Positions 1 to 64,000 of a DNA stretch of 64,000 bases are shown here, piece after piece. The translations under genes and the position numbers were made by a program. The first letter of the stretch is position 1; each line of letters opens with the position of its first letter. This stretch comes from Dryococelus australis (taxonomy: Eukaryota > Arthropoda > Insecta > Phasmatodea > Phasmatidae). The DNA lies in NCBI GenBank assembly GCA_029891345.1, contig CM056995.1:211433047-211497046 (forward strand). The letters run 5' to 3'. Below the pieces are notes generated by a model. It searched no databases. It had not been told where the DNA came from and saw nothing but the letters and a program-made list of their open reading frames with translations.

Positions 1-1133
1 CACGATACCTAGCACTCGACTGAAGTTTGTTTGTATATATGAAACAGTATTTGTTTTCTCACCTGCATTTATCTACCGCCAACCATTGGCTATTTACTCA
101 CACATGTTCGACTGACATCTTGGATTGATTTTATGTATAAAAGGATGGGAAGTATTTGAAAAATAACTTCGTTAGAGCTTGGAAGTCTTCGACAGCTCCA
201 TATACTTTGAAACATATAGTGAGAATGTACATTTCCATTTATAATGATGCCAATCTTTCCATCAAACTTTTAATATCTAACTATTTTGACCAAATATGGT
301 AGGTTAGGCTTGCATCGGGAGAGTTGAGCACTCAACCATCAAGAGTAAAATACATGTAACCGTACAGTAAATAATGAATATTTAGTGAGACTATTTACAC
401 ACAAATACTGTGTACACAGCAATTCAAGAACCACATAGGTTAAGGAGATATTTTTTAAATCGTGTATCACGTAAAGTATCGAGAGTATTGACATAATGAA
501 TATCCAAATGCAAGTAGTATGTATGTAATGAGATGAAACCAACTACCCACCAACCGACGAAACAAAACAAACAAGAATAGAATACAACTATATGTTAGAG
601 AACATACCCCTGGCTTCATATCCTGTAAAGGTCACTTATTCATAGTATTTGCATATTAATTAATTAACATGATTAATTTAACTCTATGTAGGCTACACAT
701 CTTCTTACCATAACCAAAACCAACTTCCGACTAAGATATGTTTGATATTATGTATAATTTATATGCATATCATCTTATAACACACTACACATCAATAATT
801 TAAATAATATACCATTCCATTACTTATTTCACTCTGTCTACATTGTCTCTCAACAAAGCTATCACAGGTCGTGTAACATCAAATAACTACCTACCACCCA
901 TCACTCCATCAGTCTATTGCTATCTCTGGAAGGAAGAACAACAGACTCGCGAAAAATATGCAGGGGAGTGCTTTAACTAAGGTTACACACATTCACAAAC
1001 TGCATAAGAGATTTATGTAATTAAAGCATACTGATATAATAAAACCTTTTTTAAAAAATTCACACACTTTATGTAATGACACATTTAACACCAGCCTGTA
1101 AGAAACTACTACTCTACATATTATAGAAAACAT
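1..1133. other. AT-rich DNA, nothing identifiable
   Basis: No coding frame, splice-flanked open segment, RNA gene or terminal repeat could be supported. The stretch is AT-rich with short homopolymers and no close match to the repeat families found elsewhere in the window. Confidence 0.5.
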
Positions 1134-1302
1134 TGCTTATTCCTCATTCCTCAAAAACATACCTTATACCTCAAAAAAATACCTTATTCCTCAAAAAAAT
1201 TCCTTATTCCTCAAAAATCGTTCATTATTCCTCAAAATCATTCCTTATTCCTCAAAAACAATACTTGCACCCCAAAAACATAGCTTATTCCTCAAAGAAC
1301 AT
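1134..1302 (+). repeat. Minisatellite, ~20-22 bp unit (TTATTCCTCAAAAA core)
   Basis: About eight imperfect direct copies of a unit with core TTATTCCTCAAAAA are visible. The open frame across it simply translates the repeat (PQK/SSK periodicity) and is not taken as a gene. Confidence 0.85.
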
Positions 1303-2050
1303 ATCTAACAAGCTATCACAATACGACAAAACATGCATAGATCTATTCCAGCACACACACGTACACACACACAGACTGAAGTAATTACCTAAACATTCAT
1401 TGCTTGATACCACTCTGGTCTACCTATAAGCATTTACCATTTACACGTTTCATGAACATAGTAACATATGATGAAGAAAATAACATTTTTTTAAAAACAA
1501 TCCCAGGGTAATTGAACATATCATAAGAACATATCCATATAACAATATCCATAACAGTTCACATACAAGAAATAAACAATTTCTATAACTTAGCCTGTTA
1601 CCATGCGAAGGCCTGTTACCATGTTACCATCCTGTATTCGACAGGATGTAGGTTCGAACATTCTGCCAGCCCTTACCTATACACACCCAAGGTAATCTAT
1701 TTAGTAGAGAACATTCACCACAAGAAATATTTATATTAGAACCATCTCATCTCCTACAAACCACTCACTTATAAAGTTCATTTCAAAATCCACGATACAT
1801 TGGAATTTTTTGATGGATTCATTTATTTTCCAGACATATATAATATTTTTTGTACACATCCCGATATGTCAATGCTTTATTTACAGAAACAGATACCTCA
1901 CACATAGCACAATATTATTATTAATTAAATATTTTCACCCAGTTTTCCTCAATGCCCAATCATAATTTAATGTCATATAAAACAACTGTATTTCCCAAAC
2001 CTCCATATGCCTATCGAAAATTATTTAAAATATCTCCTAAAATTTAGATG
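1303..2050. other. AT-rich intergenic DNA
   Basis: No gene recognised. A tRNA B-box-like string (GGTTCGAAC near 1652) sits in an otherwise unstructured stretch and lacks a matching A box, so no tRNA or SINE is called. Confidence 0.4.
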
Positions 2051-2054
2051 TCAT

Positions 2055-2290
2055 ATAATAGTCGCTGCTAAGTAAAAAAATAAATATCCATTTATAAATA
2101 TTCTTCCAGACAAAAATATTATAACCTGTAATATCCCAAAATAATTTAACACCACCTACAATCCATTCCATTACATCATATCAGTTATACAAAAACACTT
2201 ATTTTCATACAATCCAGGACAACAAACCCATCATATAAGCATTCCTATGAAACAGTCCAGCGAATTTCTCTGATAAAACATTGCATCATG
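2055..2290 (+). repeat. Diverged direct repeat, copy 1
   Basis: This segment recurs in the same orientation at about 2745-2985. Landmarks in the same order in both are a string near ATCCATTTAT, the string CTACAATCCATTCCATTA, then CATTCCTATG and CCAGCGAATT. It is an old local duplication; no coding capacity is visible. Confidence 0.65.
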
Positions 2291-2420
2291 TAATAGTAAA
2301 ACACACCCACATATATTCAAACAATACCAAAACCCATACAGTTTACCATAGTCAATTATCCAACCTTAACAAAATCTCATTCCAAAAGACCATATCACCA
2401 AACCAACAATTCAGATGTTC

Positions 2421-2423
<3 letters not shown>

Positions 2424-2451
<28 letters not shown>
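2424..2451 (+). repeat. Poly(A) tract
   Basis: Uninterrupted run of about 28 A residues. It could be the tail of a retroposed sequence, but no retroposon body is recognisable upstream. Confidence 0.9.
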
Positions 2452-2452
<1 letters not shown>

Positions 2453-2744
2453 CATTCTAACCATCAATACTCGCAGACCATATCATGTCACACCGCCCAT
2501 TTAGAGAGGCCATAACGTCATCTAATAACAAACATAATACCATGCTGTCATATAATACCAATTACCCAATAAAATATTCCCAATTCTGACCAGCCATACT
2601 ATCACACACACACCATCCATTTGCAAAGACACATTACCAGCAAAACTAACATACCATACAAACAAGATTTATTAAACCTCGATCCATTCATTAAGACCAC
2701 CACCCATCGAAAAATTATTAACTCATAATATTTGAGTTCATTTC

Positions 2745-2985
2745 ATACTCATTGCTAAAAAGAACATGTCAATAATCCATTTATACACATTCTGCCAGAC
2801 AAACATTCTAACTTGTAATACCTCAAATACCTGAACAGAACATAACAACACTAAGTATCTACAATCCATTCCATTAGACCATATCAGTTTTACCAATCAC
2901 TTTCCTTCATACCATCCACAACAAAATAACCATATATGCATTCCTATGGAATATTCCAGCGAATTACTAAGATAAACCACATCAC
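2745..2985 (+). repeat. Diverged direct repeat, copy 2
   Basis: Second copy of the segment at 2055-2290, same orientation, about 690 bp away, with substitutions and small indels. Confidence 0.65.
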
Positions 2986-3110
2986 CATCACCATATAATC
3001 ATCATATCATCATCACATTGTCATCATATCATCACCATGAGTTCGTCATAACATCCACATATCATCAACATGTCATCATCATAACATCATATCATCATGC
3101 AAACTTATAA
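2986..3110 (+). repeat. (ATC)n-like microsatellite
   Basis: Degenerate run of ATC/CATCAT trinucleotides mixed with ATCATAT units. Nothing else is seen between here and the zinc-finger gene except AT-rich DNA. Confidence 0.8.
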
Positions 3111-3481
3111 TTTCACCTTCAGTCAGATACGATCTCAAACATCCGATATAGTGTCAAAGCAATTGCTACGAAGTTGGATAACATGTCCCATCTCACATTA
3201 AACAGTAGAGGTTTCCCTTCCTTTATTCGCAGACGACTCTTTACTGGAAAAATAATTTCATCAAAAAGTCTTGTATGTCTCTTCTTCTAATTACGATTTC
3301 AATTGCCAGAGAAGTCCATCTCAATAGTTACACCAAACACATATTTACATATATTTAATGTTATTATATCCTCAGAGCTTACACTTGTTTTGTATATATC
3401 AAGCCATTGCATAGAACAGGAAGGAAAAATATGTATATTTGATAAAATGAATAAAAACAATGGTCTTCCATACACTTTATC

Positions 3482-3487
3482 TTTATT
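3482..3487 (-). terminator. Poly(A) signal AATAAA for the zinc-finger gene
   Basis: On the minus strand AATAAA lies about 80 bases downstream of the stop codon at 3566. With the TATA box upstream this gives a compact single-exon transcription unit. Poly(A) cleavage itself is inferred. Confidence 0.5.
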
Positions 3488-3565
3488 TCATAAATTTGTC
3501 AGAAATACACAGTATTACTTACATACACACTAACATATTCTCCATTCAACAAAAGTATTTATGCT

Positions 3566-4138
3566 TTACTCTAATTTTATAGAACATTTCCTGCAGTGAC
3601 CACTCAAGATGCCCCTATTCGCATATACAGTATTGCAGTTAACACATGTGTAGTTCTTGTAACTGATGACAAATGGACAGTTAGTATCTTCATGTTGTCT
3701 GGTGCTAAACCTAGTCGCGAATGTTTTGCTGGAATACTTGCACTCGCTTCCCGATGATGGACAAACAGTACCTTTACAATTCTTATGTCTATATAGGATA
3801 TTACTAAGAGTAAACACAGTATCGCACTTATCACAGTGGAACGACTGGTATGCTGGACTGAACAAACAATGACTACATTCATGTCGACGTGCATGACAAC
3901 TTGTAGTAAAAGTATTTCCACAATAATAACATTGTTTCTGTAATGCTTCTAGAGACTCTTCAGAGACCCTTGCTGACGGTGTTACAGATAGTAAGTCTTC
4001 AACCGTTATTACCATCTTCATCTTACAAAAGCTTACACTATCACTAGATGATTCCACTCGTGACGATCTGCTTTCCATCACAACCGTCGAAAAAGTGAAA
4101 ACATTCATACAGGACGCACGTTTATATACTGTTTTCAC
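3566..4138 (-). CDS. Small C2HC-type zinc-finger protein, single exon
   Basis: The open frame encodes 190 residues from the first Met, but a TATA box lies inside that 5' end, so Met21 (codon at 4076-4078), giving 170 residues, is the more likely start. Four finger-like units follow the pattern C-x2-C-x12-H-x(2-4)-C: C70/C73/H86/C91, C102/C105/H118/C121, C133/(Ser136)/H149/C154 and C165/C168/H181/C185. The third has Ser in place of the second Cys and may not bind zinc. The region before the fingers is Ser-rich. The final ligand is Cys, so these are C2HC rather than classic C2H2 fingers; by family knowledge they could bind nucleic acid or protein. Related two-finger ORFs lie in the palindrome arms at 47911 and 51537. 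The complete frame with TATA box and poly(A) signal argues for a functional or recently functional gene. Cellular role unknown; a transposon-borne or multi-copy family is possible. Confidence 0.7.
   Translation of the reverse strand: MKTVYKRASCMNVFTFSTVVMESRSSRVESSSDSVSFCKMKMVITVEDLLSVTPSARVSEESLEALQKQCYYCGNTFTTSCHARRHECSHCLFSPAYQSFHCDKCDTVFTLSNILYRHKNCKGTVCPSSGSECKYSSKTFATRFSTRQHEDTNCPFVISYKNYTCVNCNTVYANRGILSGHCRKCSIKLE
4121..4128 (-). promoter_or_regulatory. TATA box (TATATAAA) of the zinc-finger gene
   Basis: The minus strand reads TATATAAA here. Initiation about 30 bases downstream would fall near 4098, where TTTCACTTTT resembles an insect initiator. That places the first open-frame Met upstream of the TATA box, and favours Met21, the first in-frame Met clearly downstream of that position. 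Confidence 0.55.
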
Positions 4139-4429
4139 AACATAACATTTAGTTTATGTGTCACTCGAACTCAGTCAGAGAAAGAGATTGTGGTTCTAAG
4201 GGGGTGGAGCACAAGCGACAGAATGAGTAATTAGCAGGCGACTAAAGTGGAATGCGAGAGCATAAACATAGGGATTGAATGATAGAGCATGATGTCAAGA
4301 TGGTAGACAACAGGGTGGAAGCGGAATGTGAGAGCATGAAAAAATAGGGATGGAATGATATAGCATGATAAAATGAAATCCAAGATGGTGGGGTGGAGCG
4401 AACACGACCAAGGTCGAAGGAATTTGAGT

Positions 4430-4712
4430 AATTGGGACACAAGATGGTGGCCTAAAACAATACGGCAGGCAAGGTGGCGGCTGGAAACAAGATGACATAC
4501 AAGATGGCGGCAGGAAAAAATATGGCGGACAAGATGGTCACTGGAAACAAGATTGCAGGCAATTTGGTGAATGGTAACAAGATAGCACACAAGATGGCAA
4601 CCGGATACAAGACAGCAGACAAGATGGCAACCGGATACAAGATAACAGATAAGATGGCAACAGGATACAAGATAGTAGCCGGAAACAAGATGGTGGCCGG
4701 AAACAATATGGC
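4430..4712 (+). repeat. 30-bp minisatellite of AAGATGGC-containing units
   Basis: About nine imperfect units of ~30 bp, each made of two ~15-bp halves, with repeated AAGATGGC, AAGATGGCGGC or ATATGGCGG cores. The 108-residue frame through it (a K-M-A-x-G periodicity) is a by-product of the repeat. AAGATGGC matches the core recognised by YY1/Pleiohomeotic proteins (established knowledge); whether it is bound here is inference. It lies 300-570 bp upstream of the zinc-finger gene start. Confidence 0.85.
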
Positions 4713-4777
4713 GGTCGATCGGAGTCCTAGCCCCATTCTGAATCCTGTTTCACAATTGGTTATTTTCTTCTACTCAC

Positions 4778-4896
4778 CGCAGCCCCTACTTTATGGATAG
4801 TTACGTTAGATATGCTAAACTGGAAATTCTGAGGCTGAATGGCTACTAATCCCAACATATATTGGCATAAGAAATTTTTGTGCTTGTGTAATTTTG
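4778..4896 (-). CDS. Candidate internal coding exon, unidentified gene
   Basis: On the minus strand a 119-base segment is bounded by an acceptor (CTGTAATTACAG, ending at 4897) and a donor (GCG|GTGAGTAG, from 4777). Only one of its three frames is open, encoding 39 residues from KLHKHKNFLCQYMLG to VTIHKVGAA; the other two contain TAG. It would start with two bases of a split codon and end on a codon boundary. It is on the same strand as, and 640 bp upstream of, the zinc-finger ORF but need not belong to it. Its entry phase does not fit a direct join to the candidate first exon at 13168-13259. The product is not recognised; a chance open segment remains possible. Confidence 0.3.
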
Positions 4897-4979
4897 CTGT
4901 AATTACAGAAACCGTCAATAAGGTTCTTCGTAAGCCCGTATCACATTTTAATAGTGGGTTTGCGAGCAACAAAATTTGA

Positions 4980-5814
4980 TGTTACAAGAACACAATGCAT
5001 ATATATAGCCATGATCCAGAAAATACTATGAAAATTTTAAATTCCAAACTGGCGCGAACGCGTTGATCTGTGTCTGCAATTTAATGGTCAACATATTAAG
5101 AACATTCTGTAAAGTTGTATGTATGTTCCCTATGTATGGAGACTTTTTTGGGACAACCTGTACATTGTATCAACTATTGTTACATGTGATGGTTTTGTTA
5201 ATGGAAATATACTGTCAATAAAATAATCCTTACCGAAATATATTAAGTGCTTAAAATTCTGTTCTTGATTTTATATTTCGGGAATTCGCACAATGCAAGT
5301 CCTTCCAACAGCCTTTAATTTTATACAGCAGCAGTACAGACATTTAGATCTAGACTGCTCACGGTAAAGCAAGCCCTTTTGAAATTAACCTTTGAAAAAT
5401 TATTCTTATTTACTGCGTATGTACTATCGTACATACTGACATGCAGGATCTCAGTTAAGTTGGTAGCATAAAAGGTAAAATAGTTTCAAGTCTTTACGTT
5501 TTATTACGAGTTTAAAGGATAAATTAATAGCAAAGAAAGTAGTTTTTTTTTCTTTTTCTTTATTAGAATACGAACTGACATTAGGAACACATGTAGGTTC
5601 CTGATAGTTTCAAGTTTTCACTTAACTCGCGTATGAATTAAGTCATTAGGCAAATTGCTATGTAAATTTTACATAGGCATATAGTGGAAGGATACCGAGT
5701 GAGGATGGAAATAGATCTTCAGGATAGGCACAACACGCCATGTTGAATTACTGTTTTAAAGTATTTCAGTTGTTTAAGCACACTTATTTTACAACTACAA
5801 TTACATATATCTTT
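4980..5814. other. Intergenic DNA, no feature recognised
   Basis: Ordinary AT-rich sequence. Neither a terminal inverted repeat nor a coding segment could be supported; the open frames at 5719-6039 run into the SINE that follows. Confidence 0.45.
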
Positions 5815-6010
5815 CTGCCAATAACTCCGAATTTTCGCAAGGGGGAATCGTGCCAGACGATAAAGCTGGTCGGTGGGTTTTCTCGGGGATCTCCGGTTCT
5901 CCTGCACTTGCATTCTGGCGCTGCTCCATTCTCACCTCATTTAACCATCATCGGCTCTCAAGATCTCGTTATTAAGAGCCACCCAAATCTCTCAACAACG
6001 TCTCTTGTCA
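5815..6010 (+). mobile_element. SINE family C, 5'-truncated copy
   Basis: Matches the body and tail of the full copy at 18395-18655 in order: TTTTCGCAAG, GGAATCGTGCC, GGTTTTCTCGGGGATCTCC, GGCGCTGCTCCAT, CTCACCTCA and AAGAGCCACCCAAATCTC. The tRNA-like head is missing. Confidence 0.8.
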
Positions 6011-6105
6011 CTATACATTACACTGTACAACGAACATAAATTCTGGACTTTCGTCAACTAATTATAACGTAATTAGTGCAGAATCATTTAAACATCATCT
6101 ATGCA

Positions 6106-6174
6106 GGGTGTTTCTAAACTAGCTCTACAAACTTCGGCATGAGGTCATTCACGAAAAAAGAAGGCCAAAACATA
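6106..6174 (+). repeat. Partial copy of the neighbouring element's terminus
   Basis: GCAGGGTGTTTCTAAAC followed by CTACAAACTTCGGCATGAGG and AAAACATATA resembles, in the same order, the left terminus of the element starting at 6175. It is probably a truncated relative. Confidence 0.45.
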
Positions 6175-6880
6175 TACAGGATGTATCTACATTCGGCCGA
6201 CAAACTTCGGGTGTAGGTTAATCACGAAAAGACAAGTTTAAAACATATATACGACATATGGTATAAAATTAATTCTAAGGGAGGTACAAATTGTTGAAGT
6301 TGTAGTAGAACAAAAAAGTATATTACAGTGGCAGTGTAATTTACCTCTCTTTGGAATCTTCACCTCGCTTTAGTAGTTACAAAAGTGTGTTACTGGGTGC
6401 CCCACCTGCCAGGTATTGATCAATATTATTTTACAAGTAAAACGCGAAATACTTGAAAACGGTGAGGTATAGGATGTTTACATAAGGATACATTTTTGTT
6501 CATTGTGACATGAGGATTAAGATTACATTCTTTAAATCCCGAATATGATACCGCGACATGGATGTTAGTTCGAAATAGATGTAGTAACAGAGATTATTAA
6601 AATGATATAATTTGATGACAGCGACAAGCGTTGTAGTGTTCGAAGATCGTTGTTCAGTTAACCATTATCCAGACAATCGGTGTTCCATCTTAAATATTAT
6701 CTCCAATATTTGCAAAAAAAAAAAAAAAAAAAAAAAAAAAGTTCCAAGTTGAACTTGGAAAGATGCGTACCATTCGTAGTATTCAATTTAGACCATAGGT
6801 CGTATACATGTTTTAAACTTATTTTTTCACGATTAACCTGCGGTCAAAGTTTGTTAGTCGAATTTAGATACACGACGTAT
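6175..6880. mobile_element. Inverted-repeat element (MITE), ~95-bp TIRs
   Basis: The left end (CAGGATGTATCT, then GACAAACTTCGG, AGGTTAATCACG, AAGTTTAAAACATATATACG) is repeated inverted at about 6785-6880. Both ends abut TA, consistent with a TA target site as in Tc1/mariner-type MITEs. The interior holds a ~27-A tract (6714-6740) and no transposase. Confidence 0.7.
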
Positions 6881-6992
6881 AGTCTAAAGTGAATCCCTAG
6901 GGCAGTTACATATATTTAAAGTTGGACCTGAAGCGCTAGTTTATTACAACTACTGGAGATGAAGCAACAAGTATCTAGGTAATGTGCGAAGT

Positions 6993-7408
6993 TATAGGCC
7001 GTTCACGGTAAAATGAGCAATTTAAAAGCCCTGCTTAAGATCTACTTGCATGCATATTGTGTATTCTTCCCCCTTATGTAAGATTAACATTGTCATGGGC
7101 CTCATCACTTTATTCATGAGTCGGTCAAGTGAAACTATTAGAAAAGTAATATTTTACAAATCTGCTCATTTTTCACTTCGATGCATTAATTAAAAACAGA
7201 AAGCGAAATAACTAATTTAAATGATCAGAAATGGTTACCTAAAGCTTTTTATTAAATTTAAAGATACGGAACTACTTTCCATATGTCGTTACCAACTCTA
7301 CTGGGCGTATGTCACTTAGTGCACCCGTTAAAATATATGCAGCTGGGAGCAGTGACTTTTTCTAAGGTTGATTTCAAAAGTGCTCACTTTATCGTGAACA
7401 GCCTTTAA
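6993..7408 (+). mobile_element. MITE family A, full-length copy
   Basis: About 415 bp with terminal inverted repeats of the GGCTGTTCACGGTAAA type (here GGCCGTTCACGG and CGTGAACAGCC). The interior has the family markers CCCTGCTTAAGATCTACTTG, CATGGGCCTCATCACTTTAT, GGTTACCTAA and CGTTACCAACTCTACTGGGC. TA-rich target site; no coding capacity. Confidence 0.9.
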
Positions 7409-7738
7409 CTGTGACACGTCGTTTCATAACTACCACATAACGCGTGGATAACACTTGGCGACTTTATATTTGAAGGTAGCTATAAAATGTAAACGTACTA
7501 TAATAAGAAATAGTTGTTTCATTGAAAAGAAAGTTTTGACATACAAACGGGAAATTTAACATGGCGGATTAGACAGAAAGTTAAATAGGGCTTTCAAAAG
7601 TGCTCAGCAGTAAACAGCGAAGTCAACAGTAGTGAAGTAAGCATAAACTTCAGCGAAGGCCGTTCCTGATGGCAGAAACATTACGCCGACTTGCGTAGGT
7701 ACTGTTTATTGTGGAAACCGCGCTCGTTTGTTCTGCAG
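7409..7738. other. Unassigned DNA between MITEs
   Basis: No repeat family or gene recognised. The 3' part becomes more GC-rich and contains the polypyrimidine tract and acceptor-like CTGCAG in front of 7739. Confidence 0.35.
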
Positions 7739-7846
7739 GGTGCGTGAATGTGCGCGAGGTTTGTGTTGGGAAGAACTGCGACTGTTTTGCTAACCTTCCT
7801 AAAACTACGAGGAGAGTCGGAGATCCTGGGTGTGGACGCGACCTAC
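7739..7846 (+). CDS. Candidate Cys-rich internal exon
   Basis: 108 bases lie between an acceptor (TCGTTTGTTCTGCAG, ending at 7738) and a donor (CCTAC|GTGAGT). Only one frame is open; the other two have early stops. It would encode about 35 residues with five Cys in a C-x6-C-x4-C-x-C spacing followed by one near the end, the kind of content seen in extracellular Cys-rich domains. It lies in a GC-richer block of unique-looking DNA between two family A MITEs. No family recognised; the surrounding frame stays open for 111 codons, so a chance open segment is quite possible. Confidence 0.22.
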
Positions 7847-8104
7847 GTGAGTCTCATACGCCCAGGTATGCATCGAGGGCACAGGTATGCGGCTTTACTG
7901 GGATTGGGCAAACTTGGCCGTTACTAGGGCCATGTTTACTTCCTGTACTAACTTCTGACCTTAACTACGAAGCGAGGGGGGAAAACCAACATATACGCCG
8001 TCAAAAGGGGAATGGGATTGAATGTTCTTTACGAAAAAAGTTTTGAAATGCTAGAAGGAAAGTTTGGTCACGGAGAAATCTATTTCTTTGGTCGCATCTA
8101 TTCT

Positions 8105-8520
8105 TAAAGGTTGTTCACGATAAGTGAGCACTTTTGAAATATGCCTTAGAAAAAAGTCACTCCCCCTACCTGCATGTATTTCAACGGACGCACTGAGTGC
8201 AATGTGCCCGGTAAAGTTGGTAACGATAGACGGAACATAGTTCCATATCTTAACGTCAAATAAAAAGTGCTAGGTAACCATCTGTGATAATTTAAACTAT
8301 TTATTTTGCTTTCTGTTTTTTTAAATACATCAGTGTGTAAAAATTATGATTTATAAAATGTTTACTTTTTTTAAAATAATTTCACTGTTTCACTCGACCG
8401 ACGCATGAATAAAGTGATGAGGCCCATGGCAATGTTAATTTTATAAGGCGGAAGAATACACAACGTGCATACAAGTAGATCTTAAGGAGGGCTTTCTCAT
8501 TTTACCATGAACAGCCTATA
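8105..8520 (-). mobile_element. MITE family A, full-length copy, inverted
   Basis: Reverse orientation relative to 6993-7408. Ends GGTTGTTCACGATAA and CATGAACAGCC; internal markers include AAAAAAGTCACT, GTAAAGTTGGTAACGAT, GATGAGGCCCATGGCAATG and TACAAGTAGATCTTAAG. Confidence 0.9.
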
Positions 8521-9691
8521 CTTTCCCGGAGAAAGCTCGGCTTATGCAACCACCTTATTGTCTGTCTGGAATGTACTGTATGTCCTCTTATAACTTTTGA
8601 ACCCGAGAAACGAATTTCACCAAACTCAGTCTCCACGTAGCAATTAGTGAGGGGACATTAGACTATTTAGCTAACAATAAATTCGGGTAATTATTTCCAA
8701 AATGACGGCAATTTTAATATTTAGCCCACTATGTCATATCTCGGGAACCATCAAACCGAATCAAACCAAATTTGCTATGTTGACAGTGCATGATGTAAGC
8801 ATAAGAATTATTAGGTAATAATGTTATTACTAAGCCATTTTCGAATATAGTGCAACGTGAAAAATTATTTTTCATGTTATATCTTGAAACTACACCATTA
8901 ATTTCTGCCAAATTTGCGTACAAGTAATACTAATGCAGGTGATATTATATGCAGTTTAAATAGCCCAGGTACTTATTTTCGAAATGACTGCCATATCAAT
9001 ATTTTTAGATTAATTTGCTGTATCTACCATACTGTTTGACTAATTCCGACCAATCTTTTTATGCTAAAAGTATCTATTAAAATTGTAAAAAGTGTCAACA
9101 CAAAAGTTCTTTTGGCCGCCATTTTTTAAGATAGCACAATATGAAAAATAAAAGCGTTATGTCATATATCGGGAAACAATCAACCGATTCCTACCAAATT
9201 TGGCACTCAAGTTATATTATGCTGGGCCATCTAAACTGAAAAGATTTAGTGAGTAAAAATTTATTTTTAAAATTGCAGAAATATAAAACTTTAGATTACT
9301 ATGCTATATGTATGTAAGCAAGAAACACATTTTAAAGTACATGTGTATGCTGGGAGTATTTATTACAACTGTGTCTACCCAGCGCCTATTTTGTTGACCA
9401 TTTTGTAAGATAGTACCACAAGAACAAATCAAGTTTTGTCATATCTCGGGAAACAATCAAACGATTCCTACCAAATTTAGGAAACAAGCAGTAGGGTAAA
9501 CTGAGTGTGTGGCCAGGCACTTATTTTCAAAATGGCAGTGATATAAATATGTTAGTATAGTGTTCTGTTCTATATCTATAAAACTATGTAACCAATTCCA
9601 ACTTGACTCTGTATGCTGGCATTATATTTTTCATTAATCAAATATATCCACACAGAGCCTTTCTATCGCCCATTTTGTAAGACAATGCCAC

Positions 9692-10230
9692 ATCTATACT
9701 AATATAATAAAGAGGTAATGTGAGTTTGTTTATTTGTTTATACGTAACGGCTAATCTCGGAAACTGCAAGGCCGATTCTTATAATTATTTCACTGTCAGG
9801 AAGCTACATTCTTCCAGATTGACATAGGCTATGTTAAAAAGAGTCACCGGTAGTCACGGGTTGTCGTAGGTAGTCGCAAGTTGTTGCAAGTAGTCGCAAG
9901 TTGTCGCAGGAAGTCACGGTTAGTCACGGGTAGTCGCAGGTAGTCATGGGTATTCACGGGTAGTCACGGTTAGTCGTGGGTAGTCACGGTTAGTCGTGGG
10001 TAGTCACGGATAGTAGCAGGTAGTCAAGGGTAGTCACAGGTAGTCACAGGTAGTCGCGGGTAGTCGCAGGTAGTCACGGGTAGTCGCAGGTAGTCATGGG
10101 TAGTCGCAGGTAGTCACGGGTAGTCGCAGGTAGTCATGGGTAGTCGCACGTAGTCATGGGTAGTCGCATATATAGATATATATTTGAATAACTCCATAAA
10201 AACCTGAGCGAAGCGATGGCGGGCTACTAG
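9692..10230 (+). mobile_element. Helentron-like non-autonomous element (HINE)
   Basis: It starts with TCTATACTAATATAATAAAG and ends with GCGATGGCGGGCTACTAG. Insect Helentron/Helitron derivatives share this start and a CTAG-type end (established knowledge). It carries a long 10-bp minisatellite, also typical of the class. It interrupts the 285-bp array: host sequence before (GCCACA) and after (TGAATAATAACAATTTTGTC) matches neighbouring uninterrupted units with no target duplication. No Rep/helicase is encoded. Confidence 0.75.
9842..10166 (+). repeat. 10-bp minisatellite inside the HINE
   Basis: Roughly thirty copies of a 10-mer alternating between GTAGTCACGG and GTAGTCGCAG, with higher-order 20- and 40-bp periodicity near the 3' end. 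Confidence 0.95.
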
Positions 10231-11861
10231 TGAATAATAACAATTTTGTCACATCTCGGGGAATCAATCAACCGATTTGGCAAACAAGTAGCACTAGAGT
10301 GAGCCGTGTAAACGGACATGTTTCAAGTGAGTCTGGCACATATTTTCAAAATGGTGGCAATACTAATATTTTATTTTGGTATGCTATCTACAAAATAACG
10401 AAACCAATTTCTACTTAACTTTGTTCAATGGCAGTATCTATTATACAACAATCTAGTGTGTCTACACAGGGCCTATTTTGTTCGCCATATTGTAAGATAC
10501 CTCTACATGAATAAATAAAGTTTTGTTAGGCTATGTATAGGGAAATAATCAACCGATTTCGACTTAAGTTGGCGAACACTTGCCGTGGTAGGCCATATAA
10601 TTTGATAGGTTATGTTTTAAGAGAGACAGACATTTACTTTCAAAATAGCATCCATACAAAAATTTAGCTCTGTAGGGCTTATGCTATATCTACTAAACAA
10701 TGTAACCAATTTGAACTTAACTTTGAATGCTGGCAGTATCTATGCAAGCTTCAAATGAGCTAGGCTTAATACATAAACTCATTTGTCCGTCATTTTAGAA
10801 GATAGCCACACATGAAAAATTAAACATTTTTGTCATCTCGGGAAATACTAACTGATACCCATCAAGAACGGGCGACAAGTTATACTTTCGTAATACACCT
10901 CAAGTTATATTACTTAAGGCGGTAGTCACACATTTTTTAAATAACAGCCACGTAAATATTTTGTTACTATGCATATGTCCGAAACAATTTCAATCGAAAT
11001 TAATATGTAGCAGTATATTAGACAAACATAGTGTGCCAATAAGTAACCTTTTGTTTCCTATTAATGAAGGTAGTACCATATGAGAAAATGGAGCTTTATG
11101 CCATATGTCGGGGACCAATCAAGCTATTCCCACCGAGTTTTGTACACACGTAGTGCTACAGTAGGCCTCGCAAACTTACACGTTTTAAGTGAATCCTGAC
11201 AATATTTACAATATAGCTGCCATATAAATAATTTAGACAAGTTTGCCATATCTTTTAAACAATTGAACCAATTTCAATTAATTTTTTTTATGCTGAGAGT
11301 ATCCATTAGAAGCATTAAATATGCACAAAGTTTTTCTTTAGGCCGCCTTCTTGTCAGATAGTGCCAGGTGATAAAATGTAACATTTATGCCGTATTTCAG
11401 GAACCAATCAAACAATCCCAACAAAATTTTCCACACAGGTAGTACTACAGTTGGGCCTGTAAATTTACATGATTTAAGTGGGTCAGTATTGTTTTTTGGT
11501 TGGTTGAAGTATCAATATTTACATAAGTTTTTTATATCTAATAAATAATTTTCAAAAATTCAACCAAACTTTTTATGCTTACTGTATATATCAGAATCAG
11601 CAGATATGCATACACAAAGCATGTTTTAGGTTTTCTTTACAATACCGCCAAATAAGAAAAAAAATTTATGTCGTATCTCGGGGACCAGTAAACTTATTTC
11701 CATCAAATTCTGCAGACAAGTAATGTTACGGAATGTCACGATAACTTAAATTATTTAAGTTGCTCAAACACTTGTTTTCAAATCATGCCCCTGTAAACAT
11801 TTGAGTTTGGTAGACCCAGTCTACCAAAACTGTCGACTGATTACAACCGAAGTTAATGCTC

Positions 11862-12200
11862 GAAATCACGGCAGTGGAAGACAGGCCTGGACACTAACTT
11901 GAAAAGTTGACGTCCTTATTGACCCATTTTGTTCATGAATCCAGCTACAGAGCGCTGCTACCGAAGTAGTGCTGTTTGACATTGAAAGCATGGGAAGGGG
12001 AATTGCAATTTTTTCATAAAATGGGAAAATGACGTTCATATCTCTATGGTGTCATCCCTATACCAGCAATGCTAACAACACTAGTTTGCTTGCAGCGCTC
12101 TGCGACTACTGCATGAAATAAATCAGTCAATAACGTGGTCAATTCACTAACATTGTTAGACATGCGAGTGTCCAGACCTATCTTCTACAACCATGCTCAG
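11862..12200. mobile_element. Inverted-repeat element (MITE), ~110-bp TIRs
   Basis: The left arm (GTGGAAGACAGGCCTGGACA, then TTATTGAC, TTCATG and CAGAGCGCTGC) is mirrored on the right (CAGCGCTCTGC, CATGAAATAAATCAGTCAATA, GTGTCCAGACCTATCTTC). No coding capacity; superfamily not assigned. Confidence 0.7.
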
Positions 12201-12214
12201 AATCCTGCCTCTGT

Positions 12215-12300
12215 AATGCAGTTGGTGACGTATCAGCTTGAAGTACGAGGCGTTCTGTGTTCGAGTTCCAGGTAAGACACGTGTGTATTTGTAATTGTCT
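12215..12300 (+). mobile_element. tRNA-like SINE head fragment (family E)
   Basis: Contains an A-box-like GTAATGCAGTTGGT and a B-box-like GTTCGAGTTCC followed by GGTAAGACACG. The same head with a better B box is at 16045-16110. The GGTAAG-CACG string after the B box resembles SINEs common in polyneopteran insects (recalled). Not a functional tRNA: no cloverleaf can be drawn. Confidence 0.45.
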
Positions 12301-12769
12301 CACTGTTATTGCTTATTTCTGGTTCCATCGCTAATGCTATCTATGTCAACGAAATTTCAAGATACACCTACAATCTAAAATGTTAAGAACTTTATCAAAA
12401 TTAATTGCGTCCATGTAGAGGAAGTTAGGCTCTTAAGTTATATCCGGCCACTTCTTGTTTTATTTTGTTGTAACCAGAACTGAGAGAGACGCAACAGCTC
12501 TGGTGGAGAGGGGAGTGCGCTATTGCCCCCCTCCACCACACCAAAACCCCCGTAGAGGGGAAATTAGGTGGAGCGCGCGCCCGAGCTGCGCAATAGTAGG
12601 TAATTTTGTGTTCCGACGTCGATCAGCTTTTCTGCCATTACGACTGTCACAGACAATGTGGATGTGATCTGAGGTTAAGACACTGTTCACGTCAAGTACT
12701 TTCAGATGTTTGTACACTTCCTTCCTCTAACCAATTTTTTAAGCTCTTTCATTAAATTTAAATTTGTTT
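12301..12769. other. Unassigned DNA with a GC-rich hairpin
   Basis: Mostly unstructured. Around 12498-12538 the string TGGTGGAGAGGGG pairs with CCCCCTCCACCAC to form a strong short hairpin. No gene supported. Confidence 0.4.
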
Positions 12770-12990
12770 AAGTATTTTATTCATATAGAAGGGGTTGTGT
12801 CTTATCAAAACTAAGATGTACACAAACATGTTCATCACTGTTGACCATGTGACTTTGAAAGTTGTATTGGCGGTGGGAGCAGGATATATAATTTCGGATG
12901 TTTTTGGAAAGGGGGTGGGGTGGGCACTTTCCCATCGTGCAGGCAATAGGGTTAGATTTATGATTAATAACATGTAAGGGACGGCATTGT
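12770..12990 (-). repeat. Dispersed repeat F, inverted copy
   Basis: On the minus strand GTCACATGGTCAACAGTGAT and the following GAACATGTTTGTGTACAT match 30079-30120 and 27568-27600 in the plus strand. All three keep a short frame reading V-T-(W/C)-S-T-(V/M)-M-N. It may be a decayed coding repeat such as a LINE fragment, but no diagnostic motif is present. Confidence 0.5.
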
Positions 12991-13087
12991 TCAATCACAA
13001 CATGAAAAATAAAATAAAATCAGTACTTTTACTTCAGTTTTAAAATGTTTAAGAGGCACTTTGAGATATATATATAAAATATAATTG

Positions 13088-13097
<10 letters not shown>

Positions 13098-13156
<59 letters not shown>
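13098..13156 (+). repeat. (TA)n microsatellite
   Basis: About 59 bases of pure AT dinucleotides, immediately downstream (minus strand) of the donor of the candidate first exon. The tyrosine-isoleucine frames running through it are artefacts. Confidence 0.95.
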
Positions 13157-13161
<5 letters not shown>

Positions 13162-13167
13162 ACTTAC

Positions 13168-13259
13168 CACCTGCTGGGGTGCATGCCGACGGCGCTGTAG
13201 CCGACGCCAGAGCTGCGGAGGTGATAGTGGTGATGCTGGTGAACTTCCTTCGGCGCCAT
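13168..13259 (-). CDS. Candidate first coding exon of an unidentified gene
   Basis: On the minus strand an ATG in strong context (GGAAGGATGGCG, ATG at 13259-13257) opens a 92-base segment encoding MAPKEVHQHHHYHLRSSG and twelve more residues. It ends at a near-perfect donor (GGTG|GTAAGTGA) after 13168, leaving a two-base split codon. This ATG is the first for about 200 bases upstream in a GC-rich leader, as expected for a real start. Composition is unlike the AT-rich surroundings. Two overlapping minus-strand frames (85 and 111 codons) use GTG starts or read into the (TA)n tract. The protein is not recognised; a His-rich N-terminus is common in developmental regulators but not diagnostic. If real, the rest lies at lower coordinates, perhaps tens of kb away. 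Confidence 0.45.
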
Positions 13260-13477
13260 CCTTCCCGGCAGCGGCAAACAACCCTGCGACCCGGTGCAGC
13301 TGCAGTGCAACAACTACAGTCTCCACGTGTTCTCTGCAGCTCGACCGACAAGAGGCTGCGTGTACGACACACGCCGAGGCCTGTCTGCTCCGCCCGCACG
13401 TGCACGAATAACGCCACGTCTTGTTCTTAACAGCTCTTTCCCACGCGAATATTACAAATCAGCTCGACATGTCGAGT
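13260..13477 (-). promoter_or_regulatory. GC-rich 5' leader / promoter-proximal region
   Basis: About 60% GC with many CpG, no ATG on the minus strand until near 13468, and no repeat-family match. It fits the untranslated leader or proximal promoter of the exon at 13168-13259. A family A MITE is inserted immediately upstream. No TATA box seen. Confidence 0.4.
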
Positions 13478-13874
13478 AAAGGCTATACAGAGGAAACTGA
13501 GCACTTTTGCACATTGTGTATTCTTCCACTATATGTAGAATTAGCACTACCTTTAGGCCTAGCTACTTTATTCATGCGTCGGACAAATGGAACTGTACAA
13601 TTATTAGAAAAAATAATATATCACACATTTTTTAACTATTACAATTATGTGCATTAAAAAAGGAATTTAATGAAAATAAATTTTATTATTCACGAAATGT
13701 TTACCTCACGCTTTTAATTCAACGTAGAGGCATGACACTACTTTCCCTCCATCGTTAATAACTTTACTCGGCGCATTACAATCATGCGTTCCCGTTAAAA
13801 TACGCGCAATCAGGGGCAATTACATTTTTCAAAAGTTAATTTCAAAAGTGTTCAGTTTATCATCAACTGCCTAT
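13478..13874 (+). mobile_element. MITE family A, diverged copy
   Basis: Keeps AAACTGAGCACTTTTG, TGTGTATTCTTCC, TTTATTCATGCGTCGG and the CAACTGCCTATAC end, but TIRs and interior are more mutated than in other copies. It separates the GC-rich leader from the GC-rich block at 13875-14089. Confidence 0.75.
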
Positions 13875-14089
13875 ACCAGGAAGGAAAGGGCGATGTAACG
13901 TTTGTAGGGTGATCCGTTCCGACATTATACCTTCGTGAGGATTGACGTAAGTGTGGCCTCGCTGGGTCGGGTGCGCGACTACGATGCGAGCACGACACTG
14001 AGTTGGAGCAGCGCATGCGCAAACCGCCCGGGTGGGGGCCCGCGGCGACTGCTGGCAATTTTGGGATTGGCCGAACATTTCCTGAGCGT
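13875..14089. promoter_or_regulatory. GC-rich promoter-like block with NRF1-type palindrome
   Basis: Unique-looking GC-rich DNA with many CpG. GCGCATGCGC near 14011-14022 matches the core bound by NRF1 / Drosophila Erect wing (established motif). TGACGTAAGTG near 13944 resembles a CRE-like site and, on the plus strand, also a splice donor. Flanked by two MITEs; removing the left one brings it next to the leader of the candidate first exon. Function inferred. Confidence 0.35.
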
Positions 14090-14510
14090 AAAGCCTATTC
14101 ACGATAAAGTGAGTACTTTTGAAATCAACCTTAGAAAAAGTCACTGGCCAAGCCTGCACATGTTTTAACGAACGCAACGAGTGACATGCGCCTAGTAAAG
14201 TTGGTAACGATGCATGGAAAGTAGTTGCAATGCTTAACGCTGAATTAACGATGTTAGGTAACCGTTTGTGTTAACTTAAATTAATTCTTTCGCTTTCTGC
14301 TTTTTAATGCATAGAAATGTAAAAATGAACAAAATTTTAAAATATTTACTTTCCTAACAATTTTACAGTTTCGCTTGACCGACGCATGAATAGAGTGCTA
14401 AGGCCCATGGCAATGTTAATTTTACATAAGGGGGAAGAAGACACAACGTGCTACAAGTAGATCTTAAGCAGCGCTTTCAAAAGTGCTCATTTTATCGTGA
14501 ACAGTCTATA
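14090..14510 (-). mobile_element. MITE family A, full-length copy, inverted
   Basis: Ends GCCTATTCACGATAAAGTGA and CGTGAACAGTCTATA; family markers AGAAAAAGTCACT, GGTAACGATGCATGGAAAG, CGACGCATGAATAGAGTG and CAAGTAGATCTTAAG are in order. Confidence 0.9.
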
Positions 14511-14582
14511 CCTATACTCCGCGACTCCGATGTGCTAGCACGCTGGTTTGGACGCCAAACGAAAGACTTCTTATATAATCCA

Positions 14583-14932
14583 CTAGCTATTACCCGCGGC
14601 TTCACCCACGTGCAACGGATTTAGATTGAATTTGGTACAAAGGTAGACTATATTCTCGATTACCATATAGGGTACTTTTCATCCTGAAAAATCGAACATT
14701 TCCTTAAGGAATTTAAAAAACAGACCACCAACCAGCGCCTACTCAAATGGCTGGTGGCATATTTTATATTTTCCTTAGGAAACTGTTCGTTTTTCCGGGA
14801 CGAGAAGTACATTATGTGCTAATCCAGAATATAATCTACCCATGTGCAAAATCTCATCCTTAATCCGCCGAGCCCTTAGGACGTGATTGAGTAACAAACA
14901 AACAAACTTTCACATTTATAATATTAATGAGA
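14583..14932 (-). mobile_element. Helentron-like non-autonomous element, second copy
   Basis: On the minus strand it begins TCATTAATATTATAAATG and ends GGGTAATAGCTAG. These correspond to the 5' and CTAG 3' ends of the element at 9692-10230, but this copy lacks the 10-bp minisatellite. It abuts the 5' end of a family B MITE. Confidence 0.6.
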
Positions 14933-15338
14933 TTCACTGTTACTTAACACTTTTTGAAGCCCTGCTGAATTTATACTTCCAGGATATTCATCCGCCTCGT
15001 GTAAACTAATTTTATTTAAGTTTAAGATGTTACGCCAAATGACATCGCACCGAATTCGTACGCACTCAATTGAAACAATATTTTGCATGAGAACTATTTT
15101 TTACTAGGAGCTACCAACACACATGTTTTCTCACTGTTTTATAAATATTTATTATAAATAAGATATTATAATCTGTAAACAAAATATTGGCGAAACAGGA
15201 AAATAAAATGATTTTATGGTGACAGAGGTATAAAACGCTTGTGATACAAGGCACATTTAGAAAATAACTAAACACGTCATACAGGGGGTGAGTTTCCAAA
15301 GGTTTGATTCAAAAAGTGTGAGGAATCCGCGAATAGGC
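14933..15338 (+). mobile_element. MITE family B copy
   Basis: Markers in order: ATTCACTGTTACTT, AAGCCCTGCTGAATTTATAC, GCACCGAATTCGTACGCACT, TATTTTGCATGAGAAC, TTTGATTCAAAAAGTGTG and CGCGAATAGGC. TIRs pair TTCAC(T/G)GTTACTT with AAAAAGTGTG...CGCGAATAG. No coding capacity. Confidence 0.8.
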
Positions 15339-15558
15339 TATATGCATGAAAAGGACGTCACACCACAAACTCCAACAATATTCAACAACACCAAACTAGT
15401 TTCATTACTTTCCCAACTATTTTCATTTCCACATGAACTCAGTGGTATCCGCGTCCTGACAAGCCGCTCTCAACGCACACGAATAAGAATTACACAACGT
15501 AGTCCAACTTCCTGTGAACGTGCTGTGCGTAATTGTCTCTAGTGCCGCGATAACACGT
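15339..15558. other. Spacer between two family B copies
   Basis: No feature recognised; the 84-codon open frame here overlaps the MITE end and has no coding support. Confidence 0.35.
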
Positions 15559-15983
15559 GTATAGTCATTTCACGGCTACTTCCGACTTTTTCGAAGCTCC
15601 GTTAAAGTACTACTTTCAGGTTATACCTTCGCCTCATGGAAACGCTTGACCAAGTCTAGAAAATTACACCAAAGGAACAGCGCACATTATTCGTACGTAC
15701 TCAACTTCATTATATTTTGCATGAGATATATTTATTGCTGGGCATTGCCAGTACACCTATAATCTCTGTTGTTATGTGTATTAACTATAAATTAAGTATT
15801 ATAATTTATAGATTAAATATAAGTAAAAGTTCAATTTGGCCGATAAGAATATGCTTTCATGTTAACACAAGTGTAAAACGCTTATTTTAACAAGACATAT
15901 TTGAAGCAAACAAACACGGTAAACATGGGGTGGTTTCCCAAAGATTTGATTAAAAAAGTGTGAAAATATTGCGAATAGACTGT
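15559..15983 (+). mobile_element. MITE family B copy
   Basis: Starts TATAGTCATTTCACGGCTAC and ends GCGAATAGACTGTA; shares ACACCAAAGGAACAGCGCAC and ATTTTGCATGAGATATA with the other copies in the same orientation as 14933-15338. Confidence 0.85.
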
Positions 15984-16044
15984 ACTTTACTTTCTTTGCC
16001 TGTGCTATGTTATATGCTAAATCAATTTAAACTCGTCCATAAAA

Positions 16045-16110
16045 CGCCATCGCAGACTCGCGAGGGTCCGGGTTCGAATCCTGGGTAAGCCACGAATGTC
16101 TGCCTCTTTT
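16045..16110 (+). mobile_element. tRNA-like SINE head fragment (family E)
   Basis: Perfect B box GGGTTCGAATCC followed by TGGGTAAGCCACGAATGTCT; matches 12215-12300. The A-box side is poor, so this is a SINE remnant rather than a tRNA gene. Confidence 0.5.
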
Positions 16111-16284
16111 TAGGAGTAACTTAGTTCGATACGTCAGCCACTTCCTCTCACCCCCTGTTTTACTTTCTCAGTGACGGTAGACTTGTTAATATGCCCAATG
16201 AAAACCGTGGGCTGGCTGCGATCTGAACTTATCTTGTGTGACTGACGACACACAAAGAAGTGACAATCTGACAAGAGAACAATA

Positions 16285-16516
16285 CTATAGGCTGTTCACG
16301 ATAGAGTGAACCCTCCCAACAGGCATTAACCGCTAATAAATATATTTTATTACAGCCTCAGGCATTAAATTTTGATGGTAGTGAAATGTATAAACTGCGT
16401 TTATTGGCCACATTGCAATGTTTATGTTAAGAAGCAGCAGGAAGATGGAAAGTGGATGAAAGAAAAAATTTATAAGGGCCTTAAAAAGTGCTCACTTTAC
16501 CGTGAACAGCCAATAG
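16285..16516 (-). mobile_element. MITE family A, internally deleted copy
   Basis: Both termini are present (CTATAGGCTGTTCACGATA and TACCGTGAACAGCC) but the element is only ~230 bp. The central GGTAACGATGG region is missing. Confidence 0.8.
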
Positions 16517-16559
16517 CTGTCCATACTCGCGAAATATGTCGAACAACGAGCCAACTCAA

Positions 16560-16793
16560 TGGAGTGGAGAGATCTGGGCGGATCTAACATTGCCGAGGTT
16601 TTAAGAGCCGATGAGGGTGAAGCGAGGTGAGTATCGAGCAGCGCCGGAAATACCCGAGAAAACACGTTGTCCAACAGCTTCGACAGGCACGATTCCCACG
16701 TGCGAAAGTCCGGGATCGACCCCACCAAGAATCGAACCCGGATAGCCTTGGTGGGAGGCGAGTAGTCTAACCACTACACCATCGCTGACCCTG
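16560..16793 (-). mobile_element. SINE family C, full-length copy
   Basis: Minus strand: CAGGGTCAGCGATGGTGTAG, an A box GTGTAGTGGTTAG, a B box GGGTTCGATTC, then TTTCGCACGTGGGAATCGTG, TTTTCTCGGG, GGCGCTGCTC and ATCGGCTCTTAA. This is a classic tRNA-derived head, and polymerase III transcription is expected of the family. Immediately downstream of a truncated family A MITE. Confidence 0.88.
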
Positions 16794-17544
16794 TGCGTTG
16801 TAAATTTTTGGTAGAAAACAAAATAATCAAAACCTGTTGAATATGTTGCGGGGGTGTCTCACCATGTAAAACATTTAATAAATTTTTCGTTCTCAAAGAC
16901 AAGTTTCAACTTTCTTTTCAACATATTTTTAGGCGTGAAAATGGGTAAAGCAGTTATTTTCAGAATTAGTTTTAGCTACTACATTTTCTACACAGGAATT
17001 TCAAAATTGTCTATCTTTATTAGTGCGCCATAAAAATATAGCGTTACCACTAAGAGTCACGTTTATACTAGTCGCCGACGGAAAGACAGCTCGTCGATCG
17101 CCAACCAAGCGCCTTGCGTGTAGAGGCGATAGGGCACATAGATAATGAGCAATAGTCGACCTTATAACTCGTGCGTTCCGAGGCCTTGACGCGTCAAGTG
17201 ATTGCATGTAGGGGGGAACCCTTTAAGTATTAGTGCTCTACGTGGCTTAACTCTCCATCACTGCTTAGAAATAGGTGTAGTAATTTTAACTGAATATAAC
17301 CATAGCAGCAGAATCTCCAGCCTCTTCATTAGATGTTGGCCGACTTACGCACACATTATAACTATTGCAATGAAAACTTTTAACAAGGCGAACAGTAAAA
17401 TAAGAAATGCATTCTTTTATCACCATGTCATGTATAAGACATGCAGTGTTTACCAACTAATTGCCTTCGGCTAGACAACCCGAGATACTGGTGTAAATTG
17501 GTAGAGTGAAATCAGCTATCTTTAAGGTTGAAGTAAAGCAACTG
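16794..17544. other. Unassigned DNA
   Basis: Nothing recognised. The part at about 17045-17200 is GC-richer and unique-looking (ACTAGTCGCCGACGG, GACGCGTCAAG) but has no splice-bounded open frame that stands out. Confidence 0.35.
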
Positions 17545-17849
17545 CTTGTGGAGCACTGTACTTAACTATACAACGTGAAGAATTCATTTAAAAAAAGTAG
17601 TATAGACACCATGAAAATTGGCAGAAAAGTGCGATTTATGTTGATTATGAAAGAAGAATGTTTATGTTTTACAACATTATAAAATATTTTACTAAAATAT
17701 ACTTTTTAAATGTCAAAAATTAATCGATCGATAGAGTCGGCATTTTCAACTTAATTTAAGTGCATTTCCGTTTTTGTTGCTTCGGAAACAAGGATCTACA
17801 AGAAAGATAGTCATAATATTTACTATGATTATTTGTAATAAAATCATTG

Positions 17850-18275
17850 TATGGACTGTTCACGATAAAGTGAGCACTTTTGAAATAAACCTCAGAAAAA
17901 GTCACTGCTCCTACCTGCATATATTTTAACGGGCGCCCTGAGTGACATGCGCTCAGTAAAGTTGGTAACGATGGATGGGAAGTAGTTCCGTATCTTAACG
18001 TCGAATAAAACGTGTTAGGTAACCATTTCTGATAATTTTAATTAGTTCTGTTGCTTTCTGTTTTTTTTTAAATATATCGAAGTGTAAAAATGAGCAGATT
18101 TGTAAAATGTTTATTTTTCTAATAATTTCACAGTTTCACTTGGCCGAAGCATCAATAAACTGATGAGGCCCATGACAATGTTAATCTTACATAAGGCGGA
18201 AGAATACACAACGTGCATACAAGTGGATCTTAAGCAGGGCTTTCAAAAGTGCTCATTTTACCGTGAACAGGCTAT
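17850..18275 (-). mobile_element. MITE family A, full-length, nested
   Basis: TATGGACTGTTCACGATAAA to CCGTGAACAGGC with all family markers; inserted at the inner end of the left arm of the 17545-18935 element, so it is younger than that element. Confidence 0.9.
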
Positions 18276-18394
18276 AATAATGTATCATATAAATTTTAAA
18301 ACTAACTTTATTTACGTCAGTTTCAGCCATAAATGTTTGTTGCAAATGGACGCACATAAAAATTACTATAAAAATTATTTGCTACATTATTATT

Positions 18395-18655
18395 GGGACC
18401 GCGGTGGCTCAGCGGTTAGCCTACTGGCCTCCCAACAAGGCTATCCGGGTTCAATCTCCGGCCGGGTCACCAGATTTTCGCATGTGGGAATCGAGCCGGA
18501 CGATGCCGTTGGTCGACGGGTTTTCTCGGGGATCTCCCGTTTCCCCCGCTCTTTCATTCCGGCGCTGCTCCATACTCACCTCTATTACCCTAATCGGCGC
18601 TCAAGACCACGCTGTTAAGGGCCGCCCTAATTTCTTCACTCATTACATTATTATT
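18395..18655 (+). mobile_element. SINE family C, best full-length copy, nested
   Basis: Reference copy. Head GACCGCGGTGGCTCAGCGG (A box) and GGGTTCAATCTCCGG (B box), body TTTTCGCATGTGGGAATCG and GGGTTTTCTCGGGGATCTCC, tail GGCGCTGCTCCATACTCACC and AAGGGCCGCCCTAATTTC. It sits inside the inverted-repeat element at 17545-18935. Confidence 0.92.
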
Positions 18656-18935
18656 ACGATTTTCTTACATACAATCATAGTAAACATTATGACGATATTC
18701 CACGATGAAGATTTTCTTGCAAATGCTTCTTTCTTAAGCATCCAGAATGGAAATGTGCTTAAATTTTAATAAATTATTATTTTACATTTAAAAAGAATGT
18801 TTTAGTAATGTTGCAAACCGTATTCATTCTTCTTTCATATACAGCATAAATCGCACTTTTCTGACAAATCTTATGGTGTCTGTACTAATTTTTTTTACGA
18901 GTTCTTCACAGTGTATAAGTGGCTCTCTCATAGGG

Positions 18936-19412
18936 GTGTTAATGCTTTTCGATGTATGTAACTACACACAGATGCAGCAGATAAAGCTGACATTCTCTCA
19001 TCTCATCCCACCTTCGAGGCCTCAGTTTTGTTGTCAAACCGCGTTTATTCAATGGCGCAGATGAAGTCGAGAGTAAATAGTGAACGGCTCTGTGGGTTGG
19101 ATGCCTGATGATAGTGTTAACGCAGCGCGTCTTATTGGTATTCCTAATGGATTATGAGAAATAACTCTGGTCGATTAAAATAAGTTTACTGATAAGGATT
19201 CTCACGGTGTTGGTTGTAGGCTGGTGTTCGGTATTTACACTGTTGCACAAAAAAATTGAGGCGCGGGGGAGCATTCTCACTGCACCAGCTGGCCATTGCT
19301 GCTCACGGTCATTTGAAAATCTCAAAAAATCCTTCTTACACTGTTCTTTCAGACAGACCACTGCGTGTCCTTCCGTCGCATGAACTCCTACAAACTAACG
19401 CCACTTTAGATC
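18936..19412. other. Unassigned DNA
   Basis: No repeat or gene recognised between the inverted-repeat element and the next MITE. Confidence 0.35.
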
Positions 19413-19825
19413 TATAGACTGTTCACGGTAAAATGAGCATTTCTGAAATCCCTGCTTAAGATACTTGTAAATACGTTGTGTATTCCTCCGCCCTGTGCGA
19501 AATTATCATTGCCATGGGCCTCATCACTTTATTCATGCGTCGGTCAAATGAAACTGTAAAATTATTTAAAAAAGTAAATACTTTACAAATCTGCTCATTT
19601 TTACACTTCGATACATAAAAAAAAAATTATAATTTTAAGTTTTCCCAAATGGTTACCTAACACTTTTTATTCGACGTTAAGATATGGAACTACTTTCTGT
19701 CCATCGTTACCAACTTTACTGATGAAAGTCTTTCAGTGTGCCCACTAAAATACATGGATGAAGGGTCAGTGACTTTTTTCTATGGTTCATTTCTAAAGTT
19801 CTCACTTTATCGTGAACAGCCTTTA
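19413..19825 (+). mobile_element. MITE family A, full-length copy
   Basis: TATAGACTGTTCACGGTAAA to CGTGAACAGCCTTTA; same orientation as 6993-7408. Confidence 0.9.
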
Positions 19826-19864
19826 GTGACAAGTATCTGTTCGTTGGTCAAATAGGTAGATTAT

Positions 19865-19920
19865 AGAGCTTAACGTCTCCTGGCAGCGAGGTCATTACAC
19901 TGTTAGAAATATTCTGTAGA
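19865..19920 (+). mobile_element. Fragment of SINE family D (AACGTCTC module)
   Basis: GAGCTTAACGTCTCCTGGCA and GCGAGGTCATTA match 42404-42440. This module is recalled as part of a SINE widespread in orthopteran-type genomes; the rest is lost here. Confidence 0.5.
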
Positions 19921-20171
19921 TTTACGAAAACTTTTAGGGGGAGGAGGGTTAGAGTTAATTTACGAGAAAGCACTCCGTAATGACGAGTAACGGAAATGAG
20001 CTACGTAAATATAAAACACGGAAGCTCTTCGTAATCTTACGGCTTCGATTTAGAGAAATGAACAGTGCAGATCATACCTGAATAGTATAAAATCCCACCA
20101 TCACAATACTACTACTTGTAATTAGTAGGTGAGTGGCGAACCACTCATGGAGTGCCAATTCGTTAATTCTT

Positions 20172-20378
20172 ATTCAAATTCCGCTACAGGACAAAACCTT
20201 CTGTACACACAGTGAAACACGCAAATAACACAAATAAAACAATTTTTTACTTAACCTCGTTTTATGGACCGCAAAATCCCACTACACGACAAAATATTTA
20301 AACTGATTTCTCTGTTGTACACAGTGAAATACATTACGAAAATAACACTCTTTTTCTTACCCCTGTTCGTAAACCCGA
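20172..20378 (+). repeat. Diverged tandem duplication, ~105-bp unit
   Basis: The first unit (CCGCTACAGGACAAAACC, TACACACAGTGAAACAC, CTTAACCTCGTTT) is followed by a second (CCCACTACACGACAAAAT, TACACAGTGAAATACATTA, CTTACCCCTGTTC). Confidence 0.6.
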
Positions 20379-21345
20379 AGTATAAAAAACAAAATCGCAA
20401 ACACTCTTAACTAGAAACTAAGAGGAACTGAATTATTATACATATTTATACATTATTAACGCAGATGTCTGAATAATTTGTAACCGGTATTTCCCGTAAT
20501 TTCACGGGCGTTTTTTCTAACCGCGTGGAGACGGCGTAGGGACGGTAAAGGAATCGCGGCGGCTTGTAGCCGGGTCCTCCCGAACAATAGTCCAAAGCTG
20601 CGCCACCTCGCTCGGTCGTTGATCACGTGACTCAAGGAAATGGCCAGGAACGTGAATGTGTTACTACTCTGCTTATTTTTACTTGTACGTATGCTAAATG
20701 AAATCCGACTCTAGATGCCATTTTAATAAGATGTTAGGAAATGAAACTTTCCCAAATTCGCTGCCAGCGTCATTGTAAGCAAAGACGCCGAATCCCTGTA
20801 GCATACGAAGGGATTTGGTGAAACGGCATGTGTGAGGGGGGTGGGGGGGGGGGACACAAATTTCCTGCGTCTGTGACCATACCTACGTTAATTTGAACTC
20901 ACTTTCTTACTGAGTGTTGTATGCTTGTGTGTACGTTTATGCCCGAACATAATACTTTCCTGTAGGTTACGTAAATACATATAAATAAAGTTATCTTTAA
21001 ATAGAATGAGGCAGGCAACTTGCCAAGTTATAAATACTTATTACAAAGTGAAGCAGTGAACGACCGCTGTCTACAAGACGGGGTAAACGACACCCCTACT
21101 GGCTAAAAAGTGTAGGCGTGTGTGGGGGGGGGGGGGAGGGTCCCTTGTTTCCCGCATTCGGCGTTTATAAGTACCCCGGCCCCGTGTTGGTGTAAAGTAC
21201 ATAAATTTGCAAACTGACAATGATTTTTTAAAGGTACGGTACTTTCGAAAACCGTACACTAGCTATTGCTGAAGATCGTTTACTACTGACACGAACTCAC
21301 CCATTCGCTTATTGGTCACAGCTAGTCGACGGTCAATTACGTACC
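20379..21345. other. Unassigned DNA with two poly-G tracts
   Basis: Contains G-runs at about 20836-20853 and 21124-21136 and a GC-richer patch at 20505-20640; no gene or repeat boundary supported. Confidence 0.4.
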
Positions 21346-21399
21346 TTAAAATGAACTATCAAAACCCCCCCCCCCCCAAATTGTATTTATTTTCACTAT

Positions 21400-21965
21400 G
21401 CTCAGACTGCCTTGCTCCCAGTAAGTTGGCAGCGATGCACGAAAAGTATTTCCATGTCGTTACGTCATATTTGAAGAGTGATGTTTACATTTTTTCGGCA
21501 CTCAATTTATTTAATTTATGCTCGTTTTATGCAAACTAAAGTAACAATCGACATGCCAGTAACATACTTAAGTTATTAATAATTTCAAAGTTACACTTGA
21601 TCGATGTACACATTGTTGTATGCCAAATATAAGTTAGTTATAGTTGTTCGTGCTTTACATAGTTCTGAAGTTGGCATTGTAGATCTGTGACGTGACATGT
21701 TTCATTATTTAGTTTTGTGTGCGCCTTGGTGCCTTCGATGTGAATGGCAGTCAGTTATGCATGCCTTCCGAAGCTGTGCTATTAAATGTACCGTGTCTCC
21801 TGCAGGTGATTTTGTGTTTATACCTTGCTGGACAGTTAACAGTAGTAAAGCCATCAAGTTCATAGGACGTTAATTTTACAAATGGCAGAAGGATACGAAA
21901 TGGGTAGGCAAGTAGATCCTAAGCCGGGCTCTCAGAAGTGCTGATTTTATCGTAAACAATCTACA
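21400..21965 (-). mobile_element. MITE family A, old interrupted copy
   Basis: Family markers AGTAAGTTGGCAGCGATG, CATGTCGTTACGTC, then after a foreign stretch TTAATTTTACAAATGGCAGA, AAGTAGATCCTAAGC and TATCGTAAACAATCTACA. The 5' end is lost near a C-run at 21366-21379. It abuts a family B MITE. Confidence 0.6.
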
Positions 21966-21966
21966 G

Positions 21967-22381
21967 TACAGTCTGTTCGCGGTTTTTTCACTCTTTTTGA
22001 ATAAAATCTTTGAGAAATCAGCCATGTATGACATGTTTGGTTGTTTCCTAAATATGTCATATTTCACGAGCGTTTTATACTTGCGTTAAAATAAAAATTC
22101 CTTATTTTTGGTTGAATTCAAATTTTATTTAGCTTTTACCTACAAATTATAGTACTTCATTTATAATTAATATAAATAAAACAGTGAGAGAATGAGTGTG
22201 TTGGTAATGCCTAGTAAGAAATAGTTCTTATGTAAAATATTATTACACTTAGTGCGGTGCGTTCTCATCTGATATAATTCTCCAGGCTTAGTTAAGCTTT
22301 GTTTGTGCGAGGCGAAGGAATATCCTGTAAATAGAACTTTAGCAGAGTTTCAGAAAAGTGTGAAGTAACTGTGAATGGACT
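21967..22381 (-). mobile_element. MITE family B copy, inverted
   Basis: Starts CAGTCTGTTCGCGG, has TTTTTGAATAAAATCTTTGA and GAGGCGAAGGAATATCCTG, and ends GTGTGAAGTAACTGTGAATG. Confidence 0.85.
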
Positions 22382-23036
22382 TTCCTCGAAGTATCTTGCC
22401 CTATAGATTTTCTCCTCTATGCCTGGGGCTTTCTTAATATGTGTTAACGACTTTCAAGTATTAAATTTTTGTATTCCATTTTGAGAAAAATTTATCAATA
22501 GGATTTTAATGAAAATATCAAATGACAATGATGTGGCAGACATATCCCAGTTATGTAAACATAAAATTTAATTTAAACTGAAGTATTTCTTGAAATCACA
22601 AGAATACCACGAGGATATTTCTTTGAGATCCAACATTTGATCGGTAATTTTTAATGTCTAGTAAATTTTATTTTTATTAATCTGATTATAAAACTTTAAG
22701 CAAGATAAAAAGGCGAACAACGTAACAAATAAAATATTTTTCCTTATTAGAGTGACATCAAACGTTATTTTAGCTGTATTAACCACTCGTGTATCTCACC
22801 TCTTACTGTACAAATTGTTTAGCATAGAATTGAAATGTTAAATTCTCATAAATTTGTTAATTATTTTAATGGCTCGTTCAACTTATTGCAATTTAATCAA
22901 TGTGCAGTTCGAAGCCATATAAACTATATCCAAATATAAAAATGATTTTGAACACTGGCAGTCTTAACTTGCTGTTTATATGTATAGTGGTGAACGAGTC
23001 TAGCTACTACGACAATTAGCCTGCATCTCCTCGCAT
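22382..23036. other. AT-rich DNA, nothing recognised
   Basis: Unstructured AT-rich sequence without family matches or supported coding segments. Confidence 0.4.
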
Positions 23037-23255
23037 ATAGGTTGTTCACGGTAAAGTGAGCACTTCTAAGGTCCTAGTTACTTTTTCTTATCAGCCAATT
23101 TTTTATCCTTTAACTATCCTTTAAATTAAATCTTGCCATGTAAGTAATAAACACAGTGTGTATTTCCCACCGGACTAAAAAATCAACGCGTAAGGCTACA
23201 ATTAAACATATTTATTGACTATTATTCCGAATGAGAGGGCTTTCAAAAGAGCTCA
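23037..23255 (-). mobile_element. MITE family A, short internally deleted copy
   Basis: Intact start TATAGGTTGTTCACGGTAAA and near-end GGGCTTTCAAAAGAGCTCAC; interior deleted or replaced, distal TIR lost. Confidence 0.7.
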
Positions 23256-23889
23256 CTTTAGTGACTTTTTTTTTGTCTTTATGTTCGTATGGTCTGTTTC
23301 AAGGGATACTACACCTACTATCGATCTCTAACATCTGTTATCTTCAGTTATACCTCGCGGCTAATATCGTCATGATGACGTGCGAGTTCAGTGCACGTGG
23401 CTTGTAAGTGTTCTCCTATGATTTTCCTTATCACGAAACTGTGCCAGTTTGGGTAATGACGACGCCCTCAACTTGAGTCATTACTTTGTCTCGCACAAAT
23501 GAAATCCGTGTCCATAACATTTCTAAACTTGGGCCACTTTGTAGCTTCGCTAGTGACCAGAAAGCTCAAACGCTTACAATTTTTTTTATGTTAATTTGGC
23601 CGTTTATCTGTATCAAAATTGTTGTTCAACATGTTGGAACAAACCTGCCAATGGCCACATCCAATGTTGGTTACACTTTCACCGTGTCGGTGACTGTTTC
23701 TTGTGTAGCCATGTTAGCACCTGCCTCGGTGCACATCAACGCCATTTTTCGCCGTTCAGTGTTGGTGGGGTGAAATCTGATGCTGCGCAAGAGAATTCTC
23801 CGTTTTCGTAGTCAAAAGATTTAGGTAGCATGGGCTTCTTAATGCCACGAAACAATGTTCTGTACAAGCTTTGATGGAAGCTTCTACGA
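23256..23889. other. Unassigned DNA with a 95-codon open frame
   Basis: The plus-strand frame at 23486-23773 is hydrophobic in its middle part but does not start with ATG in its first codon and has no recognisable motif or codon signature. Not called a gene. Confidence 0.3.
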
Positions 23890-24200
23890 GATACTATACT
23901 CTAAGAAATTACTCGTAAATGTACCATACCAGCGTATATGCTTAGTGAAAAAGCAGAAATACTAATGGTTTCCCCTATACATTCATTGTAGCGTTCCTAC
24001 ATTTTCTCCGGAAACAGTCAAATGCATAGGGAAGTCCCCAACTTTGTATAGTAGCGCTGCTAAACATTCCTACATCTGCAGCTTGATGTGTGATATTATT
24101 ACCATACAGTGTATAGGTTAAAACATTCCATTACAATATAGGAAGTTTACCAGAAGATTTTTTACAGTGTGAGTATATATTATTCGAGTCTACATACAAA
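23890..24200 (+). repeat. Dispersed repeat G, copy 1
   Basis: Same-strand similarity to 27745-28058: GGAAACAGTCAAATGCATAG, GGAAGTCC, GCTAAACATT, TGCAGC(T/C)TGAT and GGAAGTTTACCA appear in the same order and spacing. No coding capacity. Confidence 0.65.
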
Positions 24201-25293
24201 CAGTTAGCCTGTGGAGGTTTATATGCAACAACCTATAACACGATACTTGCCACCACACAAGAAAGTGCACGCACATTTGTTTTGGTTTTACTTCTGCAAC
24301 TGTGAGATGGACTTCACTTACAGCTTCTTCAATATTCCTTTATGCGCGGAGCCTAATTGTTTTGTCGTAATAAGCGGACCTTTTCGTGGGAAATAAACAC
24401 GAATGTTTTAATTCTCATCTAACGCTGTTATAGTATCAACCGACAACATTTTCGCTTTTTTCTGTTCACTATTTACTTTATTTTGTTGAATGACCTTACA
24501 GTTCTTTCTCAAAACAAAACAACTAAAAGACAGCTATCGTCACTAGCAGTGCCCTACCTTCTCCCTGTATCTAATTGGATAAAATTGTCCTCTTGTGGGA
24601 AACCTTCCAATGAAAACTGCACGCGACGAATTACCAAAACGTTCATGAAAACGACCGGCGGTCGGATAAATCTTTCATGCAACCATCTATACCAGCGGCC
24701 ATAAGCGCGTGCATGGCATATTCGAAGGAAACTATCCCCGTGGCACTCTGGCTTTAGACGTGCAAAGCCGTATACGAGCTCCTAAATAATTTGAGTGTAA
24801 GTAACTGAGATTGTTTCTCGTGGTGGTGCACATAGCTAGGGTAGTTGGAAGTTCTGGAGATTGGAAGACCCCGCCAACGGGGCAAATACAGAGACAATCT
24901 AACGTAGTTCCATGCTATGTAGGCTAGGCGAGAATATGTAGATAACAGAATCTACAACTCTGGGCACTCGGATGTCATGTAAAGGTTGCGATTCCCAGTG
25001 ATACTGATAGCTGAAAATACACACACTGAGGTCGGCGACACATGCAAAATACAACACTCAAATGCGTGTTCTTTGAAAGATACTTGCAATTGGGGGGGGG
25101 GGGGGGGGTAAAAGAGAAAATAAATTACTTCGGGCCCACTTTGGATTTAAGGCCCCAATGGCAGCCATGGCCGTCCACTCCCACTCATCCGCGATGCAAG
25201 ACTTCCCTTCCTTGCAGGCGTGAGGGGCTCAACCCTGAGACAAACTTACGTCCCGCCCCTACCTCGGACGTACACTTAACACTTACATTAAGG
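24201..25293. other. Unassigned DNA with a poly-G tract
   Basis: A run of about 17 G lies at 25094-25110. The following 25120-25280 is GC-rich and contains an acceptor-like CCTTCCTTGCAG, but no convincing exon can be defined. Confidence 0.35.
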
Positions 25294-26164
25294 TACACTC
25301 TAAAAAAAAATTTATAATTTTTACTGAGAAATTCTTTGTAATTCTACAAATGTTTGTAACAGTACAAAGATTTTCTTGTAAAACTACAAGGTCCGTGCTT
25401 GTAACAGACCTTAGGAAATGTTTGTACTATACTGACCCGTTTCCACGAGCTTCAGCAAAATGGCGGACACTCAGCTACGTAAAACCGTATATAGCCGTTT
25501 GTGCAAAAACTATCGGTGATGTAAAGTGTAGCTGCGTGCAAAAAGAAATGCATTGCAAGTTTAAATTACGTAAAACAACTCAAATAATCATTATAAAACG
25601 ACAATTTGAATAAAACGTGACTGTATTATTTATTATTTGTTAGTGTTTCCTAGCTAGACAGAACTATTAAATCGGCTCTAATACTCCGTTGTTAAGAGGC
25701 GTTAAAATCTCTTTACTCAACAACTAAGCTCTTAAAAAGAAATAAATGTACCTATTAGTCTTAACCGTATAACTTCAATATTATTTTGTATGTTTCTTGC
25801 ACCTATATTTACAGTAAAAATAGGCATTTTGTCGTAAGTCAAGTTGATTTTGTGGTTAAAGGTGCGGGTTAGTAATACAAGGGGTGTGAGTTCTAATCCA
25901 CGTGCTGACAAAGTGTACATTTTATTTTTCGTAAATTATATTTTAAAACTTTTTTTTTTAGTTGTTCTCTGTTATTAATTCATTATGTTTGTTTTATAGA
26001 AGAAAAATGTTATTTTTATTTACACTTCAGTTGTAATACAAAGCTATCATTTGTAATATTACAATGAAATGTTTTGCAGCAGATTTTACAAGAAAACTTT
26101 TTGTAGTTTTACAAAAGCATTTTCTTGGCAATAGGGTTTCCAAAGATTTTTCTTTTAGAGTGTA
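25294..26164. mobile_element. Inverted-repeat element, TACACTCTAAAA termini
   Basis: Starts TACACTCTAAAAAAAAATTT and ends CTTTTAGAGTGTA. Subterminal motifs (TTTTCTTGTAAAACTACAA) recur near both ends in opposite orientation, and CTACAAA-type units repeat internally. ~870 bp, no transposase. The interior contains a weak tRNA B-box-like string near 25890. Confidence 0.7.
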
Positions 26165-26267
26165 GGTTAGGAAAAAAGATCAAATCCTTGGCCTGTTCTC
26201 GTGTATGCTTCTAATGCTATCCTTCCTGTTTTCGCAGTAGCCCTGAAATAGCGTTAAGTTCGAAGGT

Positions 26268-26475
26268 AACGTGGTGACCGCGTGGACAGCGTACGTTTAC
26301 CATCAAGGCGACACGAGTTCGATTCCCGGCAGGATCGCACCGGGCTTTCGCATCCGAGCTAGGAGAAGGGGGGGACGGGACGTTGCCGTTGGCCAGGGGA
26401 TTTCCTTGGAGTTTTCCCGTTTGCCGCATACTTGTATTCTATCTCACTTCACCTCCATGGGCGTTAAATACATAG
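26268..26475 (+). mobile_element. SINE family C, diverged copy
   Basis: A-box region GGTGACCGCGTGGACAGCG, B box GAGTTCGATTCCCGG, then GGGCTTTCGCATC, ACGTTGCCGTTGG and TTCACCTCCATGGGCG. The middle carries extra G-rich sequence. Confidence 0.75.
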
Positions 26476-26910
26476 TTGCGCTCACTCCAAAGCATTTTGA
26501 AATAAAATACACAAAATTCGATAAAGCTGATACTTTCACATACAAGTTCATAATTGATGAACTCTACAGTACGCTTCCACAATTAAGATTAAAGCTTTAG
26601 TCTTGGCCTTTGAAAAAAAAATTGCAATTAGATGCTACATTTCAGATGTTCTCAGGGTTTTGCTATGCACGCAGACTGCACAAGCTCGCGTTACTCAAAG
26701 TTTGAAATAGTATTTGTCAAAAAATTAATAAATTCTTCCTCGAACCGCAAACTCTGCGTAAAAAGGAGCGACAGGAACATGGAAATTTACTAACGTGACA
26801 CATGGACTGGATAATTTAAGAAGCCCCAAAGCATTCCAGTATAACTTACTTGGTGGCGATATTCGAAGTCGACGCATAGTTGGACGGGGGAACGTGCAAA
26901 TGTATGTACG
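26476..26910. other. Unassigned DNA
   Basis: No repeat family or gene recognised. Confidence 0.35.
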
Positions 26911-27342
26911 AAGTTCATCACCAGTTACGGTTTCTTCGGCATTTTTGAATGAAACCTTTGAAAAATCTCCCCATATATGATGTGTTTAGTTAGTTCCTAA
27001 ATATGCCCTGTATCACAAGCGTTTTATATTTCTGTTCATGAAATTCACTTTTTTACTGTTATATGGAAATGTTATTCATATTATATCTATGATTTAAAAT
27101 GTTTCTATTGTAAATAATTTGAATAAAAAACAGGGAGAAAATAAGTATGTTGGTAACGTCTAGTGAAGAATAGTTCTTATACAAAATACTGTTACACTTA
27201 GTGCGCACGAATGCGGTGCGTTGTCCTTTGGTATAATTTTTCAGGCTTATTTAAGCTTAATTAGCACGAGGCGGAGGAATATCGTGGAAGTAGAACTTTA
27301 GCAGGACTTCAGAAAAGTCTGAAGTAACCATGAATGGATTAT
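26911..27342 (-). mobile_element. MITE family B copy, inverted
   Basis: CAGTTACGGTTTCTTCGG, TTTTTGAATGAAACCTTTGA, GAGGCGGAGGAATATCG and CTGAAGTAACCATGAATGG follow the order seen at 21967-22381. 5' end approximate. Confidence 0.8.
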
Positions 27343-27479
27343 AACGTGAATGACGGTGTTGTAACGAGAGAAATAAAGCGGCACACGGCGACTTTGTCCT
27401 GATGTGCGGTGCAGACAGACCTAGCGACGATGCACAGGAAACTGCTTCGGGACAACACAAAGTTCACGGTAAACCATAC

Positions 27480-27660
27480 ACTAAGGATGAGGTAGACCGC
27501 TTATTCGTCTTCTGCGCAGCGCGCGTGTCCAACACTGACCTACCCCAAAGAAACACACCTGTCAGAGTAACATGCTCAACTGTGATGAATGTGTTTGTGT
27601 TCAGTTTGCAGCAAAATAAGAATAGTAGTCCATTAAACGTCGTATTCAAGTTGTAGGCAA
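27480..27660 (+). repeat. Dispersed repeat F, copy 2
   Basis: GATGAGGTAGACCGCTTATT followed by CGTCTTCTGCG, then GTAACATGCTCAACTGTGAT; same order as 30003-30100. The frame reads KDEVDRLFVFCA then VRVTCSTVMNVFVF. Part of the three-member repeat that also includes 12770-12990. Confidence 0.55.
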
Positions 27661-27744
27661 CTTGTGTGTTAATGGCCACTGAATCGACTTAAAAAGGTTT
27701 ATATCTGTTTTACGCTCATTAGAATAAGAATTAGTATATCCTTT

Positions 27745-28058
27745 AACGTATTTACATTATAAGAAATTGTTCGCCAAAATACCACATCAGTGTAAGTATA
27801 CGCATAGTGAGACATTTATAAAGGTAAAGTTTGATTCCCTACATTTTTTGCTGCGTTCATAAATTTGTTCAGGAAACAGTTAAATGCATAAGGAAGTCCA
27901 GAATTATATATAATAACTATGCTAAACATTGTTATATTTGCAGCCTGATATTTTGTGGTATTATTTCCGTACTATGTATAAGTGAAAAACCTCCAATAGA
28001 GTTTTGGAAGTTTACCAAAAATTTCTTTACAATTTATATTCTTAATAGTTCTACATCT
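27745..28058 (+). repeat. Dispersed repeat G, copy 2
   Basis: Second copy of 23890-24200, same orientation, clearly diverged; ends where a family A fragment begins. Confidence 0.65.
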
Positions 28059-28156
28059 TTCACAGCAGTTACACTTTATTGGTGCATGAATAAAGTCATA
28101 GCGTCAGTGGCAGCGCTACCTGTAAGATTACAAAATGGGACGAGAAGTAGATGTTA
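28059..28156 (-). mobile_element. MITE family A fragment, left part of a split copy
   Basis: TGCATGAATAAAGTCATAG, GTAAGATTACAAAATG and GAAGTAGATGTTA match the 3' half of family A. The copy continues after the insertion, at 28776-28833. Confidence 0.75.
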
Positions 28157-28775
28157 GGGCGCGTTTATACGGCGATAGTAAATCGTGATAGTTCCTATCG
28201 CGAGAGGTACTCTCGCATTACTCTCGCCGTGTAAAATGTACAGTTACTGTCGCGATAGCACTATCACGATACCAGCTCGAGCTAGTAAATGTCGTGACAG
28301 AACATGCAACTATCGTAGTGTAAACCGTGTAGCATCACTATCGTGACAGCGAGGGTCACAAATGTGTACATGTGTTCACTTTGACAGTAACACAGCAGAA
28401 TTATTTTAATGCTGTTAATACCTATCGAGGTTCTTACACTATGTGGCGGCATGACAGGACGTGTATGATTATACAGGTATGATACGACAGTATCGACAGC
28501 ATATTTATTGTTATATGATAAGCCACGGGAACAATATATGTTTCCATGTCATTAATACTCTGTCACGATATTTAACTACCCCAACAAATATTATCCTTAT
28601 GACAAAATTATATAAATGCACGGCCTATCAAGGTATTTACACAATTGTTGTCGGGCATATCCCTTTTGAGGTTAACTATCACAGCATGTTTCGATCGTGT
28701 GTGTAAATAGGACGTTACGTGGAGGGTACTTTTACACACTTTCGTGATAGCTACTATCACCGTGTAAACGCACCC
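28157..28775. mobile_element. MITE inserted into a MITE, TWA-type target
   Basis: Termini GGGCGCGTTTATACGGCGAT and (inverse) GGGTGCGTTTACACGGTGAT bound ~620 bp that interrupt a family A element. The flanks TTA on the left and TTG on the right suggest a 3-bp TTA duplication with one mutation, as expected for PIF/Harbinger-like elements. No transposase. Confidence 0.75.
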
Positions 28776-28833
28776 TTGGGGGGGGGGGTCCAAAAGTGCC
28801 CAGCTACAGCTATTAGTGAACAGGTTATAGCGA
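28776..28833 (-). mobile_element. MITE family A fragment, right part of the split copy
   Basis: After a G-run, CCAAAAGTGCCCAGC and AGTGAACAGGTTATA restore the terminal part of family A that is interrupted by 28157-28775. Confidence 0.7.
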
Positions 28834-28849
28834 ACATACCTTGATTGCG

Positions 28850-29165
28850 GATATCCCACTCGAGCGCTAATCTCCCGGCCGAGTTACCGCTCTCGACTGA
28901 GTTTCGACAGCGATCGGCGAGCAGCGAATGCCAGCTCGTCGAAGGTTAATCAGCGTCGAGTGATAATTACCTGCTCTTCCTTCATTATCGCGCCGCGGTA
29001 AATTGGCCTTCGTGCGATTGGCGCGGCGTCAAGTGCATCGCCACCACAGCGGCTCTACGTGCCCGCTGTCTTACCGACAGTAGGGCTCACCGCTCGCCCA
29101 CGGAGGTCATTTATTACAGATAGTGTCCCACCCAGGATGTGGATTCTTGGCTCACGTGTCAACTC
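28850..29165. promoter_or_regulatory. GC-rich unique block, candidate conserved regulatory element
   Basis: This ~315-bp stretch is GC-rich, rich in CpG and free of the window's repeats. It contains homeodomain-type GATAATTACC, symmetrical CGCGCCGCGG and TGGCGCGGCG blocks. No long open frame exists; minus-strand CAG|GTAATT and CGG|GTAAGA-like strings could be splice donors, so an untranslated exon is an alternative. Confidence 0.3.
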
Positions 29166-30000
29166 CAACAAAGTAAAATGCATTTAAACATTGAACAGAA
29201 CTGCCGGTAAGAAAAATCCGTAAGTCTTTTACTTCGTTCATTGTATTTTAGTTTCTTGGAAATGAAAGGAATGAAAGAAGTGGCCTTGTATGAAGCTGAG
29301 AGCCACTTCAGTACTGACGACTCGCTGTTAACAGTCGGCTCATGGGCCTCGCCACGTAGGGGAGAGAGAGGAGGAGGAGGAGGAGGATCATCATCATCAT
29401 CATCATCATCATCATGCGCGGCGAGTGGTACAAGCAGGAGCCCCCCCCCCCCCCCATATCACTCACAACATTGAGTTCGTTTCGCCGCGTTTCAACTTCC
29501 ACGTAGTATAACTTTTGACTAGGAGAAGCTACGACGCTCGTTTAGGTTTCAATCGACAACTCTCATCAAGATCAATCGATTGCGTGTATAAAAACATTTG
29601 TGTGGCATGGTTATGGTGAAATTGTATGCTTTTAATGTAAAAATTAAGAAAACTTAACACGATGTCGGCCTATACTCGCCAAAAAGCCGAGCCGAAATAC
29701 AGAAATCGTATACGGTTGGAAAGAGCATCGCAAAAGCAATCCAGTGATATCCATGAAACCCCATTTTATCGAGTAAAGCGGTACCGGAACGTAAAAAAAA
29801 CCAAGGCGTCCAAGCCCGTCAACGTAGACGTATTCACGCTAAACAAACGGCCGTGTCCCCAACACAGCCACCCCATTTTTTTTTTAAGTCTTGTTGTTTT
29901 CTCTAAACAAAAATTCTGGGTGCGTCCCTGATGACAACCGGTGACCAGTGACTCAGAACAACTATGGAACTATTACAGAACGCAACCACGACCATAGACT
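29166..30000. other. Unassigned DNA with GGA/TCA microsatellite and poly-C
   Basis: 29360-29415 holds (GGA)n followed by (TCA)n, then a C-run at 29443-29457. The Ser- and Gly-run frames here are artefacts. An 89-codon ATG frame at 29662-29931 is Lys/Arg-rich but has no recognisable domain. Confidence 0.45.
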
Positions 30001-30180
30001 AAAGGTGAGGTAGACCGATTCGTCTTCTGTGCATATATCCAAAATGGTAAATATCAATACAACTGTCAAAGTCACGTGGTCAACAATGATGAATGTGTGT
30101 GTGTTTATGTCTTCGTTGTCACAATACGTGCCCTTTTATAGGAATAATATACTTTTACCAATATCGATTCAACCCAATTG
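30001..30180 (+). repeat. Dispersed repeat F, copy 3
   Basis: GGTGAGGTAGACCGATTCGT and CTTCTGTGC, then GTCACGTGGTCAACAATGAT; matches 27480-27660 and, inverted, 12770-12990. Confidence 0.55.
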
Positions 30181-30394
30181 CATTACAAATTGTTTGTAGG
30201 AAGTAAGTACCTGTACAAACGTCTCAAAGCACTTGTTTACATAAACAGTGTTCTAACTGCAAATCCTGTCCGTGTTGTTTGTGATAGTCGTGTTGCCAGA
30301 AAAAATAGTCCAATTTAAGGACGAGGAGTGAGTGGATTCTGTTCACCTCAGGCGAGCACTCTTACCAATTTTTTTCCCCCTCTACGGCCACGAC

Positions 30395-30510
30395 CTGTGT
30401 CTAGGAACCATCCCGGTATTCACTTGAAGTGGTTCCGGGAAAACACGGAAGACGTAAATCAGAAGGACTGGACCGGGAATGGAGCCCGAGTCCTCCACAG
30501 TGTGAAAGCA
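30395..30510 (+). mobile_element. SINE family D body
   Basis: AGGAACCATCCCGGTATTC, GGTTCCGGGAAAACACGGAA, GTAAATCAGAAGGACTGG and GAGCCCGAGTCCTCC correspond to a SINE body recalled as widespread in orthopteran-type insects; also present at 42404-42560 and, inverted, at 44610-44726. Confidence 0.65.
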
Positions 30511-30843
30511 CCACCAGCTCGGGCTGGCAATTTCGCAGTTACCACAGCGATACAGCCCGTCTTCCCGATACAGCTGTTCTCTTCTTGAACACCGACTGTT
30601 TTGAATCGTGGCAGAAGTTGGCCGACCTCGGCCTAGTCACAAAATATTTCTTCGTATGGAGAAGTATGTCCCTGAAGTTTAAGGCGGTCGGTCGGTCGCC
30701 TTCCCGTCGCTTGAATTGCGTTCTAGCATGTTTGATGTACACTTTTTTTTTTTTTTTGGATGAAACTATCAAACCGTGTCCTCATTATGTTTACCTACGA
30801 AAATAAAACATACCTCATACAAAGACTGAAAGGTACTTTCATG

Positions 30844-31262
30844 GTATAGGCTGTTCACGGTAAAATGAGCACTTTTTAAGGCCCTGCTTAAGATCTTCTT
30901 ATATGCACGTTGACTCGCCTCTCGCCTTATGTAAAATTACAATTGTCAAGGGCCTCAGTCCTTTATTTATGCGTCGGTCAATGAAACTGTAAATTTATTA
31001 AGAAAGTAAATATTCTAAATATCTGCTCATTTTTACACTTCTATGCATTAAAAAAAGGAGGAAGGGAAAGAAATCATTTCAGTTATCACAAATGGTTACC
31101 TAATACTTTTTGTTTGACGTTAAGATATGAAACTACTTTCCATCCTTAGTTACCAACCTTACTAGACGCATCTCACTCAGTGCGCCCGTTAAAATATGTG
31201 CAGGCATGGCCAGTGACTTTTTTATAAGGTTGATTTCAAAAGTGGCCACATAAGCTTTATCA
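30844..31262 (+). mobile_element. MITE family A, nearly full-length
   Basis: Starts TATAGGCTGTTCACGGTAAA with all internal markers; the distal TIR is damaged (AGTGGCCACATAAGC). Confidence 0.88.
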
Positions 31263-31361
31263 CACGAGCTACTAATATTATTTTGGAACCCTCAGACATA
31301 GTTAAAAATTGCTTCTTTCAGACTGCTGTATTTTAAGACACACTACCCCGACGACGAAATC

Positions 31362-31532
31362 TTGAGCATCACGACGAAAACCCTGCACATCAGTTGAGAA
31401 AGAGCCTCGTGCGTAGCGACGATGACATACTTGATGCGTATGGGAGTGTAGTCCTTATTGTCCCAGCGCTTCTGAGCTTCAGACGTGAAAATAGCTTTAG
31501 GCAGGCGCCCGACACTGAGCATATCTCCGTGT
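31362..31532 (+). repeat. 170-bp near-identical direct repeat, copy 1
   Basis: Differs from 32239-32408 at essentially one base (GAGAAAGAG versus GAGAGAGAG). Both strands are open in one frame across the unit: plus reads DDDILDAYGSVVLIVPALLS, minus reads KAIFTSEAQKRWDNKDYTPI then RIKYVIVATHEALSQL. The minus frame looks protein-like but matches nothing recognised; an exon fragment copied twice is possible. Confidence 0.85.
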
Positions 31533-31879
31533 GTTATCACGGCGGCGCCAAGATTTCTCTTTCCAATCCCGGGCAAGGCGCACGCGTGTTGTCTTTAGCG
31601 ATAACATATCTTCCTCTCTTTCAACAGGAAAGTATAAATGGAGGGGAGTGGGTTAAGCACCAATCATATCAAAACCTATTATTTAGACTACTGAAGTTGG
31701 TACGATATACATCTTGCTAACAACAAAATAACTTTATATATACAGATACGAATGTATATGTATACAGATACGAATTTTACATACTGCAATGTAAGGTCAA
31801 TAGATAGTTGCGTATTGGGATACTTTCGGAATTTTCTTTCTAAAAACACAAACAAGTTGGAAAATTCAAGGATCCAGTA

Positions 31880-32095
31880 TGGCGGGGGAAGGTTCCTCTT
31901 ACGAGCGAGGTCTTGAGCAACGGTAAGGGTTAAGTGAGGTGAAGATGGAGCAGAGGCGGAATGCAAGGGCGGGAGAAACGGGAAAGCCCCGAGAAAATCT
32001 GCCAACTAATGGCCGCATCCACCACGTTCCCCACATGCGAGAATTTGGGTAACCACGCCGGGAATCAAGCCCAGTTGACCTTGACGGGAACCGAA
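31880..32095 (-). mobile_element. SINE family C, 5'-truncated copy
   Basis: Minus strand: TTGATTCCCGGCGTGG, ATTCTCGCATGTGGGGAAC, GATTTTCTCGGGG, CTCTGCTCCATCTTCACCTC. Lies between the two 170-bp repeat copies. Confidence 0.78.
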
Positions 32096-32238
32096 TTAAA
32101 AAGAAAAGTAAGGAAGTGCATTTATTTTCAGCAACAGGAATGTGTTTATGCAATGAAGCATATCGTTAGAATTGCATTAATAACTTCAATAAAAAATAAA
32201 CTCGAATAAAAATAATTGGTTAGTACAAATCGTGATAG

Positions 32239-32408
32239 TTGAGCATCACGACGAAAACCCTGCACATCAGTTGAGAGAGAGCCTCGTGCGTAGCGACGAT
32301 GACATACTTGATGCGTATGGGAGTGTAGTCCTTATTGTCCCAGCGCTTCTGAGCTTCAGACGTGAAAATAGCTTTAGGCAGGCGCCCGACACTGAGCATA
32401 TCTCCGTG
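32239..32408 (+). repeat. 170-bp near-identical direct repeat, copy 2
   Basis: Second copy, 877 bp after the first, same orientation, with unrelated flanks. A short extra ACATCTCCGTGATAA repeats its own 3' end. Confidence 0.85.
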
Positions 32409-33959
32409 ATAACATCTCCGTGATAAACCAATAACATCTTACACATCCAATCAAGAGCGTGCTGGATTGCCATTGGCTCCGGTGGAATATGGAAGGGCAA
32501 GGCGGCTGGGGTGGTGAGATGGCTGCCTATAAAAATATCCCTTGTTTATAGAGGGTGTCATCAGCTCTGCGACAAACGGCGAGAGGACGTTCCTCGTAAA
32601 ATTTCAATTAGAAAATGTCTGACAACGAACGCCAGGAAACCACTCCTAAGGGTAGGAAACCTTTGTGAAGATGGGGTTGCAATTATGAACTTTATTTAAT
32701 TACACTGAAACAATGTGATATTAAGGGATGAATTCCTGTAGGCATGCCAAATAATTCAGCCACTGTAACATGCAAGTACCCATGTTGACTTAACGCATAA
32801 CCTATATAGTAAAATGGAGGTTGCCACTTCAAGTAGTGAAAATAGGGTCTTCATATATCGTTACGAAAATTATGATCACGGCCTATGAATTACCACTGCA
32901 AGACGAAAAAAAAAAAGAAGCCTTCTTGGTAAGAAAACCTCCGATGAATGGTTTGCGAGAAAACGGACCTCCAAGATATTTAATACCACGTGATGCTTAT
33001 GCTATATATATGCATATATGTCCATGCTTGGATGTACACCTGTAAACTCGTGTTAACACTGAACATATTCAGATCAAACTTCACACTTTGAATTTATCAC
33101 GACATGGATTAGGTTTTTTGGAAAATTGTTCAATATTAGTTAACAAGCGCAACATTTTTCTTAGAACCTAAATAATAAATAACATAATCTGGCGTAACAC
33201 AACGTATGCATAAGAAAAAAAGAATTGTATCATAGAAAATTTGATAAGACATTTAATCTTCTACAAGAACAGCACAGAGCCGTTACTCAATAGAACCATA
33301 TAACGAAATATATTATTTTTGAAACGTCACCTTAATCGATTAGCATAACCTTCGGTATTTGAGAACTTTATTTGTTAATGAAAAACAAATTCTGATTAAC
33401 ATTTGAAAAACATTAATTCTTTAATATTTTTTGGATGATAGAAATATTTTCTGGAAATCTGACTACTCGAATGATCCACAAGATTTTGACAAAATCTACT
33501 CCTGTTAAATAGATTGTGTAACGTTTAAAACCGTGCTTAATATGTCACTTAAGAAATCAATGAAATTATTAGAACAAATATTGGAGGAAGTAGTTAACAT
33601 AAAAACTTACTATTTAAACATTTAACTAGTGTCACCAGACTTTCTCCCGCTTACTCGCAGCAGTTACATTTCAGCGTTATCAGACAAATTGACACTTAAA
33701 CTAACGAAAGTGTTATCTTTCAAGGGAAATAGGTCAGTGATAAGAACTAAATTAGCGCGCGAAAACAAAAGCCCCAAAGTCACTTCAGAATTGCTCGAGT
33801 GCGAATATCAAACATAACGGCGATGGAACAGTATGTGCGCTACAAAAATAAATACGCGAATATAAGTTTAGCCACCAAGAGTTTGATTTAAATTCATTTA
33901 CGTGAACTCGGTACGTTGTGAAAACAGTTCGAACCATGAAACGAATTATTCCTTTCTAA
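32409..33959. other. AT-rich DNA, nothing recognised
   Basis: No family matches, terminal repeats or splice-bounded open frames could be supported in this 1.5-kb stretch. Confidence 0.4.
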
Positions 33960-34534
33960 TGCTCGGTTGCATCAACATCTTCCCCGAACCGAGATCGAAT
34001 AATCCTAGTTCCGAACCAGGATCCAGTTTGATCTTGGTTCCAATGTCAAAGTGTTGCACCAACGAAATATCATGATTCTGGATCTCCGATTCGTTCGATC
34101 TTGGTTCCAAAGTGAGAGATCAAGATTAAGTATGAGACAAATTTTGCTATTGGTTCGTAATATATGACGTCATGGAAGTAGGAGTATTTTTCACTATAGA
34201 TAGAACTAGATGTGCGATGTTATATCTGTTTTAAGTCAATCATTGTTGTATGAATTTTACTGAATAATATTCAAGTGCATATAATGTTGTTTTAATTTCT
34301 CAAGAAAACAATCGAACATACTTTTTTTTATCTGTTGGCGCATTTTCAAACTACATTTGTCGGCGATGGCTGCTGATCTCGGATCTACATTTCGAACAAC
34401 CAATTTCGGCGGTTCGAAATGAACTTCATCTCGATATCCAGTCCAGCTCTGAACTCAAATGGTGCAAACAATTTTGTGTCGATCCTAGATCCGATCTCGG
34501 ATCGAGTTTCAAACCACGATGGTGCAACCGGGCA
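33960..34534. mobile_element. MITE with TGC(T/C)CGGTTGCA termini, TAA target
   Basis: Left TGCTCGGTTGCATCAAC and right (inverse) TGCCCGGTTGCACCATC; subterminal blocks of GATC-rich palindromes (GATCTTGGTTCCAA, GATCTCGGATC) occur on both sides. Flanked by TAA on both ends, a TWA target duplication typical of PIF/Harbinger-like MITEs. Confidence 0.75.
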
Positions 34535-35063
34535 TAAGTCGTATAGTGGCGGCTCGAAGGCTAGTGAAGCAGGAGGTAGGGCAAAAACATTTTGTTAATA
34601 GGCTCATTAAACAAGCCTCTATATAAAAGGCAAATTGGCAGGCGGCTTACAAAGTGAACTTAGTCTAGCTGGTGCGTGGATTGGGCTGCACTTTGTTTGT
34701 AATATACATACGTTGTTAAAACGAACTATTTCACGTGTGCACAATCTCTTTGCACACGAAAATAAATATCACTTCAGACTAGGCCGGAATACAATTTTCA
34801 ACAGATCACGCATTTAAAAAAAAAAAAAAGAAAAAAAAAAAAATTTTGAAGCACTACAACATCGCCAAAAATTACATTTTCAGACTGTTATGGCTTAAAA
34901 TATTCTGGACGAATTCCTGTGATACTAGTGTAGGACCCTGAATTGAACTTTACTGGAAACTTTCCACCAATGAAATTATAGGGTCGGCGCTTAAAATTCT
35001 ATGCATGACGAGAGCACAACACGCCAGTTCAGAACCCTGCGCGTAGCGGCGACGTCGCACTTG
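34535..35063. other. Unassigned DNA with poly(A)
   Basis: Contains an A-rich run at 34816-34842. No gene or repeat boundary recognised. Confidence 0.4.
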
Positions 35064-35817
35064 TACACTGAGAGAAAATCAAACAAAATATTTATTTGTA
35101 TAGGGCCAAATATATATTTAGCTGCCCTAACAAAATATATTGTTGAGCAAATAAAATCTGAAAAGCAACACAATTACTTTTGTTCGTCCAACAAAATATA
35201 TGTATGAATAAACAAAACATCTGTGTTGGGCCGAATAAAATTAGACTGTCAACTAAATATTTTTTGAATCAACTGTATATATTTGTGTGGCCACTAATTT
35301 GACTGTCTTCGCTCGAAAATACGGCTCGAGAGTTTGTTTGTATTATTTGTGACAATTAGGATAGTAACCGTGTTTGTTAGTGCAATGCTTAACAATCGTA
35401 TAACGTCATTAATAAAACAATGCAACAAGAAACTGACAAGTAAAGCTGTAAAACGTGAAATATTTGTTTGCAAACGTTACCCAATATTTGCGCATATCTA
35501 TTTAAAAGCTTTCCTCCGTCATAAGTTGTCACATTAGCTGCGATAACTAAGGCCTAGCGCGCAGGCGCAGGTGATTTTGGATCGAAACCCGGTAGAACTT
35601 GTAAAATTTTTTATATCGGCCTAAACTGTTTAATGTACGTGTAACCAAAAATATCTTTAGTTGCACTAACCAAATCTTACAGTTTGGGGCAACCAAACGA
35701 GAACAACAAAATAATTTGGTATCCGCAGCAAAATATTTCACTGCCCCTATACAAACAAATAATTTGGTGGCACTAAACAAATCTTGTTTGATTCAACAAA
35801 ACCTTTTTCTCAGTGTA
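35064..35817. mobile_element. Inverted-repeat element, TACACTGAGA termini
   Basis: Starts TACACTGAGAGAAAATCAAA and ends TTTTTCTCAGTGTA. Many CAAACAAAATAT-like and GGGC(C/A)AAAT-like subterminal units occur on both halves, a layout like that of 25294-26164 although the termini differ. No transposase. Confidence 0.75.
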
Positions 35818-35993
35818 GCGTGTGGCCGTCCTTGTCGATGCCGTGCTTCTCTGCCTCATACGTGGACGATAGCTGCAAGCAGGGCGCCCCTTAAGCCCTA
35901 TACCTACCTATACTGAAAGTCATATATCAGAGAGACGATGTTAGTCAAATATGTCATCCTGCTTATCACAGCAATACACTATCACGAAATGTA

Positions 35994-36424
35994 GATATAC
36001 TCCATTCACGGTTATTTGCAACTTTTCTGAAACCCTGCTGAAGTTATACTTCCAGGCTATTCCTCCTCCGCCTTATGCAAACAAAGTTTATCCAACTCTA
36101 GAAAATCACACCAAATGGCCGGCGCTTCTCATTCGCGCACACTACAATAATATTTTGCATAAAATCTGTTCCTTACTAGGCATTATCAACACACCCATTT
36201 TCTCTATAGTTTTATTCTTATTATTTATAAATGAAATATAATTTATAGATAAATTATAAGCAAAAGTTTAATTCAATCGAAAATAAGGTACTTTCTCGTT
36301 AACATAAGTATAAAAAGCTTGTGATGCGTGGCGTACTTAGGAAAGAACCAACCATTTGATACATAGGGTGATTTTTTCAAAGTTTGATTCAAAAAGTGTT
36401 TAAAAAAACCGCGAATAATCTTTA
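35994..36424 (+). mobile_element. MITE family B copy
   Basis: ATACTCCATTCACGGTTA, CCCTGCTGAAGTTATACTTC, CAGGCTATTCCTCC, TTTGCATAAAATC and CGCGAATAATC in order. Confidence 0.88.
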
Positions 36425-36559
36425 AGTGGAAAGTATGTCAAGGATTTTTAGTTACACACTGTACGAAACTGACAGAAATTCAGCGTGCACTCTAGTCTCT
36501 AATTCATTCAACCATCCCATTGGCCATTTTAATGCAGCAATCTAGGATTTACTGTGTCA

Positions 36560-37300
36560 TTTGGAAAAAAAAATTACGAAGACTAAACACGTTTTCTACC
36601 ATCATTGCTATAAATATTGAATTTACTTTCATCTGAAAATAAAACTTTCTCCCAGAATTCAGTACGTTCCCGCACGCACTCTTTCTCAAACTGCAGCCGT
36701 CTAGCCCTGTTCGTCTTACTACTGTAGGGCTGTCGGACGAACTTGCTTTTTGAAATATTTTTAGTAGAATTCACCACATACCTCTGTTCCTTGTGTGATT
36801 GTGTGATAGCATCTGCGGACGGCCGCTTCTTTCCATGCTGGCGAGCACGCTTTGATCGTGAAATCTTTCTACGACACTTCTAACGGTCGAACCACTTCTT
36901 CCCACAGTTTTTGCGACATCAGTAAATGTTTTTACTTCTGCTCTAAGCCTTGGTATAGTTCCCCTTCCTTCGTCCCATCGCACGACACAATGTTCCACTG
37001 CAGCAGGTCGAACCTTCACTCTCTGACCACGGACCCTACTGAGGCCGCAGAAGTCATACGTAAGTGTTAGCGGAAAGAACCCATACACACTTGTAAACTT
37101 CAGGCGGATGAATACTTTTGTCCAGGCATCCCCAGCGACACATCAAAATTTCAGGATTTAGCGTACTTGCTCGTTGATTCTGGAACTGTTGAGCGTAGAC
37201 TCGCATTCTTCCATCTGTTGTAATATAATTGTGTATCTATGGGCGAAACATGGGATATTAGACACTTTGCAAGAGAGCCAATACTTTTGTCCATTGCTGT
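36560..37300 (-). pseudogene. Tc1-type transposon remnant (N-terminal transposase)
   Basis: Two minus-strand segments encode parts of a Tc1-like transposase. 36771-37088 contains a helix-turn-helix-like run (TFTDVAKTVGRSGSTVRSVV). 36583-36777 contains EFWEKVLFSDESKFN, whose Asp is the first catalytic acidic residue of the DDE triad in this family. The C-terminal catalytic part is absent. The upstream end keeps a Tc1-type terminal sequence (CAGCAATGGACAAAAGTATT, inner end near 37281) abutting TA at 37300. A related ATACTTTTGTCCAGGC string at 37109 suggests a compound terminal repeat. The other end is not found; a frame break separates the segments, so the copy is dead. Confidence 0.8.
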
Positions 37301-37340
37301 AGTGAGTGACAGTGAAACTCTAAGCTATGAATGAACATTA

Positions 37341-37700
37341 CTAATTAGTGTCTATGACTGTTGTACTGTTTGACTCACGTAAGCCAGTGAAATAAACGAG
37401 GGACAAACTTTTCTTTTGCAAACGGACGCACACGGAATATGTGGCCTCTATATTAGTAACCCCACAGTCAGTTTGGCCTGGATTTAGGTGTTTAGCCGAT
37501 GGATAAACTCTGGATAATTGTGACGTCGCAATTTCTCCTCGCGTCATTTTCCACTCTATCTTTGATCTGCCCAAACATTTTTGCAGGCGATTTTGACAAT
37601 ACTTAAAATGAACGAACAATCTGTCCGCAACTTCTTCACATATGCGCACATCATTTGTTTGCAGCCAAGTGGCTGACGTTTTTGACAGAAACTTGCTCAA
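37341..37700 (-). other. Uncertain 119-codon open frame
   Basis: Minus-strand frame next to the Tc1 remnant. It has no recognisable motif, and the following non-coding DNA up to 37922 shows no further structure. Either chance or a decayed element fragment; not called a gene. Confidence 0.2.
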
Positions 37701-37922
37701 AAACTAATTGGATTAGCTTTAAAGAGTAAATACGCATCAGCAAGCCGGACGTGTAACACGTTATTGTATTCTTGTAACTCTAGTTCTTTATTCGGGCCCT
37801 AGCTTCTATAATGTCTGTAAATAATCGTTGTCCGCACTTCGTTGCCATGCCCTCCCCAGTTTCGTTCATCCGATAGTTTCTTCTCTTCATCAATTCCAGG
37901 TTATGCATGCGCTGTACACATA

Positions 37923-38741
37923 TCGGGTGTTCCCGAACAAATAATATTAAACACCAGAGCGGGGTAGGTAAGTACAAATTGAGCATTTTTCGTCAAGGAA
38001 CCAATGGTCTAACGTCCATAGTTAACCTGCTAATAGTAGTGGCAATGTGAAGGAGCCAGTATGCAACCTTGACTACGTGGTTACGTGCCTGATAACACCG
38101 CTCAGTACCGCATGGTCGCAGTTTCGGAGGTGCTACGTATCTACAGTTCCTGCAGGACGTGTTACCGGAATACTTGGAGGAAGTTCTTTTAGATGCTCGT
38201 GAGGCGATGTGGTTTCAGCAGGACGAGACCCTGCCTCGTTTCGCCATTGCGGTTCGCTGGCACCTCGACATGCACTTCCCGAACTAGTGGATAGGTAGGG
38301 GAGGCCCCACGGCATGACCGCCACGCTCACCTGACATCTGGCTGTGGGGCCACGTCAAACCTATTGTGTATGTCACACCACTTGACACGAGGGATTAGCC
38401 CATTACGCCGGAAACCTGTGCACACGTGCGTCGCAACATGCTTCAGCGCTGCACCGCTTGTGTGGTCGATGATGGCGGACAGTTTGAACATACACTTTGA
38501 ACAGAGACAACGAACAGACACTCTGTCCCCAAGCCTTCAGCCTAAATGTCTAAATAGTGTCGTTCCATTGCACTGCCTGTAGCCTAGTTATTGTGATTGC
38601 GTACCAGTCTCTGCACATTGCCACTGCCATTAGCGGGTTAGTTATGGACGTTAAGACCATTGGTTACTTAATGAAATACGCTCCATCTTGACCTATCTAC
38701 CCAACTCTGGTGTTCAATATTATTTGTTCGTGAACATCTTG
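37923..38741 (+). mobile_element. IS630/Tc1/mariner-type element with ~140-bp TIRs
   Basis: The left end (CGGGTGTTCCCGAACAAATA, ACACCAGAG, CCAATGGTCTAACGTCCATA, AGTAGTGGCAATGTG) is mirrored at the right (CACATTGCCACTGCC, TATGGACGTTAAGACCATTG, CTCTGGTGTTC, TATTTGTTCGTGAACATC). Both ends abut TA. The interior carries a decayed transposase segment and lacks its N-terminal part, so this is an internally deleted, immobile copy. Confidence 0.85.
38136..38520 (+). pseudogene. Decayed transposase fragment
   Basis: Plus-strand translation gives AMWFQQDETLPRFAIAVRWH, then, past a stop, WIGRGGP(T)A and PPRSPDIWLWGHVKPIVYVT. This resembles the second-catalytic-Asp region (QQDxAPxHF) and the GRGGPxxWPPRSPDxxxxDFFLWG signature of insect mobile-element transposases related to IS630/Tc1/mariner (recalled). 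At least three in-frame stops are present. Confidence 0.75.
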
Positions 38742-39154
38742 TATATTTGTATTTTGTAATTTTACAAACAATTAATTGAAAACTAGTTGCCAAGACTGTT
38801 TTTGTAACACTACAAGTAAATTAGAGCAAACTTTCACACCACCTTTCTGTTATGTGGACTTAATAATTTACTATAATCATGGCAATAAGTAAACTATTCA
38901 GTATGTTTCATAGAACACTGTGCCGTAAAGACGCGATATTTTACTTGTAGTGATACAGGAAAATAGTTGGCAAATGGTTCTCAAACAACTGTCAAACGTA
39001 CAAAAAATAAAACTGCGTGATGAGACGCACTCGACGTGGGAGTTTCCTGCATCGCTCAGCTCTTAGCCGCGCTGCTGTTGGCAGGACTGAATCACCCGCT
39101 TCCTGCCGCGATAACTCGGGCGACCACGCGGCCAGCACCGTATGATGGTACTTG
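38742..39154. other. Unassigned DNA
   Basis: AT-rich, then a GC-richer patch at 39040-39150. No gene or repeat supported. Confidence 0.35.
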
Positions 39155-39508
39155 TATAGTCAATTCGCGCTTCTTTCAGTCTTTTTAAATCAAACCTTCG
39201 AAAAATCACCCCATTTAGATGTGACATGGTTAGTTATTTCTTAAATATTCCACGTATCACAAGCGTTTAATACCGCTGTTAACATGATAGTATCTTATTT
39301 TTCGTAAAATTGAAGTTTTACTCGTATTTCATTTATAAACAATATTTATTTGTAATAAATAAGAATTAAAAAAGAGAAAAACGTGTGTTGGTAGCTCCTA
39401 GTAAGAAATAGTTCTCAAGCAAAACATAATTACATCCGAGTGCGCACGAATTCAGTGCGTTGTCCTTAGGTGTAATTTTCTAGACTTCGTTAAGCTTAAT
39501 TCGGTGCC
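39155..39508 (-). mobile_element. MITE family B copy, 3'-truncated
   Basis: TATAGTCAATTCGCGC, CTTCGAAAAATCACCCC, TTGTTGGTAGCTCCTAG-like core and GACTTCGTTAAGCTTAATTC are present; the distal terminal repeat is missing. Confidence 0.75.
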
Positions 39509-40240
39509 CCAAGTATTACTTTTCACAGTGACATCTGCATGCGAAGAACACAAGGACTCAGCGCTGAACGTTAAGGCGGAGAGATAGTAATCAATGTAGT
39601 GTTACACTTTTTGAGCTATAAAATGTATTCAGCATTATTGTTTGAAATCTATTTTTTGACAAGGCATAGTGTGTCAAAACTCAGATGATCGAATAACTGT
39701 AATATCAGCGGAGTACCTTTATTCGTTTACCCTATGGCATAACTGGGAATTAACTGTTGACTACCTTCTGAGAATGGCTACAGGAGCTATAGTAGTAAAA
39801 GAAGTCAAACGATATTAGTTTCTAAAATATAATTAAACAATTTTCTATGTCCTAACAAAGTCACATATTTAAAAAATTAATTTCAAACATACATAATGAC
39901 AAAAATGCAAATCAAGATGGCGTCCGGCTCTCCCTCTCAAATCTCATTCGCCAGGGAATTTAAATATTTTCAGTTGAACAAGGATTTTCGGAGACACTGA
40001 TAATTTGTTGTTGGAAGAAAGTTTAGTCCGTTGAAGTTCAATGGTTGACAATCGTATTTAAAAGGAATTAAGGAAAAAGAGTACTTTGACGGATTGCGGT
40101 TTTTCAACAAGAAGTTGACTCGTCGCTTTGGTAGTTAGGGTCCTACAAATTAACCACCATTAATGAATATTTACTATCAGTGATGTTAATTTATACGGAT
40201 GTTGTTAACGTGGTGAGAAAAATCCCACCAACTCGTAAAG
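39509..40240. other. AT-rich DNA, nothing recognised
   Basis: No gene or family match. CAAGATGGCGTCC near 39915 contains another AAGATGGC string, here single. Confidence 0.4.
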
Positions 40241-41978
<1,738 letters not shown>

Positions 41979-42394
41979 TATGTTCACGGTAAAGTTAGCA
42001 CTTTTGAAATCAACCTTAGAAAAAAGTAACTGCCCTTTCTATTATAACGGACGCACTTAGTGACATACGCCCAGTAAAGTTGGTAACGATGGATGGAAAA
42101 CAGTTCCATATCTTAACGTCGAATTAAAAGTCTTAGGTAACCCGTTTGTCATAACTTAAATTATTTATTTAGCTTCGTAATTTTTTTATGTATCGAAGCG
42201 TAAAAAAAGAGCACATTTGTAAAACATTTACTTTTTTTAAAAATAATTTCACAGTTTCAATTGACCGACGAACGAATAGATTGATGTTCATGGCAGTGTT
42301 AACTTTGCATAAGGTGATAGAGTATACAATGTGCATACAAGTAGATATTAAGCAGGGCTTTCAAAAGTGCTTATTTTATCGTGAACAGCCTTTA
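41979..42394 (-). mobile_element. MITE family A, full-length copy, inverted
   Basis: ATGTTCACGGTAAAGTTAGC, AGTAAAGTTGGTAACGATGG, GACCGACGAACGAATAG and ATCGTGAACAGCCTTTA in order. Confidence 0.9.
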
Positions 42395-42403
42395 GGTAGG
42401 CAG

Positions 42404-42560
42404 AGCTTAACGTCTCGTCGATAGCGAGGTCATTAGAGACGGAGAAAGTAGCTCAAAAAACGGAACTGACAAGGAATCGGCCGTAACCTGAAGTAAGGAA
42501 CTATCCCAGAATTTGCCTGGAGTGATTTAACCTAGAATTTACCAGGGCGTTTATTCTAAG
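42404..42560 (+). mobile_element. SINE family D fragment
   Basis: AGCTTAACGTCTCGTCGATA, GCGAGGTCATTAGAGACGGA, AATCGGCCGTAACC and TTTGCCTGGAGTGATTTA follow the order of a SINE recalled from orthopteran-type genomes. It directly follows a MITE, as the 19865 fragment does. Confidence 0.65.
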
Positions 42561-44609
42561 TTTCTGAGGAAATCTATCGGCAGGTCTCGATGTCGATCTC
42601 GACAGTCAGCGTTCCTGCCGATCGGGAGAAGCTATTTGAAACGATCGGCAGCAAAATGTACCCAAATAGCTATTCTAAGCGCACTATAGTTTCGAGACCT
42701 CTCGCCTTCAGTAGTCCTCCCCTCTGGTTTTATCGACCTCCCCACTACAACTAGCTTCCTCTCCCTCCCATTTATGCAGGCAGGCAACGCGACGAATGCA
42801 AACACACACTGTGCCTGCAATAATGTATGATTAAAGTAAAGCTATTTTTACAAACTGTGTCATATAAAACACATACTATTCCATTTATTAAAGCGCAATG
42901 CAGGATATTTAGAGTGAAATTTCTCGACATGGCTACGATCTCATCGAATGGTTAGACATTTGGCTGAGGAAAATGGTGAGACAGTGAATGGTTAATGTGT
43001 TGTAAACACCGGGTGGCTGTTGAAAATATTACTCTTTTAAAGGAACATGCTGTTCCATGTATAAAAACGACTGTTAAAATATGAGATAATTCGTTACGTA
43101 GTAATCCCTCTAACAGCCCTTTTTAATGACGTTCACAATGACCGTAACGACATGTATGGATGACGATACGTAAGACGTCATTTTAATAAATACAGCTATA
43201 AAGTTTGCTTGGAAAGTACGTTACACCTAAACAACTAATCTTACATATTAAAGTGTTTAATCGATTTATTGTAGGAGCGCACAAATTCCCGTTACCACTA
43301 GTGAAGTAACGTGCTTCGTACACATAAACTGTGTAGGCTATATATAGATATTCATAAAATGACAGAAGCTGCCGATTTAATTAGTTTCATTATTGCTCAT
43401 AGATATAACATTGTTTGCTTTATTATTATGAGAAGTACAATAAAGGGAAGGGATGGGGGGGCTCTAGTTTCACGGTTTTTATAAGACGATATTATTTTGA
43501 TGCTCTTACCAGTGCGAGGGATTTTGAGTTGCATATTGTTTTGATGGAGCAGTGGTACATTTTGCTCGAATGGAAATAACAGTTACATTATTGTAACTTC
43601 GAAAATTGTAACATTAATGAAAAAAACATAACGCGATACATACGTCGCTGTTCGTATTCTTACAGATGCAAACACCCCCCCCCCCCCCCCACACACACAC
43701 AGAGTTAACCTTACACACGTCGCATTTACGATATAGACAACTATTATTTACGCACTACAAAAGAGTTGAAAGTACGGCTTTTTCAGGCCACGTGCATTTT
43801 AGCCTTTTACATATACATTATTTACAAAACACGCACAGTTACTGTTTTGTAAACTCCGCAACCTCTTGAATACACGTTTTTCTATGGAATTCCTTGCATG
43901 TTTACGTTACTACAATCACGTTTGTTTGTCGCCAGCATTAAATAAATTATTTGCAGAATCGTTCAGTGAAATCAACACTGGGCACGTTTCCTGAAACAAA
44001 AAAATGTAACTACGTAAATGTAGTAAATAAAATTCGTCGCTCACTGCGGAAGAAGTTAAGACAAAGGCGGCACGAGCACAATTTTCGACGCCGTAAAGGT
44101 GTGTCGACTAATATTACACATTTCACTCAAGAAAACATACTACGACAAACTATGCTTGAAGAAAGCCAATAAAATAATGATTAACTGCCGATTAATTATT
44201 CCGACGACACCAACAAGATGCTCGTATGAACACACAACCTCTCGGCCATTGCTACACTTACGAAATTAACTCACGATACAGAAATATAACTCCACACTCC
44301 CGAATATGTGTGTATACAATAAGATGCATATAATAATGCTCCACGTGTATTATAACCTTGCACATTATGTATTACGTATCAGAAGTACGATACGATAAGA
44401 TGTATGCCAGTTTGCAATAAATATGGCCACCACGCTTCTCACCCGCTATGTCAAATTTCCGCTTCCCGATCGGGAACGCGGCTTTCCACAACATATAGCT
44501 GTCGAGTGCTCTCGATCGTTTTCTCACGAGAATCGAGAAGTCATCTTTAACTTGGAATATCAAACACCGGAGATATGATGTAAATCGTTATTTCACGATC
44601 GGAGCTCCG
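42561..44609. other. Unassigned DNA with a poly-C tract
   Basis: A C-run at 43674-43690 precedes a (CA)n stretch. 42555-42640 contains CGATCTCGACAGTC-type imperfect palindromes. The 73-codon ATG frame at 43951-44172 is basic but has no recognised domain. No gene called. Confidence 0.35.
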
Positions 44610-44726
44610 TTTCGAAAAAAACTTCGAATAAACACCATGGAGTGATTTCGGGAAACCATGGAAATGGCCAGGATGGCCGTACCGGGAACCGAACCAAGGT
44701 TCTCCAAATCATCCAAGTTAACTTCA
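44610..44726 (-). mobile_element. SINE family D body, inverted
   Basis: Minus strand: GAACCTTGGTTCGGTTCCCG, GGCCATCCTGGCCATTTCC and ATGGTTTCCCGAAATCACTC. Abuts the outer edge of the left palindrome arm. Confidence 0.65.
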
Positions 44727-44837
44727 GTAGTAGGGCCGTGCTGATCCAACCCACCTGGGAATAAATGGGATTAATTGATGGATTATAGATTTGATTGGAA
44801 GAATTAATCCTTAATCCGATCATAATCCAATTACAAA

Positions 44838-44945
44838 TTGAACAAGTTAAATGGATTGAAAGGGTTAAATTGATTAAAAGGGTTAAATTCAATGAAAGGG
44901 TTAATTTTATTGAAAGGGTTGAATGTATTGAAATGGTTAATTTTA
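44838..44945 (+). repeat. 16-bp tandem repeat ATTGAAAGGGTTAAAT
   Basis: Six or seven imperfect units near the outer end of the left arm; the right arm keeps a shorter version at about 54800-54880. Confidence 0.85.
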
Positions 44946-45628
44946 TTTTTTTCTTGTTCCACTTCTTTCATCCTTTCTTTTTTTTTTTTTTTGGGAGTAG
45001 GTAGCAGGAGCTCTGTACGATGTTGACACTGTGGTGATTTGAAGGCGACTGACCAGAGTGGTGGGTTGCAATGTGTTATATAGGTGTTGAGTTGAGTGCA
45101 ATAGTGTGCTAAGGGAAATTTTACATATTTTTTCTAATCTTGATGTGTTTGTAGGGATGTTGGTGGTAGATAGGCGATTTTTATGAATATATTTAACACA
45201 TGAGAGAATTTCAGAATTTTTGAACAATTTCTAAAAGTGATATAAGTGTACATTTTATGTTCTTTTGGGGAATATAGCTCATAGACGGTGGTGGGAGATA
45301 GGCGACTTTGAAAGATGCGACAAACTATTTAATAGACGACGACTGTTTCCGAATGCAATTATGCATTGGAGAATTTCAGAGTATTGTGCATATGAATAAA
45401 TTAAACACATCGAATCGCAAATTTCAAACGACTACGAAAATAAAAAGAGCAATTATTTTAGCATGGAATTAAACATAAAGTTATTTTACTACCCCAAGAA
45501 TAGAAATATATTTGACAAGAGAGCAGTATAAAACAATTACGTGAGTATGGAATTAATGATCTGCAACAAAATATCCCTATAAATTAAGCAAATTATATAT
45601 ATATATGACGTCTCTTGCACATACCTTA

Positions 45629-45634
45629 CACATC
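45629..45634 (-). promoter_or_regulatory. Conserved splice donor, left arm
   Basis: Minus strand GTGTAAG|GTATGTGCAA; the right-arm partner reads GTGTAAG|GTATGTATGA. Retention in the diverged outer part suggests that each arm encodes a spliced outward transcript. Position approximate. Confidence 0.35.
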
Positions 45635-46046
45635 CGTCTGCCATTGATACTGGCGAGGAGGAACGTAATCCACATGTAAAAATAAATAAATAGATTAATA
45701 TGCATGATAAAATTGCACCTCTCCCAAAACACGTCTGATCAGCTGGGAGCTCAGATAATCACTGAGTCGATCTTACGTCGAGAGCCTGACAATATACACA
45801 TGGAACACGTTGGGAAGCTGACAAACGACTGAGGTTATAGCTACTTGGAAATAGACGTGAATATGATATACGTGACAAATGGATAACAATTATGTTTACG
45901 ACACACATATTAATATATAAATTAGACTAGTTGAATTTATAACAGACACAATAGAAAAACCCACAATGAAATGGCAGCAGGAACTCCCCAACAACACATC
46001 CGTCCACCTCTGAGGTCACTCGAGGAATGAGCATATCGTATGAGGT

Positions 46047-46054
46047 TTATATAC
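46047..46054 (-). promoter_or_regulatory. Outward TATA box, left arm
   Basis: Minus strand ACACGTATATAAACC. The right arm has ACACGTATAAAAGC at the mirrored position, about 30 bases before a region conserved in both arms. Predicted to drive transcription away from the palindrome centre. Confidence 0.4.
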
Positions 46055-46383
46055 GTGTAGCACGGCCGGCATCTTAAAGGCAACTGAGTTGAAATTTACT
46101 ACTGATAGAAGTGATTTCCCTACTATTAACGATTTGATTCGTCCTAAAAGAACATGAATGTATAAAAGCGAATTATTTAACTAATAACATACATATTAAA
46201 ATTTTTTTTCGTACAGTCTGGTAAATAGAGCACACTTGCTAACAAAACACGAGTTAAAAATAATACCAAGTTTCGTCTACCGAACACAGAAATGGGGTTT
46301 AGATGATAAACATACTATCACACAAAAATTTATATACTTTTTCTTTTAAATTAAAAAAAGTTCCCAGATATTCAAATCCAGGG

Positions 46384-46860
46384 GTACAGATGGCTCCCGA
46401 GGTCTCTGCACACTTATTCCCACCTCTCACCTCCACCCCTCACCAGAGCGACATATCCTGGGGTTATTCACCCGTCTTCCCCAATTGTCACTTTTTTGCC
46501 ACTGAGGCAAGATGGCGACAATTGGCAAGAGAGCTTCACATCGCCTCTGCTTGCCTGTGGACATCCCCTACCCTCCACCCCTTGCGAGTTGGACGTGTTC
46601 CGAGGTCAGGGAACCCAGACCATCCCTCCAACCCCTACTTCAGAATCTGTCTTTGCCCGAAATGTCAGTTTCTTCTCCAATGCCATGCATCCCCAACCCG
46701 GATGCTCTCAAATATCTCGAGAGCTGACCTGTCCACACAGCCTGCCCTTGCTGCTGATCCAAGGTCATGCAACAGCCTGACATATTCCCAGCGAATTACA
46801 AATTTCGCAAGTCCCGCCGATCAAAAATTCTTTAATACCCGAGATAATCCCCAAATTTAA
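46384..46860 (+). other. GC-rich long open frame in the left arm, coding status unclear
   Basis: The frame (185 codons if non-ATG starts are allowed) is shared with the right arm (209 codons at 52588-53217) with only a few amino-acid changes (for example Cys/Arg, Arg/Cys, Asn/His). It includes the phrase FFATEARWRQL, produced by a DNA module ending CAAGATGGCGACAATTGG; in the right arm this module is duplicated in phase. Composition is Pro/Ser-rich without a known domain. Openness may follow from base composition. Confidence 0.3.
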
Positions 46861-47910
46861 CATTCCAACAGCAAGTATATATTTGAATCAAGCAAACTAT
46901 GATTTGAAAGATCACACAGAAATACAAGACATATTGGATTCGCTCATTTAAAAAAAAAACATTTTTTTTATAACTATTGAAACAAGACATATATTTATTC
47001 TTCTAGCAGCCAAAAATGCGTATTTTCCATGTAGACTTGTCTACAACACTATAATTTACATACAAACAAAGTTACAATTCAAAAGCATCCCAATCGAGTT
47101 TTTTTGATACACTATCTAGCATAAAATTTGTATATACTCGAACATACTTAAAAATCTATTTCCTTAGAAAACAAATTTGGTCGTAATATTACTGAAATAA
47201 CACATATCCAGCTTGAAATGACTACTATCGGATCTGAAATCTGTAAAATTTCCACGATAATTTAATACATTTAAGCGAAATTTAAAGGAAAACAGCGGTC
47301 ATTTTGTAGTCGTATAACCCATCTTTTAGGATAATACATTCCGACTAGCAACAAATTATTTACATCGTTAAGAGATATCCGAGACAAATAACTTTTTTCC
47401 ATACAACTTAGGAATCGACATTACTAATTATCAGACAAAAGTTAGTGGGAAAAACGAAATTCGTATTACATACGCACGTATAAAACAGAAGACTATTAAG
47501 ACAATCACAGCTCAAAATGGCTTATTCAACAGACTTACCTCCTACTAACACAATCGTTTAGTAAACAAAGTCTTAAAAAATTCCCTACAAAATACTTCTA
47601 AACCCATCTGTCCCTTCTACATTCCTGAAATTAAATTATTATTTATTCATTTTAATCAAATACCAAGTAAACACATATTCCATCTAACATACGTAGATTT
47701 AATCACATGGTGAATTAGTACGCATACCCCTGCAATTAACATACAAATATTAGAACGGAAGACATTTTACCATCATTAATGAAACTTGATACTGTTTAAA
47801 ACAGTACATTCATACAGAAACAAGTTAGTTGTCATTCTGACATTGTGAGGTGAACATCTAATCAGAAATATTTCTCCTCACACCGAAGATTATTCATTTA
47901 ATCTACATTG

Positions 47911-48129
47911 ATGAGAATGGAGACATCGCCTAATAAACTACACTGCAAATGCTGTGGGAAAATGTACACTTTCGCATACAGTGTTCACAGACATGAGGGG
48001 AGCAAGTGTTTGAAGAATTCATCTTGTACGATTCTCAACTGTAAATACTGTTTTCGTCAGTCCGCACGAATGGATAACTTCAGTCGTCATGTCAAGATGT
48101 GTAAAAGAAAAGAAATAATCTTCTCCTGA
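47911..48129 (+). CDS. Two-finger C2HC zinc-finger ORF, left palindrome arm
   Basis: From the first ATG the frame gives 72 residues with two fingers: LHCKCCGKMYTF...HRHEGSKC (C-x2-C-x12-H-x4-C) and LNCKYCFRQSAR...SRHVKMC (C-x2-C-x12-H-x3-C), then a basic tail. The same x12 spacing, the final Cys instead of His and the alternation of x4 and x3 link it to the four-finger protein at 3566-4138, of which it could be a shortened relative. It lies at the inner edge of the left arm; the last few residues lie past the repeat boundary, so the right-arm partner ends differently. No clear TATA box or poly(A) signal was found. Could be a single exon of a larger gene. Zinc binding is inferred from ligands. 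Confidence 0.55.
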   Translation: MRMETSPNKLHCKCCGKMYTFAYSVHRHEGSKCLKNSSCTILNCKYCFRQSARMDNFSRHVKMCKRKEIIFS

Positions 48130-48969
48130 GAAAGTAAATATAGCATCTACACTGCATAATATCACAGAAGGAGAGGGAAATAACGTAATTGCAAGAAATG
48201 ACATAGAATCGGATAGAATAAAATATACAATAACACTTGAACACAATGATTTTCGACATAACCTACCACAACCAGTTGCAAATACCAGTGTCGTGACGAT
48301 ACACCTAGTCTTTTTAAGCAAAGTAAAGTCGATATTTATGATGAAACATTAGGTGCAGATAGTAGTGAGGATTGGTTGATATAAACTGGGTTCGAGTCTG
48401 GGTTAGGTTATGTATGTATGTAATCTAGTTTCTGACTTTCAGTTTTGGGTAGCTATGATTGTAATACATAGATTTTGGGTCCGAGTCTCGAGTTAGGTAC
48501 GAATGTAACCCTGTAAAAGGAATAACGAATGTAACACTGTTAATTAAACTAAAATAAATTCGTTCGTGCACGTAAAAAGCTAGTTGAAAAGTATAACATT
48601 CTGGTTGCAAACACCTCATATTGTGAAAAGTTCGTATTTGAATAATAATACTTCGTATACAAAATCGTTAAATATGAACAGGTGACAGTTGTCACGAATT
48701 TCCTGGCTTTCAACTCTAAAATACGCCTACCTACCCAAATTGGGAAAATTACTGCTGTTCCACGGACCTGTGGGCTGTGGGAGTGCCCTGGTTAATGGCG
48801 AGCATGCGGCAACTGGCGGCTAGCGGCGACGTCCCTGGGCGCGAATCACGAGCAACAGTGATACCACACCATGCACCTTTTCTCACATAGTGAGCGGCTG
48901 GCTGTCCTTGGCTCCTACACGTGGCAGGCCGGCTGTGGTGGTGCTTGCTGCAGCCATCCTCTTTACTAT

Positions 48970-49035
48970 CACCAGTGATATCATCCTGCCAATCAGCCAG
49001 TGATGTCATCCTGCCAATCAGCCAGTGATAGCAAT
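48970..49035 (+). repeat. 25-bp tandem repeat (CATCCTGCCAATCAGCCAGT)
   Basis: Two full units and a partial third, nearly identical. Confidence 0.9.
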
Positions 49036-50984
49036 CTCAACGTGCCCTGTGTGCGCTCACAGATGGCGCATCACGTCCAGTTTGATGTCAGCATCGTCTA
49101 CAAAATTTCCAGTGCTCTGCCTTGTTTGCACAAAAGTTTCCTGATTCGTCAGTGAATTCAAGCTACCCCTATAACAAACATTCCTGCCCGCTTCCTTCAC
49201 TTGTAGTTCGAGGTCGATTCACTGCCTTCGAGGACAGCAGCAACAACCTCCAGATAAGCGAGACTTTGCAACAAAATTTAACTTGGTAAGCCAGTATGGC
49301 GAAAATTAGGCAAATCACATTTTGTGATTTTAAATAGGAGCTGTAAGAGCCATGTTGGCGAGAAAAAACTTTAGAATTTTGTTCTTCTTTTGAGCTTGCT
49401 AGGTCACTATCTAAAATTAAAAAAGATTGATCATACAAACTTTAGAAAAAAACATAGTTTCCTTATGAAATATTAATGAAAATTCAACTTACTTGAAAAG
49501 TTATAAAGCTTTCAAAATATATAATGTAAAGGTGCAAATTTTTAGGCTAGGCATTTAAATACACTTTGTAAATACAAATATGCATGAATGATTTTAATGT
49601 CACCTTTTAAAATTTTGGTTGGCCACCTGACCTATGGTTTAGCCAGGCCCAATTTTTTGAGTAATTTATCGATAGACTTTGAGACCTCATGTAGAGGTAC
49701 AAGAATAGTCTACAAATACATTTTGATCATTTTGGGCAATGGCCTCGAAATGTTTGGATGGTCATGATAGTTTTATATTTGGGCAAAAGTGCCTCGTAAA
49801 ACCCAATGTCTGCTCAAAGAATTAAAGTGTAATGGAAGTTGGGAAACATTGCCATTTAGTATATGGCAGAACTACTCTCATTTCAGTATCAAGTTTTTTG
49901 CCAAAATATTCATGTTAACACACATTTATTATGTTTTTCATAACTGTCAGAATGTCAGTATAATTGCTATGTGCAAGATTTTCCCCCTTTTGTAAAATCC
50001 TCGTTTCTGATTTGGGAATTTGTAGGCCAACCATTAAAAATATTAATAAACTAGTGTAAATTGCTTATTGTCACATCGTTTTAAGTTTGGCCTTGGAAGA
50101 TGTTATTTACATTATTTGAACCCCTTTTAGATCTGTATTCATTTTATATGTTGGTATGTAACCAAACAAACTTCATATTAATTAAAACATTAAGGCCCAT
50201 GTTTGGGGCTATTCTAGTGGTTAAAAGGAATGGAAAAGAACAAAACAAAATAAAAAGAATCTTTACAGTATTTCATGGATTTTCTATGTTCTTATTTATG
50301 CTATAGTTTTAAATTTTGCACTGATTATGAAGTTTCTCTGCTCAACGAGGGTTTCCTTTGTGTGTTAAAATGGGTTTTTACTGCAGACGTGTTGAGTCCA
50401 CTTTGCCACGCCTTTGTGGGGACAAGGGTGTAGCAAACATAATCAAACCTATTGGCTTAAAACTGGACAAATACACGTTCAATTCTAACATATACATGCT
50501 AAATTAAAACTAAAAATCATGTTAAAAGGTTTTAAATGAGATAAATTTGCTTAAAAATGTGTTAAAACAGTTTCTGTCACATAATATGTAAGTTTAATAC
50601 ATTTTGATAGCGAATTATGAAATATAAAATTTGGCAAGAAGGGAGAGTTGTGGGCTCCGCATTTGCTGATCTGACTTCATGGAGGTATCATCTCCCATCC
50701 ATCGCGCTCGGAAAACCTGTGAACCAGTCAGCAATTTAAAGGACACCAGTCGCTTGTTTCAACCATCCGCTAGTGGGACCTGACGCGACGGGGTTGTGTC
50801 GTGAATAAACTTCTCTCTTCTAGTTCTACCGCCCACGGCCCGCTGGAAAATTCGCCCGCAGAGCTCACCTGGGACTCAGATCGCCCGACCGCTTGCTAGC
50901 CTACTGGGGTAGGCTCCCACGGAGCTCTTGAGAGTATTGCGAGCACCCGCCTGCTAACCTGTTGGGGTAGGAGCCCCGATGCTC

Positions 50985-51046
50985 ACCTGGCAGAGCGGCC
51001 TAACTTTCAGCTCGACTGTTCTGGGTTCGGGTTTTGTTCCACACCC
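50985..51046 (+). repeat. tRNA-like pseudogene or SINE head
   Basis: A-box-like CCTGGCAGAGCGGCCTAA and B-box-like GGGTTCGGGTTT at tRNA-like spacing; no complete cloverleaf, so not called a tRNA gene. Confidence 0.35.
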
Positions 51047-51345
51047 ACCATCTTCGCTACAAGAGTTTAAGCAAGTCAATAATTCTAAATAAAAAAATTT
51101 AGGGTTTTCAGTATTTCATTCGAAATTTTTCGCGTTTTCTTTAAACTTTGAGTAAATTGCATGAATTTCATTTGACTTTTTTAAACAAATTGAATGATTT
51201 GTATTTAATAAAATTTTAAACCAGGTCTTTAGAATCGTAAAAGTTTTTATCAAATTAAATACTTGGTCTTTGAAATTGTAAAGCAAGTCTTTAAAATCGT
51301 AAAACTTTTTATCGATTTGAATGATAGGTTATGATTTTTTTTCTT

Positions 51346-51537
51346 TCAGATCTTGACATGACGACTGAAGTTATCCATTCGTGCGGACTGACGAAAACAG
51401 TATTTACAGTTGAGAATCGTACAAGATGAATTCTTCAAACACTTGCTCCCCTCATGTCTGTGAACACTGTATGCGAAAGTGTACATTTTCCCACAGCATT
51501 TGCAGTGTAGTTTATTAGGCGATGTCTCCATTCTCAT
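51346..51537 (-). CDS. Two-finger C2HC zinc-finger ORF, right palindrome arm
   Basis: Mirror copy of 47911-48129 with the same sequence up to SRHVK, then Ile and a stop, because the frame runs past the inner edge of the arm into different spacer DNA. The last Cys ligand of the second finger (SRHVKMC in the left copy) is lost, so only the first finger is complete. The left copy therefore looks like the more complete version and this one like the truncated partner. Confidence 0.45.
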   Translation of the reverse strand: MRMETSPNKLHCKCCGKMYTFAYSVHRHEGSKCLKNSSCTILNCKYCFRQSARMDNFSRHVKI

Positions 51538-52587
51538 CAATGTAGATTAAATGAATAATCTTCGGTGTGAGGAGAAATATTTCTGATTAGATGTTCACCT
51601 CACAATGTCAGAATGACAACTAACTTGTTTCTGTATGAATGTACTGTTTTAAACAGTATCAAGTTTCATTAATGATGGTAAAATGTCTTCCGTTCTAATA
51701 TTTGTATGTTAATTGCAGGGGTATGCGTACTAATTCACCATGTGATTAAATCTACGTATGTTAGATGGAATATGTGTTTACTTGGTATTTGATTAAAATG
51801 AATAAATAATAATTTAATTTCAGGAATGTAGAAGGGACAGATGGGTTTAGAAGTATTTTGTAGGGAATTTTTTAAGACTTTGTTTACTAAACGATTGTGT
51901 TAGTAGGAGGTAAGTCTGTTGAATAAGCCATTTTGAGCTGTGATTGTCTTAATAGTCTTCTGTTTTATACGTGCGTATGTAATACGAATTTCGTTTTTCC
52001 CACTAACTTTTGTCTGATAATTAGTAATGTCGATTCCTAAGTTGTATGGAAAAAAGTTATTTGTCTCGGATATCTCTTAACGATGTAAATAATTTGTTGC
52101 TAGTCGGAATGTATTATCCTAAAAGATGGGTTATACGACTACAAAATGACCGCTGTTTTCCTTTAAATTTCGCTTAAATGTATTAAATTATCGTGGAAAT
52201 TTTACAGATTTCAGATCCGATAGTAGTCATTTCAAGCTGGATATGTGTTATTTCAGTAATATTACGACCAAATTTGTTTTCTAAGGAAATAGATTTTTAA
52301 GTATGTTCGAGTATATACAAATTTTATGCTAGATAGTGTATCAAAAAAACTCGATTGGGATGCTTTTGAATTGTAACTTTGTTTGTATGTAAATTATAGT
52401 GTTGTAGACAAGTCTACATGGAAAATACGCATTTTTGGCTGCTAGAAGAATAAATATATGTCTTGTTTCAATAGTTATAAAAAAAATGTTTTTTTTTTAA
52501 ATGAGCGAATCCAATATGTCTTGTATTTCTGTGTGATCTTTCAAATCATAGTTTGCTTGATTCAAATATATACTTGCTGTTGGAATG

Positions 52588-53217
52588 TTAAATTTGGGGA
52601 TTATCTCGGGTATTAAAGAATTTTTGATCGGCGGGACTTGCGAAATTTGTAATTCGCTGGGAATATGTCAGGCTGTTGCATGACCTTGGATCAGCAGCAA
52701 GGGCGGGCTGTGTGGACAGGTCAGCTCTCGAGATATTTGAGAGCATCCGGGTTGGGGATGCATGGCGTTGGAGAAGAAACTGACATTTCGGGCAAAGACA
52801 GATTCTGAAGTAGGGGTGGGAGGGATGGTCTGGGTTCCCTGACCTCGGAACACATCCAACTCGCAAGGGGTGGAGGGTAGGGGATGTCCACAGGCAAGCA
52901 GAGGCGATGTGAAGCTCTCTTGCCAATTGTCGCCATCTTGCCTCAGTGGCAAAAAAGTGACAATTGGGGAAGACGGGTGAATAACCCCAGGATATGTCGC
53001 TCTGGTGAGGGGTGGAGGTGAGAGGTGGGAATAAGTGTGCAGAGACCTCGGGAGCCATCTGCACTCCTGTATCCAGTTGTCGCCATCTTGCCTCAGTGCC
53101 GAAAAATTGACAATCATTAGCAGAGTGTTGAGTAATCCCAGGACACTTCACTCTGGCAAGGGGTTGAGGTGGGGGTGTAGGGAGGTCTGGAGCAGTCGGC
53201 CTTGGGCAGAGCAACAC
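52588..53217 (-). other. GC-rich long open frame in the right arm, coding status unclear
   Basis: Counterpart of 46384-46860, extended upstream by an in-frame duplication, so that FFGTEARWRQL and FFATEARWRQL occur about 45 residues apart. No domain recognised. Confidence 0.3.
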
Positions 53218-53667
53218 GGAAATTTGTCAAGAGCTTCTGCTATCTTAGTACTTCGCCAACATTGGATCTCTCGACTTCACCAAACTTCTGAGTGCTGTAG
53301 GTGCGATTAACATTTTATAATATATGCATTTTAATATAAAACTATTTTATAGGGACAAATTTTTTTAGCAGAAAAAATATATAATATTCGTCTGATAGTG
53401 CATTTATTGTGTAAACACTGTTTCTGTGTTCGGTATATGAATTTTGGTATGATTTTGTACTCATGCTTGTGTCAACAAGTGCGCTTTTTGTTACCGGACT
53501 TTACGGACAAAAATTTGTAGTATGTATGTTATATTTTTAATAATTCACTTTTATAGATTCATGTACTTGTAGGACGAATCAAATCATTAATAGTACGGAA
53601 ATAGGTTCTATCTGTAGTAAATTTCAACTCAGTTGCCTTTAAGATGCCTGCCGCACTACACGTATAA

Positions 53668-53676
53668 AAGCAGGCA
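53668..53676 (+). promoter_or_regulatory. Outward TATA box, right arm
   Basis: ACACGTATAAAAGCAGG, mirrored in the left arm at 46047-46054. Downstream sequence GTGGACGGATGTGTTGTTGG is conserved in both arms, as expected for a first exon. Confidence 0.4.
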
Positions 53677-54095
53677 CAGCTCATACTATACACTCATTCA
53701 TCGATCGAGTGTCCTCCAAGGTGGACGGATGTGTTGTTGGGGAGCTTCTGCTGCCATTTCATTACAATCTTTTCTATTGTGTCTATTAAAAATTATACTA
53801 GTCTAATATATATTAGTATGTGCATTGTAAACATAATTTTTATCCATTTGTCACGTATATCATATTCACATCTATTTCCGAGTTGCTATAACCTTAGTAT
53901 TTTGTCAGCCTCCGAGCGTGCTTCACGTATATATTGTCAGGCTATCGATGTAAGATCGACTCAGTGCTTTACTGAGCTCGCAGCCAGACATACGTGTTTT
54001 AGGAGAGGTGCAATTTTATTATGCATGTTTATCAATTATTTTCTTTTTACATGTGGATTATTTCCCATCTAACCTGTCTCACAAGCAAATGGACG

Positions 54096-54103
54096 TGTAA
54101 GGT
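54096..54103 (+). promoter_or_regulatory. Conserved splice donor, right arm
   Basis: GTGTAAG|GTATGTATGA, about 400 bases after the predicted start, conserved with the left arm. No matching acceptor inside the arm was identified. Confidence 0.35.
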
Positions 54104-54960
54104 ATGTATGAGAGGAGTCATATATATTTTTTTAGTTTAATTTATGGGGAGATTTTGTTGTAGATCGTTAATTCCTTACTCACGTAATTGTGTTATACTG
54201 CTCTTTCGTGTAAAATATTTTTCTAAGCTTAATGTAGTACAATCACATTACGTTTAAGTCCATGCTGAGTAATTGCTCTTATTATTTACGTGATCGTTTG
54301 AAATTTGCAATTCGATGTACGAAATTTATTCATATGTACAACACTCTGAAATTCTCTAACATTTAATTGCATTCGGAAACAGTCATCATCTATTTAATCG
54401 TTTGTCAATATTAACACATAACACGCATCTTTCAGAGTCGTCTATCTCCCACCACCGTCTACGAGCTATATCCCCCCCAAAAATAACATTTTCACTTAGG
54501 CCACTCTTAGAAATCGTTTTAAAAAATCTAAAATTTTCTCAAGTGTTAAATTATTCTGTAATCATCGCCTATCTACTACTAATATCTGTACAAACACATC
54601 AATATTAGAAAAGATATATAAAAATGACCCTTAGCACACTTTTGCACTCAATTCAACACCTATACAACACATTTCTACCCACCTCTCTGGTCAGTCGCTT
54701 GTAGACACCACAGCGTCAACATCGTACAGAGCTCCTACTACCCCCTCCCAAAAAGAAAGAAAGAAAGAAGTACAACAAGAAAAGAATAAAATTAATTCTC
54801 TCAATAATTTAACATTTCAATAAATTAACCCTTTCATTAAATTCAATCCTTTCAATCCTTTATCGGATTAAGGATTATCCCTTTAAATCAAATCGATAAA
54901 ACCATCAATTAATCCCAATTAATCACATGTGGGGTAGGATCGGCACGGTCCTACTACCAA

Positions 54961-55424
54961 TTTCACTTATTGCACCGAACGTATCAGGATTAGGTTGGCC
55001 TACAGAGTCGCTTAATCTAACTTCACAACATTTCTCAAGAGAATCGGGCACATTTCAATGCGCAACTGTGTATGTCAAAATAAAAAAAGAATCGGCCTGC
55101 AATTTTGGTGATAGAATTCATTCTTTGTAACGAAATTTCATTAAAAACACATTAATATGTTTTAGTTTTAAAGATATGAACTTGCAGCAAAGATTTATTT
55201 GACATGACTATCATAGAGATTCGAACTGTTTTCGCTGCTTTTCTAAATTTAAGTACCATAAATAATGTTGTGTAAGGAAGATTTATAGTTCTCTCGGCGG
55301 TTCTATGATTTGAATATTTGCCGACACCTGTTTATAAAAAACAAAATTCAACTCGTTTTTCCACCAGAAGTACAGTATGACAGAGATAGCAAAGCGGACC
55401 AGTTACAAGGGGGAGGGCGGACAA
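54961..55424. other. Unassigned DNA
   Basis: No repeat or gene recognised between the right arm and the next SINE. Confidence 0.35.
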
Positions 55425-55680
55425 TATGAGTGAGTGAAGAGATTTGGGCGGCTCTTAACAGCGATGTCTTGAACGGCGAAGAGGGGACTGAGGTGAGTAT
55501 GAAGCGGGACCGGAATGAAAGGTCGGGAGAAACCGGAGATTCTCGAGAAAATCCGCCGATCCAACGGCATCGTCCGGCGCGACTCCCACTTGCGAAAATC
55601 CGGTGACCCGGCCGGGGAGTGAATCCAGTTCGTTTTGGTGGGAGTCGAGCAGGCTAACCACCCAGCCATATAGAATGGTC
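55425..55680 (-). mobile_element. SINE family C, full-length copy
   Basis: Minus strand: A-box-like GGCTGGGTGGTTAGCC, degenerate B box GGATTCACTCC, then TTTTCGCAAGTGGGAGTCG, GATTTTCTCGAGAATCTCC, TTCATACTCACCTC and AAGAGCCGCCCAAATCTC. Confidence 0.88.
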
Positions 55681-55904
55681 AGGTAGTATGTTCGCCGAGG
55701 CCGGAGCAATGTAACTGACCTGCAACACGACCTCTGTCTCTGCGTCTGCGACTTCCACCTGCCCTCGACCTCGTCGTCGGAACATCTGCCGTCATCCCGG
55801 GACGCCGCCGCCTTCTGGGGAACCTGCGACAGCCACAAGGGAATGCGTCAGCAAACTTTCCTGCAACCAGCTCTCCGTCAGTTTTTTAATACTAGTGCAG
55901 TATA
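55681..55904. other. GC-rich unassigned stretch
   Basis: Unique-looking GC-rich sequence on the 5' side of the SINE; the long minus-strand frame that spans both has no coding support. Confidence 0.3.
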
Positions 55905-56169
55905 CAGAGTGTAAACAATAAGTGTTTACAAATTTATTACAAACGTTTCCTGCCCGATTTGACCTTTGTACAAACCCGCTTCAGCTGAGCAGCACGTCGA
56001 TAAAAGCCGGGCCCACAGCAGCGCACTGCATGTGTTTTAGTACACATTTTTCAAGCGATTTACGGCTATTTCCCGACCCTCTGGACCAGAAGTGTCCTAC
56101 ATCAAATTGCTCGTACGGAGCCCTGCACACTGTTGTGTACAGTTGTAAACACTTATCGTTTACATCCTG
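55905..56169. mobile_element. 265-bp MITE with 27-bp TIRs, TA target
   Basis: Left CAGAGTGTAAACAATAAGTG and right (inverse) CAGGATGTAAACGATAAGTG continue as TTTACAA on both sides. Both ends are flanked by TA, consistent with a Tc1/mariner-type MITE. Interior is non-coding. Confidence 0.85.
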
Positions 56170-56171
56170 TA

Positions 56172-56693
56172 TATTATTCGTAAATAATAATAATAATATA
56201 TAGTAATTAAAGCTAATATTACTAATACTCTTATGAGTATTAATTCGTTTATATTTATTGAAGATCGAATTACTATTCATTTGGATAAAAATCCTAGTAT
56301 TGGAGGTAAACCTCTAATCGATTATATATTAATGTATAGTATATAGGAATTTTATGTAAATAGATTCATTTATAGATATTAATTGATTAATATGGTAAAT
56401 GTTATAAATGTTTATTGAAAATGTTATTAATACATACATACATAGTAAAATATATTATTCATTTCCTCGTATTATTATAGATGTTAGTATTCATCCGTTA
56501 CTTATAATTGATGAATATGCTATTAATTTACGTAATGAGGATTGATTTAAACCACCAATAGCTCCAATAATAATAGGTAGAATTATTGAAGTAATATTAA
56601 TTAGATAAATTTTAATTACTATTGATATTATTACTAACGGAGTAATTTTTGACATGTTATTAGAATAAGACATTCATTTCAGTCTAATCCTTC
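56172..56693 (-). pseudogene. nad2: Nuclear mitochondrial insertion: part of nad2
   Basis: Read on the minus strand with TGA as Trp and ATA as Met, the segment gives the nad2 core IIIGAIGGLNQSSLRKLMAY followed by a Trp encoded by TGA. The C-terminal region follows as SGLPPMLGFLSKWM and a final LRMMY-like end (family knowledge). In the nuclear code the frame is broken by TGA, and at least one frame change separates the two blocks. It covers roughly the C-terminal half of NADH dehydrogenase subunit 2. Tightly flanked by a TA-target MITE on one side and a family B MITE on the other. It is a dead copy in nuclear DNA, not a mitochondrial contig. Confidence 0.88.
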
Positions 56694-57120
56694 TATACAT
56701 TATTCGCGGTTTCTTCAAACTTTTTGAATAAAACATTTGAAAAATCACCGCATGTAGGACGTGTTTGGTTCTTTCTTAAATATTTTATGTATAACAATCG
56801 TTTTATACTTGTGTTAACAATAAAGTATCTTATTTCTGGTTTAATTGTACTTTAACTAATATTTTATCATTTATAAATTATAAATTTGTAATAATATGAA
56901 TAAAAACAATGAGGAAATATGTGTGTTGGTGATTCCTAATAAGAAATAGTTCTTATGAAAAATATTATTACAATGAAGGCGCACGAATGCGGTGTGTTGT
57001 CCCTCTGGTGTAATTTTCTAGACTCGGTTAAGCTTTGTTTACACGAGGCGGAGGAATATCCTGGAAGTAGAACTTAGTAGGGCTTCAGAAAAGTGTGAAG
57101 TAACCGTGAATGAACTGTAG
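56694..57120 (-). mobile_element. MITE family B copy, inverted
   Basis: ATTATTCGCGGTTTC, TTTTTGAATAAAACATTTGA, GAGGCGGAGGAATATCCTGG and GTGTGAAGTAACCGTGAATG in order. Confidence 0.88.
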
Positions 57121-58102
57121 CGATTTATTAGACTCACAAATGAGTTGACTTTCTTCATTGCCAAAGTTAATTATGAGATAAAAATAAATTAAATGAAATA
57201 AATATACAATAATTGAGAACAAATTTTTTTCCATAAATTGTGCAACATAAAAATGCAAATATTGCAATATTCATTTTAAAAATGGGTTAAAAGTTTTCCG
57301 AAACATATGCAAAATAGACTACACAATAAATATGATAAGAACCTTCAGCAACTAACAGAAAAACGCAATATAATCTGGATATGAATAACCTAGTTATCGA
57401 TTTATCAAATTAAATATTCCAGAACCGAAACTATTAAAATAAACTATAAAAAATAATACGAAAATTGAAACACAGGAGACAATAAATTAAGAACCAAAAT
57501 ATTTAATGATCGAGATACACTACCCAGTCGATAAAACTGTGCCGCGCACGTGGAAGACACGAACGCAAATACGAAAAATACTAACCACCACACGAAAATC
57601 AGCACAGTTCGCAAACGATAATCATTTCGTGAGACGGCTTCTATTCCCTTCTTCAGGTGCTCAGAGACTGTGAACTGGATTTTTAAAATGCTCATTCTGA
57701 GTACAGTAGCTTTTTTATGGTTTACTTGAAAAATTGATAACGGGGTATACATATCACGATTGTATTGCGTTTTCTGTCAGTTTTTAATTATTTATAGTAT
57801 ATTTACTGTGTGTCAATATTGCATTTTTTTAAATTCGGTACAAGTTTTGCATAAATATTAATATTTTTCACGTTAATTTTGCACTTTTTTTGTAAATGGT
57901 TTCAGTTTTTGTAATTCCTATTGCATTTTTTACTATTACGTTTTATTTATTGTTTTTGGTTGCTTTTCCCTGTAATCAGCTTCGGAACTGGAGAAAGTCT
58001 GATTCCCGAGTCTAATGCACCACTACACCATTGCCACGAAACATTGCAGTCAAGAAGAACTAGTTGTGAAACAGAAGACTGATATGCTTGTTAGCATATC
58101 CG

Positions 58103-58108
<6 letters not shown>
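57121..58108. other. Unassigned DNA with a 102-codon minus-strand frame
   Basis: The frame at 57444-57752 (minus) contains a hydrophobic run (VLIFVWWLVFFVFAFVSST) after a polar segment (HLKKGIEAVSRND). It could be a single-span membrane segment, but no family is recognised, flanks are AT-rich, and no promoter or splice evidence exists. Listed as uncertain, not as a gene. Confidence 0.25.

Positions 58109-58186
<78 letters not shown>
58109..58186 (+). repeat. (TA)n microsatellite
   Basis: About 78 bases of pure (TA)n; the Tyr/Ile frames on both strands are artefacts. Confidence 0.97.
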
Positions 58187-58187
<1 letters not shown>

Positions 58188-59744
58188 GATGACTTGGGAA
58201 GAGTGGACGGTTAACATATGATTGCGGAATGGCGCATAGACCATGCCTGTAATCCAGAGAAGGCAAGCAGCAAGCTTTACGAGACAGTAGAACGAATTGT
58301 ATGCTGCTGCAACCAGTATTATATGATAGTTAAATGATCAAAACAGCAAATTGGTGATTCGGAAGGCTTTTCCCAAATCCTAAGAGTATGCTTCGGTAAT
58401 AATCATTTCAGGCATGGCAGTATGTACATGGAATACTACACAAGAGAGTGATTTAATGGTCTCCATTGTATGTAGCAGAAACCAACGTCGAAGAAGGAAA
58501 TTCTTCACATCGTTCTTGAGACTATCTCGCAGTATCATAAACCGCTGTTGCCAATAACAACAAAAACAAACACATTTATATTGGTCATGTTGTATGAATG
58601 AGCGTTATGCTGATATTTTTCCAGTTCCGAGCAGAGCATTTGTTGGTGGCAATGCTTAAAACTGTGTACTGATCTGTGCCAGAAAGAGTTAAGAAAACGT
58701 TACATTTAAATGTCAACGTATGCATTATCCACAGCAAACTATGAAAGCACTAAGGACAAGAAACCTACTAATGTGAACAATTTATGTCGTGTTATTGTAT
58801 AACAGACAACAATTCATAACGTATAAAATGGGTTCTAACATCACGGAGGAGGAATAAACACTAATGTATGTGATTATGAGACACAGACTATAAAATCAGA
58901 GGCTTCGAGAGGCTCCGATGTTTAATACGAACGTCAACATTTATTGAATTGACGACATGATATAGGAGTTGTGAAATATCTATTTTACTCCTAAAATGTG
59001 TTTCCCATTTTATTTTATTATTCCTTTCTCAACTACATACAACAAAAATACAAAGCACATAGAACAACATGTGGTAATGAACTATTACTTTTAAAGGTGT
59101 AATTTTTGGGATAAGAGAGCGTGTGGCAAAGAAGGATCAGTGGGAGTAAAAGGTTGTGAGGGGGAGGGGGATGAGTAAGCAGATAAAAATTGTGCACATG
59201 TTAATAGCAAAATTTTATTTTTACTGCCTTGAAATATAATTCTTGTGCGTTATTTATGTTTCTGGAAGACTTTATTGTCGAGGATGTTGATGGTAGGTCT
59301 TAAGTGCGCGATAAATAGCTGCAGGAATTTCCAAATACTTGTCGAAAAACACGTGTGCCTGGTATTGTACGTTAGACCGATATTGCGTGGAGCCAGCGGC
59401 AGCAGACCTTTTGCGGTTTGCTCATCCACAGTTCTTGGAAAAGGAGATAGGCGTTGTTTAGTCGAGATGGGGGGGGGTTGGGGGGGGGGGGGTGTTGGTG
59501 GCATTGTGAGGTAGTTCGGATTAGTTTCCTTGCGATAACGTCTCATGCAATAACTTGGGCATTTAAAGGTACGTTTAATTTCATGCTGGCGAAAATGTTA
59601 ATGTACAACCAAATGTTACTTTCTTTCTAAAATAATGTACGTGTCATTTGTGTTAAGTTTCCTGTAGTTTAACAAGCATACGGGAAAATTATAACTGTCC
59701 CAAATTACCTCGCAAGTAATGCCTTCTGAGGTCTTCAGAGCTGA
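58187..59744. other. Unassigned DNA with a long poly-G tract
   Basis: G-rich tract at 59467-59490 (several G-runs separated by TT). No gene or family match supported. Confidence 0.4.
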
Positions 59745-59973
59745 TGAATGAATTAAAAATGAGATGGATATTGAGCAGCACCAGGAATGCAATATTTTTT
59801 GGAAAAAGGGGGGGGGGGGGAGGGAGTTTCTCGAGGAAACCAGTAGACCAACAGAATCGTCCATGCACAATTCTCACATGCGAAAATCTGGCAGTGACCA
59901 GCCGGGGATCAAGCCCGAAACTGTTTGGTTGGAGGTGAATGCTCCAGCAGTCGCTCGACCACCTCGGCTCTCA
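59745..59973 (-). mobile_element. SINE family C, diverged copy
   Basis: Minus strand: A-box-like GGTGGTCGAGCG, B-box region GCTTGATCCCCGG, TTTTCGCATGTGAGAATTGT, GGTTTCCTCGAG and GGTGCTGCTCAATATCCATC. A C-run (G-run on the plus strand, 59808-59823) has expanded in the middle. Confidence 0.8.
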
Positions 59974-60284
59974 TGTAACGTGAATTTCTCTTGTGACATT
60001 TTCTATAGGACATATTCATATTCACGAACTGCAGCAACTTATATTATCAGTAAGGTGTCCTCCTATAATCCATCCCAGGATAGATACTACTTTTTGCCCG
60101 GATATCCCGCTTACGCACTTCAGTTTGCCATACACATATAAGATTTGCTAAGGAATGCAAATGTAGCTACCGCACATAATGCGTGTTTAAATACCACACA
60201 AGAAAACAATTTGTAGTACGCAATAGTTTCATTTATGTGCATCTAGTTGTCATAGAGTGGTAGCTATGTGTGCTGTGAAATCTC

Positions 60285-60331
<47 letters not shown>

Positions 60332-60967
60332 AGGCCTACTTCACATCGGCGATAAAAAAAATTTACTCAGAGGATTGATTCTCTGCATGAATCTATTACC
60401 GGTATCGCAGATCTTGTAAAGAAAATACTTCCATTTCGAAGTCCGTGTTTATAAAATAACAGTAAACTGGACAAGTTATTGTATTTCTTACAATGAAAAA
60501 GTACACAGCTTTTAAAATTATTCTTTTGGCAACGAAAATTATAAACATAATTTTTTGTAAATATGAGTTTTTACAGCGTACAGGTAACAAGCTCTAAAAA
60601 CTATTACCACCACATAAGTAAGAGCATTTTTTTTATTTACGGATCTATGGGAATGAGAACACTCTTGTGCCAGAACAGTCTTTAAAAATAAATGCTACAT
60701 TTAAACAAAAAAAAAAATTAAAAACAGACATTGTCTCCAAAATTTCATTAAATTGCTTACAAAAATTATTCGTATCTTGTCCAGATACGTTTTATAGATG
60801 TCCGGATATTTCAACCATAAACTAGAAAGATGTAACATGTATTTTTTTAATTCGAAATTCACATACTTTTTGTACACATTTTCACAATCCTACGCAGAAT
60901 ATAAATTGCAGAATCTAACACGCTATCCAAAGTATTCAAAAATAGGTTTCTTAAAAATACTTCGGTA
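59974..60967. other. Unassigned DNA with (GA)n microsatellite
   Basis: (GA)n at 60288-60327. The remainder is AT-rich without recognisable features. Confidence 0.45.
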
Positions 60968-61402
60968 GTGTCACCCGGATTTGCATATATGGGAATCGTA
61001 CCTGGACGATGCTATTATTTGGCGGCTTTTCTCAGGTTGAGTTGAGAGATTTGGGCGGTTCTCTGTGGTCTTGAGAGCCAATGAGGGGTGAATGATGTGG
61101 ATATGGAGCAGCGCCGGGAAGGAGGGTGGGGGAAACGGGAGATCCCTGAGAAAACTCGCCGACATGCAGCATCGTCCCGGCACGATTCCCACATGCAAAA
61201 ATCCGTGGACCGACCCCGCCAGGAATCGAACCCAGATCGCCTTGGTCGAACGCGAGCGCTCTAGCCACTCGAACACCGTGACCCTGATTTTCTCAGGGTT
61301 ATCCCATTTTCCCACCATTCATTCCAGGTGCTGCTCACCTCATGCCATCCTTCTTCGGATCGCAAGACAATACGATTTTAAGAGCCGCCCAAACATCTCA
61401 AA
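60968..61402 (+). mobile_element. SINE family C copy interrupted by another SINE
   Basis: The host copy is split into 60968-61036 (GGATTTGCATATATGGGAAT, then CGTACCTGGACGATGC) and 61288-61402 (GGGTTATCCCATTTTCCCAC, GGTGCTGCTCACC, AAGAGCCGCCCAAACATCTC). Removing the nested element restores an uninterrupted family C body. Confidence 0.85.
61037..61287 (-). mobile_element. SINE family C, full-length, nested with target duplication
   Basis: Minus strand: GGGTCACGGTGTTCGAGTGG (A-box region), perfect B box GGGTTCGATTCC, then TTTTGCATGTGGGAATCGTG and GTTTTCTCAGGGATCTCCCG. Flanked by the 10-bp duplication TTTTCTCAGG (61027-61036 and 61288-61297), direct evidence of retroposition into an older SINE. 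Confidence 0.92.
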
Positions 61403-62826
61403 TCGACTTTAAAAATACTTCCAATTGTAAATAATAGTTGGACAAAAGTTGTCACAATTTAAGGAAATAAATTTCTAAATAATTTATTGGTGTTAATTTT
61501 TTGCGACGCAATACTACACAAACGTACATATTCATTCTGCTTCAGGTCATTTACATTTAACAACAGTTCGAAATGCTTCAAACATGCATGTACTCAATAA
61601 TTGAGCGAAGGTTTTGCTATAGTTATATCTGGCACTGTAAAGATTATGGATACAATAGGATATGCTGCTTTTCAGGTTTATAGTTTTATTTCATGTTAAA
61701 ACTGCTCTTACATAATTTAGAAGTTCGTTGAACGAATCTAACGTGCAGTTTATTTGTTCCGACAAGTCTTTGAAATACGAAATGGCATTTGCAAGACGCG
61801 CGAGTTGGAGCAAGGGGGGGGGGGGGTGAAATTGCATTTGTCAACTTACCTACTCCTCCCTGGGGAGCCGGACCTTCCTCCTTCCTATCCTCCCCCTCCC
61901 ACCCACTCGAACTGTCACCAATGTCATGAACAGTGGCGAAGGTACACAGCAGGAAACATGACCCCTCAAATGGTCAGCATTAGCTACTCCGCTCGTTTCG
62001 TGCTGAAGGGATAGAATAAAAGTGTCCTATCTCCAAACAGTGAGGTCGGATATTTTCGACTCAAACATGATGTTGCAGTGCATTACGCATATGCATATAA
62101 ATTGCCTTTGTGTAAAAATAATTCTTTCTATAAACCATCTACTATGAACGAACGTGACATATAACTCTTTTAGTTTTTACTTTTTCGATACTCCGATTAC
62201 TTTATTTTCTGCAACTTGTGAAATTTGCTCTAATATAGCCCTTTTTATTATTTATTATTGTATATTAATAAGAATTTTACCTAATTTTTTAAAACAGGCA
62301 TTCCTAATTTTAGTTTTCGTTAATGGCATGTAAAAATCTCATTCTTCTGCATAAACTTGTTTGACTTCTATTTGCTGTCGCATTGACCTCTAAAACAGCT
62401 TTAAATGATGCCCTTTATGGCCCTCTTAAGGAAGAGAGACGTACTTTACGAACATTAAGGCCTTTTTCTTGAAATTCAAAATCCTGTATTTTTAAACAGG
62501 CTAATTTCTTTATGATATTGACTGAAACTGCTTGTAAAGTTTTAAGTCTTTGGGATGTTCAGTTTATAGTGGCCCACATTTCGAATGTATCAATGTGTAG
62601 TGGCCAAGCGTCTATTATGGTATAAAGAAAGAAAGAAAAAATAGCAAAATGAAAATTACTTCTATATAAGGCGTACACTGTTTCGTCCTTTTGAGTTAAG
62701 CAGCATTATTGGAAAGAAGAAAGGCTTATCAATCCTTGCTAACTACAGCATACGACGTTCATACACTGGATGCTACTTTAAACGAACAGAATAAAGCGAT
62801 AATATGAGATTAAGCTCCAAGCCCAC
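61403..62826. other. Unassigned DNA with a poly-G tract
   Basis: G-run at 61814-61826 followed by a C/T-rich patch to 61920; otherwise AT-rich with no gene or repeat boundary recognised. Confidence 0.4.
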
Positions 62827-63248
62827 TAAAGGCTGTTCGCAGTACACTGAGCACTTTTGAAAGTCCTGCTTAAGATCTACATGTATGCACACTGTGTATT
62901 ATTCCGCCTTATGTAAAATTAACACTGCCATGGGCCTCATCGCTTTATTCATGCATCGGTGCAGTAAAACTATGAAATTATTACAAAAGTAAATTTTTAC
63001 CAAATCTGCTCAGTTTTTCACTTTGATGCATTAAAGAACAGAAAGCGGAAGAAATAATTTACAGTATCACATATGTTACCTAACACATTTAATTTGACGT
63101 TAGGCCATGGAACTACTTTCTCTCCATTGTTACCAACTTTACTGAGCGCATGTCATTCACGGCGCCCGTTAAAATATATGCAGGTAGGAGCAGTGACTTT
63201 TTCTAAGTTTTATTTCAAAAGTGCTCACTTCATCGTGAATAGCCTTTA
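62827..63248 (+). mobile_element. MITE family A, full-length copy
   Basis: AAAGGCTGTTCGCAGTACAC to CATCGTGAATAGCCTTT, with the family interior in the orientation of 6993-7408. Confidence 0.9.
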
Positions 63249-63656
63249 CCAGAGATGACGTAAGATAGTATTAGAGGCCGTGTCGTAGGAGTATCTTGAG
63301 TTCCAGCTACATTGTCATGCTGTCACCACTAGCGCAAGTGATACCTGCCAGTATTCAAGTGCATCGATGAATGGCTAGTGCTGATAAGACTTAACAGACG
63401 CACTCGTCCAACGACTACCGGCAGTTAACAGATAATGAAGTAAAAAGGTTTCAAGAGAATTAAATGCAATGTAGCTTAGAAACGTACTGTGACTAAAAAC
63501 ATTTGTAAGATAGGACGCCCTTGACCAAAGTACCGTTCGTGTCATTGGGAAAGTTTCAGGAAGGAATTGACTTAACTTGACAGCACCAAGCTTTAAAAAC
63601 GGAACATATGCTCTCACATGATATCACATATCTCTGGCTTAAGAATTAACAACTGC
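63249..63656. other. Unassigned DNA between two MITEs
   Basis: No feature recognised; the minus-strand 80-codon frame here lacks support. Confidence 0.35.
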
Positions 63657-64000
63657 ATATAGGCTGTTCACGGCAAATTGAGCAATTTTGAAAGCCCTGC
63701 TTAAAATCTACTTGTACGCACATTGTGTATCCTTCCGCCTTATGTAAAATTAACATTGCCATGGGCATCGTCACTTTATTCATGCATCGGTCAAGTGAAA
63801 CTGTGAAAATATTAGAAAAATAAATACTCTACAAATATGGTCATTTTTACACTTCATGCATTGATAAAAACAGAAAGCGAAAGAAATAATTTTACTTGTC
63901 ACAAATGGTTACATAATGCTTTTAATTCAACGTTAAGATATCTAAACTACTTTCTGTTCATCGTTACCAACTTACTGGGCGCATTTCATTCACTGTGCCC
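63657..64000 (+). mobile_element. MITE family A, cut by the window end
   Basis: TATAGGCTGTTCACGGCAAA, CCCTGCTTAAAATCTACTTG, CATGGGCATCGTCACTTTAT and CGTTACCAACTTACTGGGC; about 345 of ~415 bp present. Confidence 0.9.

Follow-up and report, generated by a model that had tools for sequence, protein, structure and literature searches.

The three open reading frames with C2HC zinc fingers in a 64,000-nucleotide stretch of the Dryococelus australis genome (the window) look like decayed copies of genes from Mavericks, virus-like mobile elements of great abundance in this genome, and not like a host gene family. The best reading is that the finger genes in the window are dead and Maverick-borne. Both types, ZF-A and ZF-B, are probably accessory DNA-binding-protein genes of Maverick/Polinton elements, and two carriers, both decayed, would then lie in the window. 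One is a fragment with a single arm that bears ZF-A; the other is a Maverick-type element of 10.2 kb that has no core genes and bears ZF-B in each of its long inverted ends. The placement of ZF-B twice in its element, once per inverted end, is the unusual feature.

Finger genes, their copies and their decay

The initial annotation named three open reading frames (3566-4138, 47911-48129 and 51346-51537) with a distinctive finger grammar, and both the frames and the grammar are genuine. The pattern C-x2-C-x12-H-x(2-4)-C occurs six times in the six reading frames of the window, always inside the ZF-A or ZF-B frames; 40 first-order Markov sequences give a mean of 0.225 matches and a maximum of 1. 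The features of the finger genes are as follows.

~1055-4187, minus strand: one-armed fragment of the ZF-A carrier, extent approximate
3566-4153, minus strand: open frame of ZF-A with 195 codons and four positions for C2HC fingers, the third damaged in the window
4128-4122, minus strand: TATATAA box upstream of ZF-A
3487-3482, minus strand: AATAAA downstream of ZF-A
47902-48129, plus strand: ZF-B, left-arm copy, truncated after its two fingers
48130-48372, plus strand: stretch matching the ZF-B linker region and the following part of other copies, frame-broken in the window
51346-51546, minus strand: ZF-B, right-arm copy, its frame stopping close to the inner limit of the arm

The TATA box and poly(A) signal described for the ZF-A locus are both found, and TATA[T/A]A is also found in 22 of the 29 other ZF-A copies. 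Because of the position of the TATATAA box, the ATG at 4078 is, from the sequence, the likely start of ZF-A, which would give a protein of about 170 codons rather than 190. The third finger in the window reads C-K-Y-S and is missing a cysteine present in most of the 29 others. Likeness to other copies ends at about 4187, an inner edge that a second analysis shows as well. The two ZF-B frames do face each other in a palindrome, as had been claimed. In the window, the ZF-B stop comes after the fingers, beside an A-rich stretch; elsewhere the frame is longer, reaching 203-243 codons in six further copies that were selected because their frames are open. The shortness of the frames in the window would suit a reading of them as chance open frames in repeats. 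This is refuted by the finger count and also opposed by the longer frames in the six other copies, and it is vanishingly improbable.

Five ZF-B frames score 14.4-20.3 bits against PF00096 (zf-C2H2), below the curated cut-off of 25.2, and ZF-A is absent from the match list of that Pfam domain search. Searches of NCBIfam and PHROGs gave no useful match, scans of viral contigs gave no relative, and the predicted structures (mean pLDDT 34.5 for ZF-B and 33.4 for ZF-A) were not used.

Copies of both genes are spread across the genome. A first look at the 3.4-Gb genome yields 17,550 candidate places for ZF-A and 13,041 for ZF-B, all unscored; where places were scored, 150 of 150 match for each gene, the weakest listed at about 1e-51 (ZF-A) and 1e-25 (ZF-B). 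Both families are thus multi-copy, as the initial annotation had it, and very large, not small as it also proposed. Close pairs keep a fixed orientation among the 150 matches listed for each gene: all seven ZF-A pairs are divergent (0.03 pairs expected), and all six ZF-B pairs are convergent (0.17 expected).

ZF-A and ZF-B copies decay neutrally. The ratio of divergence at third codon positions to that at first and second positions is 0.92 (0.76-1.05) across ZF-A copies and 0.85 (0.72-0.99) across ZF-B copies outside the query stretch. Selection on the ZF-B fingers was considered on account of an early third-position excess (0.147 vs 0.080 and 0.095) and rejected. The excess does not indicate selection, since it appears only within the query stretch, where third positions diverge as much as the non-coding flank (0.144-0.161), and the remainder has no excess. 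The suggestion that the family guards against mobile DNA gains no support, given the neutral decay of the copies and the lack of any result pointing to defence.

The ZF-B carrier and its Maverick-type ends

The carrier of ZF-B has the layout of an integrated element with long inverted arms, as follows.

44726-54958: ZF-B-bearing element, 10.2 kb
44720-44725, plus strand: left copy of the target-site duplication, AACTTC, 5/6 identical to the right copy
54959-54964, plus strand: right copy of the target-site duplication, AATTTC
44726-44731, plus strand: left end motif, AGTAGT
54953-54958, minus strand: right end motif, ACTACC on the plus strand, one mismatch to ACTACT
44726-48119, plus strand: left arm, a long terminal inverted repeat with ZF-B
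51331-54958, minus strand: right arm, a long terminal inverted repeat with the second ZF-B
48120-51330, no strand: central part, in which no Maverick gene was found

The inner inverted repeat, in which the two ZF-B frames face each other, measures 1744 bp and is 99.3% alike (46376-48119 / 51331-53072); the outer inverted stretch is 78.5% alike (44727-46350 / 53364-54957). Arms might be kept alike in some copies by copying one to the other. Near-identity of the arms as a general rule was rejected: parts of L053 and of four ZF-B pairs show it, whereas C12 and the majority of ZF-A palindromes do not.

The end motif occurs at 376 places in the genome with up to two mismatches, and a reversed-pattern control occurs at none. 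When the 100 ends listed are paired within 40 kb, eight pairs face inward, one faces outward and none run in the same direction; five of the eight inward pairs have a size of 15-19 kb. C1, a second ZF-B copy, starts with AGTAGTAGGG, 3.4 kb outside its ZF-B. The flanks of nine same-ended elements agree on average at 3.89 of 6 bases in true pairs vs 1.79 in swapped pairs (permutation p = 0.0002), the 6-bp length having been noticed in some of the nine ahead of the test. At duplication lengths of 4, 5, 7, 8 and 9 the excess is slight or absent.

Maverick genes lie within some of the same-ended elements. The element on C9 (18.8 kb), the one examined for integrase, carries an rve domain at 6.9e-6 and 26.7 bits vs a curated cut-off of 32.6, and this integrase is 43% identical to the one from C2, which passes the cut-off. 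The C13 element (17.9 kb) carries the double-jelly-roll capsid domain PF21738 (8.3e-23). Capsid genes are located 8.0-9.3 kb from the ends of three elements, with five pairs vs 0.18 expected, one of the three elements being the query's own locus. Across the genome at large, at least 13 capsid matches among those listed lie 2.9-6.8 kb from a frame on the opposite strand, which we take to be ATPase-like. PF03175 has at least 54 matches in the genome, and none lies within 20 kb of the 100 ends listed (0.06 expected). Element ends, target-site duplications and the Maverick genes of some same-ended elements together bear out the earlier proposal that the fingers are carried by mobile DNA. Insertion would rely on a Maverick-type integrase that uses the (AGT)2 ends.

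Another origin would be Foldback or Mutator-like elements that have no relation to Mavericks and whose long palindromic arms took up a finger gene. Long inverted arms with tandem repeats fit this origin, as do the 6-kb palindrome L053 and one element with a 9/9 flank match. Target duplications of Foldback and Mutator elements measure 9-11 bp, whereas the duplication signal here is at 6; a 9-bp duplication, suggested by the 9/9 copy, was rejected, the mean at 9 being 3.00 vs 2.54, a small excess due to that one copy. The end motif and the capsid and integrase genes are also Maverick-type, and an origin from Foldback or Mutator-like elements is unlikely. Foldback/Mutator elements such as Tm1 of root-knot nematodes (PMC3169594) share the long inverted arms and the palindromic copies, but the duplication length and gene content found here do not suit them.

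Maverick/Polinton elements are the closest known system. Vertebrate Mavericks have been described with (AGT)2//(ACT)2 ends and 6-bp duplications (PMC8097293). The elements here share these two features and the inverted ends with Maverick/Polinton elements. The 15-19 kb size of five same-ended pairs, the retroviral-type integrase and double-jelly-roll capsid of some same-ended elements, and the capsid matches near an ATPase-like frame in the genome at large are likewise shared. The ZF-B carrier differs in its very long arms, each with a protein gene, and in the lack of any core gene in the window copy; the end motif in print is that of vertebrate elements. Among the titles and abstract openings listed in literature searches, no report of a finger gene in Maverick arms was found.

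Core genes and non-autonomous carriers

No core Maverick gene was found in 44726-54958, either among open reading frames or in a tblastn search for which pieces of this genome's own Maverick proteins served as queries, and the window element is therefore read as an internally deleted or non-autonomous member. The same type of tblastn query finds none between the ZF-B arms in the read parts of the C1, C2, C3 and C12 pairs, apart from a single weak match to a frame (7e-4). None of the copies read combines the ends and ZF-B with core Maverick genes.

In the gene-bearing elements with the same ends on C8, C9 and C13, ZF-B is missing at its expected place, as judged from 1.2-1.3 kb read in each. 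The C8 and C13 pieces have no sequence in common with the window element, and the C9 piece has only short stretches (34-115 bp) in common with the arms of other ZF-B copies. The C13 element does contain a 1-kb stretch of ZF-B arm, inverted relative to the left-arm expectation. Among the matches listed (at most 150 per list), neither ZF-A nor ZF-B has a capsid or ATPase-like match closer than 20 kb (0.26 pairs expected each). A link of ZF-B to the C2 Maverick at 340.64 Mb, 16.7 kb apart, was rejected, 18 kb read there being free of arm sequence; the only ZF-B near a PF03175 match, among the matches listed, turned out to be unrelated.

ZF-B, and perhaps ZF-A, might instead belong to non-autonomous elements that depend in trans on the integrase and polymerase of Mavericks. 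Such elements would encode nothing but a finger protein of their own, once per arm, with autonomous Mavericks having no finger gene. The lack of core genes between ZF-B arms, in the window and in the read parts of C1, C2, C3 and C12, favours such satellites. C2, C3 and C12 also share internal segments without a recognised gene at ~68-88%, so these copies appear to be a family and not random deletions. A satellite with its own finger gene is possible because ZF-B is absent where expected in the three partly read Mavericks. However, ZF-B could sit elsewhere in these gene-bearing elements, which were read in part, and the loss of internal sequence from a larger element would be an equally good fit; satellites are a substantial but less probable account. 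Somewhat more doubtful is a very large satellite family that Maverick machinery would insert and whose sole protein, with C2HC fingers like those of the polymerase array, would be encoded once per arm and act as the satellite's own factor for recognition or interference. If true, lone finger genes of this type in the arms would make Maverick satellites testable, and also how Maverick proteins find their own DNA.

ZF-A and the finger array of the Maverick polymerase

The initial annotation named a match of the fingers to a transposon-encoded protein as a result that would refute its reading. Such a match is partly found, since the four fingers of ZF-A align with those at the N-terminus of the Maverick polymerase gene product. 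The alignment with the finger ORF of the polymerase gene reaches 96.8% in hhalign over 115 columns, and its raw score is 117 vs 40.2 (sd 7.8) in shuffles that keep Cys and His, a control that leaves the hydrophobic residues generic to fingers uncontrolled. The four fingers stand in the same order in both proteins, at ~27% identity; ZF-A stops after the fourth and is unjoined to a polymerase. In ZF-B there are two fingers, and the C-terminal region is a different one. Among the matches listed, 47 pairs have the finger ORF of the array less than 1.5 kb from the next polymerase-gene frame, all on the same strand (0.02 expected). For that next frame, a PF03175 match is found no more than 2.5 kb away in three pairs, one being the query's own locus (0.012 expected).

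The descent of the fingers from C2H2 types might point to a host family of C2HC transcription factors whose copies were spread by repeats. Among sequences with solved structures, ZF-A matches CTCF best (1.6e-4), and similar C2HC pairs occur in some host factors. The thousands of candidate places, the inverted pairs, the neutral decay and the clear similarity of ZF-A to a Maverick finger ORF all oppose a host family and make it very improbable. As a Maverick accessory factor, the finger protein may recognise element DNA, at the ends or the promoter, and help replication, integration or expression; this function is a putative guess, offered tentatively.

Finger genes and (AGT)2 ends provide a handle for assigning part of the unclassified repeats to Mavericks and their derivatives. 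Such repeats amount to 1.56 of 2.17 Gb, most of the repeat mass, in the paper on the genome from which the window probably comes (PMC10268593).

Several smaller observations concern the surroundings of ZF-A. AGACT was rejected as the terminus of its carrier, because in both pairs read the inverted repeat extends beyond this motif. Two cases of ZF-A within 20 kb of a polymerase finger match (0.26 expected) are too few to use. L014 and L020 each have a short DNA match to the C1 Maverick, seen in one locus apiece and left unused. At one of 31 ZF-A loci (L019), a capsid-domain fragment (3.2e-7) lies 0.7 kb upstream of the finger gene.

Finger frames and their copies

Each of the three C2HC zinc-finger frames claimed by the initial annotation was found in the window where it had been placed. 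One, ZF-A, has four finger positions; the other two are copies of a two-finger frame, ZF-B.

Finger frames and ZF-B carrier in the window
3566-4153, minus strand: ZF-A, frame with four finger positions
47902-48129, plus strand: ZF-B, two-finger frame
51346-51546, minus strand: ZF-B, two-finger frame
44726-54958: 10.2-kb element carrying ZF-B, with Maverick-type ends
44726-48119 and 51331-54958: arms of this element

Six fingers of the form C-x2-C-x12-H-x(2-4)-C occur in the window, every one inside these frames, compared with 0.225 (maximum 1) in 40 Markov controls. The TATA box and poly(A) signal proposed for one locus are present at ZF-A as plausibly placed TATATAA and AATAAA, and the upstream TATA box also occurs in 22 of 29 other ZF-A copies. 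The two facing frames do lie in a palindrome: ZF-B sits in each arm of an inverted repeat (1744 bp at 99.3% identity, then 78.5% further out). The description of the family as small is contradicted by a search of the assembly (3,415,067,245 bases, 646 records), which gave 17,550 ZF-A and 13,041 ZF-B first-look candidates; these are candidates, not confirmed copies, and the 150 scored for each frame all matched.

Copies of both frames change like non-coding DNA. The ratio of third-position to first- and second-position divergence is 0.92 (0.76-1.05) over 30 ZF-A copies and 0.85 (0.72-0.99) over 19 ZF-B copies, the query stretch being left out. At least one in-frame stop interrupts 18 of 19 ZF-B copies; the window copy has no in-frame stop and four frameshifting indels. 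Six ZF-B copies picked for long frames keep 203-243 codons; the longest one read encodes a pair of fingers together with an acidic linker and a short C-terminal region.

Record C17, fourth in length among the records whose size was examined, is probably the X chromosome, corresponding to Scaffold_4 in PMC10268593. Among the best-scoring copies only, 48 of 150 listed ZF-A matches lie on C17 (14.3 expected), an enrichment also seen for the finger family of the Maverick polymerase (53/150), more weakly for the next polymerase frame (28/150), and not for ZF-B (8/150).

Ends, target duplications and paired arms

The window element starts with AGTAGTAGGGCC at 44726 and ends at 54958 with the motif inverted; on record C1, the carrier of a ZF-B copy starts with AGTAGTAGGG, 3.4 kb outside ZF-B. 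With at most two mismatches, the end motif occurs at 376 places in the assembly and at none in the control. Among 100 places listed, pairs at most 40 kb apart comprise eight facing inward and one outward, the inward pairs spanning 76 bp and then 8.2 to 18.8 kb. All eight inward pairs and the window element were examined for target duplications, with swapped flanks as control. Strict matches over 6 bp numbered 4, 2, 3, 4, 2, 4, 5, 5 and 6 of 6 in these nine elements (mean 3.89 vs 1.79 swapped, p = 0.0002), and other lengths gave little or no excess over swapped flanks. When an extra 3-bp unit is permitted, two copies reach 6/6 (observed 4.56, control 2.57). The flanks fit a 6-bp duplication; for Mavericks of vertebrates, the published marks are (AGT)2//(ACT)2 ends and 6-bp duplications (PMC8097293). 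The 76-bp pair (G000:C2:356435058-356435133 of the assembly) is an almost perfect palindrome; its ends are of Maverick type, its 6-bp target duplication is exact, and it may represent the minimal derivative.

Both frames occur in pairs. Among 150 listed matches each, seven ZF-A pairs lie at most 5 kb apart, all divergent (0.03 expected), and six ZF-B pairs at most 25 kb apart, all convergent (0.17 expected); the ZF-A carrier L053 forms a palindrome of 6 kb. Identity between arms is 95-99% around ZF-B in four of five pairs read and 98-100% in the ZF-A part of L053. These near-identical arms possibly reflect arm-to-arm copying, or may instead be products of misassembly. Less similar are the outer parts of the window arms (78.5%), the arms on C12 (79-85%) and those of most ZF-A palindromes (74-84%).

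The outer window arms hold long frames with repeated stretches (46303-46860 and 52588-53226), minisatellite-like rather than protein-like. Between the ZF-B arms of another stretch, L051, a 288-codon frame (5359-6222) matches DUF4371 weakly (0.028, under the cut-off) and is possibly a nested hAT-like element.

Relation to Maverick genes

Genes were read in one 4-kb piece each of two elements with the same ends as the window element. In the piece from the C9 element (18.8 kb), an integrase frame matches rve at 6.9e-6, short of the curated cut-off, and shares 43% identity with the C2 integrase, which belongs to a different Maverick. A further frame there, which we take to be ATPase-like, matches the C2 Maverick at 3e-15. 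The C13 element (17.9 kb) carries a double-jelly-roll capsid domain (8.3e-23). Capsid matches lie 8.0-9.3 kb from the ends in three elements, one being the query's own locus (5 pairs, 0.18 expected), and among the matches listed, 13 pairs of a capsid and an ATPase-like match, each on opposite strands, have at most 8 kb between them (0.11 expected). Beside the C13 capsid gene is a 1-kb ZF-B inner-arm stretch (L089, 1783-2800), oriented opposite to the left-arm expectation. Another Maverick-like element on C2 (L064, 1957-2469 and 4628-5176) pairs a phospholipase-A2-like domain (1.9e-10) with an integrase (1.7e-8).

On C1, a frame with four finger positions lies upstream of a Maverick-type polymerase gene. 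It is read as the start of that gene because, among listed matches, 47 pairs of the finger frame and the next polymerase frame share a strand and lie within 1.5 kb (0.02 expected), and a PF03175 polymerase match lies close to that next frame in three pairs, including the query's own (0.012 expected). The alignment of ZF-A with this finger frame takes in all four fingers and spans 115 columns, with similarity well above that of shuffles that keep Cys and His; ZF-B and ZF-A are alignable to each other. Common ancestry of the finger genes and the polymerase finger array is likely. At one of 31 ZF-A loci (L019), a capsid-domain fragment lies 0.7 kb from ZF-A.

Some Mavericks may carry ZF-B as a cargo gene, or it may be encoded by a non-autonomous satellite, since ZF-B was not found at the window-predicted place in the C8, C9 and C13 elements (1.2-1.3 kb read each), no core Maverick genes were found between the ZF-B arms in the window or in what was read of four further pairs, and the listed ZF-A and ZF-B matches have no listed capsid or ATPase-like neighbour (0.26 expected each). 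At that place, the C8 and C13 pieces have no sequence common to the window arms; what the C9 piece has in common with the arms around other ZF-B copies is short stretches (34-115 bp). The finger protein may recognise element DNA, as suggested by its type of finger, by where its gene lies in the arms and by a likely common origin with the polymerase array.

Elsewhere in the window, a SINE- or MITE-like repeat some 420 bp long lies at 17856-18276 and recurs at about ten further sites, in both orientations and with copies ~68-86% alike.
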